From Sipunculus nudus (taxonomy: Eukaryota; Annelida; Sipuncula; Golfingiida; Sipunculidae), in assembly GCA_026874595.1 (NCBI GenBank), contig CM049309.1, positions 94,510,723-94,574,722 of the forward strand: DNA of 64,000 nucleotides, written 5' to 3'. Made by a program: the position numbers and the translations under genes. How positions within the stretch are numbered: the first letter of the stretch is position 1; each line of letters opens with the position of its first letter. This document shows positions 1-64,000 of this stretch, one piece after another. Below the pieces are notes generated by a model. That model did no database searches. It was not told where the DNA came from and worked only from the letters and a program-made list of their open reading frames with translations.

Positions 1-875
1 ATTTTGATAGTACCTTTGGAGACAGAGAAGAGAACTGATTTCGTTTATTTTATTAACAAATGGAGTACTATTGTCACACAGATTTTGACTTGGCCATATA
101 ACTTATAAGCAGAACATATAATATAAGAGTTTAACTATTTATTAAAAAAATTAAAAATATTGTCCCAGATATAAATTTTATTAAAAATAATAGGAGAATC
201 CTATGATTTTTAAAATGAAATATAACTGAAATGATTATTAAAATAATATTAAAGAATATATTCATGAATGCATTCATGAATACATTTGGAAAGTATTTGC
301 ACTGGTATTCATATACTTTCATTTTTACCTGAATTCCCATTCTATTTGCAAGAAATTTTATAATGGAGTACATATTCATATTCGTATTTAAATACAATTG
401 CAAAGTATTCCCACCATGTCTGGTATTTATTCAGTTTTCACCAAACAATGGTGTTGAGAATCCAGAATGTACAAAATTCACACATTCAAATAATGATCAT
501 AAGTACCTGGTTTTATGGCTTTTATTTATATTAAAAAAAAAAATAAATGTGACATATTTATTTTGGACTAATTTCACATCAATGTACACACTAGACACAG
601 TAGGAATCTAGATTAATATTATCAACTGCATCTTTGTCTATCATTAATTTCCTTCATATGATCCCTAATGATTAGTAATGAATAATATGATTTACTTTTT
701 TATTATTAAAATTGAACTGAAAAATGTCATAGGTGACTGCATGGTGTTATTTGGAATACGTGACATTCTATCCATCGGTACAAGATTCTTATATCATCAG
801 TAACTGCAAGTTAATTCCCTATTATTATAAACTAACAAATTCCTTTTCTATAAATTTTTCTTTAATTTGTTATAA
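1..875. other. AT-rich intron sequence, no gene seen
   Basis: Very AT-rich, with several simple inverted A/T stretches. The open frames here (131-403 minus, 363-611 plus) are low-complexity, lack splice signals with coding-like flanks and resemble no family I know. It lies within the UCKL1 intron that follows exon 11. Confidence 0.5.
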
Positions 876-2387
876 ACAAGGCCTTCAGGCTTAATGCGAA
901 CCTGTGCAATGAGATTACACTCTTGACTCAAGAGTGGCTGGAGAGAGCCAAGGTCTGACATGGTCTCATAAAAACATTAATAAAAGCTACATTTTTTGGC
1001 CAATTTCTTTCAGCTTTCTAAACTAAAAAGCTGAAATCCTTATGTGTGCATGATATGAAAATTATATAAACATAGCTCACATGAAACAAAAGTGAAATGG
1101 TCAAAGTTGGGCAAAATTTAAGGTACTTATTTTATATTTATACTAATAACTAATAAAATTTTAAAAAAAATCAGAACTAATTTTGGGTATTCAATTGAAT
1201 CTTGATTAAATAATGTTACATCCCTGACAAAAAATCTCTAGCTTCAGCAAGCCCTTTGTTAAGGGAGTAAATATATTTCTTGAATTTTTACAAAGTGCAT
1301 TATGTTTGGGCCCATAACTTAAAACAATTATGCAATACTGACATCATTTGGCATGTGCACAGAGAATGTATAGAAAAACATGTATATTATATATGATTAA
1401 AGTCAGATCAGTGGTTTTGATTTTAGGCAGTATTGAAGTGTAACAATGGGTTTTTAATTGAAAAATGAAGTTTTTCATTGATATCTCAAAGGTATTAAGT
1501 CCTAGTGACCAAATTCTTGGCATGGTAGGGAATTTTGGAGACATCTAATTGTATGCCAAATTTTAGGAACTGAGAGCTGAAGCTGGGGAGCTGAGCTCTT
1601 GCAAACTGCATAACACTAGCCTGATGTAAACAATATGTTACATGGTGCTTGAAAACTACAGTTTTTGATCAACTGGTTTCAAATTTTTGGTGTTAACAGA
1701 TAAATTGCTAACAAAAACATGCTGAGAAAATTAAATCCACAGTACTTACAGGAAAAAAACGTGCCATGGTCAAAGTTAGGCAAAATTTAAGGTACCAATT
1801 TTTTATTTTTGTTAATATTTTAAAAAATTTAAAAGATTTTGATCTAATTTTGGGTATACAATTTAATTTTGATTGATTAAAGTTATATTACTTGAAAAAA
1901 AGTCCATAGCTTTAACAAGTTTTGTGTTAAGTGATCAAATATCTTTCCTGATTTTTTACAAAATGCATTATGTTCTGGCCCATAATTTTCTTAAATTACA
2001 TAATACAGACATAATTTCAGGCATGTACTTAGGAACTATATAGAGGAATATTTATGGTAAATATGAGGAAAAACAGATGAGTGGTTTTGATATTAGGCAG
2101 CCCTGAAGTGTGAAAATAGTTTTTTAATAAAAAATTGAGGTTTTTCCTTAATTTCTCAAAGGAACAAAGTCGCAAAGACCCAGTTTTTGGCTTGGTAGGA
2201 GATCTTGGGGACATCTAACACTATGCCGAATTTTGGATTCCTAGGTCTTACGGTTTCAAAACGTGCAACATTTACGTACAGACTGATGGACAGACGGACG
2301 GACAGATGGACGGACGGACAGACAGATGGACGACGGACAATGGACCACAACTATAGCTCAGATGACTTTAAGTCAGCTGAGCTAAAA
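876..2387 (+). mobile_element. Chimeric tandem-module element (family-4 left end, two family-1 modules, 3' palindrome)
   Basis: It starts ACAAG (876-880), with GCGAACCTGTG at 896-906. Two diverged ~500-bp modules follow (about 1040-1555 and 1735-2220). Each holds GGTCAAAGTTNGGCAAAATT, a GGCCCATAA block and GTGGTTTTGAT..TTAGGCAG. The 3' part is an ACGG-rich tract (2290-2340) and an imperfect palindrome (2355-2383; AGCTCAGaTGACTT with AAGTCAgCTGAGCT) followed by AAAAA. The left subterminal motif matches the right end of the element at 15098-17857 and not its own right end, so this copy looks mosaic. No transposase frame is present. Confidence 0.6.
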
Positions 2388-2511
2388 ATGGGTCAAGGTA
2401 ATCCATCTTCAAACTTGACTGAGATTTTATCGATATACATCTTCACTGATGAAATAAAATTCCAACGGTGAATCCTTTGAGAGATATCCTGCTCACAAGT
2501 TAAAAGTTAAC

Positions 2512-4800
2512 AGACGCGGGACGGACGGTCGCCTATGAGCTGAGGAGGGCTAAAAATGGCTGTACATGTACATTTGTCATGAAATTTATATTTTTCATGA
2601 AATTTTCTATGTTTAGGAGTCGTAAAACAATCAAAAGTAGGTCAACAAGGAGGAAACGCGAACTCGATCTGTAACTGGTCATTATCTGCACACATACCAA
2701 AAATCAGGCCAATGTCTGCAGGCATTGCGAAAAAAAGTCCGTACATGTGTATTTGTCATGAAAATTTATATTTTTCATGAAATTTTCTATGTTCAGGAGC
2801 CATAAAACTGTCAAAATAGGTCATCTGGGATGAAATGCGAACTCCATCTGTAACTGGTCAATAACAACCCACACACCAAAAATCAGGCCAATATCTGCAG
2901 GCATTGCATAAAAAAGTCCTTACATGTGTATTTGTCATATAAATTTCTATTTTTCATGAAATTTTCTATGTCAAGGAGCCGTAAAACGCCAAAAGTAGGT
3001 CAACTGAGACGAAACATGAACTCGATCGGTAACTGGTCAATATCTGCCCACACACCAAAAATCAGGCCAATATCTGCAGGCATTGCATAAAAAAGTCCTT
3101 ACATGTGTATTTGTCATGAAAATTTCTATTTTTCATGAAATTTTCTACATTCAGGAGCCGTAAAACGCCAAAAGTAGGTCAACTGAGACGAAACACAAAC
3201 TAGATCTGTAACTGGTCAATATCTGCCCACACACCAAAAATCAGCCCAATATTTGCAGGCATTGCATAAAAAGTCCTTGCATGTGTATTTGTCATGAAAA
3301 TTTATATTTTTCATGAAATTTTCTATGTTCAGGAGCCATAAAACGGTCAAAATAGGTCATCTGGGACGAAATGCGATCTCCATCTGTAACTGGTCAATAA
3401 CTACCCACACACCAAAAATCAGGCCAATATCTGCAGGCACTGCGAAAAAAAGTCTGTACATGTGTATTTGTCATGAAAATTTCTATTTTTCATGAAATTT
3501 TCTAGGTTAAGGAGCCGTAAAACGGTCAAAAGTAGGTCAATCGGGACGAAATGCAAACTCGATCTGTAACTGGTCATTATCTGCCCACACACCAAAAATC
3601 AGGCCATTATCTGCAGGCATTGCAAAAAAAGTCCGTACATATGCATTTGTCATTAAAATTTCTATTTTTCATGAAATTTTCTATGTTTAGGAGCCGTAAA
3701 ACAATCAAAAGTAGGTCAACAAGGAGGAAACGTGAACTCCATCTGTAACTGGTCATTATCTGCACACATACCAAAAATCAGGCCAATGTCTGCAGGCATT
3801 GCGAAAAAAAGTCCGAACATGTGTATTTGTCATGAATGTTTATTTTTTCATGAAATTTTCTATGTTCAGGAGCCATAAAACTGTCAAAATAGGTCATCTT
3901 GGATGAAATGCGAACTCCATCTGTAACTGGTCAATAACAACCCACACACCAAAAATCAGGCCAATATCTGCAGGCATTGCATAAAAAAGTCCTTACATGT
4001 GTATTTGTCATGAAAATTTCTATTTTTCATGAAATTTTCTATGTTCAGGAGCTGTAAAACGCCAAAAGTAGGTCAACTGAGACGAAACACGAACTCCATC
4101 TGTAACTGGTCAATATCTGCCCACACACCAAAAATCAGGCCAATATTTGCAGGCATTGCATAAAAAAGTCCTTGCATGTGTATTTGTCATGAAAATTTAT
4201 ATTTTTCATGAAATTTTCTATGTTCAGGAGCCATAAAACGGTAAAAATAGGTCATCTGGGATGAAATGCGATCTCCATCTGTAACTGGTCAATAACTACC
4301 CACACACCAAAAATCAGGCCAATATCTGCAGGCACTGCGAAAAAAAGTCTGTACATGTGTATTTGTCATGAAAATTTCTATTTTTCATGAAATTTTCTAG
4401 GTTAAGGAGCCGTAAAACGGTCAAAAGTAGGTCAATCGGGACGAAATGCAAACTCGATCTGTAACTGGTCATTATCTGCCCACACACCAAAAATCAGGCC
4501 ATTATCTGCAGGCATTGCAAAAAAAGTCTGTACATACGCATTTGTCATTAAAATTTCTATTTTTCATGAAATTTTCTAAGTTTAGGAGCCGTAAAACAGT
4601 TAAAAATAGGTCAACCGGGACGAAACATGAACTCGATCTGTAACTAGTCATTATTTGGCCACACACCAAAAATCAGGCCAATATCTGCAGGCATTGCGAA
4701 AAAAAAGTCTGTACAACTGTTTGATTTCGGAATGATGGAAGGACGGAATGACGGACATGGGTAAAACTATATGCCCCGGCCACTTTGTGGCGGGGTCATA
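2512..4800 (+). repeat. Array of twelve ~179-bp units with ACGG and hairpin end
   Basis: Twelve copies of a ~179-bp unit containing ATTTGTCATGAAAATT, AGGAGCCGTAAAAC, TAACTGGTCA, ACACACCAAAAATCAGGCCA and ATCTGCAGGCATTGC. The ATTTGTCAT landmarks fall at about 2571, 2751, 2930, 3109, 3288, 3467, 3644, 3826, 4003, 4182, 4361 and 4537. A GGACGGACGG stretch precedes the array (2518-2530). After it come GGAAGGACGGAATGACGGAC and a hairpin (GCCCCGGCCAC-TTT-GTGGCGGGG, 4773-4797), then TCATAAAA. Short open frames in it repeat with the unit and are not genes. Confidence 0.85.
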
Positions 4801-4819
4801 AAATTATTGTTTAGTGTAA

Positions 4820-6655
4820 TGTTTTTTGGCCAAAACAAATACTAAAGGAGGGGGGTTGGACAGTTAGATCCAGCTGAAGCCACCCATGAGCTGGCTGGCT
4901 GCAGAGTGCCTCACTTCAAGCATGCATTATTGGCCTGAAAGGTCAATGTGAGGACATGTAGAGGGGCTTCAGTACAGCCTAAGTGTGACATAGTCTCATA
5001 AAAACTTCAATAAAAGCTTCAGTTTTTTATCAATTCCTTTCAAATTTCAGAATTAAACCATGGCCAAAGTTGGGCAGAATTTTAGGTGCTGATTTTATAT
5101 TTATGTAAATAACATATAACATTTGAAAAATACAGATCTAATTTTTGGTTATATCCATGAAATAAAGTCTTTAGCTTCAGCAATTCTTATGTTAAGTGAG
5201 TAAATATATTGCCTGAATTTTTATAAGGTGCATTATGTTCGGTCCCATAACTTCAACATATAACGCAATACTGACCTTAAATTAAGATAATGCTGGTGCC
5301 ACCACCATTCATGCCCTGTAGCTAAGGTTCATCAACCCCCATAAGCACATCAAATTTGATGACAATCCATGAAGCTGTTCTTGAGGGAGCTGGCATTTAG
5401 TGTGTATTTTTCAGTTATTCGGGGGGGGGGGGGGGGGGGGTTAAACTGGTTCCACAACTAAAAGAATATAGGTCACAGTGACCATATTTCAGGTTTCTGA
5501 GGAGAACTTCAGAGGAGCTCTCAGGATACAGAGGTTAATGATTCTAGGCTTTACAGTTAAGAAGGGTGATCTCTAATGCTCAGATGACTGTCTACTTACT
5601 CAAAAAATGTGTTAAAATTCAAATAAATACAGGTGGCACCACCAGTCTGCAGGAACTGATGAAGCACACCATGATCAATATGCATGCTAAGAATCACTGC
5701 CATCAATGCATTAGCTGTTCAGATACTGGAGCTTTTGTATCAAATTTTCAATTTTCCTTGGGGAAACCCCAGAGCTTACAGAATATGGGTAACAGAGACC
5801 TAATTTAAGGATTCCAAAAAAAATTTTCAGGGACCTCACTAGATGTCAAGTAAGAAGATTTGAGGTCCAAAGATTATGATTTGTGCTCTGTTAACAAGTG
5901 ACCGCATCTTTAGGGTTCTCAAAATTAGCAACAAAATTTGAAAAAAATAAAGGTTGTGCCACCAGTCTGCAGGAACTGATGAAACTCTCCATGATCAATA
6001 TCCATGCAAATAATCATGGCTATCAATGCATTAGTTATTCAGGTACTGGAGCTTTTGTGTCAAATTTTAAATTTTTTTTTTTTTTGGGGGGGGGGGGGGA
6101 GTGTACTTATGAGTCCAATAGCTTAGAACAAATGGGAAACAGAGACCAAATTTCAGGATTCCAAGGGGATTTTTCAAAGACCTCCCATGATGTCAAGTTA
6201 GAAGATTCTAGGTCCAATAGTTAAGATTTGTTCCCTGTTAACGGATGACCTCTTCATTTGGAGGTCTCAAAAATGGAGAAAATATTCGGAAAAAATCCAG
6301 GAGGCCACACCAGTCTGCAGGAACTGATGAAACATTCCATGATCAATATAAGGGCAAAGAATCATGGTGATCAATGCATCAGTTGTTAAGATACTGGAGC
6401 TTTTGTATCAAATTTTTTATTATTCTGGGGGGTACTTCTGGTCCCAATAGCTCGGAGGATATAGGTAACAGAGACCTAATTTCAGTAAAATTTTCATGGA
6501 TCTCCCTGAATGTCAATTGAGAAGATTCTAGATCCAGTGGTTAAAATTTCTGCCCTCCTAACTGACAGAGGGATAGACAGACACACTGACGATGGACAAA
6601 GAGTGACTGCTACAGATCAGATGACTTTAAGTCTTACTGAGGGAAAGATGAAGGT
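4820..6655 (+). mobile_element. Mosaic tandem-module element: family-1 5' part joined to family-3 modules
   Basis: 4970-5285 matches the first half of the ~500-bp modules at 1040 and 19680 (GGCCAAAGTTGGGCAGAATT; CATTATGTTCGGTCCCATAA). From about 5286 it switches to the module type seen at 27230-29400 and 55430-57200 (TTCATCAACCCCCATAAGCA; AGTCTGCAGGAACTGATGAA at 5645, 5964 and 6311). It ends with a degenerate palindrome near 6617-6650. G-runs at 5421-5440 and 6086-6099 sit at the same place in successive modules. No coding capacity. Confidence 0.6.
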
Positions 6656-6718
6656 AATAAGAACATTATTATTTACACTACCAATAGAGGCTGATCAATG
6701 AGAGCTTGTTTTACATAC

Positions 6719-6841
6719 CTCTGGCTCTCCAGTATCCAGGTTCGTCTGGATCAAGATCTTTCCAAGACGGATGTCCTTACAGACCTCCAGCAGCGCTGGT
6801 TCCATGGTCTCTCCTGCCCGCAGAATGGACACACCACACAG
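6719..6841 (-). CDS. UCKL1: UCKL1 exon 11 ([14 protein letters not shown]-site region)
   Basis: 41 codons: [20 protein letters not shown] then [14 protein letters not shown] and LDTGEPE. The [13 protein letters not shown] block is the hallmark of the UPRT half of UCKL1. Acceptor CTTACAG at 6843-6842, donor GAG|GTATGT at 6718. The next exon should begin with the LHYLRLP-type block; nothing like it is found on the minus strand between 1 and 6718, so it lies off the window. Confidence 0.94.
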
Positions 6842-9800
6842 CTGTAAGTATTATAACTAACACATCATTAACCTGTATACCTGACACCCAGGATTCAGTA
6901 AGCAGGCACCTTCTAGGGGGACTTGAGTTTGATGACTTGTCCACACTGCAGTAGCGCTGACAGGCTGCTAGTGAATGCTGACAGAACAGAAGAATCAGAT
7001 CCAGACACAGTCTTGTGTAAGAAACCTAATCTGCTGATTTAAAATCAGATATATGGCTTGTCATATAAAACATGTGCTCATAATAAGATTATACATCTGT
7101 CGTCAATAGGTTTCATATTGCCACATGTGTAGAGCAACAAAGCACCTCACTCACTAACAGAATAGTCTATATCCTAAAAGCATCCCAGTGTCTGATCAAA
7201 CCAAAACTTTTAAACTTCTGCCACTGAATTTTTTTTATGTAAGTCATGAGAAAACCTAATATCTCATCAAGTAAACTCAATGTCTTGTTTCCTAAATTGA
7301 TACTAATATTAACAGAATCTTTTCTTAACGATTTACAACTGAGTTATAAAATGGTCCCAACTTGAGACCAAGGAATCTTGGAAAAAAAGGTTACTTTCAT
7401 CAGTTACGCTGGTAGAATTAATAAATGTGAAAATATAGGATATTTTTAGTATAAGCATAAAAGGTAACCTTTGCCAAAAAAAATATGCAAAAATTAATTT
7501 TGCTAAGGCAGGGTTGAGCAATTGCAGGGTCACAAAGTTCTTTCTTTGCCCTTATCAGTTATGCATGAATTCCTGGACAAGGGGTGTTTATCACCATCAC
7601 CAATAAAATACCAGGTCCTGGACAGGGGTGACACCTGGAGGTGGGGTAAGAAGTGAGGGAAAGAAGCTAGAGGTCATCCTGATTAGGGTAAGGTATATAA
7701 ATAGTGGTCCTGCCTTAAAACCAGGACCCCAAGCATAGTTAACACGCAATTTGTCCTCTAAATATTGGATTATCCTTTTTAAAAACAATTGTAAATTCAA
7801 GCAGGTTTGGCAGACCCTTTCTGGTATATGGAGAGCATACTGTAAAATAAATAAATGGCATTATATTGCAACTCACCTAACCTCTTAGTAAGAGCTTTTA
7901 GTCCTGTTATTTCAATTTATTTAGTGTATGTAGAAATCAGAAGAATGTTAAGTTCAGTAGATATTCTTCTTCACTATGTCCACTTAAACAGCTCAGTTTT
8001 ATTTAAAAGCTTCACATGCTGAATAAATCTGCTGTATGAGAACTTGCAAGGACTTTCAATCTAAGAGGAAAGCCCATCAAATTGTAAAGTTTTAGTTTTA
8101 TCATTATAACAAAAACATATAAATTCAGGTTCCAAGGCCTTGATTTACACCTCAGGATAGGTACTGAAATCATTCAAATGGATACAAGGTATGGATCTAG
8201 TGACTTAATGAAATAAAAGAGGTCACTCTCTATCAGGAGTAAAGTCTAATCTCTGCATTATCCTCTCAAAACACACATCCTGGGCACCACAACTGTGCAC
8301 ACAATAACTTGGACATGCAGAATGCAATATTTAACCAATCTAGTTAAATCATAAGTGAAATATGCAGCAAAACTTGAAACCACCAAACACTATCTGAGCA
8401 TCAACAAGAAATCATACACATAAAATATGTCAAACCACTTTGTGCGCTAATGCTCAATGTGTGACTGAGAGAACTAATGCTCGTTAAAAGAAATGTGTCC
8501 TACACATACTGCATACACAAGGTAGGGCTCGACTATATGTACAAGTGGATGTATAAAAACGGCAGCAGTGCAAGCAGCAGAGCCTGATTGCTGGTGGAAA
8601 CATTACAATAGAAAATTAAAGCAAATTATAGTTAATGAGCTAATATATCTCAAGAACAACAATTGTCTAAATACAATGACACACCACTGGTACAGAGGTA
8701 TTCATAAAGAGTATCAGGTAACAAATGACAGTCAAAGAGCTACATGCAGGACTTATTTACAGGTGTAGATTTCCCAGTGCAAGTACTGTTCATTTTCCTT
8801 GAATTATTGTTGCTGCAGTTGTCTTTTTGTTGCACCACATAAGCACATAACTTATCAAAATGATAAATAATATACTGAACATCCAAGATGTAAATGGATG
8901 ACGTTTACATGGTGCCCTCTGTGCCAGCAATGAGCCACTAAAATCAGTCTATGTAAATCGTCTATGAATCAAAAGGATAAGGAAGAAAGCACACAGCAAA
9001 CCACACTAACATGGCCTTTGCTTGCCTTTTGGGTGTCCATCCGTCTTCCACTGTAGTTAAAATTTTGAGGGGTTTCCACTGTAACCTCCTGCAAAACAAA
9101 CCAAACATGTTAAAGTTTTTAACAAATCAATGAAAATCAGCACTATTTCTCTGGGCTTAACAGACAGTAGTTTTCAAACATCCAGCTTTCACTTGAACAA
9201 CAAATTTCAATAGTATCATCCAACACAGAGCATGTTCCACATGACTGTTAACAGTAAAATGTGTTTAAATGTCTGTTTTTTCTTTAGTATCTGATATGCA
9301 ATATACTCCTAATTTAAGATAAACAAGTATTACCATTCTTATTTAATTTTTTTAAGAGAGAAAATCTTCAGAAATGGCTTACTAAAAGTAAAGGGTAATG
9401 TCCAGACTGGCAAGTAGTAGGGGATGTTTGTTCCTTTTGTTCCCTTTGCTTACATGATGTTAACTGTTGTTGTCTCGCCCTGCTGTCATACATGAGTCAC
9501 TGCCATTATCTAGTCCACTGTCATACATACATGATGTTAACTGTTGTTGTCTAGTCCTGCTGTCATACATGAGTCACTGCCATTATCTAGTCCACTGTCA
9601 TACATACATGATGTTAACTGTTGTTGTCTAGTCCTGCTGTCATACATGAGTCACTGCCATTATCTAGTCCACTGTCATACATACATGATGTTAACTGTTG
9701 TTGTCTAGTCCTGCTGTCATACATGAGTCACTGCCATTATCTAGTCCACTGTCATACATACATGATGTTAACTGTTGTTGTCTCGCCCTGCTGTCATACA

Positions 9801-12800
9801 TGAGTCACTGCCATTATCTAGTCCACTGTCATACATACATGATGTTAACTGTTGTTGTCTAGTCCTGCTGTCATACATGAGTCACTGCCATTATCTAGTC
9901 CACTGTCATACATACATGATGTTAACTGTTGTTGTCTCGCCCTGCTGTCATACATGAGTCACTGCCATTATCTAGTCCACTGTCATACATACATGATGTT
10001 AACTGTTGTTGTCTAGTCCTGCTGTCATACATGAGTCACTGCCATTATCTAGTCCACTGTCATACATACATGATGTTAACTGTTGTTGTCTAGTCCTGCT
10101 GTCATACATGAGTCACTGCCATTATCTAGTCCACTGTCATACATACATGATGTTAACTGTTGTTGTCTAGTCCTGCTGTCATACATGAGTCACTGCCATT
10201 ATCTAGTCCACTGTCATACATACATGATGTTAACTGTCGTTGTCTCGCCCTGCTGTCATACATGAGTCACTGCCATTATCTAGTCCACTGTCATACATAC
10301 ATGATGTTAACTGTTGTTGTCTAGTCCTGCTGTCATACATGAGTCACTGCCATTATCTAGTCCACTGTCATACATACATGATGTTAACTGTTGTTGTCTC
10401 GCTCTGCTGTCATACATGAGTCACTGCCATTATCTAGTCCACTGTCATACATACAAGATGTTAACTGTTGTTGTCTCGCTCTGCTGTCATACATGAGTCA
10501 CTGCCATTATCTAGTCCACTGTCATACATACAAGATGTTAACTGTTGTTGTCTAGTCCTGCTGTCATACATGAGTCACTGCCATTATCTAGTCCACTGTC
10601 ATACATACATGATGTTAACTGTTGTTGTCTCGCTCTGCTGTCATACATGAGTCACTGCCATTATCTAGTCCACTGTCATACATACATGATGTTAACTGTT
10701 GTTGTCTAGTCCTGCTGTCATACATGAGTCACTGCCATTATCTAGTCCACTGTCATACATACATGATGTTAACTGTTGTTGTCTAGTCCTGCTGTCATAC
10801 ATGAGTCACTGCCATTATCTAGTCCACTGTCATACATACATGATGTTAACTGTTGTTGTCTAGTCCTGCTGTCATACATGAGTCACTGCCATTATCTAGT
10901 CCACTGTCATACATACATGATGTTAACTGTCGTTGTCTAGTCCTGCTGTCATACATGAGTCACTGTCATTATCTAGTCTTCTGTCATACATACATTATGT
11001 AACTGTCGTTGTCTAGTCCTACTGTCATACATGAGTCACTGTCACTAAATAGTCCTGCTGTCACACATGATGTTAACTGTCATTGTCTAGTCCTGCTGTC
11101 ATACATGATTCACTGTCATTATCTAGTCCTGCTGTCATACATGATGTTAACTGTCATTGTCTAGTCCTGCTGTCATACATGATTCACTGTCATTATCTAG
11201 TCCTGCTGTCTTACATGATGTTAACAGTCATTGTCTAGTCCACTGTCATACATGATGTTAACTGTCATTGTCTAGTCCTGCTGTCATACATGAGTCACTG
11301 TCATTATCTAGTCCTGCTGTCATACATGACTGTTGTTGTCTAGTCCTGCTGTCACACATGATTTCCACTGTCATTATAAAGTCCTGCTGTCATACATGAT
11401 GTTAACTGTCATTGTCTAGTCCTGCTGTCATACATGATTCACTGTCATTATCTAGTCCTGCTGTCATACATGATGTTAACTGTCATTGTCTAGTCCTGTT
11501 GTCATACATGATGTTAACTGTCATTGTCTAGTCCTGCTGTCATACATGATTCACTGTCATTATCTAGTCCTGCTGTCATATATGATGTAAACTGTTGTTG
11601 TCTAGTCCTGCTGTCATAGATGATGTCCTGCTGTAATACATGATGTTAACTGTCATTGTCTAGTCCTGCTGTCATACATGATGTTAACTGTCATTGTCCA
11701 GTCCTTCTTTCCAACATGATGTTCACTGTCTTTGTCTATTCCTGCTGTCATACATGATGTTAACTGTCATTTTGAAGAGAGAAAATCTTCGGAAATGGCT
11801 AACAAAAAGTAAAGTGATGAGTCGCTGTCATTATCTAGTCCTGCTGTCATACATGATGTTAACTGTCATTGTCCAGTCCTGCTTTCCAACATGACGTTCA
11901 CTGTCTTTGTCTAATCCAGCTGTCATACATGATGTTAACTGTCATTGTCTAGTCCTGCTGTCATACATGTCCACTGTCACTGTCTAGTCCTGCTGTCATA
12001 CATGACTTTCACTGTCCCTGTCTGGTCCTTCTGTCATACATGACATCCACTGTTGTTGTCTAGTCCTGCTGTCGTACATGATGTTCAATGTCATTGTCTA
12101 GTCCTGCTGTCATACATGTCCACTGTCACTGTCTGTTCCTGCTGTCATACATGACTTTCACTGTCCCTGTCTGGTCCTTCTGTCATACATGACATCCACT
12201 GTTGTTGTCTAGTCCTGCTGTCGTACATGATGTTCAATGTCATTGTCTAGTCCTGCTGTCATACATGTCCACTGTCACTGTCTAGTCCTGCTGTCATACA
12301 TGACTTTTACTGTCCCTGTCTGGTCCTTCTGTCATACATGATATCCACTGTTGTTGTCTAGTCCTGCTGTCGTACATGATGTTCAATGTCATTGTCTAGT
12401 CCTGCTGTCATACATGTCCACTGTCACTGTCTGTTCCTGCTGTCATACATGACGTTCACTGTCACTGTCTGGTCATTCTGTCATACATGACATCCACTGT
12501 TGTTGTCTAGTCCTGCTGTCATACATGATGTTCAATGTCATTGTCTCGTCCTGCTGTCATACATGTCCACTGTCACTTTCTAGTCCTGCTGTCATACATG
12601 ACTTTCACTGTCCCTGTCTGGTCCTTCTGTCATACTTGACATTCACTGTTGTTGTCTAGTCCTGCTGTCGTACATGATGTTCAATGTCATTGTCTAGTCC
12701 TGCTGTCATACATGTCCACTGTCACTGTCTGTTCTTGCTGTCATACATTACCTTCACTGTCACTGTCTGGTCCTTCTGTCATACTTGACATTCACTGTTG

Positions 12801-15800
12801 TTGTCTAGTCCTGCTGTCGTACATGATGTTCAATGTTATTGTCTAGTCCTGCCGTCATACATGTCCACTGTCACTGTCTGTTCCTGCTGTCATACATGAC
12901 GTTCACTGTCACTGTCTGGTCCTTCTGTCATACATGACATCCACTGTTGTTGTCTAGTCCTGCTGTCGTACATGATGTTCAATGTCATTGTCTAGTCCTG
13001 CTGTCATACATGTCCACTGTCACTGTCTGTTCCTGCTGTCATACATGACTTTCACTGTCACTGTCTGGTCATTCTGTCATACATGACATCCACTGTTGTT
13101 GTCTAGTCCTGCTGTCATACATGATGTTCAATGTCATTGTCTCGTCCTGCTGTCATACATGTCCACTGTCACTTTCTAGTCCTGCTGTCATACATGACTT
13201 TCACTGTCCCTGTCTGGTCCTTCTGTCATACTTGACATTCACTGTTGTTGTCTAGTCCTGCTGTCGTACATGATGTTCAATGTCATTGTCTAGTCCTGCT
13301 GTCATACATGTCCACTGTCACTGTCTGTTCTTGCTGTCATACATTACCTTCACTGTCACGTCCTTCTGTCATACTTGACATTCACTGTTGTTGTCTAGTC
13401 CTGCTGTCGTACATGATGTTCAATGTTATTGTCTAGTCCTGCCGTCATACATGTCCACTGTCACTGTCTGTTCCTGCTGTCATACATGACGTTCACTGTC
13501 ACTGTCTGGTCCTTCTGTCATACATGACATCCACTGTTGTTGTCTAGTCCTGCTGTCGTACATGATGTTCAATGTCATTGTCTAGTCCTGCTGTCATACA
13601 TGTCCACTGTCACTGTCTGTTCCTGCTGTCATACATGACGTTCACTGTCACTGTCTGGTCCTTCTGTCATACATGACATCCACTGTTGTTGTCTAGTCCT
13701 GCTGTCGTACATGATGTTCAATGTCATTTTCTAGTCCTGCTGTCATACATGTCCACTGTCACTTTCTAGTCCTGCTGTCATACATGACTTTCACTGTCCC
13801 TGTCTGGTCCTTCTGTCATACATGACATCCACTGTTGTTGTCTAGTCCTGCTGTCTTACATGATGTTCAACGTCATTGTCTAGTCCTGCTGTCATACATG
13901 TCCACTGTCACTGTCTGTTCCTGCTGTCATACATGACATTCACTGTCACTGTCTGGTCCTTCTGTCATACATGACATCCACTGTTGTTGTCTAGTCCTGC
14001 TGTCGTACATGATGTTCAATGTCATTGTCTAGTCCTGCTGTCATACATGTCCACTGTCACTTTCTAGTCCTGCTGTCATACATGACTTTAACTTTCCCTG
14101 TCTGGTTCTTCTGTCATACATGACATCCTCTGTTGTTGTCTAGTCCTGCTGTCGAACATGATGTTCAACGTCATTGTCTAGTCCTGCTGTCATACATGTC
14201 TACTGTCACTGTCTGTTCCTGCTGTCATACATGACGTTCACTATCACTGTCTGGTCCTTCTGTCATACATGACATCCACTGTTGTTGTCTAGTCCTGCTG
14301 TCGTACATGATGTTCAATGTCATTGTCTAGTCCTGCTGTCATACATGTCCACTGTCACTTTCTAGTCCTGCTGTCATACATGACTTTCACTGTCCCTGTC
14401 TGGTCCTTCTGTCATACATGACATCCACTGTTGTTGTCTAGTCCTGCTGTCGTACATGATGTTCAATGTCACTGTCTTGTCCTGCTGTCATACATGTCCA
14501 CTGTCACTGTCTGTTCCTGCTGTCATACATGACGTTCACTGTCACTGTCTGGTCCTTCTGTCATACATGACATCCATTGTTGTTGTCCAGTCCTGCTGTC
14601 GTACATAGTGTCCACTGTCATTGTCTTGTCCTGCTGTCATACATGATGTTCAATGTCATTGTCTAGTCCTGCTGTCATACATGTCCACTGTCACTGTCTA
14701 TTCCTGCTGTCATACATGACGTTCACTGTCACTGTCTGGTCCTTCTGTCATACATGACAGCCACTGTTGTTGTCTAGTCCTTCTGTCATACATGATGTTC
14801 ACTTTCACTGTCTAGTCCTGCTGTCACACATGACGTTAACTGTCACTGTCTAGTCCTCCTGTCATTGTCTAGTCCTGCTGCCATACATGCATTCTATATT
14901 CAATATCATACAGTTTCACATCTTTTATGTTTTGATTAATACTTAGTTTTATTAGTTTATTAACTGGTATCATAATGAAAAGAAATCTGTTAAATTATGC
15001 ATATTAAAAGATGGCTCTGGATTTCTTTGACAACAGATATAATTTCATTTTATTTACTAAGTGACTTCAGATACTTAACTTTAGCTTACATTAAAAAACA
15101 AGACTTACAGGCCTAATGCGAAACTGTGCATATGGATATACACCAGGTATAACGTTTCAATGCTGAACCACTACTTTTCATATATATGAATATACTAAAC
15201 ATTTTGAACAAGAAACAATACACAACATCACTGCTGAAATTCTAGCATGGGTGCACACAACACAAAAATTATTGTAGGTGGCACCACCAGTCTTGTATAC
15301 GACAAAGCTATTTGACATGTATAATAATTTCAGGCTGATATATCAAATTCCTCCGTAGAATTAAGCAGGCACATACACTTTGCAAAAGTCATTGTAGATG
15401 GTGACACCTGTCTTGTGAACGAGAAAGCCATTAAAGACACATAGACAGGTCAGAATATCAGGCCAATACATCAAACTTACCTTGAGTCTGATGCACGGGG
15501 CTGACCAGGCTTAGGTGAGAAAGGCTGTTGCCCCGAGTGTACTGTGACCAATTACTGGCTCAGGCTACTGCACTGAGTGAACTCTTGACCTGCACCTGGC
15601 TAGACTGAGAGAACTTTTGACCTGTACCTGGCTGCACTGAGTGAACTCTTGACCTGTTGCATAATCTGACACAGTTGGCAGTCTGCCAAAGCTATAAATA
15701 AATCCAGGCTGACCTTTTGCCTATTGCCAAATCTAAAATAGTAGCCACACAATTGCACAAGCTCACAGATTGGCTCCATATGCAGCCCTGAGGGGCATGA

Positions 15801-18800
15801 CACCCATGAGGTGATCACATGATACTCATGAGGTGATCACATGCTACCCATGAGGTGATCACATGCTACCCATGAGATGATCACATGCTGCCCATGAGGT
15901 GATCACATGCCTTATGCTTGGCTGCACTGATTGAACTGTTGACCTATATTTGGCTGCACTGAATGAACTCTTAATCTGTTGCCAAATCTGAAACAGTTGG
16001 CAGTTTCTCAACCTATTCAAGAAACAAACACAATCTTGGCCTGTTATGTAACTCTGCTAACATTTTTCCAACACAAACCATTTGAACAAACTTGAGAAGG
16101 CTCGCCTCCAGGATCATTTCTGTAAAATGTTGAACAATTTGGCTGGACTGTTTACAAGAAGAAGACTTTTAATGTTTTTTTTCAGCTTTTTCCCTGTAAA
16201 ATCTAAGTAAATGCAGATAGCAAAAATAAGCTGAATCCATCAACATTTGATATGTGACTGATAATTGCATAAAATTAGGGGATGGTAGCTCCTGCTATTC
16301 CTGAGAAATTATGAGTTAGTGTACAGATGATATGTAATATCATAAATCTACATTTTTTAAAAGCTTTTAAAAAACATTCTTGTCAATATTTTCCATAGAT
16401 ATTCTGAAATCTAAATGTCTAGAGGCATGATGTAATGGATGCTGATAAACTGGTGCTAGGCTAGATGTATCTGCTTAACACAGCTAACATTTATGGTAAA
16501 ATGACTCAATTCAATCTTTATAATTCAGCCAAAATTCATTTTTTGGGACAATTATCATTAGAATGATTCAGGGAATTATTCTTGCAAAATATTAAACAAA
16601 CTGGCCTCAGTATCATCAGTTGAAAAACGTTTTGTAGGTTTATAACTCATATGGGAAAATACAGCAAAATGGCAAAGTTCAGCTTCCCATAACTCAGCAA
16701 AAAATCATTTAACCAAAACCATTTGAACAAACTTGAATTATCAACTTCTAAGGATAATTAATGTGTGAGATTTAAGAATTTGGCCCAGTGGTTTTTGAGA
16801 AGAAGATTTTTGTAGCCACTTAGCTAACATGGGCTGTTATGGCATATGACAAAATTCAGCTTCCTATAACTCAGCCAAAAGTCCCTGAACTGAGACCATT
16901 TGAACAAACTTGAATTATCAACATCTAAGGATAATTAATGTGTGGGATTTAAGAATTTGGCCCAGTGGTTTTAGAGAAGAAGATTTTGTAGCCACTTAGC
17001 TTACTTGGGCTGTTATGGCATATGACTAAATTCAGCTTCCCATAACTCAGCCAAAAGTCACTGAACTGAGACCATTTGAACAAACTTGAATTATCAACAT
17101 CTAAGGATAATTAATGTGTGAGATTTAAGAATTTGGCCCAGTGGTTTTTGTTGAGAAGATTTTTGTAGCCATTTAGCTAAAATGGGCTGTTATGGCATCT
17201 GACTAAATTCAGCTTCCCATAACCAGTCAAAAGTCACTGAAATGAGACCATTTGAACAAACTTCAGAAAGCACTACCCTAGGATCATTTCTGTTCAATAT
17301 TTAACAATTTGGCCATTTTGTTTCAGAGAAGAAGTTATTTGTAGCTGTCAGTATGATATGGGCACTGATGACCCCCGTACAAAAAAGGGCCGATGCAGGT
17401 GGCGCCACCAATACCTCAATTTTAGATATGACTCATGTGACCAACATTGGCATAAAATTTTGTGATGATAGCTCAAGCCATTTCTGAGATTGTAATTTTA
17501 GTATGCTTTTTTGGACAGATGACTAAGTTCAACTTCCTGTAACTCGGCCAAAAATCACCGAACTTAAACCATTCGAACAAACTTGAGAGAGATTGTTCCA
17601 GGAATCATTTCTGTAAAATATTGGACAATTTGGCTGAACAGATTCAGAGAAGAAGATTTTTTAAGCTTTTTTAGCTTTTTCCCTATAAAATCTAAGAAAA
17701 TGCAGTGAGCCAAAAAATAAGCAAAATCCGATAGAGTTTTTTAGATGACTAATTTTATGCATAAAATTTTGTGATGCTAATTCTTGCCGTTTTCAAGATA
17801 GTATGGGTTAACGTACAGACGCCGGACGCCGCGATGGTGCTCACAGGTTCGCTAAAAAGTCAAACCATTTAATGAACTTGTTACACTGTACATACAGTAT
17901 GGGGAGAATAGGCAATGTGAAATATTATACAGAACAGATAAATACTTAGCCATACTTTCAGTTACTGGAGTGTGGTAGTGTAATGGCAAAGGTGCTGGAC
18001 TTGTGATCATGCGATCAAGGGTTTGAATCCTATAGCATCTCACTTCTTCACTAAGATCCTTAAGCAAGGTCTCAGCCACAAGTGTGCTTATGTCTGCCCA
18101 GCATTACAAATGAGTACTAGATAAAGTGCTATCTGCGTATGGCGGGCCCCAGCAACTTAAAACTGTGTGTGAGCTTTGAAGTGTCCCCCTAAATAGAAAA
18201 TAGTAAAGTGTTCTGAGCCATTATTGGGAAGTGGACTAAAACCTGCTATTTTTTACTTTACTTTATATGTACAATATGTTCAAAACTATATATTAAGTTA
18301 AAAATAGGACTGTAACCACACTATGTTAAAGGGGCCCATTCACCTATAAAGCATGTTGAGATAACACGAAAAACAGCTTCTTCCCTTTAAAATAAATCTA
18401 TACCTGCCAAAATATTGCCTTGAAACCGTTTGCTTACTCCTGTAAACGAGTGTTAAAAACAGTGAACCGGGCGCGATCGCAGGTGTAAACATAAACACAG
18501 TGCGTCGGGCCGTGTGCTTTGCGGAGCCACAACACGTGCCAATCAGGAGATGCCCTGACTGACTTGGCTAAAATAATGTAATACATGTTCCCGCTAGCTG
18601 AAACTCCTCTTAATTGGACCTCCGGTCACGCGGCCTTGTTGTGGTAAACAGACTGTGTTTACCAACACGGAGGGCTATAACAAGGTGTTAAACAGTCGTA
18701 TGCGAGGAAATGAGACTGTGCTAGAATGATTTTGCTGGGATAATTTTGTATAAAGCAAAACTGAACTAGTAGTATGAAATAATAGGCATTATATTGCTCC

Positions 18801-21800
18801 TGATTATGTCCCTTTAAAAGCTAATAATGTTATTAGTAATACTTGTGTAGTTCCTCAGAATCTTTGTACATTTCAAATAAGGTTAAGGTCAACCATTTGT
18901 TCAAGGTGTTCTACATCACTGTCAAATGATTCCGGTTTTCATTATATTGTGTTCAGTACAGGGGGCTACTAGCCCATATAGCGTGGCGTGCAACAATGCT
19001 TTCATTTCTCATCCCCACCCTTAAAAGGTTACCACCACCCTTTAATCTATCACTGCTATGCTTTATTATCTAATACCAGCCAGTGGCCCCTGAAGCAGTG
19101 GCCTGATTTGTCACAGCTAAGTAACCATGACTGACTGTACAGGTCCACACTGCAGGTGGTCTTGCACAGTCCAGAAGTAAATTATGTATTCACATTCAGT
19201 GCTTATTTTCAGAACCTCTACTGTCATGATTGGTTACATTTGTCACATGATTTGATTTGAATAGGAAGTCCCTAAATATTTGTGAATATTCAATCCAGAC
19301 CGCCCTGTGGGTGTGACCTTGCTGACCCACCTTGTGTTGAAAAAAGCCTGCACAGGGGACCGGACATTTTCTACATGAATACCCGTTATAATAACTCATA
19401 AAAATAGATATTTCTTTCAAAATAAAGATTCTGGCACTTGTTTATGATAATGGTATTAAACATGAATAAATATTTTAGTTGCAAAATTATAACTGGAAAG
19501 ATTGGAAGGAGTGCAGGGCAGAGGGGAAGCCTGCTAGTAGTGGCCAAGCTAAGCCAAGGCAAGCTGCCTGGGGTGGGTTACATAATGTGAAGGCTGTACT
19601 ACTAGGTGGGCTAGATGTAAACAACACCTGATATGGTGTATGAAAACTTGAATAAAAGCTACTCTTTTCAATTAATTCCTTTGAAATTTCAGATTTTAAA
19701 AGATTAAATCCTTATGTATATATGCTGTGAAAATTAAATCAACAGTGCTTACAGGGAAAAAACGTGCCATCGCCAAAGTTGGACAAAATTTAAGGTATTG
19801 ATTTTTTATTTATGCTAATAACTAGAAAAAATTTTAAAATTCAGATCTAATTTTGGGTAAACAAATGAATCTTGACTAAATAAAGTTATATTCCTGAAAA
19901 AAAAAGTCTCTAGCTTCAGCAATTCTCATGTTAGGTAAGTAAATATATTTCCTGATTTTTTAAAAATTGCATTATATTTTGGCCCATAACTTCAAAATAA
20001 TACCCAACACTGATCTAAATTTTTGTATGTTCATAGAAAATGTATGGAAGAATATGAATACTAAATATGATCAAAAACAGATCACTGATTTTGATATTAG
20101 GCAGCCTTGAAGTGTAACAATGGCTTTTTTATGGAAAACAGAGGTTTTTCCTTAATATCTCGGAGGAACGAAGTCCTAATGACTGAATTTTCGGTGTGGA
20201 ATGAGATTTTGGGGACATATACTGGTATGTAAAATTTTGGAATGGTAGGTCCAACGGTTTCAAAACCTGCCCTGTTAACGGACGGATGGCCGGACGGCTG
20301 GACGGACAGACGACAGACAATTAACCACAACTATAGCTCAGATGACTTATAGTCAGCTGAGCTAAAAAATGAAACCCCAATATAATTTATATGGGTGAAG
20401 ATAAAACTGAACTAGGTAAAGCTATGATTTTTAAAACAAATTCAAACTGGAATATTGGTAGTCCACAAGCAACTACGTGTAACCGCCAATTCAGAGTGGA
20501 AAGGGTGAAGTGAGGCATGGATTGAGTGGCAAGGGGAAATAGAGTCAGGTGTGTTCCATGGATTAGCATGGATGTCTGCAGCCGAAATGTGTATGTAGGT
20601 TGCGCCACCTACCACAAAATCCAGAAAGCTGTCCAAGTTGTATACATATGCAAAATTTTAGGCAGATAAGTCAAACCACTACATGTATATGAGTGATTTT
20701 ATCCCACAGCAGACAAACAGAAGGACTTATGCAAAAATGGTGGCAGGTGGCGCCACCAATTTTGTGTATGATTAAGAGCTATGTGAGATCTATACACATG
20801 CAAAATTTCAGGGGAAATAGAGAACACTGCAGAATGTCCTCCGTTATAGATTACAACCCTCTCTTTGAAGCTCCTTAGGGACCAATAGGGACCAGTTGGA
20901 CCATGCATGGGGTAATAGTAATAAGTAATAGTAATATTAATAGACTATTACAGGTTTTTCCATGTAATAGTAATAGTAATAGTAATAGACTAAAAAAAAT
21001 GAGCTGTAATAGTAATAGTAATAGAAACAGAAGGCAGAATAATAGAGTAATACATATTACTTTCTATTACTTCCTGTGAGCCCCTTGATCATGAAGCATA
21101 TCAGCAAATAATGCTGAACAGACTCAGTTCTTGTCCAGTAATTGCCCAGGATATGCCTATTGTTGAGGCAAGCATGGGCCAGCTGCCACACTGCTGGTGA
21201 CCACTGGTGCTAATTACATAGGAGTACTGGACAGAGTAGGTCACAGCCAAATAAGTTACCTGGCACATTCTGACATTTGATTAGTAAACTATGGATAAAC
21301 AGAGGCATGTTTGATGTTAAGAGACAGATAAATCGTGTATTATTATTGTGACATGCATGTACATCTTATCTCACATCCATCAACCCATATGCATACTGTG
21401 GTTGGCTTCATATTCGCGAGGCTTGAATTTCGCGATTTCTCCATTTTGAATGTTTCGCAAGGGTTTCATTTTCGCGATCTCACCAGAACCTATATTATAT
21501 ATCTGGTAAAGCCATAACTGTGTGTATTATAAAATGAGATGAGTCATGAGTTTGTGATATTCTACTCGTATAACGATGGTCCCGTACACCCAGCACGGGT
21601 AGTTAAGTTCAAATTTAAGGTAACGTAATTTATTTTAACATTTCTTACTGTTCTAACCTATTCTCATACAAGTATTGGTTTCACTGAATAAGATGGATAT
21701 ACTCAATGGGCCAATTATTCCCGAGGGTTTTATTTTCACAATTATTTCCCATTCGCGAATATCGCGAAATTAAAACCCTCGCGAACAAAAAGGCAACCAC

Positions 21801-24800
21801 AGTATTCTGAAATGTACCTAGATTTGTTTTCACAAGCCAGTTTGCATCTTAATCATACAGATTGCAATAACACACATTCAAGAAAAATATAACATCAGTA
21901 GAACCAAATAAAAAGCAGACCCAAAATGTTCATGATAAGCTAATGGTGTTTCCACTACCCATAACATATTGAAGCCTACAATGCTATAAACTCATACCAG
22001 TACTACAATCACATGGAAAAAAGTCATACTGCAGGCACATGTATTATCTAGTTAATTTATATACATATGCTTTTAAAACTATTCTTTTAATACTTGTCTG
22101 TTATTTCATAATACCAATTTTGCAGACCATTCAGTATCTAAAATTATTTTAATTCATATTTTGACAATAAAATGAACCATTTTTTCCACGATATTAATTT
22201 ATTTGATTATATAAAATGAGAATATAAGTAACTGTTAATATTTTATTATTTAATATCTGAAATTTATGTATCAAATATGATTAGATCCTTTTATGTACAA
22301 AATTTAAAGAACAAGATTGTTTAATACCAAATTTATTGTGAAAGTGATTTACATAATATTTTATTTGTTTTGTAAAACTGAAATTAGTTTAAATAACTCT
22401 CAATATTCCTTAATTATCCTATGCTGGATTTGCTGCAATACAGAAGGGCATGCCTAAAGAATAAAAGCTATGCATGTTACCATTATTGTAAGTTTACCAC
22501 CTCTCTGTTCACTCTCAAAATGTACTGTGATGGAATAAAACAAGGCATCACATCAAAATGAACATACACCCGAGAAGATGGGGTACTTTTGTCTCCAGTT
22601 TGGTTCTGTCCAGAATCATGACAGAAACAGTATTTTTATTGGATATATTTATAAGGATTGGGAAACAGGACACAGCCCTACATAAATTCCTCTCCTGATA
22701 CATACATAAAGGACTGAATTGTCAGCTTTGATACTAAATAATAATATGCAATAATCATGAATAATTCCTCTAGAAACAATTTTTAGTTACACCGAAAATT
22801 TTTATTTATTAACTATGAGAAAGAAGACTGAATCTATACGGAAGTCTGTACTATAAAATAAATTTATGTGAAATATATCTGAAAATTATATAAAATGTAC
22901 AAGTATGCAAATAATTATATAGCAATATTTTACATATTACATATTTTATATTATATGCCAGGGCCTCTGCAATGGGTTGCTTTTAAATTACATGTATTCA
23001 AGAGTTCATACAATTATCTTATAATTTTGACTTGAAACGCCCTAATAACAATCGAGTTTACAAAATATAAAAAAAAAACAGAATTAAAGAAGCTGAAATA
23101 ATTAATATCTCCAGTATCATTAGGCTTCTTGTAAATGACAGACTCACTATAAGAAAACTGTGTAGATAACTTTATGATATAGGTGCTTGTAATATTATTT
23201 AAACGTGTGATTGTAGTGCTAGTTTATAGCACTCATGGGGTGCCCAAGGTCTAGAATCCTGCCATCAGTTTAAGTAATAGTAATAGTAATAGTAATAGAT
23301 ACACCAGTAATAGTAATAGTAATAGAAGATAAAATGTGGTAATAGTAATAGTAATAGGAGAAATTGAAAGTAATAGTAATAGTAATAGTAATAGAACAAC
23401 TGTAATGACCCCATGTCTGCATTCTATCAAAGATTCTAGTGGAGAACACTGCAGTATGTCTTCTGTTATAGATTAAAACCCTCTCTTTGAAGCTCTTTAG
23501 GGACCAATAGAAACCAGTTGGACCATGCTTACCACCACTCTATCAAAGGTTCTAGTGGAGAACACTGCAGTATGTCTTCTGTTGTAGATTAATACCCTCT
23601 CTTTGAAGCTCCTTAGGGACCAATAGGATCCATGTTGGACCATGCTTACCACCACTCTATCAAAGATTCTAGTGGAGAACACTACAGTATGTATTCTGTT
23701 ATAGATTAAAACCCTCTCTTTGAAGCTCCTTAGGGACCAATAGGGACCAGTTGGACCATGCTTACCACCACTCTATCAAAGATTCTAGTGGAGAACACTG
23801 CAGTATGTCTTCTGTTATAGATTAAAACCCATTCTTTGATGCTCCTAGCTTTCAAATGCCACTTGAATATGTTCTTCCATTGAAACACTAAAATGTTTTT
23901 ACCTTAAAAGGCAGCAGTGACAGAGCATGTTCAATAAGGAGTCTCATCAGTCTCTTGGAGTAGAAGATGAACTCGTCCCTACATGTGTCCTTATTCCTGG
24001 AGGAAACAACAACAGTTTACATGGTGGTGTTCTAGCATGTTTACATGAAATTTGTGGTATCTGAAATATCTATCTATATTTGGAATGACTAATGCCTGAA
24101 TTGCTCTGCTCCTGATTGATTTTTTGGATTGAACTTATAACAGGATTATAAAAAAGCCAATATATTTAGTCAAAATAAGCAAAGATTAAGTCACATTTGT
24201 TGACATACTATTTTAACAGAATATGAAACTGATTCAGCAGATATCATAGAAAAAGGGTAGAATTGGTAAAAACCTCTGTTATTCACCTGTTGAATTAGTA
24301 GCATTTAAACAAATGTTCTCAAATATAAAGATTTGTCTATAGAAAAGATTGGTGTTCAAAGTGTTTCCTGTATATATCTTGGATTAAAACAAAATTTTTA
24401 ATTCAAAAACAGAAATTTGTCTTAAATATATGGAATCAATAAATTTACTCTCAATATTAAATGCATAATTAGATACAACTGGGTCAGAGTAATTACATTT
24501 CTTTCTATAATTTATACTGAAAATGGGTCATTTTTATTTAATTGAAGGTAAAATTTGAACCACAATGCATAGTAAAATACCTTTCCCTAGTGCTAGCAGA
24601 AGTTCCCAAACTCCACATGGATTCTCAGTAAGAAAGCACCAGATTACCAATAACTTGGAGCCTGGTGCAAGTAATCTGCATACAGGACAACTCCATATAT
24701 TTAGGTAATAACAGTTGAGGATGTGTGTATCTACCAGAATGAAAACTGAATAAATAGCAGTCTTTCTGAAACATTATTCTGTATGGTGTCATTTGAATTA

Positions 24801-27800
24801 CATATTCCATCAACCTAATAAAGGTATGGAGTCCTTTGACTAACATATTCCACCTACCTGATAAACGTATGGAGTCCTTTGACTTGCATTGTTGATTCTA
24901 GTACGTACAGACTGTCTGGTCTTGGCTCACCATGATGCGACTTGTTGGCCAGTTTACATCTCACCTTAAAACCTCGCTATCATGAAAACAAAGACAACGA
25001 TTGACTCAAACAGTGGCATTTTGTAAGGTACATAATGATATTTTCATGGGCTTGAGATTGTGTTCTTCTGTGAAAATGCTTTAACAAGATAAATGAATTC
25101 ATTCTTATTACAAGAGAATATCTTTCCTTCATAAAATTCAGGAATGAAGATCATGTAATTATTTACATAAATTTTAGCTATTAAAATTATTCTAAATTAT
25201 ATACGTTTTAATATTTATAATATTCACAAATAAGACAGCTCTTTTACTAGAGTAAAAGAATAAAACATCATAATTCATACCTCTTGAAGCTGTGTGTGGA
25301 CATGATGTACAATTAAATTGATAGCTACTTCATTTTCACCACCTAAAAAAAACGTTTCAGTGAAAAAACTGAGGTTTCTTGTCTAAACTATGCAGGGTCC
25401 ATCCTAACAGATTACAAATATAACAAAATGTTTGCTAGTTGAAGTTTACATCCAATCCTCCTGAATGAAAACCTGCTTGAATTACAGAAAGAAATGTCAA
25501 ACTTGGGATGAAAGCCATCGCTAGAATTTTTTTCTTAGTTATGTGGCAACTTCATGTGTTGACAAAAAATTGGAGCACTGGTGAATATAGGATATTCCAA
25601 TCTGCCTCTTAAACCCTTTAAAACTGGGCAAACTGAAAGCCATGACAATGTCTGAAATAATCTGGACAAAGTAAACAGAAACAATTTAAACATGATATTA
25701 CATATATAAATTCAGATACATAAACCATGACAATATATGAGCAGACATCTGCATGTATACATCAGATGCTGGCAAGTCAACAATAATCATAATCAATGTT
25801 ACACCACAATTATAAATTCAATCACTGAACAGTAGACTGCATGCAAGTGTATCTAACATGCAATTTTATTATTTTTCTGGACTTAATTTTAAGGCCTCCG
25901 CATTAAAGTTGTAATTAGGTAGGATGTTAATACAAGTATGATGGTATGCATCATAACCCTGGTGTATCAGTTTGTAACCGTTATTCTGTCTCACCTCTTG
26001 GGACAATGATGTCAGCGTAAGTCATTGAGGGCTCTATGTAATGTTCAAATGCTGGTTTAACAAACTTGTTGTACTGGTGAAGTACCCCCTCAATATCACG
26101 ACCTCTATCACTGATATCACGCTTTAGTCGCCGTGCCAAACGGATGTCAGAATCTGTGTCCACGAAGATCTTCATATCTAAAAGCTGTAAAAAAATGATA
26201 CATGTAACTATATAAATTAATACATGTAAGGTGTAAGGTATTAACACAGGAAACTCATGATAATAATAACACACCCTTGAAAATACATAATACTGTAACT
26301 TTCCAAAATAAAAAAACACAAAATTAGCAGGTGGTTTTGTTTTATTGTGAAATTAAACTACCCTTCCAGCTCATGTAACTTTCCTGTTTAAACAACACAA
26401 AATTAGCAGGTGGTTTTGTTTTATTGTGAAATTAAACTACCCTTCCAGCTCCTGTAACTTTCCTGTTTAAACAACACAAAATTAGGCCTTATTATATTTA
26501 CAGGCATAGAAAATAAGATGCTTAAGATGTTTATAAATGTTTAAAAATTCCATATTTACTAACTTAATTAGAAAAAAAAACAATTACTTTTGTTTATCTG
26601 TTTACAACTTAAAATTTTCATTTGATGAAGAAAGATTTAAGTTTATTATTTCATTTGAATTCTGTCTCTCCAGGAAAATGAAATTAACATATGAAACATG
26701 ATCTTTTACTAATTATTTTGAATGTCTCTCAAATCCTGCATACTGATCGTCAGGTATGTTTACCTTTAAAACTTCTTTATTGGCAAATGCCAGGATGCCC
26801 TCAAAGATGACAACATTGGCCCCGTAAATGGTTTTCTGGAAATATACAATGCACGTCAAACTGTAACCTGGAAATGTAACAAATGGACCAATTTTTTATA
26901 AATATTCCTATTAAGCATGATTATGTTTCACGATTCCTTGTGATATTCAGGGAAATACAGCACTGTATGCGTGCCTTACTTTCATGTCTAACATATAGTC
27001 TACAGCATGTTCCATGTTTAACATATGGCCGTTGGCTGGCATCGGTAGGATTAACATCATCTTTATGCCTTTGGGATGGAATTGCCTGAATTTGACAAAT
27101 TTGTACAAAATAACTGAAATCACTTTTTTAACATTACTTAAAACAAGTGACCCGTGGGTCATGACGCTCAGCCGACTGACATGTTGACAATATGTCCTTG
27201 CACAGGCAACTAATTACAATAATGTAGGTGGCATCATTGTTCATGTATATTAGTTTAAGTTCATCAAGACCCATAAGCACAACAAATTTGATGACAATCC
27301 AACCAGCCTTTACTGAGGAATCTGGCAATTTGTGTATTTTACATTATTTCTGGGGTGCTCAAACTTACCCGAAAACCCTGAGAATGTAGGTCACAATGAC
27401 CGAATTTCAGGTTTGCGGGAGAACTTTGGAGGAACTCTCAGGATATCAAGTTAGAAGATTCTGGGCCCAATGGTTATGATTTGTGCCCTACTTTGGTATC
27501 AAATTTTTTATTATGCTGGGGGGAGGCTATAAGCCCCATAGCTCAGAGAATATGGGTAACAGAGACCTAATTTCAAGTTTCCTAGGAGACTTTTCACAGA
27601 CCTCCCTGGATTTTAAGTAAGAAGATTCTAGGACCAATGGTTTCAATTTGTGCCTTGTTAACCGACCACCGCATCTGTAAAGGTCTCAGAAATAGAGAAA
27701 AAAAGGGTTAAACTTTTAAAAAATCCTGGTGGCGCCACCAGGATGCAGGATCTAATGAAAGACTCAAGGATCAATATGCATGCAAAGAAACATGGTGATA

Positions 27801-30800
27801 AATGCATTACTTGTTCAGATAATGGAGCTTTATATCATTTTTTAATTATTTTTGGGGGTATTTCTGAGCCCCATAGCTTGGAGAAAATGGGTAACACAGA
27901 CCTAATTTCATGTTTCCTAAGAGACTTTTCACAGACCTCCCTGGATTTTAAGTAAGAAGATTCTAGGACCAATGGTTTCATATTGTGCCTTGTTAACGGA
28001 CCACAGCATCTGTAAAGGTCTCAAAAATAGAGAAAAAAAGGGTTAAACTTTTAAAAAATCCTGGTGGCACCACCAGGATGCAGGATCTAATGAAAGACTC
28101 AAGGATCAATATCTATGCAAAGAATCATGGTGATCACTGCATAAGTTGTTCAGATACTTTAGCTTTTGTATCAAATTTTCCATTATTCTTGGGGGAACTT
28201 CGGAGCCCCGTAGCTCAGAGTTTATGGGTAACAGAAACCTAATTTCAGGTTTCCACAGAGACTTTTTATGAGCCTCCCTGCATGTCAAGAGAAAAGATTC
28301 TTGGTCCAGTTGTTACAATTTGTGCCCTGTTAACAGATTACCGCATCTCAAGGTCTCAAAAATAGAGAAAAAATTTTTCAAAAAAAAAAAAAATACAGGT
28401 GGCGCCAACAGTCTGCAGAAACTGATGAAACATTCCATGACCAATATCTATGCAAAGAAGCATGGTGATCAATGCATACATTGTTCAGACACTTGAGCTT
28501 TTGTATCAAATTTTCCATTATTCTGGTGGGTACTTCGGAACCCCATAGCTCAGAGTTTATGGGTAACAGAGACCTAATTTCAGGTTTCCACGGAGACTTT
28601 TCATGAGCCTCCCTTCATGTCAAGAGAGAACATTCTAGGTCCAGTTGTTACGATTTATGCCCTGTTAATAGATGACTGCAACTCAAGGTCTCAAAAATAG
28701 AGGAAAAAATTCTTTAAAAAAAAAAATACAGGTGGCGCCACAAGTCTGCAGAAACTGATGAAACATTCCATGACCAAAATCCATGCAAATAATCATGGTT
28801 ATCAATGCATTATTTGTTTAGATACTGGAGCTTTTGTATCAAATTTTCTATTATTCTGGGGGGGTACTTTAGAGCCCCATAGCTCAAAGAATATGGGTAA
28901 CAGAGACTGAATTTTAAATTTACAAGGAGACATTTCATGGACCACCCTGCATATCAAGAGGGAAGATTCTAGTTCCAGTCATTACGATTTGAGCCCTGTT
29001 TACAGATGACCGCATCTTTAAGGTCTCAAAAATAGAGAAAAAAATCGTAAAAAATAAAAAAAAAAAAAACAGGAAGCGTCACCAGTCTGCAGAAACTGAT
29101 GAAACACTCCATGATTAATATCTATGCAAGAATCATGGTGATCAATGCATTAGTTGTTCAGATACTTGAGCTTTTGTATCAAATTTTCCATTATTTTGGG
29201 GGGTATTTCAGAGCCTCATAGCTCGAAGAATATGAGTAAAAGAGACCTAATTCCAGATTTTCAAGGAGATTTTTCATGGACCTCCCTGGATGTAAAATAA
29301 GAAGATTCCAGGTCCAGGGGTAACGATTCATGCCCTGTTAACGGACAGACGGCCGGCCGAACGAGGGACAAAGGGTGATCGCCATAGCTCAGATGACTTA
29401 CAGTCAGCTGAGCTAATAATCATTCAAACATCAAATATCTCATTTAATGTTTCTTAAGATAGTATGCGATCCAGGGGGGGGGGGGGGGTGGGGCGGGCAC
29501 ATCTTACTGGTTGAGGAAAAAGGAACTTAACATTTAAAAGAAAATGTTTTTTTAAATTCCAAGCAAAAATGTGTACAAATGAATAAATTCTACAATTTGG
29601 TTACGCTCACATGTGAGCAATTACACTTGCCTATTACCAATTATATTAATTTAATAAAAAATAATGATATTTGTGAACTAAATATTGCAAGTTATTTTTG
29701 GCCCTTGTGTATCAATAAGACCTGTGGCCTAGGTCTGTATCACAAGAGTAAAGGAGCTCTAGTCAGGGACAGGTGATACTTTTTAGAAGAATTACCTTCT
29801 TGCACCAATTAATGCTCCTTGGGTTGTATGGTCTGTGGGAAGCTGGAGACCAGGAAGACCATGTGTAGTCTCATGATGCTCAACATCCAGGACTTAACCA
29901 CCGTAAATGCATACCATGGGAAATGTTAATCAAAACTCACCTTATGTTTATCCCTGGCATGAGTTGTGAAGTTATACACTGGTACTTCAACTCTTTTTCC
30001 CTCCTTTAAACGCTGAAGAGTAGCAGTAAGCAGGTCAAAGTCAAAAGCATCTGGATGGTCAAAGTTGTACTCATTAGCAGCTGCCCTGGCATGCTGTTTC
30101 TCGTCAAGCACCTGCTCATTCAGAAACATGGGAATAAAACATATTTAATCAAGTTATCAACCATGAGGGGCCTAGGTGAAGCGGGGAAGGAAAAAGTCCT
30201 TATAGAAAGGCCTTAATCAGTTGCTGGATTCTGAATTAAAGATCTTTAACATTAACTGGGTTACTTGCAGTAATGGAATATCAATACATTTTAAGACAAA
30301 CATGCTTTAATTAACCAATTAAAATTAAATGTTTTAATACATATTTCTTATGTCAGCATCTATGAGACTGAGCCGTGTGTTTGACCTGACATACCTTGTA
30401 GAAGGAGTCCATACTGAGCAGGCTGACCCACTGAATATCGAGTGCTTCAATTATCTTCCTGGCCACAGTTGTCTTCCCCGAGGCGCTGCCACCACAGATA
30501 CCTGGTATCAGGAAATAAGAAATGCAAGGGAAAAGGTGAATACTGGTTAACTGGAACTTTCTATCCTTAGGGCCAAACATCCTATGGCAGGTTACCAGTT
30601 AAAATGTGACCCTAAAAAGAGGTAAAATTAGTAAGAATATTCCATTTTTAAGTTATTTAATTAGGGTCACAAATCAAACAATTTATACCAAAGAAGTTGT
30701 TTTGGAATGATCAGCTGAGGACAGAAGATACTGGATAGAGTCATGGGAGAAGTGGAACAATCTAATGATGATGGTCTCAGTGACTCAGTCAGGGTAAAAC

Positions 30801-33800
30801 TGTTCCTAAATGATATTATTACATGTCATAATGACTCGGTCAAGGTAGAACTGTCCTGATATTACTACATGTCATACTGACTTGGTAAAGGTAGAACTGT
30901 TCCTAACTGATATTATTACATGTCATAGTGACCCGGTCAAGGTAGAACTGTTCCTAACTGATATTATTACATGTCATAATGACTCGGTCAAGGTAGAACT
31001 GTCCTGATATTATTACATGTCATACTGACTTGGTAAAGGTAGAACTGTTCCTAACTGATATATTTACATGTCATAGTGACCCGGTCAAGGTACAACTGCT
31101 CTTTACTGATATTATTACATGTCATAGTGACTTGGTAAAGGTAGAACTGTTCCTAACTGATATTATTATATGTCATAGTGACCAGCCCATGTTCATGCTG
31201 TGTGTTTCAGTAAGATGTTTCTGAAGTCTTACTTAATCATATCAAGATAGAACAAGAAGTTTTCTGTTATATTGTAAGCAAGCCTTGTAAGTTGTGACAC
31301 CATCTGACAAAGTATGTAACCATCTCTCAATCTCTTATCTTTTCTTTGAATTTCTGTAATCGAAAGGTGCACTGTTCATCAGAAACAATAAACTGAAAGA
31401 AAAATAATTTCAGATAGATAAGAATATAAATGTTTGTTCTCATTATTATCTTTTGAAAGTATGTTTTTGCTCACCTATGACAAATGCCTCTCGAAGCTGG
31501 CCTTGGGAGTCGTACCATGGTGGTCTGCCTGCTGTGTATATGGTCCGTGAACCTGCTCGTACGACTGATTCACTGGGGTCCCCCGCACTTGTGGTGCGAA
31601 CTCTCCGCTTACCTCTGGTGGGGCTTTTAGGTGGTAGGTGTGATGAGGGTGTTAATGGTGGGGTCATCTTGTTGGAAAATGCCAGCTCTGCATGTTCTTC
31701 TCCACTGCCACTGCTCAGGAATGATGTTCCCCAAATGGAAGGATACACATTATTGATGATGAAAGGAATCTCAATCAGGTAAAGAGTGTGATGAAACCTA
31801 CAAACCTGTGACCCATACTGGTCCCATTTAAAGCTGAGGCTGGGTTAACCCTGAGTGACACATATAACATACAAACCTGTGACCCATACTGGTCCCATTT
31901 AAAGCTGAGGCTGGGTTTACCCTGAGTGACACATATAACATACAAACCTGTGACCCACACTGGTTCCATTAAAAGCTGAGGCTGGGTTAACCCTGAGTGA
32001 CACATATAACATACAAACCTGTGACCCACACTGGTTCCATTAAAAGCTGAGGCTGGGTTAACCCTGAGTGACACATATAACATACAAACCTGTGACCCAC
32101 ACTGGTTCCATTAAAAGCTGAGGCTGGGTTAACCCTGAGTGACAAATATAACATACAAACCTGTGACCCACACTGGTTCCGTCAAAAACTGAGGCTGGTT
32201 TAACCCTGAGTGACACATATAATGTACAAACCTATGACCCACACTGGTACCATTAAAAGCTGAGGCTGGTTTAACCCTGAGTGACACATATAATGTACAA
32301 ACCTGTGACCCACCGGGTTCCATTAAAGGTTGAGGCTGGGTTAACCCTGAGTGACACATATAACATACAAACCTGTGACCCACACTGGTTCCATTAAAAG
32401 CTGAGGCTGGGTTAACCCTGAATGACACTTATAACATACAAACCTGTGACCCACACTGGTTCCATTAAAAGTTGAGGCTTGGTTAACCCTGAGTGACACA
32501 TATAACATACAAACCTGTGACCCACACTGGTTCCATTAAAAGTTGAGGCTGGGTTAATAGTGAGTGACACATATAAAATACAAACCTGTGACCCACACTG
32601 GTTCCATTAAAAGTTGAGGCTTGGTTAACCCTGAGTGACACATATAACATACAAACCTGTGACCCACACTGGTTCCATTAAAAGCTGAGGCTGGGTTAAC
32701 CCTGAGTGACATATATAACATTCAAACCTGTGACCCACACTGGTTCCATCAAAAGCTGAGGCTGGTTTAACCCTGAGTGACACATATAATGTACAAACCT
32801 ATGACCCACACTGGTACCATTAAAAGTTGAGGCTTGGTTAACCCTGAGTGACACATATAACATACAAACCTGCGACCCACACAGGTACTTGGGGATTGGC
32901 CAGGTACAGGTACATTTATTTGAGGATCACTTCAAAGACATTTTTTACGGCATATATTTACGTATATGCAAGTTAACATGCCTTTTGTCTATCAAACACT
33001 ACCGAAGTCATTTGCTAAAATATATTTTTTAAGAACTTATTAACTATATGGCACCATACGTTCAAAAAAATGATATGGAAGTGTATTAAAAGTCCATTAA
33101 GTGCACCAATTATTGTATGACACCATACATTCAAAAACATGAAATTAAAGTCTACTGAAAGTCCTTCAAGTATACCAAGTACAGTAAGCAGGGATTATTC
33201 TGAAACCATACTTCACAAACAGGATATCTGTGTACTAAATGTTCATTAAGAGCACCAAGTATAGTATACTGTGGTTGGCTTGTTATTTGCGGTGGTTTCA
33301 AATTCGCGATATTTGCGGTAGGGGAAATGCTGCGAAATTGAAACCACGCAGATAGGAAACCTTGCTATCAGGGGAAAATAATCTCTGAAGTTGCCACCAC
33401 ATGGCAATAATGGACATAAGTGGGAAATGAATATAATCCAAATGACGATATTGTTGATCACAGCGTGTCCACGATCTAGTTTTATAAAAAAAATGCTCGA
33501 ACTCTTTGAAAAGGCATCGCAAGGTTTCGGCAATGACGGTCATTGTTGTTTGAGCAAAACTGAACTTTGTGTTATACAGAATTCATACCTTTTTTGATGT
33601 TAATTAAAATATCAATATATGTCCCATCGCGAAAATGGGATCCCGTGAACCTTTGAAAAATTGCTTGAGCACAAAAATTGAGCCCCGTAAATATAAAGCC
33701 AACCACAGTAATTAAATGATTTGCTTAATAAGTGGTTACAGCTGATTTCACACATGTGACCATCCTGGAGATGTGATAACAATTCAATTCATGAGCAGTT

Positions 33801-36800
33801 TATCACACTGATGGCTTGCTGATTATTTTACACTATAGGTAACCATATTTAATGCTAAAAGAGAAAAAAAACTAAAAAAAAAATGAAAATATGAAAATGT
33901 ACCTGGAGTATCTTGTACCAGGTACAGATACTTTAGTTCCAGGTACAGGTACAAGGTACTTTCTACTCATGACTGGCAGGTAAAGGTACAGGTACTCTGA
34001 AATGTGTACCTAGGTACCGGTACAGGTACAAGTACCTGGCCCCAACCCTGTTTCTGGCATGTACATAAGAACTATATAAAGGAAAATTTATGGTAAATAT
34101 AGGAAACCAGATGAGTGGTTTTGATATTAGGCTGTCCTGAAGTGTGAAAATAGGTTTTTAATAAAAAATTAGGTTTTTCCTTAATTTCTAAAAGGAACAG
34201 TCTCAAAGACCCAATTTTTGGCTTGGTAGGAGATCTTGGGGACATCTAACATTATGCTGGATTTTGGATTCCTAGGTCTTACGGTTTCAAAACGTGCCAC
34301 ATCTACGGACGGACGGATGGACGGACAGACAGACGGACGACGGACAATGGACCACGACTATAGCTCAGATGACTTATAGTCAGCTGAGCTAAAAAACTCA
34401 ATAAAAGTAGTAACTAGTTAAAAATTGTGTATGACTTTACAATCAGTACCTACCTGTCCGGGCTCAGCCGGTACTCTATTATACCACTACAAATGATTAT
34501 AGAAGTAATAGTTATACAACCAAATAGCCCTTTATTGCCTATTATAGGTTTAGAAATACATATTAGGATTCATTTTACAAATATATTTCCTCAGGAGTAC
34601 ATATTAAATACCGCTAGTAGCATGTTGTCGGAATCCAAATTCAGACGGCAGCCATGATTTTTTCAAACAGATAATTACGGTATGGTAAACAATCTCAGTT
34701 CAGACTACCGTAAAGTATACCGGTCTGACCATGGGGGGGGGGGGGGGGTTTGGGGGGTCTCCCCCCACATTAAAAGCACTTAATAATGTTTCTTTTTTGT
34801 TGTAGGAATTCTAAGGGGGGTATGGGGGGTTCCCCCCATCTTTCAAGTAGTTAACAATATTTCTCAATAAATATTTTCATGATATTTACAACTGCCGTTA
34901 GGTGGCGCTATTTATTACTCCACACCCAGATTTAAAAGCCCTCTTTTTTCTGTGACCTTCACATTGTCTTGCATGGTGTAATGGCATTAATGTTCGAGTA
35001 CTGAGCTGTGCTGCACAGGATCGATTCCAGTGAGGACCAACTTCAGCTCTTTCATGTGATATTCATGATTTATAATGTATACATGTACTTACACATTTCT
35101 GAATAATAATATAATATGTCTTTCATCAACAGATAAGGCCGCGGTAGGAAATATAAGAGAACACAATAAGTGGATGCAATATTTATTCAGCTGTCCCAAA
35201 TGTAGGTACTGATTGTAAATTCGCTCCAAATATTGTATGAATAACCATGCCGTGACGACCCATGTGACAAACACAAAAAGACGGGTCGGACTAAACACCC
35301 AAAACACCGGTGTTTTGGGTACCTGAGACGAAACACCACGAAACACCTATTTATCCTCAATGTTAAAGTTTAATTTTGAGTCACTTTGATGAATCATTAA
35401 ATGTTAATAATATCTGCCGAATTTCAGGGCCTGAATGGGTGAACTTTTGATGAACTAGCGGGTTTCGTTCCGTGGTCTTGCCTTGATTCGTTGATAGTAG
35501 TAGCCATTTTAACGGTTACATGCCAGTCTGCCGATTCCCATTCTGCCGAATCCCAGAATACCGAGTCCAGTTTGCCGATTCCCAGATTGCCGAATGTTAA
35601 CTTTTTAATATGAAATCGTCCGTTAATTTGATATATATTCACATTTAATGGCATCGTAGTATTCACTCTCTTTCTTTTACCCTCCCTTTTTCTTCTCTCT
35701 CACTCGCTCGCTCTTTCTTTCTCTCTATTTCTCTGTATCTCTATCTCTCTTTTTATCTCTCTCTCTTTCTCTCTCCATCCTTATGCTTCCATGATATATT
35801 TATATCTATATTATTCCCTCTCTCTCTCTCTCTTTCTCTCCATCTTTCTCTCTCCATCCTTATGCTTCCATGATATAATTTGAATAATTTGAAATAATGA
35901 AATGCGACCCAGATGCATAGTTTTCCCTATTGATTATTTTCAATATTCGTGATATTTGTTCATAACTTATTTGAAATAGGGCCTAATGAAATGAGACCCA
36001 AATGCTTAGTTTTCCCACCATGTTCCCGGTAAAAGTTTGATATGTTTAGCAACCGCCAGGGGGCAGCATATGCGAGCCATGAATGGCTGCCTTGATCGTC
36101 AGTGAACACATCACGGGACGAAACCCTCCTTTATCACAAGTTTTCCTCGGGATTTTCAGTCCAAACATCATATATTTAATCAACATTTAATGATTCATCA
36201 AAGTGACTCAAAATTAAACTTTAACATTGAGGATAAATAGGTGTTTCGTGGTGTTTCGTCTCAGGTACCCAAAACACCGGTGTTTTGGGTGTTTAGTCCG
36301 ACCGCAAAAAGACAGTTATCTTCTTACATTATCGTTCACTTTTAATAACAGATACTAATCTTCATGATTACATGGATAATTACGACTTGATCGCGTCATT
36401 TTCGTTAACAAACCTGTCTGAACTGCTGGCAGAACTTGGTCTATCGAACTGAAAAGCGGACATCTTCCTGTGTCCAAATACTTCAACCTTGACACACAAG
36501 ATTCCTCATACCGCATACACCTTGTGTCGAAGTTCTGGCAGTGATAGATAGGGGGCAGCATGGGTACCCCTGGCTGCACTTGTTGAACTGAAGAATTTGG
36601 GATCATACAGCTCGCTTTGCTGGGAGCGGGAAAGTCCCGGCCATTCCTATTATCTGCTTTTATTTCCTTACATACAGTATTATAAGACAAACTGTATTTC
36701 AACAAATGTAATGAACTTTAATATTCATTTGATGGCTTTCGTCTTAAAGTAATTTCATTTGACTGATTTACAATAAATTTTTTTCGGAATTCAAAGGTAT

Positions 36801-39077
36801 CCAGGGTATTTTCCCGGACAGCTGAACTCAAACAGCTTTCATGATTATTTCCTCGCATTTAACTCTCGTTCTTTCACACCTAATAAACTGCTATTTTCAT
36901 TTGATATAAACAGGATGCAGTTAACTTATGGTGAGGGCGTTTTATGCCTTGCAGGTGGACGTTATAGGTTCATTAAATGCTGAGTGAAATCAATATCACG
37001 AAACAGATTTCCCGATTGTGGTTTTCTTACTTATGTACTTATTAAATTGATGCTTGCTCTCATCAGTTCAAGAATTGGCGGTTCCAGCTCTTTTTAATAA
37101 TATTGTCTTCTGGACCGGTTGCAGAGAGTGCATGCAGCAACAAGGAGCGTATATCTTGCGCCAGGAAGCAGGACCACCTAACACCAATACTTCATTGGCT
37201 TCCTGTGCAACGGCGCATTGGTTTTTAAAATTTCATGATTGATTATTGATATACAAAGATGTAAATGGTCTGCGACCTATTGATGTTAAAAACCTTTTAA
37301 CTTTTTATGTTCCTGTAAAGCAGCTCAGGTCATCCACAGGCGCTTGAACTCCTATAAGTGTAGATTTCGGTTGAATTTTTTTACTTTTTTTTGGGGTCAT
37401 ATCCTTATAACTATTACTTACCTGACATTTTCCTAGCGTTTTTCACACTATATGGTCCATCATTTTATTATTTACTTAATATTTGGGAATCTTAATCAAA
37501 TAATAATAATTTTTGGGTAATTTCCTTATGTAACTATTACTTACCTGACATTTTCCTAGCGTTTTTCCCACTATAAGGTCCATCATTTTATTATTTACTT
37601 ATTATTTGGGAATCTTAAATAATAATAATTTTTGGGTAATTTCCTTATGTAACTATTACTTACCTGACATTTTCCTAGCGTTTTTCACACTATATGGTCC
37701 ATCATTTTATTATTTACTTAATATTTGGGAATCTTAATCAAATAATAATATTTTTTTGGTAATTTCCTTATGTAACTGTTACTTATCTGACATTTTCCTA
37801 GCGTTTTTCACACTATATGGTCCATCATTTTATTATTTACTTAATATTTGGGAATCTTAATCAAATAATAATAATTTTTGGGTAATTTCCTTATGTAACT
37901 GTTACTTATCTGACATTTTCCTAGCGTTTTTCCCACTATAAGGTCCATCATTTTATTATTTACTTAATATTTAGGAATCTTAACTTTTCAACTATGTTGC
38001 ACCAAAAAAAAAATTTAATACTGTTTAGCCGTGATATAATGGCATACAAACAAAAACTTAAATAGAAATACTTAAATGTTTATGTAAATATATCAGCCAG
38101 ACAGTCTCAGAGAAGGCTTACAGTTAATTGTCAATTGATAGCCTGACAAATTAATCTTAACAGGGGGATATACGGTAGAACATTCCACATGACCTCTTAT
38201 TTATCGCTGCACTTGACGATATCCTGCCGACAAGCTGCAATATAAAGCAAGTCCTACAGCTGATTGCACATTTGTCTCCGTGGTCACGGATTCATTTTTT
38301 ATATGTTGCCATGTGTGAAACAAGTCAACCTTAAAAAATAACGACTATCAACTCTGCCGTGTATGGCGTTATCTCCAGCGTTGTTGGACCAGATTTGATA
38401 AAAAGCTTGGCCCGCTATGGATGATTTATATTTCGACGAGCCAATTTGCTTCCTTCCTACATGCCACATATACATGTTTGGTTTACTAGATATTTATTTC
38501 AGGATAAACTGTTTAACCTTAGTACGGCTTGGTGTAAGCTGCGCCATTGACATGCGCGCCAACGCATAACTTATAAATAATGTGTTTTATCATTGAATAT
38601 AACATCTATCGGTTCCAATCTGCATGGGGCAACGGGGCGGGAGGCGGAACTGCATGTCATTAAAAGCTTTTCTATAAATAGATTTGCAAATATTGTAAAT
38701 TATTCCTGGAAAGTAAAGACCATTATGTCGTTGGACGTTCACGTAGCTTACAGTTCACACAACGAATATCTAAACTCAAATGAATTCGAGTCAAACATTT
38801 GAAGCTTGTTATAACATCTGTTTGTACATTCGGCGATAAAGTTCAGTGCATGGAGGCCGCCGGGTTACAGGCCTTATATATATATATATTTATATATATA
38901 TATCTATATATGTTACATGGGCATCGGTATTAGTATACTGCATGTACACGTGTGTGTATGCGATGCTTAATTTTTGAGGTCTAAGTGTAAATACACTGAT
39001 AAACAATTAAATAACGGATCCGTGTTTATCTTTGATACACTGACTTACCCATCGGAGTCGTGTTCAATCTCTTGCAT
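6719..39077 (-). CDS. UCKL1: UCKL1, uridine-cytidine kinase-like 1 (split gene, 11 exons seen, 3' end off window)
   Basis: Eleven exons on the minus strand join in phase into 422 codons without a stop. In order they encode a Ser/Thr/Pro/Arg-rich N-terminus, the conserved [11 protein letters not shown] segment, a P-loop (GGSASGKT, residues 92-99), DSFYK with the presumed catalytic Asp (about residue 120), [21 protein letters not shown], the [17 protein letters not shown] lid region, and then the start of the uracil phosphoribosyltransferase-like half with [12 protein letters not shown] and [14 protein letters not shown]. This kinase-plus-UPRTase order is specific to UCKL1. UCKL proteins belong to the pyrimidine salvage family (uridine or cytidine to UMP or CMP). 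Whether the UPRT half is active in animals is doubtful from family knowledge. Human UCKL1 is about 548 residues, so roughly 125 residues and the stop lie left of position 1. Introns are rich in arrays and transposons; intron 9 alone is 14.8 kb. The recognition is secure; exon 1 is the least certain part. Confidence 0.95.
6842..9025 (-). other. UCKL1 intron 10 (GC-AG), mostly unique
   Basis: No gene, RNA or clear transposon boundary is visible. The sequence is AT-rich and apparently single-copy within the window. Short frames such as 7597-7800 minus and 8568-8768 plus are unremarkable. Confidence 0.5.
9026..9088 (-). CDS. UCKL1: UCKL1 exon 10 (21 codons, followed by a GC donor)
   Basis: Encodes [21 protein letters not shown], equivalent to the TPQG..YAGK stretch before the ..GVSILRAG motif. 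Acceptor TTTTGCAG at 9090-9089. The exon must end at AAG (9026) to join exon 11 in frame, so the donor is GCAAGC, a GC-AG intron. There is no GT nearby that keeps both frame and homology. Confidence 0.85.
9451..10985 (+). repeat. Satellite part 1: about 20 copies of a 77-bp unit
   Basis: TGATGTTAACTG recurs at exactly 77-bp spacing from about 9453 to 10915. Each unit is two ~38-bp halves, both built on CTAGTCC(t/a)..CTGTCATACAT. Units differ mainly at CTAGTCCTGC / CTCGCCCTGC / CTCGCTCTGC, in an irregular order. It lies in UCKL1 intron 9, starting 360 bp from exon 10. The 60-residue frames repeat with the array and are not genes. Confidence 0.95.
10986..11960 (+). repeat. Satellite part 2: irregular ~37-40 bp monomers
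   Basis: Same monomer family (TAGTCCTGCTGTCATACATG) as the flanking arrays but without the strict dimer or tetramer periodicity. It contains a 46-bp non-satellite segment at 11775-11820 that is a near copy of the unique flank at 9354-9400. Confidence 0.9.
11961..14890 (+). repeat. Satellite part 3: 148-bp tetrameric higher-order units
   Basis: Four ~37-bp monomers form a 148-bp unit marked by TGATGTTCAATGTC, seen at about 12078, 12226, 12374, 12522 and 12670 and onward, with some 18 copies in all. A further period of about 596 bp (four tetramers) is visible: 12525-13115 and 13120-13705 share private variants such as TGTCTCGTCC and TACATTACCTTC. Confidence 0.92.
15098..17857 (+). mobile_element. 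Composite tandem-module element, family 4 (Helentron/HINE-like)
   Basis: Left end ACAAG (15098-15102) with GCGAAACTGTG at 15118-15128. The right end is CACAGGTTCGC (17842-17852), the inverted partner with one mismatch, then TAAAAA. Just before it is ACAGACGCCGGACGCCGCGA. Inside are two ~125-bp units with GGTGGCACCACC-type cores (15275-15480), repeats of CTGCACTGAGTGAACTCTTG (15540-15660, again near 15930), five ~28-bp copies of CCATGAGGTGATCACATG (15800-15910) and about five ~174-bp units with CAGCTTCC(c/t)ATAACTCAGCC (16670-17560). It has no protein of its own. That this is one element rather than several is inference from the matching ends. Confidence 0.55.
17968..18260 (+). mobile_element. 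tRNA-derived SINE
   Basis: A tRNA-like head runs from about 17968. The A-box-like TAGTGTAATGGCAAAGGTGC is followed 30-40 bp later by a B box GGGTTTGAATCC (18019-18030), the spacing of a pol III promoter. A non-tRNA body with CTGCCCAGCATTACAAATGA and AAGTGTTCTGAGCC follows, ending in an AT-rich tail (18248-18260). The head does not fold into an intact cloverleaf by eye, so this is a SINE rather than a tRNA gene. It is not part of the preceding element, which ends at 17857. Confidence 0.65.
18326..18817. mobile_element. Possible TTAA-flanked MITE
   Basis: A 492-bp segment has TTAAAGGG at its left end and CCCTTTAA at its right end (an 8-bp inverted repeat that includes TTAA), and its interior is more GC-rich than the flanks. 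TTAA duplications are typical of piggyBac- and Kolobok-type transposons. The inverted repeat is short, so this may be coincidental. Confidence 0.35.
18818..19544. other. Intron 9 sequence, no gene seen
   Basis: Unique-looking AT-rich sequence without coding signal. The 74-residue frame at 19196-19420 (minus) has no recognisable family or splice context. Confidence 0.4.
19545..20367 (+). mobile_element. Family-1 tandem-module element, one module with complete 3' end
   Basis: It carries one module homologous to 1735-2387 (AAACGTGCCATCGCCAAAGT; GATATTAGGCAGCCTTGAAG), then a GGACGGATGGCCGGACGGCT tract (20279 onward), the palindrome at 20335-20363 (AGCTCAGATGACT, AGTCAGCTGAGCT) and an A-run. The left boundary is approximate. 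Short minus-strand frames read through it are not genes. Confidence 0.65.
20575..20910 (+). repeat. GGTGGCGCCACC-containing units and one 118-bp unit
   Basis: Two ~150-bp segments each begin with a GTAGGTTGCGCCACCT or GGCAGGTGGCGCCACCAA core followed by TATACACATGCAAAATTT, related to 15275-15480. One partial copy of the 118-bp unit that is tandem at 23415-23850 follows (20815-20908, CTCTCTTTGAAGCTCCTTAG). Confidence 0.6.
20911..21060 (+). repeat. (TAATAG)n microsatellite
   Basis: Runs of TAATAGTAATAG, interrupted by CAGGTTTTTCCATG and AAAAAAAATGAGC. It sits directly after a copy of the 118-bp unit. Confidence 0.85.
21394..21804. mobile_element. MITE with CTGTGGTTGGC termini, copy 1
   Basis: 411 bp between TA dinucleotides. 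The left terminus is TACTGTGGTTGGCTTCATAT and the right terminus ends AAAAAGGCAACCACAGTA. The match continues inward through TTCGCGAGG and CCTCGCGAA. Interior TTCGCGA words recur. TA target duplication and short TIRs suggest a Tc1/mariner-type non-autonomous element. A second copy is at 33267-33710. Confidence 0.75.
21805..23270. other. AT-rich intron 9 sequence, no gene seen
   Basis: About 1.5 kb of very AT-rich sequence with no coding signal, repeat boundary or RNA gene that I can support. Confidence 0.45.
23271..23400 (+). repeat. (TAATAG)n microsatellite, second locus
   Basis: TAATAG runs separated by ATACACCAG, AAGATAAAATGTGG and GAGAAATTGAAAG. It is followed at once by the 118-bp tandem array, repeating the association seen near 20911. 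Confidence 0.85.
23415..23850 (+). repeat. Tandem array, four ~118-bp units
   Basis: Units contain CATTCTATCAAAGATTCTAG / ACCACTCTATCAAAG, GAGAACACTGCAGTATGTCT, CTCTCTTTGAAGCTCCTTAG and GGACCATGCTTACC. The array ends about 50 bp from the donor of UCKL1 exon 9. A single partial copy is at 20815-20908. Confidence 0.9.
23903..23996 (-). CDS. UCKL1: UCKL1 exon 9 (UPRTase-like domain, [10 protein letters not shown])
   Basis: It encodes [20 protein letters not shown] and [11 protein letters not shown], matching the N-terminal helix of the phosphoribosyltransferase half. Acceptor CCTCCAG, donor AAG|GTAAAA. 94 bp completes the Arg codon split by intron 8 and ends in phase 0. A 118-bp tandem repeat ends about 50 bp beyond the donor. 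Confidence 0.93.
24798..24883 (-). repeat. 43-bp tandem duplication across the exon 8 splice donor
   Basis: 24798-24840 and 24841-24883 are directly adjacent 43-bp copies with five mismatches. The upstream-in-gene copy holds the last 26 coding bases of exon 8 (VKGLHTFI) and the donor GTAGGT. The other repeats the coding-like bases and has GTTGAT at the donor position (24814). Confidence 0.95.
24858..24976 (-). CDS. UCKL1: UCKL1 exon 8 (inter-domain linker; duplicated donor)
   Basis: It encodes [20 protein letters not shown] to [11 protein letters not shown] plus two bases. The linker is variable in the family but VKGLHTFIR is a conserved start of the UPRT half. Acceptor ATGATAG, donor ATCAG|GTAGGT. 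The last 26 bp of the exon and the following 17 bp of intron are duplicated immediately downstream (24798-24840), including a second, poorer donor. Confidence 0.92.
25281..25342 (-). CDS. UCKL1: UCKL1 exon 7 (end of kinase domain)
   Basis: It encodes [20 protein letters not shown], the last helix of the kinase domain. Acceptor TTTTTTTTAG, donor GAG|GTATGA. 62 bp enter in phase 1 and leave in phase 0, which fits exons 6 and 8. Confidence 0.93.
25343..25994 (-). other. UCKL1 intron 6, no feature seen
   Basis: AT-rich intron with no repeat or RNA gene that I can support. Other introns of the 3' half between 24000 and 26764, apart from the duplications listed, look equally plain. Confidence 0.5.
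25995..26184 (-). CDS. UCKL1: UCKL1 exon 6 (lid region [10 protein letters not shown]-type)
   Basis: It encodes [20 protein letters not shown] and then [39 protein letters not shown]. The Arg-rich lid segment binds phosphates of ATP in this family. Acceptor TTTTTACAG, donor AGAG|GTGAGA. 190 bp, phase 0 in and phase 1 out. Confidence 0.95.
26316..26486 (+). repeat. 79-bp tandem duplication in intron 5
   Basis: ACACAAAATTAGCAGGTGGT recurs at 26316 and 26395, and the shorter ACACAAAATTAG at 26474. The first two copies are nearly identical (one clear difference, CTCATG/CTCCTG), which suggests a recent event. Confidence 0.9.
26764..26835 (-). CDS. UCKL1: UCKL1 exon 5 ([13 protein letters not shown] strand)
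   Basis: 24 codons, [20 protein letters not shown] then EVLK, matching the conserved core strand that carries the FEGI motif of uridine kinases. Acceptor TTTCCAG, donor AAG|GTAAAC, phase 0 on both sides. Confidence 0.95.
27143..29418 (+). mobile_element. Family-3 tandem-module element, copy A (Helentron/HINE-like)
   Basis: Left end ACAAGTGACCC at 27143 with GCTCAGCCGACT at 27166-27177. About six modules of ~330 bp follow, each with a GGTGGCGCCACC-like core, CTGCAGAAACTGATGAAAC, ATGCAAAGAATCATGGTGAT, TTTTGTATCAAATTTTCCAT, GAATATGGGTAACAGAGACC and CCCTGTTAACAGA. An ACGGACAGACGGCCGG tract comes next. The right end is a palindrome at 29386-29414 whose right arm AGTCAGCTGAGC is the inverted partner of the left motif (11 of 12). 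It lies in UCKL1 intron 4 and has no coding capacity. Confidence 0.8.
29420..29940 (-). other. UCKL1 intron 4 remainder with G-run
   Basis: A G-run at 29474-29488 and otherwise unremarkable AT-rich sequence. No gene is seen. Confidence 0.5.
29941..30111 (-). CDS. UCKL1: UCKL1 exon 4 ([11 protein letters not shown], nucleoside-binding region)
   Basis: 57 codons beginning [20 protein letters not shown] and ending DKHK. The block [11 protein letters not shown] and [11 protein letters not shown] is the conserved uridine/cytidine-binding region of the family. Acceptor GAGCAG and donor AAG|GTGAGT; both junctions are in phase 0. Confidence 0.95.
30395..30501 (-). CDS. UCKL1: UCKL1 exon 3 (P-loop exon)
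   Basis: It encodes [20 protein letters not shown] through [17 protein letters not shown] is the Walker A nucleotide-binding loop of uridine kinases, and DSFYK carries the Asp that activates the nucleoside hydroxyl in this family. Acceptor CCAG at 30503-30502 and donor AAG|GTATGT at 30394. The 107 bp enter in phase 1 and leave in phase 0. Confidence 0.95.
30790..31190 (+). repeat. Intron 2 tandem array, ~50-60 bp monomers
   Basis: About seven monomers with ACATGTCATA(a/g)TGAC, TCAAGGTAGAACTGTTCCTA and ACTGATATTATT. A higher-order spacing near 149 bp is visible for GTCATAATGACTCGG (30825, 30973). Confidence 0.88.
31475..31710 (-). CDS. UCKL1: UCKL1 exon 2 (N-terminal linker and [11 protein letters not shown] motif)
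   Basis: The exon encodes residues 10-88 plus one base: a low-complexity basic/proline stretch ([20 protein letters not shown]) and then the UCKL1-specific [11 protein letters not shown] and AFVIG just before the P-loop. The donor is ATAG|GTGAGC at 31474. The acceptor I chose is CTGAGCAG at 31712-31711; an alternative is that the open frame starts at its own ATG further upstream (31748), giving an alternative N-terminus. Phase 2 in and phase 1 out fit both neighbours. A 71-bp tandem array begins within about 90 bp of its acceptor side. Confidence 0.85.
31797..32880 (+). repeat. Intron 1 tandem array, about fifteen 71-bp units
   Basis: The unit contains CATACAAACCTGTGACCCAC, ACTGGTTCCATTAAAAGCTG and AGGCTGGGTTAACCCTGAGT. 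Units are well conserved, with shared variants in neighbours (for example CAAACCTATGACC near 32228 and 32797). Minus-strand frames of about 100 residues inside it are products of the repeat. It begins some 90 bp from the exon 2 acceptor. Confidence 0.95.
32881..34051. mobile_element. Possible hAT-like element with GGTACAGGTAC repeats
   Basis: The left side has ACTTGGGGATTGGCCAGGTA. The right end, read on the minus strand, starts CAGGGTTGGGGCCAGGTAC. Between them, GGTACAGGTAC words cluster at 32904 and 33900-34040. CAGGGTTGGG-type ends are common for hAT non-autonomous elements. I could not identify an 8-bp target duplication, and the MITE at 33267-33710 sits inside it. Confidence 0.35.
33267..33710. 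mobile_element. MITE with CTGTGGTTGGC termini, copy 2
   Basis: 444 bp from TACTGTGGTTGGCT to AGCCAACCACAGTA, a perfect 14-bp inverted repeat including TA at each end. It shares interior TTCGCGA-type words with copy 1 at 21394-21804. The overlapping short frames on both strands are not genes. Confidence 0.8.
34052..34396 (+). mobile_element. Family-1 element, 3' half only
   Basis: It matches 2020-2390 (GTGGTTTTGATATTAGGCTG, GGTCTTACGGTTTCAAAACG), then an ACGG-rich tract, the palindrome at 34362-34390 and AAAAAA. The 5' half is missing; its place is taken by the hAT-like segment. Confidence 0.7.
34733..34860 (+). repeat. G-run and GGGGGGT..CCCCCC inverted words
   Basis: A G-run at 34733-34748 is followed by TGGGGGGTCTCCCCCCACAT and, 80 bp on, ATGGGGGGTTCCCCCCATC. 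Each is a small near-palindrome. Origin unknown. Confidence 0.5.
34970..35042 (+). mobile_element. tRNA-like SINE head or tRNA pseudogene fragment
   Basis: GCATGGTGTAATGGCATTAA resembles an A box, and GGATCGATTCCAG about 40 bp later a B box. No acceptor stem pairing is evident and no SINE body is recognised, so it is likely a fragment. Confidence 0.4.
35283..36304. mobile_element. Mutator-like (MULE) non-autonomous element with 122-bp TIRs
   Basis: Inverted repeats 35284-35405 and 36182-36303 are identical over 122 bp by eye. They are flanked by the 9-bp direct repeat CAAAAAGAC (35274-35282 and 36305-36313), the duplication length typical of MULEs. Each TIR includes a perfect 24-bp palindrome (35297-35320, 36267-36290; half-site ACCCAAAACACC). 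The interior has CTGCCGATTCCCA-type short repeats (35525-35595) and CT-rich sequence (35660-35860). There is no transposase. It sits in UCKL1 intron 1. Confidence 0.85.
35660..35870 (+). repeat. CT-rich simple repeat with a 26-bp direct repeat
   Basis: (TC)n and (TTTC)n runs inside the MULE. TCCTTATGCTTCCATGATAT occurs at about 35778 and again at about 35855. Confidence 0.8.
36355..36705 (-). other. Unassigned 116-codon open frame in UCKL1 intron 1
   Basis: The frame is more balanced in composition than its surroundings. Cys-containing segments include [22 protein letters not shown] and [24 protein letters not shown] sequence could serve as donor. I recognise no family. It could be a cassette exon, a remnant of an unrelated element, or chance. 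Confidence 0.15.
37105..37330 (+). pseudogene. Decayed non-LTR retrotransposon (LINE) reverse-transcriptase tail
   Basis: One frame reads ...[20 protein letters not shown] and then GF before a stop. ARK-DH-TPILHSLHWLPV-RI is the well-known C-terminal region of LINE ORF2 proteins (Jockey/CR1/L2-like groups). Stops and frameshifts follow, with a recognisable echo of 'VCDL' (NGL-P-YL in intact copies). It is a short, dead fragment on the strand opposite the host gene. Confidence 0.7.
37400..37990 (+). repeat. Tandem array, five ~122-bp units
   Basis: Units contain TTACCTGACATTTTCCTAGC, GTTTTTC(a/c)CACTATA(t/a)GGTCC and ATCATTTTATTATTTACTTA. CCTGACATTTTCC-type landmarks recur about every 122 bp. 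It lies in UCKL1 intron 1. Confidence 0.93.
38874..38912. repeat. (TA)n microsatellite
   Basis: A nearly pure TA run broken by single T or C changes, in UCKL1 intron 1 about 140 bp from the exon 1 donor. Confidence 0.9.
39049..39077 (-). CDS. UCKL1: UCKL1 exon 1 (start codon; 9 codons plus 2 nt)
   Basis: On the minus strand ATG (39077-39075) opens MQEIEHDSD plus GG, followed directly by the perfect donor GTAAGT at 39048-39043. The two leftover bases complete a Gly codon with the first base of exon 2, so phase agrees. An in-frame TAA lies three codons upstream, so this is the first possible ATG of the frame, and there is an A at -3. UCKL1 genes are known to start with a short acidic/polar exon of low conservation, so similarity cannot confirm it. 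The call rests on the ATG, donor quality, phase and the upstream stop. Intron 1 would be 7.3 kb. No TATA box is evident upstream; the promoter should lie in about 39078-39500. Confidence 0.6.
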
Positions 39078-40375
39078 GATACACAGTTACACACTCTTAG
39101 CTGTAAACACTGAACAGTAAACAACCTGTGCTCTGTTGTTGAACACGTCGGCATTCACTACATGCGGGTTTTGTGTTAATGCTGTACATATGAATATTGA
39201 CGAACTGTGGTCCCACTTTTATTAGGTCAGATGGGCCCATTTTGGGGACCACTTTGATAGCTTCCCAGCCGTACTTGTGCATGTTGCATATTATGATAAA
39301 TCGGTGGGAAAATGGCTACTATTGTACGTATAATATGTGGTTAAAAGAATATAAACGGACTCGCATGGTACATTATGGTGGGTGCCCTTCCCCTTGTTTG
39401 ACTGCGATAATGGATTTTATAATGAATATTCCAAGACGAGTTTAGTTTTGATTTAGTTGAACTAAATATAAACTCCACACTCCAAAAAACCTTTCATATA
39501 ATTTTTTGTTTGAGAATTTTCATCAAATTCAAGTTCGCTGTACGTACTGTGAACAATGTGGACCTTTAGTATTATAAATAACAGCTAGCTAGTGTACTTA
39601 TTTTCAGCTTGATGATCAGTTCAATGTGTGGTTAACTGTAGGTACAAATAGCAGATTATAGCACAACTTGCCTGACACAAGCAAGCTTTACTATCTGTAC
39701 CTAAGTGTACTGGTGAGGTTTAGCGGCTGAATATTTTAAATCTTAACGAATTAATTAAAGTGTTACATTCTTTACAAAAATAAAGATTTTTACTATACTT
39801 AGATTTATTAAGAAAATTAAGATTTTTAAATAAGAACATTGAACTAAATAACCCTGTTTCAATAATTTAACCATTAAAACCCTTTCATTCATAGCCAGGA
39901 CACCGGCTAAACACAATAGTGTTTTCGCAGTAGTTATACCGATAGCATAAAATATATAAAATATTGTAAATTTATACAAAGCTGACATTTTTTGTCACAC
40001 AAGTTTAATTTGACATTTTTTACCTTCCCTCAGTTGTCATGAAATGAAATTCATAGAATATTCACCAGATTGTGCAGCCCGTACCCTTGCATGCATAATC
40101 ACAAGACCCTTTACCGCTGGTTGTAATTAATTTGCAGGGCTTTTATATGACAAAATAGCTATTTTTTAAAATAAAAATACATTGCAAACTTGATGTATTT
40201 CCTGTAACCGAAACAAAAAACCATAAAGGGAAAGACCTGGGAGAGAAATGTAATTCACCACAGTAAATTAACGGTACAGGTAAAGGTAATTCAACAAAGC
40301 TGAATGATAGCGTTTCTAAGAGCGAAGTACAGTGAAGCTTGACTTAACCGCTAATTAAAGGTAGAGGAGGGATTT
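39078..40375 (-). other. Presumed UCKL1 5' UTR and promoter region; otherwise empty
   Basis: Immediately upstream of the proposed start codon on the minus strand, an in-frame TAA bounds the reading frame. No TATA box or initiator can be assigned by eye and there is no strong CpG island. Beyond about 39500 it is AT-rich with no coding signal. Confidence 0.3.
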
Positions 40376-41640
40376 ATAGGCCCATGTGTGACGTCCATGA
40401 CCCGTACTCATGTCTGACGCCCATGACCCGTACCCATGTATGACGCCCATGACCCGTACCCATGTCTGACGCAAATGATCCGTACCCATGTCTGACGCCC
40501 ATGACCCGTACCCATGTCTGACGCCCTTGACCCGTACCCATGTCTGACGCCCATGACCCGTACCCGAGTCTGACGCCCATTACCCGTACCCATGTCCGCC
40601 GTCAATGACCCGTACCCATGTCTGACGCCAATGACCCATACCCATGTCTGCCGCCAACGACACGGCCGTATCCATGTCTGACGCCATGACCCGTACCCAT
40701 GTCTAACGCCCATGACCCGTACCCATGTCTGACGCCCATGACCCTACCCATGTCTGACGCTCATGACCCGTACCCATGTCTGACGCCCATGACCCGTACC
40801 CATGTCTGACGCCCATGACCCGTACCCGAGTCTGACGTCCATGACCCGTACCCATGTCTGACGCAAATGATCCGTATTCATGTCTGACGCCAATGACCCG
40901 TACCCATGTCTGACGCCCATGACCCGTACCCATGTCTGACGCCCATGACCCGTACCCGAGTTTGACGCCCATTACCTGTACCGAAGTCCGCCGTCAATGA
41001 CCCGTACCCATGTCTGACGCCAATGACCCATACCCATGTCTGCCGCCAACGACACGGCCGTATCCATGTCTGACGCCATGACCCGTTCCCATGTCTGACG
41101 CCCATGACCCGTACCCATGTCTGACGCCCATGACCCTACCCATGTCTGACGCTCATGACCCGTACCCATGTCTGACGCCCATGACCCGTACCCATGTCTG
41201 ACGCCCATGACCCGTACCCGAGTCTGACGCCCATTACCCGTACCCATGTCTGCCGTCAATGACCCGTACCCATGTCTGACGCCAAAGACACGGCCGTATC
41301 CATATCTGAGGCCAATAACCCGTATCCATGTCTGCCGCCAATGACCCGCATCTATGTCTGACGCCAATGACCCGTACCCAAGTCTGACGCCAATGACCTA
41401 TATCCATGTTTGATGCCCATGGCCCGTATCTATGTCTGACGGGAATGCATGACCCGTACCAAAGTCTGACGCGAATGACCCGTATCCATGTCTACCGCCC
41501 ATTACTATATTCATGTCTGGCTCCCATGACCCGTTACCATGCATGCCGCCTAGGACCTGTACAAATGCCTGCCGCCCATGACTAGTTACCATGTCTGACG
41601 CCAATGACGCGTAACCATGCCTTCCGCCCATGACCAGTAC
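40376..41640 (+). repeat. 26-bp minisatellite, about 48 copies
   Basis: Unit of ACGCCCATGACCCGTACCC plus ATGTCTG. A higher-order period near 393 bp is marked by ACACGGCCGTATCCATGTCT (40659, 41052, variant at 41287). Because the minus-strand unit lacks stops in every frame, frames up to 131 residues appear (GVRHGYGSWASDMGTG). These are repeat products. The last ~240 bp (41400-41640) are diverged edge units. Confidence 0.95.
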
Positions 41641-41989
41641 CCATGCACAATTGATTGGAAAGGGCGCATTCTTTTTTAACATTTTTCTTGGAGTTTTAGC
41701 GCGGAAGGCGACCAAACAGGGATGCGAACCAACAACCTTGTGTTCACAAGTCTTCTTGAAAACATAACCTTTCTGAAAGACCTTGCAAAATCTTTACAAG
41801 CCAGGCGCGAAACAAGCGGGTTTACTCTATTGCCTTCAGACAGTTCGTAAAAGCGAGGTCAATATGAAGTTACTATAGTAACAGGTGGCAATGATGTTTT
41901 ACCCTTAATGGCTTGCCTGAATACAGGCCACAAATCGCTTTCAAACACACACAGTTGCTTGACAATCAAAAATCCTAGAAGATCATAAA

Positions 41990-42760
41990 AAAAACTTGAA
42001 AATCATATTTTTCTCAGAACTTTGTTAAAAATTGTCCTATTTATATGAAACATTTTGTTCCTATGTTATCCCAATCAGATGATTTAATCTACTGTAATTT
42101 CATTTGTGTCAGTATGTCATTATGTCCGTCTGTTCGCCAGTTATCGTCAAGTTCGCCTTCTTGCTTGCTCGTTTGACTGACATATGGCATTCCAGAAGCC
42201 AGAATTTTTTAGCAATCACTGTGATTCTTATACAGTTGATAAAACCTGATTTACGAGATTTTACTGTTCTCGCTCTACAGGCCACAATTCTCAAACAACT
42301 GTCCTGAAATTTATACATTTGATAAAAAAACTCCTATCACGCAATTTTTATTTACTAGATCGGTCAAAGGTCAAGGTCATGGAAAACCTCAAAATCTTAT
42401 TCTCCTCATAACTTTTCCATAAATTGTCCTACCAGCATAAACTGTACCCCCTTTTATTCGTCTATGTATGCCGTCCCCATTAAGAGTTTTCCTCACCTGT
42501 CATCCAGGTTGTGTTAGTCTGTCACTATATCTGTCTAATGATGTCAGCTTCGTCTGCTCACTTCTTCTTTTGCTTGACATATGTCATTCTACAGTCCACA
42601 ACTTTTGGGCAATTGCTCTGAAAATCATTCAATTTATAAAATCTACAATATGGTCTGTCTGTCCGTCTGTCAATTTCTATTTCCGGCAAGCGCTCGACCA
42701 CCGGTCGTCTAGTTTGTTGGTTATTCGGTTTGTCTGTTAGCAACTTAAGTCAAAAGGTTT
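41990..42760 (+). repeat. Two diverged ~400-bp modules
   Basis: 41990-42310 and 42360-42740 share a loose order of words: TTNTCTCATAACTTT-like, AATTGTCCTA, TGTCTGTC, TTGACATATG(g/t)CATTC and TTTTNNGCAAT. This looks like an old tandem-module repeat. Frames on either strand are not convincing. Confidence 0.45.
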
Positions 42761-42802
42761 AGATTTAATAAAAATTTATGGGGGAAAAGTATAAACACCT
42801 CG

Positions 42803-43484
42803 TTAAAAAAGGCCGTCAGACTGATTCGGAATCAGCAGGAATCAATCAGAACAAGCCGGAATGAAGAATCTTCATTATTTTGGGAATTTTAAACGTAACT
42901 AAATTCATACAGCTTTGTATGAGAATTCCATTGAAATACTTAGGATGATTCTTGGACATTCCAGGGGTATTAGCTTTCGAATTTAGTTTGAACACAGTAG
43001 GAATATTGGAAACGCTGTTAAATGCAGTCAGAATATTTAGAAAGCATTTCGAATGCCGTGTAGAAGTGCGGTTCCATTGCTGGCCGAATACCAAGCAGCA
43101 GTAAGGTCGGAGAGTGCCTCGAATGCTGCAAGACAAACCGGCAGGTCTTGAAGTGACTTGCTGTGACGGTTCTCTCTTCAATAACATCAGAATGTTTCGA
43201 ATGTTGTTTGAATGCCGTAAATTATTTAGAATGTAGTCATAGTGCAGTTGAAATACACTTCGTATGCCGTTCGATATATCTCCACTTCGAATGAACCTCG
43301 AAAGTTTTGAGCATGAGCAAAACATTCGGGCCGGCCACAAGAATGGGCTGGAATATTTGAAATGTGCTCAGAATGCAGTCAGAATATTAATAATACAGCT
43401 CAAATATCTGTAGAAATATACAAAGAATTTTAATTCCAACAGCATTCCTGCTCATTCCGTCTTTAGTGTGACGGGCCGGGTTAA
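42803..43484. mobile_element. TTAA-flanked non-autonomous DNA transposon
   Basis: TTAA at 42803 and at 43481 bound a segment with imperfect inverted ends: GGCCGTCAGACTGATTCGGA at left, and at right (minus strand) GGCCCGTCACACTAAAGACG, both leading to GGAAT(c/g)AGCAGGAAT. TTAA duplications are used by piggyBac and Kolobok superfamilies. The interior is rich in GAATG/GAATATT words. The 164-codon minus frame (42846-43340) is composed of these repeats. Confidence 0.65.
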
Positions 43485-46400
43485 AGAAAAGACACCTAAT
43501 TCTTAATGTTAGGCCTTAAAGCTTGATCAAATTTATGTGTTTCAGCTGAAAACATTCTCTGCCGTAATGATACGGGCCTATGACCAATCACTGCATGGTA
43601 TTATACGGGACAATCTGTTTTAGAGAGTGGTTTAATAATATCGAGATAATTTGTGAAAGAGTGCACTATGACAATGTTCTTTGTAGACTTTAGGATCCTG
43701 GCGGAGGCTGTGATCGCCGAGTCCTTTCATTTTTTCCATTAAAATACATTTTACATCTGATCTCTATACAATTCATTATAAATTGCTATAATGAATCATC
43801 GAATTTTAGTGGGAACCACTCCGTTAATGTATGCCTATATATATATAACATCTGTACCATACCTGGAGTCTCTTGTTAATTTCTGATGTCAAGAAGGTGC
43901 GTTTGTACTTGTATGCAGGTGTTAATTCCAGGTGTCAAGATTGGTATTTGCCGAGACCATCGATTTCATGTTGTATTCTGGGATGCCATGTTTTGTATTT
44001 GCATCAATTTCATGTAATTTCCCCAGAGTTTTCCCAGGAGTGTTCCCTGTATTGAAAATTTAAACAAAAGCCATGCGATAAATGCCATTAAATAGACTGA
44101 TTGAACAGATATGGAACTCAGCAGAATGGACGGCATGGTAATGTGTGATCACAAAATAAAGTCAAATGGGGAATATATTAGTACAAATACCGACATTACA
44201 GTCCCAAAAAGTACATCTGGGCCGTCCTGGCGAAACATCTGCCACAAATCGACACTGGACAAATCGCAATAGTGAATCCAGCCAGTCCAACCGAGGTATT
44301 CCGACACTCCATCTCATCCTGCAGGCTGCGCCATATGTCGAGATGGCTCGGGGTAAGGCAGGTCCGTCTCTCACGCACTCAAACGCCAACACGAATATGG
44401 AGGATGGAGAGTTTATTCTTGAATAAGATGATAAATTTCTTCAGCAGACCAGTCGGCGTGTGGGCAACATTATGTTCTGGGCTGGAATCTCACAGGCGTC
44501 CACATAAGTGTATACAACTGTATATATTACTTTACATGGCGGAGACATCATAGAATAAATTCACATGTTATAACGTTACAATATGTGATATATATAATGT
44601 TTACACATATTATTGAAGATAATTTAAACTGAGCTCACATTGATATTATGTTAGACACTTATATCACATCTTTAAACTTATACAAATATGTTTTTATATT
44701 TATCACTTTCCTGTAAACTTTCCTGTTTAAACGCAACAATCTCATCTGCTTTCGTAACGTTGTGGAACATCTTGACATATATATTCAGTTTTGATAACAT
44801 GTTCCTTATACATTTCATTAATATCCGATACATATATCACAGTTCTAACCCAGGTCAATCCAATAGATCTTTGTCCGTTATCAGGTATTCTATAGATATT
44901 TAAGATTTGATAAAATTATATTATGATAAGGAATATGTATCATTAGAGTTTACATGACACTAAACGCAAATATGATTGGTTGTGTGGAATATGGATGACG
45001 GGTACGTCAGGTACGGTGATTGTCTGCTAAATGCGGCTTATACTCTCCTGTTTCTACTTAATAGAGTGTGATTATAAATGACACTGAGGACTTTAAGTTT
45101 ACATAAGAACAAGTCTAATGGAAAAACTTACGGTCTAGTACAATAACATCACGGTTAGCAGAATTATATTAATATTAATCAGGGTAATTGTCTCTACAAC
45201 AGGCTTTGAGGCTTTAAGACACCTGTACTTTGGCGGCAACCTTCGAACAGGGTCAAGTTCTGTTGAAATGATGATAGGACCCTGCCAGCCGTGACCCCAT
45301 TTACCACTTGAAGATTAGGCTTTTGGTAACAAAACATGACTCATTTGTCCAATTTTAATGATTTTTTATCGATTCCTTTGACTGAGGGCACGTTGAATGA
45401 AATTCCAACCGAATAAAAGCTATAACATTCTTTTTTTTTTTACTAGATTTGTTAAATTTAAGGTAAATATGTTGAGTTCATACTACATTTCCATTATATC
45501 TTCTATATTTTGCTTTATTGTTCGCTAAAAAAAGTCAATTTTGGTTTGAATATAATTTCTTTGTTAATAAATGCATTAGCTATAAGTTGAGGCATTGGGC
45601 ATGGTTAAAAAAGGCGCCTGTTTGCTCTTAACTTTGCCGATATACGCCCTCTTGCCACCGAAATCTCTCCGAAATCTCTCCGCAAGGTAGACACTTGCCT
45701 GGACGCTGTCCCTGCCTCAACTCGTCCGTAACGAAACCTCGCCCATTTTTCTAGAGCCTCAAAACCGCTCATGAGACTGCCAGTTTACAAACATGCTAAA
45801 TCTTAGATATCATAAGACGAAACAATGGGTATACTTCTGGTCATTTAAAATTTAATCGAAAAACAGTCAAAAAAATACTGTCATGATTTTAATTGAAACT
45901 TTTTTTCGGTATAAATCTTATTATACGTATACATGTAGTACTGAATCTTAGATTGTTAATACAACAACAACTCATGTGGTTTGCCATCCGTAGTTTACAT
46001 AAAATATATTTGCGCCATGTAAATTATAAAGGAACATACAACAAAAGTATCCCTGTTACCACAAAATAATTTTAATTGAGTTCAGGTTCTGTCTTTGCAT
46101 ACATTGGCCCTTTTACACTAAAACAGTAATTAAGCCCTATTTTGGAGTTATGAATAAAGGTCTGACAGAGCACAGTTAATTTTATTTCTAAAAGAACATT
46201 TGCAATTAAGCTTGAAGTAACATTTTTGTTTAACAATTTTGTAACTAAAGAAACTACCTTGGATTTAATAATTCAGCCACCCGATATTTTGGTTAGTCTT
46301 TTCTCTTCATAGCTCTACATATTGCCCATTTTTTATCAGTAGCTTAATATATAATCTTTATCTGTTGTATGCAATCACGACCTAAGTCAATGGCAATAAA

Positions 46401-49330
46401 TAAGCATCCATACTTATTTTGCTGAAATTTAAACCATTTTATTATTATTCAATTATCTATTTATTAATGACAAGCATTGTTCTACTCTGTTAATGTTAAT
46501 AAGTAATAGAATTAGTATGAAAAGTTATTTAGATTTACTGAGTTAAAGAAATCCAGAAATCTGTATAGCTTATAATCCGTTGACTTATATTTTGGGGTTT
46601 ACCTACATTTATACTGGAGATGACATTTTTTAACATGCACAATGATATAAGTAGCAAATGATTGTCACTTTTTGAATTGTTCACAGACCTCTGGAATTAA
46701 TGAATACCTACGTGCAGCTCATATATATCAAAGTAAAAGTCTACATCTTTTTTTCTACCTCCAGGCGAATGGAGCAGAAGATAAACATACCAGGGCATCA
46801 CTCTTTAACTACAGTTTCTGTGAACTATAGCTCGTTGTTAATGATACATTTTTGAAAAAAAAAGACAAGACATTTTTTCTTTTTTTTTATCCTGTTGTAA
46901 AAAAAATTATGTATTCACTGAAGAGGACTTCTTTTAAACAAAAATATAAACAAGACATCCATGTTAACACATTGATTTGTTTTACTGTTTTGCATGATTC
47001 TGACTTTGTTAAGAAACCAGCCGCCGGATGTGTATTTCTTATTTTGTCACATCCAATTTTATTTTGTAATCAAAACATATATTTTCAATGGGAAAACAAT
47101 ACAACAATGGTGAGTTCAAAGGATGTTTTTACACTTGAATGACTTACTCCTTAATGGCAAATTAAGCCTTAAACCCTTCTGTCATACATTCATGTAGTTA
47201 CTGCGCATTTCGCATTCTTTTATAAATGGGAAACACCTAAAAGCAAAGCTATATCATAAAATGCTAATGAAAATTTGACACTCGTAACATATTGTAATCT
47301 CTAAAGAAAATACCTTTGGTAAACAGTATCATAGCGGTCACGTTTACAAGGAATATTAACAGACTGACAGATTGATTCACATATATCTATCTATGGATCA
47401 GCAGAGTATGATACTTTTTACCCGGAAAGTACAAAGGAAGTGAACATTACGCCGCCATTGAGAACCTCCGTTTCTCCTCCATTGGCTAGAAACGCCTTTG
47501 AAATATAATGCTATAATATGCATTGTAAACCTTTGGGTATGGCACAGTTTGAATCTCCATACCTCATTACCTATACTAATTGATGTATAAATCATTGGAT
47601 ACTGACCACTTTAAAAATGCTTATGAGAAGGGTTGGTGGCGGCCATCTTGAAAAATATGGCTGCCAATTAGATTTTTTGACTGGCTAACATTTTTTCTTG
47701 TAAAGTGGTCTTAAACGAACAAACATGCAAAATTTGGTGCTTGTATCACTAACTAAAATATTCTGGCCATATTTTCACTTATCTGTTGGACTATTGGGAC
47801 TCATGTCTTATATCAGCATGCACTATCGGTTAATCCACCAATGCATGCCGGTACTGCTTTTGCATCCTGTTGTAAAAAAAACACAACAGGTGTCGCTGCA
47901 ATATCACCGTGCATTTACGTCTTCAACAATTCTGGCAGCAGTTGTATCACGTAAACTATCAATGGAAGCACGTGCACAATTCGATGTTTATATGTACAAT
48001 AACGCCTCACAGATATGACCAGTGGTACCAAAAGAGTTTGTGCCCCTGTGGCGGTCATAGAATTTTCCGCCACTCAAAACAATATTATAAAACTGGAAAC
48101 ATAAAAAAAATATATATGGTTAATTACCTTTGTGATAGATGTTTTATAGACAACATAATTATATCGAGTAATCAACCGAAAGGAGATCTTTCGCCCTATA
48201 CTGAAAGAAAATCACCTCCATGCTACTGAAGGACTTAAAAATACCATTATGTTGCAGGTTTGACAAATAATGTAGTAACGTAATTTTTCGAGTACACACG
48301 ATTTGTGATTAACTTAAAACTAACCATGGTTAGACCTCATTTGGTGAGTAACATATTATTGAATTAAGTAACTAAACACGGTATCTTGTAACTTATAATT
48401 CCTCTACTTTGTTATATATTCACCTGAAAGAGCTCTTTGATTATTGTGCAGCGGAAGGTTATATCGTGAGCTATATGTGCATATAAGTTTATTTTTTTAT
48501 AAACAGGGACATATTTCGATAAAACATGAAAAAAGGTTGTTTAATTATATTTTCCTAAAAGTAAAAAAAGAAATATTCTTTAATTCTAGACTACATCATA
48601 TCAAAATATTTTTTCTGAGCTTCGCGCAATTACATTTTAAAATTAGTGATTTGCTTTTGCACTTCGCACAGTTTTATTTTAGATTTTTCAGTAATTATTA
48701 AAGCATCGTTGAAATTCCAGTTAATTGTATAACAATACATGCACATATGTTTTCTATGTACTATGTAAGTAGTACTGACATTTGATACTTGATACCTAGG
48801 CCTCCTCCCTCGCCACCCTGGACGTTTGTAATAGAAAAATTTTATTTACAATCACATCTGCCACCTTAAAGATAAAATACCTCATACAAAGGTCTAGGTG
48901 AAATATTGGGTTTATTCACTTTAAATAAATGGTTAGGTCATATCAACACCAGATATAAATAACGAGTGGTATACATACACCGGTGTAGTAGCAATTCAGG
49001 TTAAATCCGATGTTCAGGATAGTGTAATACTTTATATTTTAACGTGACTATTGAATGAACATCGGGAAATACCCTAGAGGCTTATTGGTGCATTAAAATG
49101 TGTGTGAGGTTTTTTTAAATATGATGGTTTCTTGGTGAATTCATGCAAGGATAGACCTTTTAAATACATAACAAGGAAACTTACTTCAGTTTGACTGTAT
49201 TTGAACATTTGACCATAATGTGTACTCCTAGACGACCCACACACGACCCATCGAGAAATATTGGTCTTCAAGTATATACTGTTCCTCCTTGCATGGTTAA
49301 TGGCCACCTATAGGAATTTCTGACAGTGGA
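43485..49330. other. Long AT-rich interval, no gene supported
   Basis: About 5.8 kb without a recognisable gene. At 44166-44426 overlapping frames of 76-86 codons are open on both strands in a locally GC-richer patch, possibly a transposon remnant, but I cannot name a family. At 47460-47700 GCCGCCATTGAG and GGCGGCCATCTTG form a small inverted pair. Everything else is AT-rich with stops. Confidence 0.4.
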
Positions 49331-49355
49331 CGGCCTTGTGTGATGTAGACATTCA

Positions 49356-50796
49356 TTGTGGAACAGTACCACTAAAAACTCCGACGTGCTTAACAACCTG
49401 GATGCCAAACTGTCACACCTTACCGCACAACAACAACAAGACCTCATGAACCTGCTGCAGAATTATGAACATTTGTTTAGTGACATTCCAACGCCAACTA
49501 ACATATTGTGCCATGCCGTCGATGTTGGCGAGGCAAGCACAGTCAAGCAGCATCCTTAAATACTAAATCCAGAAAAGCAAAAGTATCTACAAGATGAGGT
49601 TCAATATTTTCTGGAAAATGATTTTATTTAAACTAGTAACACTAACTGGAGTTCACCTTGTATTCTTGTGCCAAAACCTGATGGAATTTACCGTATGTGC
49701 ACAGATTATCCAAAAATGAACTCTTGTCACCAAGACTGACACGTTCCCGATTCCGAGGATCAATAATTGTATCGATAGAGTCGGTAGCTCCAGATATGTC
49801 TACAAGTTTGACTTGCTAAAAGGATTCTGGCAAGTTCCGCTGACAGAACGAGCGAAACAAGTGTCCCCATTTGTGACGCCACAAGGACTGTACAAGTATA
49901 AAGTTATGCCGTTTGGCATGAAGAACTCGCCAGCCACGTTCCAGCGCCTCATCCATATCGTTGTCAAGGACATTTAGGGCTGCGACGCATATATTGATGA
50001 CCTTATCGTGTACAGTGACACCTGGGAGAAACATCTGCAAATTCTTCGCGACCTCTTCGAAAGACTCAGTGAAGCACGTCTGACCTTCAATTTAGTTAAA
50101 TCTGAGTTTTGTCATGCATATGTAACATTTTTGGGTCATACTGTAGGGCAGGGTCAAGTAAAACCTGTTGATGCTTTAATAATTGCTATTTCTGCATTTC
50201 AAAAATAAGAAAAAAAAAACAAATAATGCGTTTTCTTGGTATGGTTGGATACTACAAGAAGTTTTGTCCATATTTTTCTGCTGTATCTGAACCTTAGACT
50301 AATTTGTTAAAGAGGAAACAAAAATTTGTATGGAATGTTCATTGTGAAAATGCATTTCAGAATTTGAAAGCAATTCTGCAAAGTTCACCAGTTTTGGTAG
50401 CTCCAGACTTTTCTTTACCTTTTAAGTTAGCTGTAGGTGCTAGTGATACTGCTGCTGGTGCTGTGTTGTTTCAAAAAGGCAGTGATGGCACAGATCATCC
50501 ATTTTTTTTATTTTTCAAGAAAGTTAAATGCACACCAGAAAAACTACTCCACTATTGAAAAGCAATGTTTGGCTTTGATTTTGGCATTGCATTCTTTTGA
50601 AGTTTATGTTACTTCATCAGTCAAGCCTATCATTGTCTTCAGTGATCACAATCCCCTCACGCTCATGAACAAGTTGAAGTGTAAAATTCAAAGATTGTTG
50701 AGACAGAGTTTGTTTTTACAGGATTTAAGTCTCGAAATCAGACACATTCAAAGGAAAGACAATGTACTTGCTGATTGCTTATCGAGATGCTTATGA
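49356..50796 (+). pseudogene. Ty3/Gypsy polymerase remnant (reverse transcriptase and RNase H), inactivated
   Basis: Fragments in more than one frame match Gypsy-type pol. A pre-RT segment (LLQNYEHLFSDIP, 49356-49559) comes first, then WSSPCILVPKPDG, FDLLKGFWQVPL, MPFGMKNSPATFQ, the catalytic YIDD at 49990-50001, FLGHTVG and RFLGMVGYYKKF. RNase H follows with DFSLPFKLAVGASD, CTPEKLLHYSTIE-like and DHNPLTLMNKL, ending NVLADCLSRCL and a stop at 50796. Several in-frame stops (for example near 49557, 49628 and 49976) and frame changes make it non-functional. No gag, no integrase and no 5' LTR were found. It lies 22 kb or more upstream of UCKL1 exon 2. Confidence 0.9.
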
Positions 50797-50928
50797 AATG
50801 TTGTGAACGAGGTGTTTATGCAGTGTTGTAATTAAGATGGTTTGAAATGTAATAATTTAGTGATTGTGGTCGAAAAAAGAAAGTTTTCAAAAAGAAAGTT
50901 TTTTTTAGAAAACTTTCTTTTTTCTTAC

Positions 50929-50939
50929 AGGAGGGGGAG
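50929..50939 (+). other. Polypurine tract of the Gypsy element
   Basis: AGGAGGGGGAG immediately before the LTR start TGTTACAG, where plus-strand DNA synthesis is primed in LTR elements. Upstream, 50873-50920 holds a GAAAG..CTTTC hairpin of unknown role. Confidence 0.85.
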
Positions 50940-51828
50940 TGTTACAGATGTCTGTTACATGTGTTGTTGACACTTGATTCGTGTGGCGCGGGCTTGGCTC
51001 GATGCTGTAGCAACCTCGCCTGGCTGGGTGTTGCAGGCTCGGTGTAATCCGCATTGGTTGAACTCTGACGTGTAGAAACACTGCGCTCATGCTGATCTAG
51101 AACTTTCAGGGCTAGTCGCGCCCTATGAGCGCGTGTCTCGTAATGTTCTTTGGGCCTTTTTATTATGTATTGTTGGTTTCTTTCGATTGTTCGTGAAACA
51201 GAAATTTCTAGAATTTTCAGATGAAAAGTTATAAATAGGGGCTGTGTTTTAGAGCAAGGAGAGAGAGAGGAGAGAGAAATATTCCAGCGGACACGGAAGA
51301 GTGTGAATCAGTTTTGGACCTATCCGATAATTGCAGTAGTGTCAGGAATTCTACGAACTCTATGCAGATTGAGTGCGGCCTGTCTCCAGTTTGCATTCGG
51401 GATGATTACAAGAACTTTACTTTTGGATTACAATAGATTGATTTTGTGATTGAATTGGACTATTATTCTCTGAGAAGATTTAAGTGAACTGTTCATCTGG
51501 ATTAAACGTTTTAAAGAACTTCTTGTCGCTGTGACAGTGGTGATTCCAGGTACTGAACACTCTATTTATTAAACTGTGTAATTGTATTGGTTTACTTTTA
51601 TACTGTTGTTACACTGTGTAATTGTGATGATTTAGTGTATTGTAATGTTAGGGTTGTTTTAGGAATAAATTATAAATACTTGTTAACAAAAAAAACACTG
51701 ACTTCTTTATTCATTCCCCAAGACATTTAACGCTGTCTAGTGTTACAGAACCTGATTTTTTTTTATCTCAATAACAAATTTTATGTTCGTCACCACTACG
51801 TGGTCTGTTGTTATTAGGTTCCGTAACA
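50940..51828 (+). mobile_element. 3' LTR of the Gypsy element (about 889 bp)
   Basis: It begins TGTTACAG directly after the polypurine tract. The best matching end is CGTAACA at 51822-51828, giving TGTTAC/GTAACA inverted termini. It contains a TATA box (TATAAATA, 51230-51237) and a polyadenylation signal AATAAA (51664-51669) in the right order. An alternative, shorter end is TGTTACA at 51747. The target duplication cannot be read because the 5' end is missing. Confidence 0.8.
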
Positions 51829-54770
51829 GATATACATGCTTTTATATGACTGCATGGTCAGAATCCAGATGACGTACTGACATTGCAAGACCACTGATAT
51901 TTTTACTGTTTGCTTCGAAACCTGCGTAATAGGAACATATGCGAGCCATTTAATTGGTTCAGTTTCCACAACAATAATGCATTGAATACCTGAGTGGGGC
52001 CAGTAAGATAAGCTCTCAATGTACCGGATAGAGACACGTTAGTTATATGAAGATGGACCTGTGTCGTGGTTCGGGAAACGCGACCGAAAACCTCAAATCC
52101 AAACTGAAAAAAAACCAAGCCAAATTTGTACAAATGAATATGTCCCTTTTTGGTGAACTCGTCATTCTACATTTCATACATTTCAATACTATACAAATTC
52201 ACAAAAAGGCTCCCCCCCCCACCCCCCCCCCCCCCACCCCCGAAAAAAAAGGGCTGCCCGCGGAGAACTGTGCCCCCACCCCCACCCGGCTTGGTAATAT
52301 TTGATATGGATGTTTTCGAAGCAAACTCTATATTTGTCATTTGCCTTAATTACTGTAATTTTCAATTGCAAGGCGATAAAGCTGGGGCTCTATTAGGAAT
52401 AGTGCTGTGTCCCTTAGACTGGCGAGAGGTCTATCCCCTTCATAGACGAGATTTCGCGTGTGGAAAATTCTTTGGCGTACTGTGAGAGGGCATTGCTAGA
52501 AGTTTTAACTGTTCAAAGGTATATATACACGTATCTGGATATCAGCGATATGAGTGGAATATGTATAAATAACTCACAAGTTGTAGTGAACTGTACGACT
52601 GGCACTTTGTAAAGTACTTTTTTCAGCGCACTATTTTTTGGCGGTACGCAAGTATGTTCTATATGGCGGTAAGCGTGGGGAAACAATTAAGGTCACTTTA
52701 TTATGATGTAGAAAAACAATTGTATAATTGATGATGTATTATTTGGCATAGGTTTTCCACCAAGTGTCTTTACAAGGAAAAAAAAATCATGGAAACGATC
52801 AGCTTTTCCAATGAGAAAAAAATTAATGTATTTCATTATTTGAAAGTGTTTTGGTGATTAGTTTCATTCCGAATGGCCAGATGGCAGCACGGATCTAATC
52901 TGGACGGGGAAGCCAGACTATTTAATCGGATTAATTTAATCCCAGGCGGTCCGATGGCAGCACCGGCCGATTCGTTTATAGAAATAAGTGGTGTGCTGAT
53001 AAATCAGTTAAATCGATGATTTGTCGTTTCTTTTAAAAATCGATTAAGTCAATTGCATTTTTGCTTAATCGATTAAAAACGATTATGTATGCACATGCAA
53101 AGAACATAACCCTGTCAGAGACATAACCCTATACAAATACAAAGTAAGAAACAGTATCAAAACTGAAACTTGCATGTGCTGCCAACAATCGTCCGATGGC
53201 AAGTCGACCTTGGATGTGGGTGGATCGATGGTTTCATTATGAATACCGATGTTCATCTCAGACTGTTTACATGGGTTAAAATTTAGGTACCAATTTATAG
53301 CAGGTAATATAGAAAGAGCATAAACTAATCGATTAATGTTTTTATTTTTCGAACATCGATACTGATTTTAAAACCAATTCCTACTTCTTATATAAACGAT
53401 CAGTATTTGGCTTATCCGCCTAGATTAATTTTATCGATCTGGAAATGAACGTAGGAGAATAGCAGGTTTACTCTTCTATAAACATGAACCATTTGCATAA
53501 ACCCTAATTATTATAACTTAATAATTGGTAATGTTTAAGATGGAATTTATCTGGAATAAACGAAGGAAATAGCAAGTTTACTCTGCTATTGATACTTAAT
53601 AATTATTAATGTTTTGGAAGGAATTTGCATTAACCTTTCGCGTTTATTCAAAATACATCCCGTATGCGAAGATCGGGGATGAAAGAGTCGTTTGGGATCT
53701 AGTTTCATTCTCAACGGCCAGATGGCAGCACAGCTGAATTTATATAAAATGCTCTTGTCAGCAAATGCCTTATTAACAATATTACAGAAAATATTAATAA
53801 TCATGTAAAAATGTGACAAGAGGTCCTGTCACCATAAAACTAATTAATTTCTAGATGCGGCTGGAATAACCACTGGAGTGAACGGCTGGTATAACTAAAT
53901 GGACACCAAAGATATTCCTTGGGGGGGGGGGGGGGGGGGTGTTACGTGAAACGTGTTAAGTTCACAGTGGTACTGGTCTGAATTGCAGGCATTCCAAGGA
54001 AAATATGGTTTCATGGATTGGTAGGTTTAAACTGTACAGTTGACCAAACATTATACAAATGGGAAAATATAGGAAATGCAATAAAAATATTGGGACAAAA
54101 CTGACATGTTCTAGGTGTCCTTTTGAAGAAATTATTCCTGCAATAGTATAAATATGAAGGGCAAAACATGAGGTGTCCACCAGAATGTGGCCCAAAGCAT
54201 GTTCCGTGCTGGACTGATGCGGCAGTCCTGAGACTTTGTGATCATTCTGGAGCTGCCACGCCTCAGTGTCAAAACCAGACCATACGACCGGTCGAGACAA
54301 AAAAAAGACCCCTTTCTTTCACGCATGTTTCCGCTGGCCACGTAGGCAGACCACGTAACGAGAGGGAACCAGTTTGACCCTTTACTTAGAAAAACTGGGT
54401 TTTATTACCTCATGTTACACCCTCCCCCAGTTCGAAAATATTGTCGGCCCAACAACAGAATAACATCTTAGTTTTCTGTAGTTACGTCTTATGAGAATGA
54501 TAATAGGAAATAACGAATTTGAGGGTTTTCAATGACATTGACCTTTTACTTATCTAAATAATACACGTACAGCTACAAGAATACGTTACGATATACAAAA
54601 TATAACAAAGTGATTCCTGCTAACTTTGGCCTTTAGAATGTGCAAGAATTAGCAAAAAGGCAACATTGAGAACAAATGACAAACAGGAAGACATACAAAC
54701 AAAGTGACACATCTGAGATAACAGATGACCAGATAATCTTTTGGCGAAAATTCAGAGGAACAGAATGAGC
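51829..54770. other. No gene seen; C- and G-runs and GATGGCAGCA words
   Basis: A C-rich run at about 52210-52240, a G-run at 53921-53939 and recurring CCAGATGGCAGCAC / CCGATGGCAGCACC words (52877, 52960, 53714) suggest decayed repeats. Frames such as 53962-54300 minus and 54168-54377 plus overlap antisense and show no family. Confidence 0.4.
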
Positions 54771-55321
54771 CCTAGCTTATGTAAGTTAAGTTTATAGTAT
54801 TGGAGAAATAGTTGAAAAAATTTATGGTGCAGCGCCCCCTAGCGGACATATTTCAAATCTGCAAAAAAAAATTTTGAGATATTAATGTAGGATATAAGAT
54901 ATATCAGTTTAAGGACGATTCTTGTATACTTGTGGCGTCTAGGGTATCATTAAATTGTATCTCGAAATATCTCGTTTCACGATATTGCGAGACTTATAAT
55001 AAAATCTTGAAGTACTAATAAAAATCTACCTAATGCAAAAAACTAGACTTCTGTAGCTTTAAGTTAACACAGTTAAACATATAAGACCCTCTATGTTTGA
55101 ATATGATGAGATTTTCCCAAAAATGCGTCTCCATAGTAACGGCAGATTTGGGTCATCTACATATCAGAGAAAAGGCTAAGAAATGCTGAATAAAATGAGG
55201 TAAGAATGAGGTTTATACGAGTAATTTTGACCAAATAATGAGGAAAATAAAGTTTCGTGGTTTGTCCATGTCCTTTACCTTGACCTTTGACCTATTTTGA
55301 ATTAAAACAACAGGGCACCTA
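54770..55321 (+). repeat. CAGCGCCCCCT-module repeat, left part
   Basis: Modules of about 430 bp with CAGCGCCCCCTAGCGG, 'ATCTACCTAATGCAAAAAAC', 'CTTCTGTAGC' and 'CCATAGTAAC'. It continues at 57327-58640 beyond the inserted family-3 element. Confidence 0.65.
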
Positions 55322-57326
55322 ACATGTGACCCATGGGTAATGACGCTCAGCCGACTGACATGTTGACAATATGTCCTTGCACAGGAAACTAATTAAGATA
55401 ATATTCATTCATGCATTCAATATAAATTCATGCATTTTAGCTTAAGTTCATCAAGACTCATTAGCACATCAAATTTGATGACAATCCAACCAGCCTTTCC
55501 TGAGGAACCTGGCAAATTTGTGTGTATTTTTCATTACTTCTGGGATGCGCAAACATACCCGAAAACTCTGAGAATATAGGTCTCTGTGACCCAATTTCAG
55601 GTTTTGAGGGGAGAACTTTTGAGGAACTCTCAGGATGCCAAGTGAGAAGATTCTGGGTCCAACGATTATGATTTGTGCCCTACTTTGGTATCAAATTTTC
55701 AAATATTCTGGGGTGTTCATAGAATATGGGTAACAGAGACCTAATTTCATGTTTCAAAGGGGACTTTTCATGGACCTCCCTGGAATTAGAGTTAGAATAT
55801 TCTGGGTCCAGTGGTTATAATTTGTGCCCTGCTTTGGTATCAAATTTTCAGTTATGCTAAGGGTGCTTATAAGCCCCATAAATCAGAGAATATGGGTGAC
55901 AGAGACCTAATTTAAGGATTCCAAGGATATTTTTATTGACCTTCCTGCCCTGTTAACAAACGACCGCATCTTTGAAGGTCTCGAAAATAGAGAGAAAATG
56001 CATAAATTGGAAAAAAAATCAAGGTGGCGCTACCAGTCTGCAAGAACTGATGAAACACTCCATGATGAATATGCATGCAAAGAATCATGGCAATCATTGC
56101 ACAATTTGTTGAGATACTAGAGCTTTTGTATCAAATTTTAAGTTATTCTTGGGGGTCTACTGAGCCCCATAACTCAGAGCATATTGGTAACAGAGACCCA
56201 ATTTCAGGTTTCCAAGGAGATAATTTTATTGACCTCCCAGCATGTCAAGAAAGAAGAGTCTAGGTCCAATGGTTATTTTTTGTGCCCTCTTAACAGATGA
56301 CTGCATCTTTTAAAGTTTCAAAAATAGAAAAAAATCATTAAAAAAATACAGATGGCGCCACCAGTCAGCAGGGATTGATGAAACACTCCATGATGAATAT
56401 GCATGCAGAGAATCAGGGCAATCAATGAACCATTTGTTGAGATGCTAGAGCTTTTGTATCAACTTTTTAGTTGTTCTTGGGGGTACTTCAAAGCACTATA
56501 GCTCAAAGAATATGGGTAACAGAGACCTAATTCCAGGTTTCCAAGGAGACTTTTAATGGACCTCCCTGCTTGTCATGACAGAAGATTCTTGGTCCAGTGG
56601 TTACATTATGTGCCTTGTTAACATATGACCTCATCTATTAAGGTATCAAAAATAGAGAAAATTTTTCCACAGAGACTTTTCATGGGCCTCCCTGCATGTC
56701 ATGAGAGAAGATTCTAGGTCCAGTCCTTAGGATTTGTGCCCTGGGGGGTGCTTCAATGCCCCATAGCTCGAAGAATATGGGTTACAGACACCTTATTCCA
56801 GGTTTCCACAGAGACTTTCCATGGGCCTCCCTGCATGTAAAGAGAGAAGATTCTAGGTCCAGTCCTTAGGATTTGTGCCCTGTTAACAGATGACCGCATC
56901 TTTTTAGGTATAAAAAAATAGAGAAAAAAATTCGTTAAAAATTTTTTTTTAAATACAGGTAGCGCCACCAGTCTGCAGAAACTGATGAAACACTCCATGA
57001 TCAATATCTATGCAAAGAATCATGGTGATCAATGCATAAGTTATTCAGATACTTGAGCTTTTGTATCAAATTTTCCATTATTCTGGGGGGTACTTCTGGG
57101 CCCCATAGCTCGAAGAATATGGGTAACAAGGAGATATGGGTTTTCAAGGAGAATTTTCATGGACCTCCCTGGATGTCAAGTAAGAAGATTCCAGGTCCAG
57201 CGGTTACGATTTGTGCCCTGTTAACGGACAGATGGCCGGATGGCCGGAGGGCCGGATGGCGGGACGGACGACGGACAAAGGGTGATCGCTATAGCTCAGG
57301 TGACTTACAGTCAGCTGAGCTAAAAA
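55322..57326 (+). mobile_element. Family-3 tandem-module element, copy B, nested insertion
   Basis: Left end ACATGTGACCC with GCTCAGCCGACTGACATGTT 22 bp in, nearly identical to copy A at 27143. Modules with GGTGGCGCTACC / GATGGCGCCACC cores follow, then a GGCCGGAGGGCCGGATGGCG tract and the palindrome at 57293-57321, then AAAAA. It interrupts the CAGCGCCCCCT repeat. No coding capacity. Confidence 0.8.
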
Positions 57327-58640
57327 TTCAATTTTCCATCATCTCTGTAAGTTAAAAGATGATTGTTGCAAAACTGTGGCCAGGAGAGTGCAGACACACA
57401 AACCAACAAGCTAGACGACCATAGGTCACGCGCTTGCCGGAAGTTAAAAGAGAAAGAAAGACGGATAGATAGGAAACAATATTATAACACTAACTTAACT
57501 CTACGTGATGCAAAAACCTACACCTCTCTAGCCATATAAATGACAAAGTTATAAAAGCTAACGTAAATGCGCGGAAATTTTCTCTAAAATAGGTCAGCAT
57601 GGTGCAGGCAGAATGAGGTTAAGTGTCCGCAGGAATAAGCCCATTGACCGTAGTGTCAGTAATAAAAAATTGTGACATTGTTTATAGTTTTGAATCTATG
57701 AGACAAAAATCATATGTTGAAGTGTTTGCACTGCAGCGCCCCCTGCTGTATATTTTCCAAAAATGAAAAATAAAATGCAAGATACTCTATTTAACATATA
57801 ATGAATGAGTTTTGAAGAGATTAATTGAAAACTGCTGCCTCCATTACTAATCTCGCAATAATATCTTACAGCGCCCCCTGGTAGCTATTTTCGGAAACCT
57901 GACATAATTGTGCAATCCTAATTAAACCCTACATCATGCCTAAATCTTGACCTTCTCAGCCTTAAAAATAAAAAAGTTACAAAAGCTTAGGGAAATGCCA
58001 AGAAGTTACTTTAAAAAGGTCACCATAGTAACCGAAGATTGAGGTCAAGTGTACCCTGGAAGAAGCCCATTGATTGAAGTTTCAGATTCTGTTATTAAAG
58101 TTGTAACATTGTTTATACTTTTGAAGCTGTTAAACAAAAATCATATGTTGACGTGTTTGGATTGCAGTGCTCCTGGTGGCTATATTCAAAAATAAAAAAA
58201 AATTGTTTGTAGATATTTCTATCTAACATATAACGCTTCAGTTTTGAAGTGATTACTTTAAAAGTGGGGCCTCTGGGACATTATTAATGAAATCGTGCAA
58301 AATTGTTGTACAGCGCCCCCTGGTTGAAAGATCCGGAAAGTTGAAATATAATCTCGTTTTACTTATCAAAATCTACAAGATTCAACAAAAATTGACTTCT
58401 CTAGTCTTAAAAATGACAAAGTTACAAAAATCATTTTTCAAACTTTGAAATTTCATTATTTTTCTTAAAAATTACGTAACCAAGGCAACATCAAATTGAG
58501 GCGATTGTGCATTAAGGTAAAAGGTCATGTATAAAATGAGCTATTGTTTGTGGGGCTACGAGCATTCTTGACAAAGTTGTATAGAAAAAAAAGCCATTTT
58601 TAGGGGTCTTGAAGGTTAACCTTTGAACAAAAACAATAGG
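57327..58640 (+). repeat. CAGCGCCCCCT-module repeat, right part (about three modules)
   Basis: CAGCGCCCCCT at 57733, 57871 and 58312, with a variant near 58166. Each module also carries AAATGACAAAGTTA(t/c)AAAA, AATAAGCCCATTGA and ACAAAAATCATATGTTGA. It is the continuation of 54770-55321. Confidence 0.7.
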
Positions 58641-58729
58641 CTTCTGTTGGGGACATTATAAAGTGATCATGTAAGTGTGAGAGCAATTACTGCAAAATTG
58701 TTGCCTCCAATAGTGGGAAAAACAAACCG

Positions 58730-58960
58730 ACAAACGGAACTGACAAACATACTTACCGAGATCTCTGATTCCGGCAAGCAACAAACAGCCATGCATAACT
58801 AAACAAAATACTTGCCGAAAACTATGATTGCGGCAAGCAACAAACATACAGAACTGACCAACATGCTTGCTGAAATCGAAGATTACCGGGAAGCAACAAA
58901 CAGACATACGCAACTGACAAACGTGCTTGCGAAAATCGAAGATTCCGGCAAGCAATGAGC
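58730..58960 (+). repeat. Tandem array, four ~61-bp units
   Basis: Units share GATT(c/a)CGGCAAGCAACAAACA, GAACTGAC(a/c)AACAT and CTTGC(t/c)GAAA. Minus-strand frames here are repeat products. Confidence 0.9.
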
Positions 58961-61394
58961 AGGTGTACTGCTTTGATGTCTACATTAAACAATGTTGCCA
59001 AAGGCACAGTCTAGCCATGAATTGGTTCCAATGGAATTAAACTGTACTGAAATTAACATCAAATGAAGCACCTATTTTCTCTAACCTAAGTTCTCATGTT
59101 GACATCCAAACCTGATACTCCATATTAATGTACAATAAATTATAAAAAAATCATCTTGTTATACTCCATACTTAAATATGCAATTAAATAACTAAGTCAC
59201 AATCCTATGGGGACACTAATCTAAACTTAAATTGGTTTCGTAACCGTTTTCGCTGATCTAGCCTTACTGCCGAAAGCTTGGAAATGTCTTAAGTTTTATA
59301 CAGCATCTAGTATGGGGTTTAACCCAAAGTCGAAACCAGAGGAATCTCTTTAACGGCTTGAACTTTCTTAACTGTTTTGACCAGACTTAAGGTTATCCTG
59401 ACAACAGACAGTTGGCGTGACTTGCCCTGTTATGACCTTTATATTGAATAATAACAATGATAATGCATTCACAAATGATAACAAAAGCATGATATTAGTT
59501 ACTGTTTTTTTATTAAGCACGGTTATTTACAAAATACTAACACGCACATGTATCTGTATGTATGGAATAATTCTAATTACCTTTTCTACTGAGCCTGTTC
59601 ACCCTTAAATAATTCCATGAAAATATTATAGAAAAACATTGATGTAATAAAAAGAAATTGTACCATTCAACCACAAGCAAATGTCTATATACAGTATGTA
59701 TGAAAGAATTATAGCATGAAATATCTATGAGCAATATGTCTGAGCAAATTATAGCACAATATGGTAAATGCAACGAAAGGTAATTGTACAACAGCTGGGA
59801 TATACCAAATACAGACACTTCTTACGTGCACTATTTACATATTAAATGTTGGATGTTAGGCTTGGTAAAAAAGCTGTATGGATAAAATTGACAAAATCAT
59901 GTGATAAGCTCATGTGATAATTAATTCTCGTTTCTTATTATTTCCATATAATGAGCGCTAAAATCTTCTATTCTCAAATTGGATCACTATGAGTAAAAAC
60001 TATCAGTATTTTAAGTTAGTTCTTTATAGTTCCTTCGATACGTTATAATGTATTAATTTAGCCACCGAATTGCTTGCACGGACGCTGAAGCACACGAACA
60101 TACAAGCATATTATACTTGGACATACGGTACATATGTCATGTCAGATTTGACGTTTATGCAGTCAGTTTCTTTGTGTAACCCGTGATGTCATGCAGTCAG
60201 TTTCTTGGTGTAACCCGTGATGTCATGCAGTCAGTTTCTTGGTGTAACCCGTGATGTCATGGCACTTCTTGAGCATGCTATTCTTCTGCTGCCCCTCGTA
60301 TCTATGTCATGAAGGAGGGAAAACAAATAAAATAAAGTTGATATAGTCATATGATAATAATATAATACATAAGACTTAGTCAGCTGACCTATAAACTGTC
60401 ATCATGAGATGAAGGACATGAAAGTCATGATAAAAAAACCCGAAAGAAACGTTACATAGGAGAACTAAAATACATCCGATCTAATTCCAACTTATGTTTT
60501 TAACCATGTGATATCTAATGTACCTGATAGTGCACATACATTAAGCGGACATCTCTTCTGTTTGAAGTGTTTTTGTTCCCCCACTCAGTACCAGGGGTCT
60601 CTGAGGATATTTTTGCTATGATATTTTGTTTGTTCACTTTTCCTTTTTCCTGTGCCAGTTGCTGTCGTTACTCGTCCCCGAGTATCAAAATCGTTGTAAA
60701 GACCTACTCAACGATTAGAGAGTCCAACTGCAGACCGATTGGGAAACGAATCAAAGATATAAACGCTAAATTGTAACACGAGTTGAAGAAATATACTCAT
60801 TGTGGAAATTTAGAAAATGCAAGCCAAATGGAAAAGTCGACTTAAGATGTGTAGGCTTAGAAAGGATTAGAAAGATCAAATGAAAACATGTAAGCACGAT
60901 GACGAAGGCTAAATGAAACATGCATATATGCAAAGAAAATTCAATTCAGCACGATACGGAAAAGGCCAATTACAAAATATGTTAGCACGATTTACGAGAC
61001 TAATGATGATATGTAAGTAAAATAAGACTAACTGGTATAAATGTTAGTCAAATGGGAATCCTTAGTGGACATCATGTGCAGAAAGCAATTTTCAGCATGC
61101 ATGCACGAGTATCTTCAAGAGCATGGCAAGTTTAATTACTGAACATACACTAGAGAGTTATTTAAAATTGTTTGTCCTTGCACAGTCTCAGCATACCCCA
61201 CACCCCTCTGGAGGCGTATGGGTAGATACAAACACCTACGGCGAAGCTCAAGTATAACATATGGTCCATTCTTTACCGTGCTGTCTTCACATAAAATCAA
61301 TTATTTTACTTTATGGCTATGTGCTTTTAGTCCAAGATAGCTCCTGTCAGCCCCTGGAGTCCAATGTTATGCATTTAGGTAACATTATGTAAAA
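58961..61394. other. AT-rich interval, no gene supported
   Basis: No coding signal beyond short frames (59417-59608, 59573-59818, 60567-60776), none with a recognised family. The only clear structure is the 34-bp triplication listed separately. Confidence 0.4.
60157..60258 (+). repeat. 34-bp unit, three copies
   Basis: ATGCAGTCAGTTTCTTGGTG plus TAACCCGTGATGTC, starting at 60157, 60191 and 60225. Only one base differs, in the first copy, so the expansion is recent. Confidence 0.95.
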
Positions 61395-61922
61395 ACAAGA
61401 GGACCGCAAACTGGCAAAATACGCCCGTTGCATATTTTGTGACCTCTGACCTCATTTAGTATTCGTAAATTTTGCTGATAATGTAATTCATGTAAGAAAC
61501 TATATTGGTTAATAATTATGATGAGTTTCATGAAAATCCATTGGAATTTCGGTTAGTCATCTCGGCGCGACCAAAGTCTGGAGACCTCTGACCTCATTAA
61601 ATATGCATAGATTGTGCTGGAAATCGAACTAACGTGAGATATAATATTGATTAATATTTCTGTTGAATTTATCAAATTTCATCATATTCCTGGTAAGTTA
61701 TCGCGGCGACACAACAAAAAAGCCTGGTGACCTCTGACCTTATTAAATATGTGTGGATTTTGCAATAATCGAGCTCGGGTGAGATAATTTATTGATAAGT
61801 AGGGGGGTTTCGTTTCGTGAAAATCAATCAAAGTCATCAAACTGATATCACGGCGACACTAAATTTAACGGACGGACGGGCTGTGGGTATACCATAATAC
61901 GTCACAGACGAGCGTATTAAAA
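61395..61922 (+). mobile_element. Family-5 small tandem-module element (Helentron/HINE-like)
   Basis: Left end ACAAG (61395) with AATACGCCCGT at 61418-61428. Three ~150-bp modules follow with GTGACCTCTGACCTCATT, then TAACGGACGGACGGG. The right end is ACGAGCGTATT (61908-61918), the inverted partner with one mismatch, then AAAA. The right part also forms a small hairpin (AATACGTC .. GACGAGCGTATT). Confidence 0.7.
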
Positions 61923-62489
61923 TGAAGAGTGATCTATTAACAGTGGACCTAAGGCCCTAAGTTTTATCTTTACCGCGGATGATTCCCGTTGTGGGAGATC
62001 AAATCTCATTTGAATATCTCTCTGTTAAAAAAAACTCTAAGCCAGCTTTCATTGACTTAATTTTATATAATTGATGTGATTTCTAGCCTTCTCTTCATAC
62101 ATATAAATGGACTGTAGGTAATTCCGTTTTAGAAAAATTCTTATACTGTCTTTGTGACAGATGTTAATTTACAAACAATTTAATGAACATTGTACATGCA
62201 ACATTGTTGACAAACAAAGAACCATGTAAACTAAGGTGGTGGAAGTAGAAAGGTCACCAATTACAAAACGCTCTTTGCAGAACTCTGCTTCGTCTGGCTT
62301 GTCGCCAGATCTCCTTGTTGAATATGTTTTAAAAAACTAGATATGAACGAAATGAACAGCCCGTGAACCGCGGTTTCAGCATTTTTGGCATAATTATATA
62401 AACGGTTCAAGGGGTTATCATTAGTTTATTAACGTGATATCTCGAAACAGTGCCTTTATTATTTACAAGGTTTACTGATATAAGGCCTC

Positions 62490-64000
62490 CCGCATCATTC
62501 ATTCACGTACCGTTATTCACCATCATTCATCACGTACCGTTATCCACCATCATTTATCACTTACCGTTATCCACCATCATTCATCACGTACCGTTATTCA
62601 CCATCATTCATCAAGTACCGTTATCCACCATCATTCATCACGTACCCTTATCCACCATCATTCATTCACGTAACGTTATCCACCATCATTCATTCACGTA
62701 CTGTTATCCACCATCATTCATCACGTACCGTTATCCACCATCATTCATTCACGTACCGTTATTCACCATCATTCATTCCAAACCGTTATCCACCATCATT
62801 CCTCACGTACTGTTATCCACCATCATTCATTCACGTACCAATATCCACCATCATTCATCACGTTCCATTATCCACTATCATTCATCACGTACTGAGAATC
62901 ACCATCATCATTCACATATCGTTATAGACCATCATTCATCACGTACCGTTATCCATCATCATTTATCAAGTACCGTTATTCACCATCATTCATCACGTAC
63001 CGTTATCCACCATTATTCTTCACGTACCATTATCCATCATCATTTATCACGTACCGTTATTCACCATCATTCATTATGTACCGTTATCCACCATCATTCA
63101 TTCACAAACCGTTATCCACCATCCTTCATTCACGTACCGTTATCCACCATCATTCATTCAAATACCATTATCCACCATCATTCATTCACGTACCGTTATT
63201 CACCATTATCAAGTACCATTATCCACCATCATTCATCACGTACCGTTATCCACCATCATTCATCACATACCGTTATTCACCATCATTCATCACGTACTGT
63301 TATCCACCATCATTCATTCACGTACCGTTATCCACCATCATTCATTCACATAACCTTATTCACCATCATCCATCACGTACCATTATCCATCATCATTCAC
63401 CACGTACTGTTATCCACAATCATTCATCAAGTACCATTATCCACCATCATTCATCACATACCGTTATCCACCATCATACATTCACATACCATAATTCACC
63501 ATCATTCATCACGTACCGTTATCCACCATCATTCATCACGTACCGTTATCCACCATCATTCATCACGTACCGTTATCCACCATCATTCATCACATACCGT
63601 TATCCACCATCATTCATCACGTATCGTTATCCACCATCATTCATCACATATCGTTATCCACCATCATTCATCACGTACCCTTATCCACCATCATTCATTC
63701 ATGAACTGTTATCCACCATCATTCATCACAAACCGTTATTCACCATCATTCATCACGTACCTTTATCCACCATCATTCATCACGTACCTTTATTCACCAT
63801 CATTCATCACGTACCTTTATCCACCATCATTCATCACATACCCTTATCCACCATCATTCATCACATACCGTTATCCACCATCATTCATCACGTATCGTTA
63901 TCCACCATCATTCATCACTTATCGTTATCCACCATCATTCATCATGAACCGTTATCCACCATCATTCATTCATGTACTGTTATCCACCATCATTCATCAC
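62490..64000 (+). repeat. 27/28-bp minisatellite, about 55 copies, continues off the window
   Basis: Unit of CACGTACCGTTATCCACCAT plus CATTCAT, with a 28-bp form carrying an extra base in CATTCATTCACG. Copies are contiguous with no spacers, and frequent CpG-associated changes (CACGTACC to CACATACC) are visible. The array has no right end in the window. Confidence 0.97.

Follow-up and report, generated by a model that had tools for sequence, protein, structure and literature searches.

Repeat families in a 64-kb stretch of the Sipunculus nudus genome have the layout of non-autonomous Helentron-type elements

A 64-kb stretch of Sipunculus nudus DNA (the whole stretch that was analysed, hereafter the window) carries several repeat families whose ends follow one layout. 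This raises the question of what kind of element they represent, and whether each family is recognised through its own pair of inverted motifs, as the original prediction proposed. The three predicted motif pairs were all present at their expected places: GCTCAGCCGACT at 27166 and AGTCAGCTGAGC at 29402 in family 3, GCGAAACTGTG at 15118 and CACAGGTTCGC at 17842 in family 4, and AATACGCCCGT at 61418 and ACGAGCGTATT at 61908 in family 5. The left motifs begin 20-23 bases from the first base of ACAAG, and the right motifs finish no more than one base from the A-rich end. The end layout proposed for all three families was found in most of its parts, with ACAAG at 27143, 15098 and 61395 and an ACGG-type tract before each right motif; however, the first copy of family 3 ends with CTAATAAT and not with (T)AAAA.

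Family 3 is present in two copies, and alignment of these copies defined the element boundaries. Copy 1 (27143-29419, minus strand) has both ends and about 5.5 tandem units of ~335 bp. Copy 2 (55322-57326, minus strand) has a 3' terminus of ACATG rather than ACAAG, it ends with CTAAAAAT, and its left motif is identical to that of copy 1 (12/12). The copies cease to be similar beyond ACA(A/T)G at the left and beyond CTAA(A/T)AAT at the right; thus, both boundaries are sharp and well supported. The 3' subterminal inverted repeat (subTIR) lies within a 46-base run identical between the copies; over the whole left alignment, 252/298 positions are identical. Read on the minus strand, the 5' part of copy 1 consists of AGCTCAGCTGACT (5' subTIR), gta, AGTCATCTGAGCT (IR), a GTCC-type tract and the tandem units, which are followed by AGTCGGCTGAGC (3' subTIR), gtcat, GACCCACGGGTC (palindrome), ACTTG and a T-run. 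At the 5' end (29386-29414, minus strand), the subTIR AGCTCAGCTGACT and the complementary IR form a 13-pair stem with one mismatch (fold -17.5 kcal/mol, RNA parameters), and the right motif supplies an arm of this hairpin. The 3' end (27143-27177, minus strand) contains the subTIR (GCTCAGCCGACT on the plus strand), the palindrome GACCCGTGGGTC, flanked by ACAAG and the left motif, and a terminal CTTGT on the minus strand. A literature search with the palindrome GGTGGCGCCACC matched only a paper on a bacterial endochitinase, the search for the family 3 hairpin gave 0 matches in viral_contigs and 0 in genome_contigs, and no phage sequence matched family 3 in blastn. Families 4 and 5 are each represented by a single copy on the minus strand. 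The family 4 element (15098-17858) has its motifs at 15118-15128 and 17842-17852 (10/11), and only its left end has a relative (at 876) within the 64-kb window; its 5' IR folds weakly. The family 5 element (61395-61922) has its motifs at 61418-61428 and 61908-61918 (10/11), with a short IR (AATACGTC) adjoining the 5' subTIR. Its internal repeat, seen by eye, has diverged too far for Tandem Repeats Finder to detect it.

Along the minus strand, the parts follow one another as T-run, 5' subTIR, complementary IR, GTCC-type microsatellite, tandem repeats, 3' subTIR, palindrome, CTTG and T-run. This order agrees with the one published for HINEs (5' subTIR, complementary IR, GTCC/GTCY/GTCK microsatellite, tandem repeats, 3' subTIR, palindrome; PMC7492417), and DINE-1 shows the same HINE-type order (PMC4067079); here and below, published elements are described from the accessible parts of the papers cited. 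Therefore, the 5' end is most plausibly the one predicted as the right (TAAAA) end, which reverses the orientation originally given; the IR and the 3' palindrome had also been overlooked in the layout first described. We consider it highly probable (about 90%) that the elements are non-autonomous Helentron-type rolling-circle elements (HINEs), whose 5'-to-3' direction is that of the minus strand. The HINE group includes the bivalve pearl/CvA and Cg_HINE elements (PMC7492417), and the proposed grouping with Helentrons, HINEs and bivalve pearl elements agreed with most of the structural features examined, with weak points in family 5 (3' palindrome) and family 4 (IR). The features of canonical Helitrons (5'-TC, CTRR-3' and termini without inverted repeats) are not those found here, where the ends are a T-run/subTIR and CTTG and subTIRs are present.

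We then compared the individual parts among the different ends. Inverted subTIRs near both ends, which in HINEs measure about 11-15 bp, were found at 10/11 in four of five complete elements (family 3 twice, 4 and 5), representing three of four families. Microsatellites and central tandem repeats were present as ACGG-type tracts and tandem arrays. HINEs are expected to insert into T-rich sequence at a TT target, with no target-site duplication. Most element borders here have A-runs on the plus strand (T-runs on minus) at their outer edges; two borders are exceptions, the left one of family 3 copy 2 and the right one of copy 1, where AATAAT is found. Five family 3/A-type ends and the 4800 end have a strong IR complementary to the 5' subTIR. 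In family 5 this IR is short, and it is weak in family 4 as well as at 2552 and 6640, two ends that are decayed. At the five family 3/A-type ends (2355, 20335, 29386, 34362 and 57293), the 5' hairpin is intact, with the 13-pair stem and its one mismatch. Among the 3' palindromes, that of family 3 copy 1 is clear, and the one at the 876 end was recognised by eye; those of family 3 copy 2 and of family 4 are decayed, and family 5 shows no evident palindrome. A scan for hairpins before AAAA returned seven rows on the plus strand (five of them HINE-like) and two on the minus strand (none HINE-like), with 0-3 per strand in 10 Markov controls. Two further 5' ends on the minus strand deserve mention. 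At 2562-4803, a 179-bp tandem array leads into the hairpin of a 5' end (subTIR GACCCCGCCAC and IR; fold -18.5 kcal/mol), and no second copy of GACCCCGCCAC within one mismatch was found in the 64-kb window. At 2500-2556, an ACGG tract followed by GAGGAGGGCTAAAAAT, identified by eye and with a weak fold (-5.2), is a possible decayed 5' end of a further family.

Short inverted 11-mers, chosen by eye between words as common as ACAAG and AAAA, might also be expected to arise by chance, the more so as the ends were selected in the original prediction. A free scan for ACAAG, an 11-mer, its inverted copy and AAAA gave four matches on the plus strand and six on the minus strand, compared with 0-5 on each strand, about 1.8 on average, for 25 order-2 Markov sequences, and non-inverted pairings in the real sequence (direct, reversed and complement) gave 1, 0 and 9 on plus and 13, 1 and 2 on minus. 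Thus, the bare pattern did not exceed chance, and the claim that left and right motifs match more often than expected rests on the given ends, the second copies and the anatomy. With the ends given, it stood: 10/11 was reached in only 8, 3 and 9 of 2000 shuffles of the left 30 bases for families 3, 4 and 5, respectively. When an ACGG-type tract was required near the right end, a criterion picked after the elements had been seen, two inverted matches remained on plus (families 4 and 5) and none on minus, and these two were equalled or exceeded in 7 of 1000 permutations. The direct-repeat control under the same restriction gave four matches on minus, all of one 11-mer, which apparently derives from a tandem array. 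Family 3 was absent from both scans because copy 1 ends with CTAATAAT and copy 2 starts with ACATG. Considering also that the family 3 copies keep the same ends, and that the left motif of an element at 876-2388 independently matched the family 4 right (5') motif at 11/11 (0 of 2000 shuffles), chance appears to be an extremely unlikely explanation. Cut-and-paste elements of the MITE type, in which a DDE transposase would bind both inverted motifs as internal terminal repeats, would likewise account for inverted motifs at both ends and for the lack of coding capacity. This was the reading first published for pearl/CvA, CvA being first classed as MITE-like (PMC5874043). However, the motifs here are subterminal rather than terminal, the edges are T-runs, the two ends differ from each other (hairpin and microsatellite versus palindrome in family 3), and pearl was later re-categorised as a non-autonomous Helentron (PMC7492417). 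We therefore regard a MITE-like origin as very unlikely, if slightly less so than chance, and retain the HINE assignment.

The matching of ends was not found in every element. At 876-2388 (minus strand), inside the interval of the original prediction and outside the three families described there, lies a candidate family A element with mismatched ends. Its 3' end, of the family 4 type, has the motif GCGAACCTGTG at 896-906 and the palindrome GCCTTCAGGC, and the left end (ACAAGGCCTTCAGGCTTAATGCGAACCTGTGCA) is homologous to that of family 4 over about 33 bases. Its 5' end, with a hairpin of the family 3 type (2355-2383), shares 76% identity with the end at 57226-57327 over 102 bases. The left motif matches the element's own right end at 7/11 at best, a score reached by 1589 of 2000 shuffles. 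Thus, left/right covariation across families holds for the four elements at 10/11 and fails at 876-2388. Similarly, the proposal that the machinery reads a family-specific inverted pair agrees with the subTIR pairs in three families, whereas the fourth mixes family-4-type and family-3-type ends. It follows that a matched pair is not strictly needed, or that the match was lost by end capture, or that 876-2388 is not one element. The last would be the case if an old stub of a family-4-type 3' end lay beside a family A copy truncated on its 3' side. Homology to family 4 is limited to about 33 bp at the left end, and the remaining family A copies have no recognisable 3' end: one (19628-20368, minus strand) has the 5' end only (hairpin 20335-20363), its 3' end not being recognised, and another (34051-34395, minus strand) has the 5' end only (hairpin 34362-34390), its left side being cut off. 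On the other hand, 876-2388 has the full order of parts (ACAAG, palindrome, subTIR, body, microsatellite, hairpin and AAAA), with A-runs on the plus strand at both outer edges. Such a stub is a serious alternative, to which we give somewhat less than even odds. If 876-2388 is a single HINE, read-through or end capture would explain its mixed ends. A second chimeric case, at 4960-6640 (minus strand), is a mosaic in which family A sequence (4960-5283) adjoins the body of family 3 (5280-6633). Its 5' end is of the family 3 type and decayed, and no 3' end was recognised. In both cases the 5' end is retained and the 3' side differs, as expected if the 5' end leads, and read-through past the 3' end would be the simplest account of these 3'-side differences (n = 2).

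Family-specific matched ends are already known. The 11 oyster Cg_HINE elements have element-specific subTIRs, normally of 11-12 bp, together with an IR, a microsatellite, central repeats and a palindrome, and one mismatch between the ends predominates in all but two of them (PMC7492417). Helentron families have been proposed to be defined by an identical subTIR of at least 11 bp (PMC4067079). Thus, the covariation originally predicted corresponds to the known subTIR and is no new rule. In another oyster survey, subTIRs were reported in 257 of 751 intact Helitrons and the microsatellite in only one of those examined (PMC7992393), which suggests, as far as the accessible counts go, that the full layout is not common to every subTIR element. 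The likeness to the Cg_HINEs of Crassostrea gigas (PMC7492417), compared by layout and not by sequence identity, includes variable subTIRs of 11-12 bp with one mismatch predominant, an IR beside the 5' subTIR, a GTCC-like microsatellite on the 5' side (in several Cg_HINEs), tandem repeats, a 3' palindrome (clear here in family 3 copy 1), apparent insertion in T-rich sequence, with T-runs at most edges here, and unrelated modules under one layout. The differences are the tandem unit, ~335 bp in family 3 versus mostly 140-180 bp in Cg_HINEs, and the one candidate element here with two end types (PMC7492417). DINE-1/HINE elements of Drosophila and a mite also share subTIRs, a microsatellite, central repeats, a 3' stem-loop (clear here in family 3 copy 1) and T-run flanks, and in DINE-1 an IR adjoins the 5' subTIR (PMC4067079). 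The mite HINEs have 2-4 nt between the 5' end and the subTIR and 38-60 bp between the subTIR and the 3' end, whereas the latter distance is about 20-23 bp here (PMC4067079). Bivalve pearl/CvA elements (Gaffney et al. 2003) have subterminal inverted repeats, a tandem core and a tetranucleotide microsatellite, as here; their original orientation and MITE-like class differ from ours, and the comparison was made via later papers (PMC5874043, PMC11136912, PMC7492417). By eye, a scallop CvA primer (PMC5874043) begins like the family 5 left end, AGAGG(G/A)CC. Two mollusc-type end patterns gave 0 matches in viral_contigs, and a loose hairpin pattern gave 15 stretches that were judged unrelated, none with a microsatellite tract (three or fewer tract words within 90 bases upstream). 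Our results add several apparent HINE families to an architecture already published for oysters.

No Rep/helicase/endonuclease gene, that is, no autonomous partner, was found within the 64-kb window. The longest closed stop-to-stop frame was 173 aa (frames running off the window ends excluded). Among 10 of the 17 frames of at least 110 aa, Pfam gave no Rep, helicase or other Helentron protein; reverse-transcriptase RNase H and uridine kinase were above the cut-off, and the other matches were below it. Oyster HINEs were likewise not linked to any autonomous element by their authors in the accessible text (PMC7492417). We infer one machinery common to all families, solely from the shared layout. 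A Helentron Rep/helicase/endonuclease encoded elsewhere would recognise the subTIR/IR hairpin at the TAAAA (5') end, nick in the T-run, and peel one strand through the microsatellite and tandem repeats; it would halt near the 3' subTIR and palindrome, at CTTG/T, and the peeled strand would be inserted into a T-rich site. Each family would carry its own subTIR at both ends, and read-through past a weak 3' end, or recombination, may supply an element with another family's 3' end, as proposed for 876-2388. The model for such a mechanism is Helraiser, a bat Helitron with an essential 5' end, a 3' hairpin terminator and 3' capture by read-through; in experiments, its 5' terminus was essential and its 3' terminus dispensable, bypass of the latter capturing downstream DNA (PMC4778049). 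Unlike the elements described here, Helraiser is a canonical Helitron with 5'-TC/CTAG-3' ends, an AT target and termini without inverted repeats (PMC4778049). The corrected orientation matters, since it determines at which end transposition begins and at which it stops.

Finally, all recognised ends point in the same direction, including ten 5' ends (2384, 2552, 4800, about 6640, 17854, 20364, 29415, 34391, 57322 and 61919) and five 3' ends (876, 15098, 27143, 55322 and 61395). The two-sided chance of ten aligned 5' ends, if independent, is 2 x (1/2)^10, or about 0.002; it should be noted that this orientation was noticed post hoc and that two of the ten 5' ends are decayed, that at 2552 having been identified by eye. 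Our literature search, limited on these points, found no report of HINEs with two end types or with a one-way orientation. It may be that Helentron insertion is strand-asymmetric and that one enzyme serves all families, reading the ends separately and not as a matched pair, but we consider this combination unlikely. The mixed-end element and the one-way orientation offer small hints on the need for matching ends and on the strand preference of insertion; should the orientation hold genome-wide in blocks, it might reflect, for example, single-strand copies entering one template strand at replication forks. Octamers of the ACGGACGG type, (ACGG)n, occurred 30 times on the plus strand and never on the minus strand, and a looser set of 7-mers occurred 67 times on plus and 10 times on minus; thus, weaker tract words do exist on the opposite strand. 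A tract-plus-hairpin scan gave nine rows on plus and none on minus, the nine consisting of six distinct HINE ends (one listed twice) and two rows that are likely spurious.

All recognised 5' ends of HINEs (non-autonomous Helentron-type rolling-circle elements) in the window, at 2384, 2552, 4800, 6640, 17854, 20364, 29415, 34391, 57322 and 61919, had the same orientation. Octamers of the ACGGACGG type were counted 30 times on the plus strand versus 0 on the minus strand of the window, although looser 7-mers were counted 67 versus 10 times, respectively.

Families 3 (27143-29419 and 55322-57326) and 4 (15098-17858), which are otherwise unlike, were both found to carry a repeated palindrome close to GGTGGCGCCACC. 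Raw matches with no more than 5 mismatches in 19 were located at 5631, 15276, 17397, 20745, 27727, 28397, 28730, 56350 and 56957, and the palindrome was frequently embedded in AGGTGGCGCCACCAGTCTG. The match at 20745 lay outside every element delimited in the window. It may be that such palindromes mark junctions between repeat modules. At 4960-6640, sequence from families A and 3 was combined in a mosaic, which also contained a second stub resembling an element end, near 5575-5606.

Two frames matched known protein families. A minus-strand frame at 25981-26349 matched the uridine kinase family (Pfam PF00485, E 2.7e-25) and seems, judging from this match, to represent a portion of a host gene situated among the repeats. 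On the plus strand, a frame at 50437-50793 matched the reverse-transcriptase RNase H domain (PF17917, E 1.4e-17); this fragment is probably a retroelement remnant. Long tandem arrays of short units occupied 9451-14865 (unit 38/149 bp), 40381-41645 (26 bp) and 62493-64000 (27 bp).
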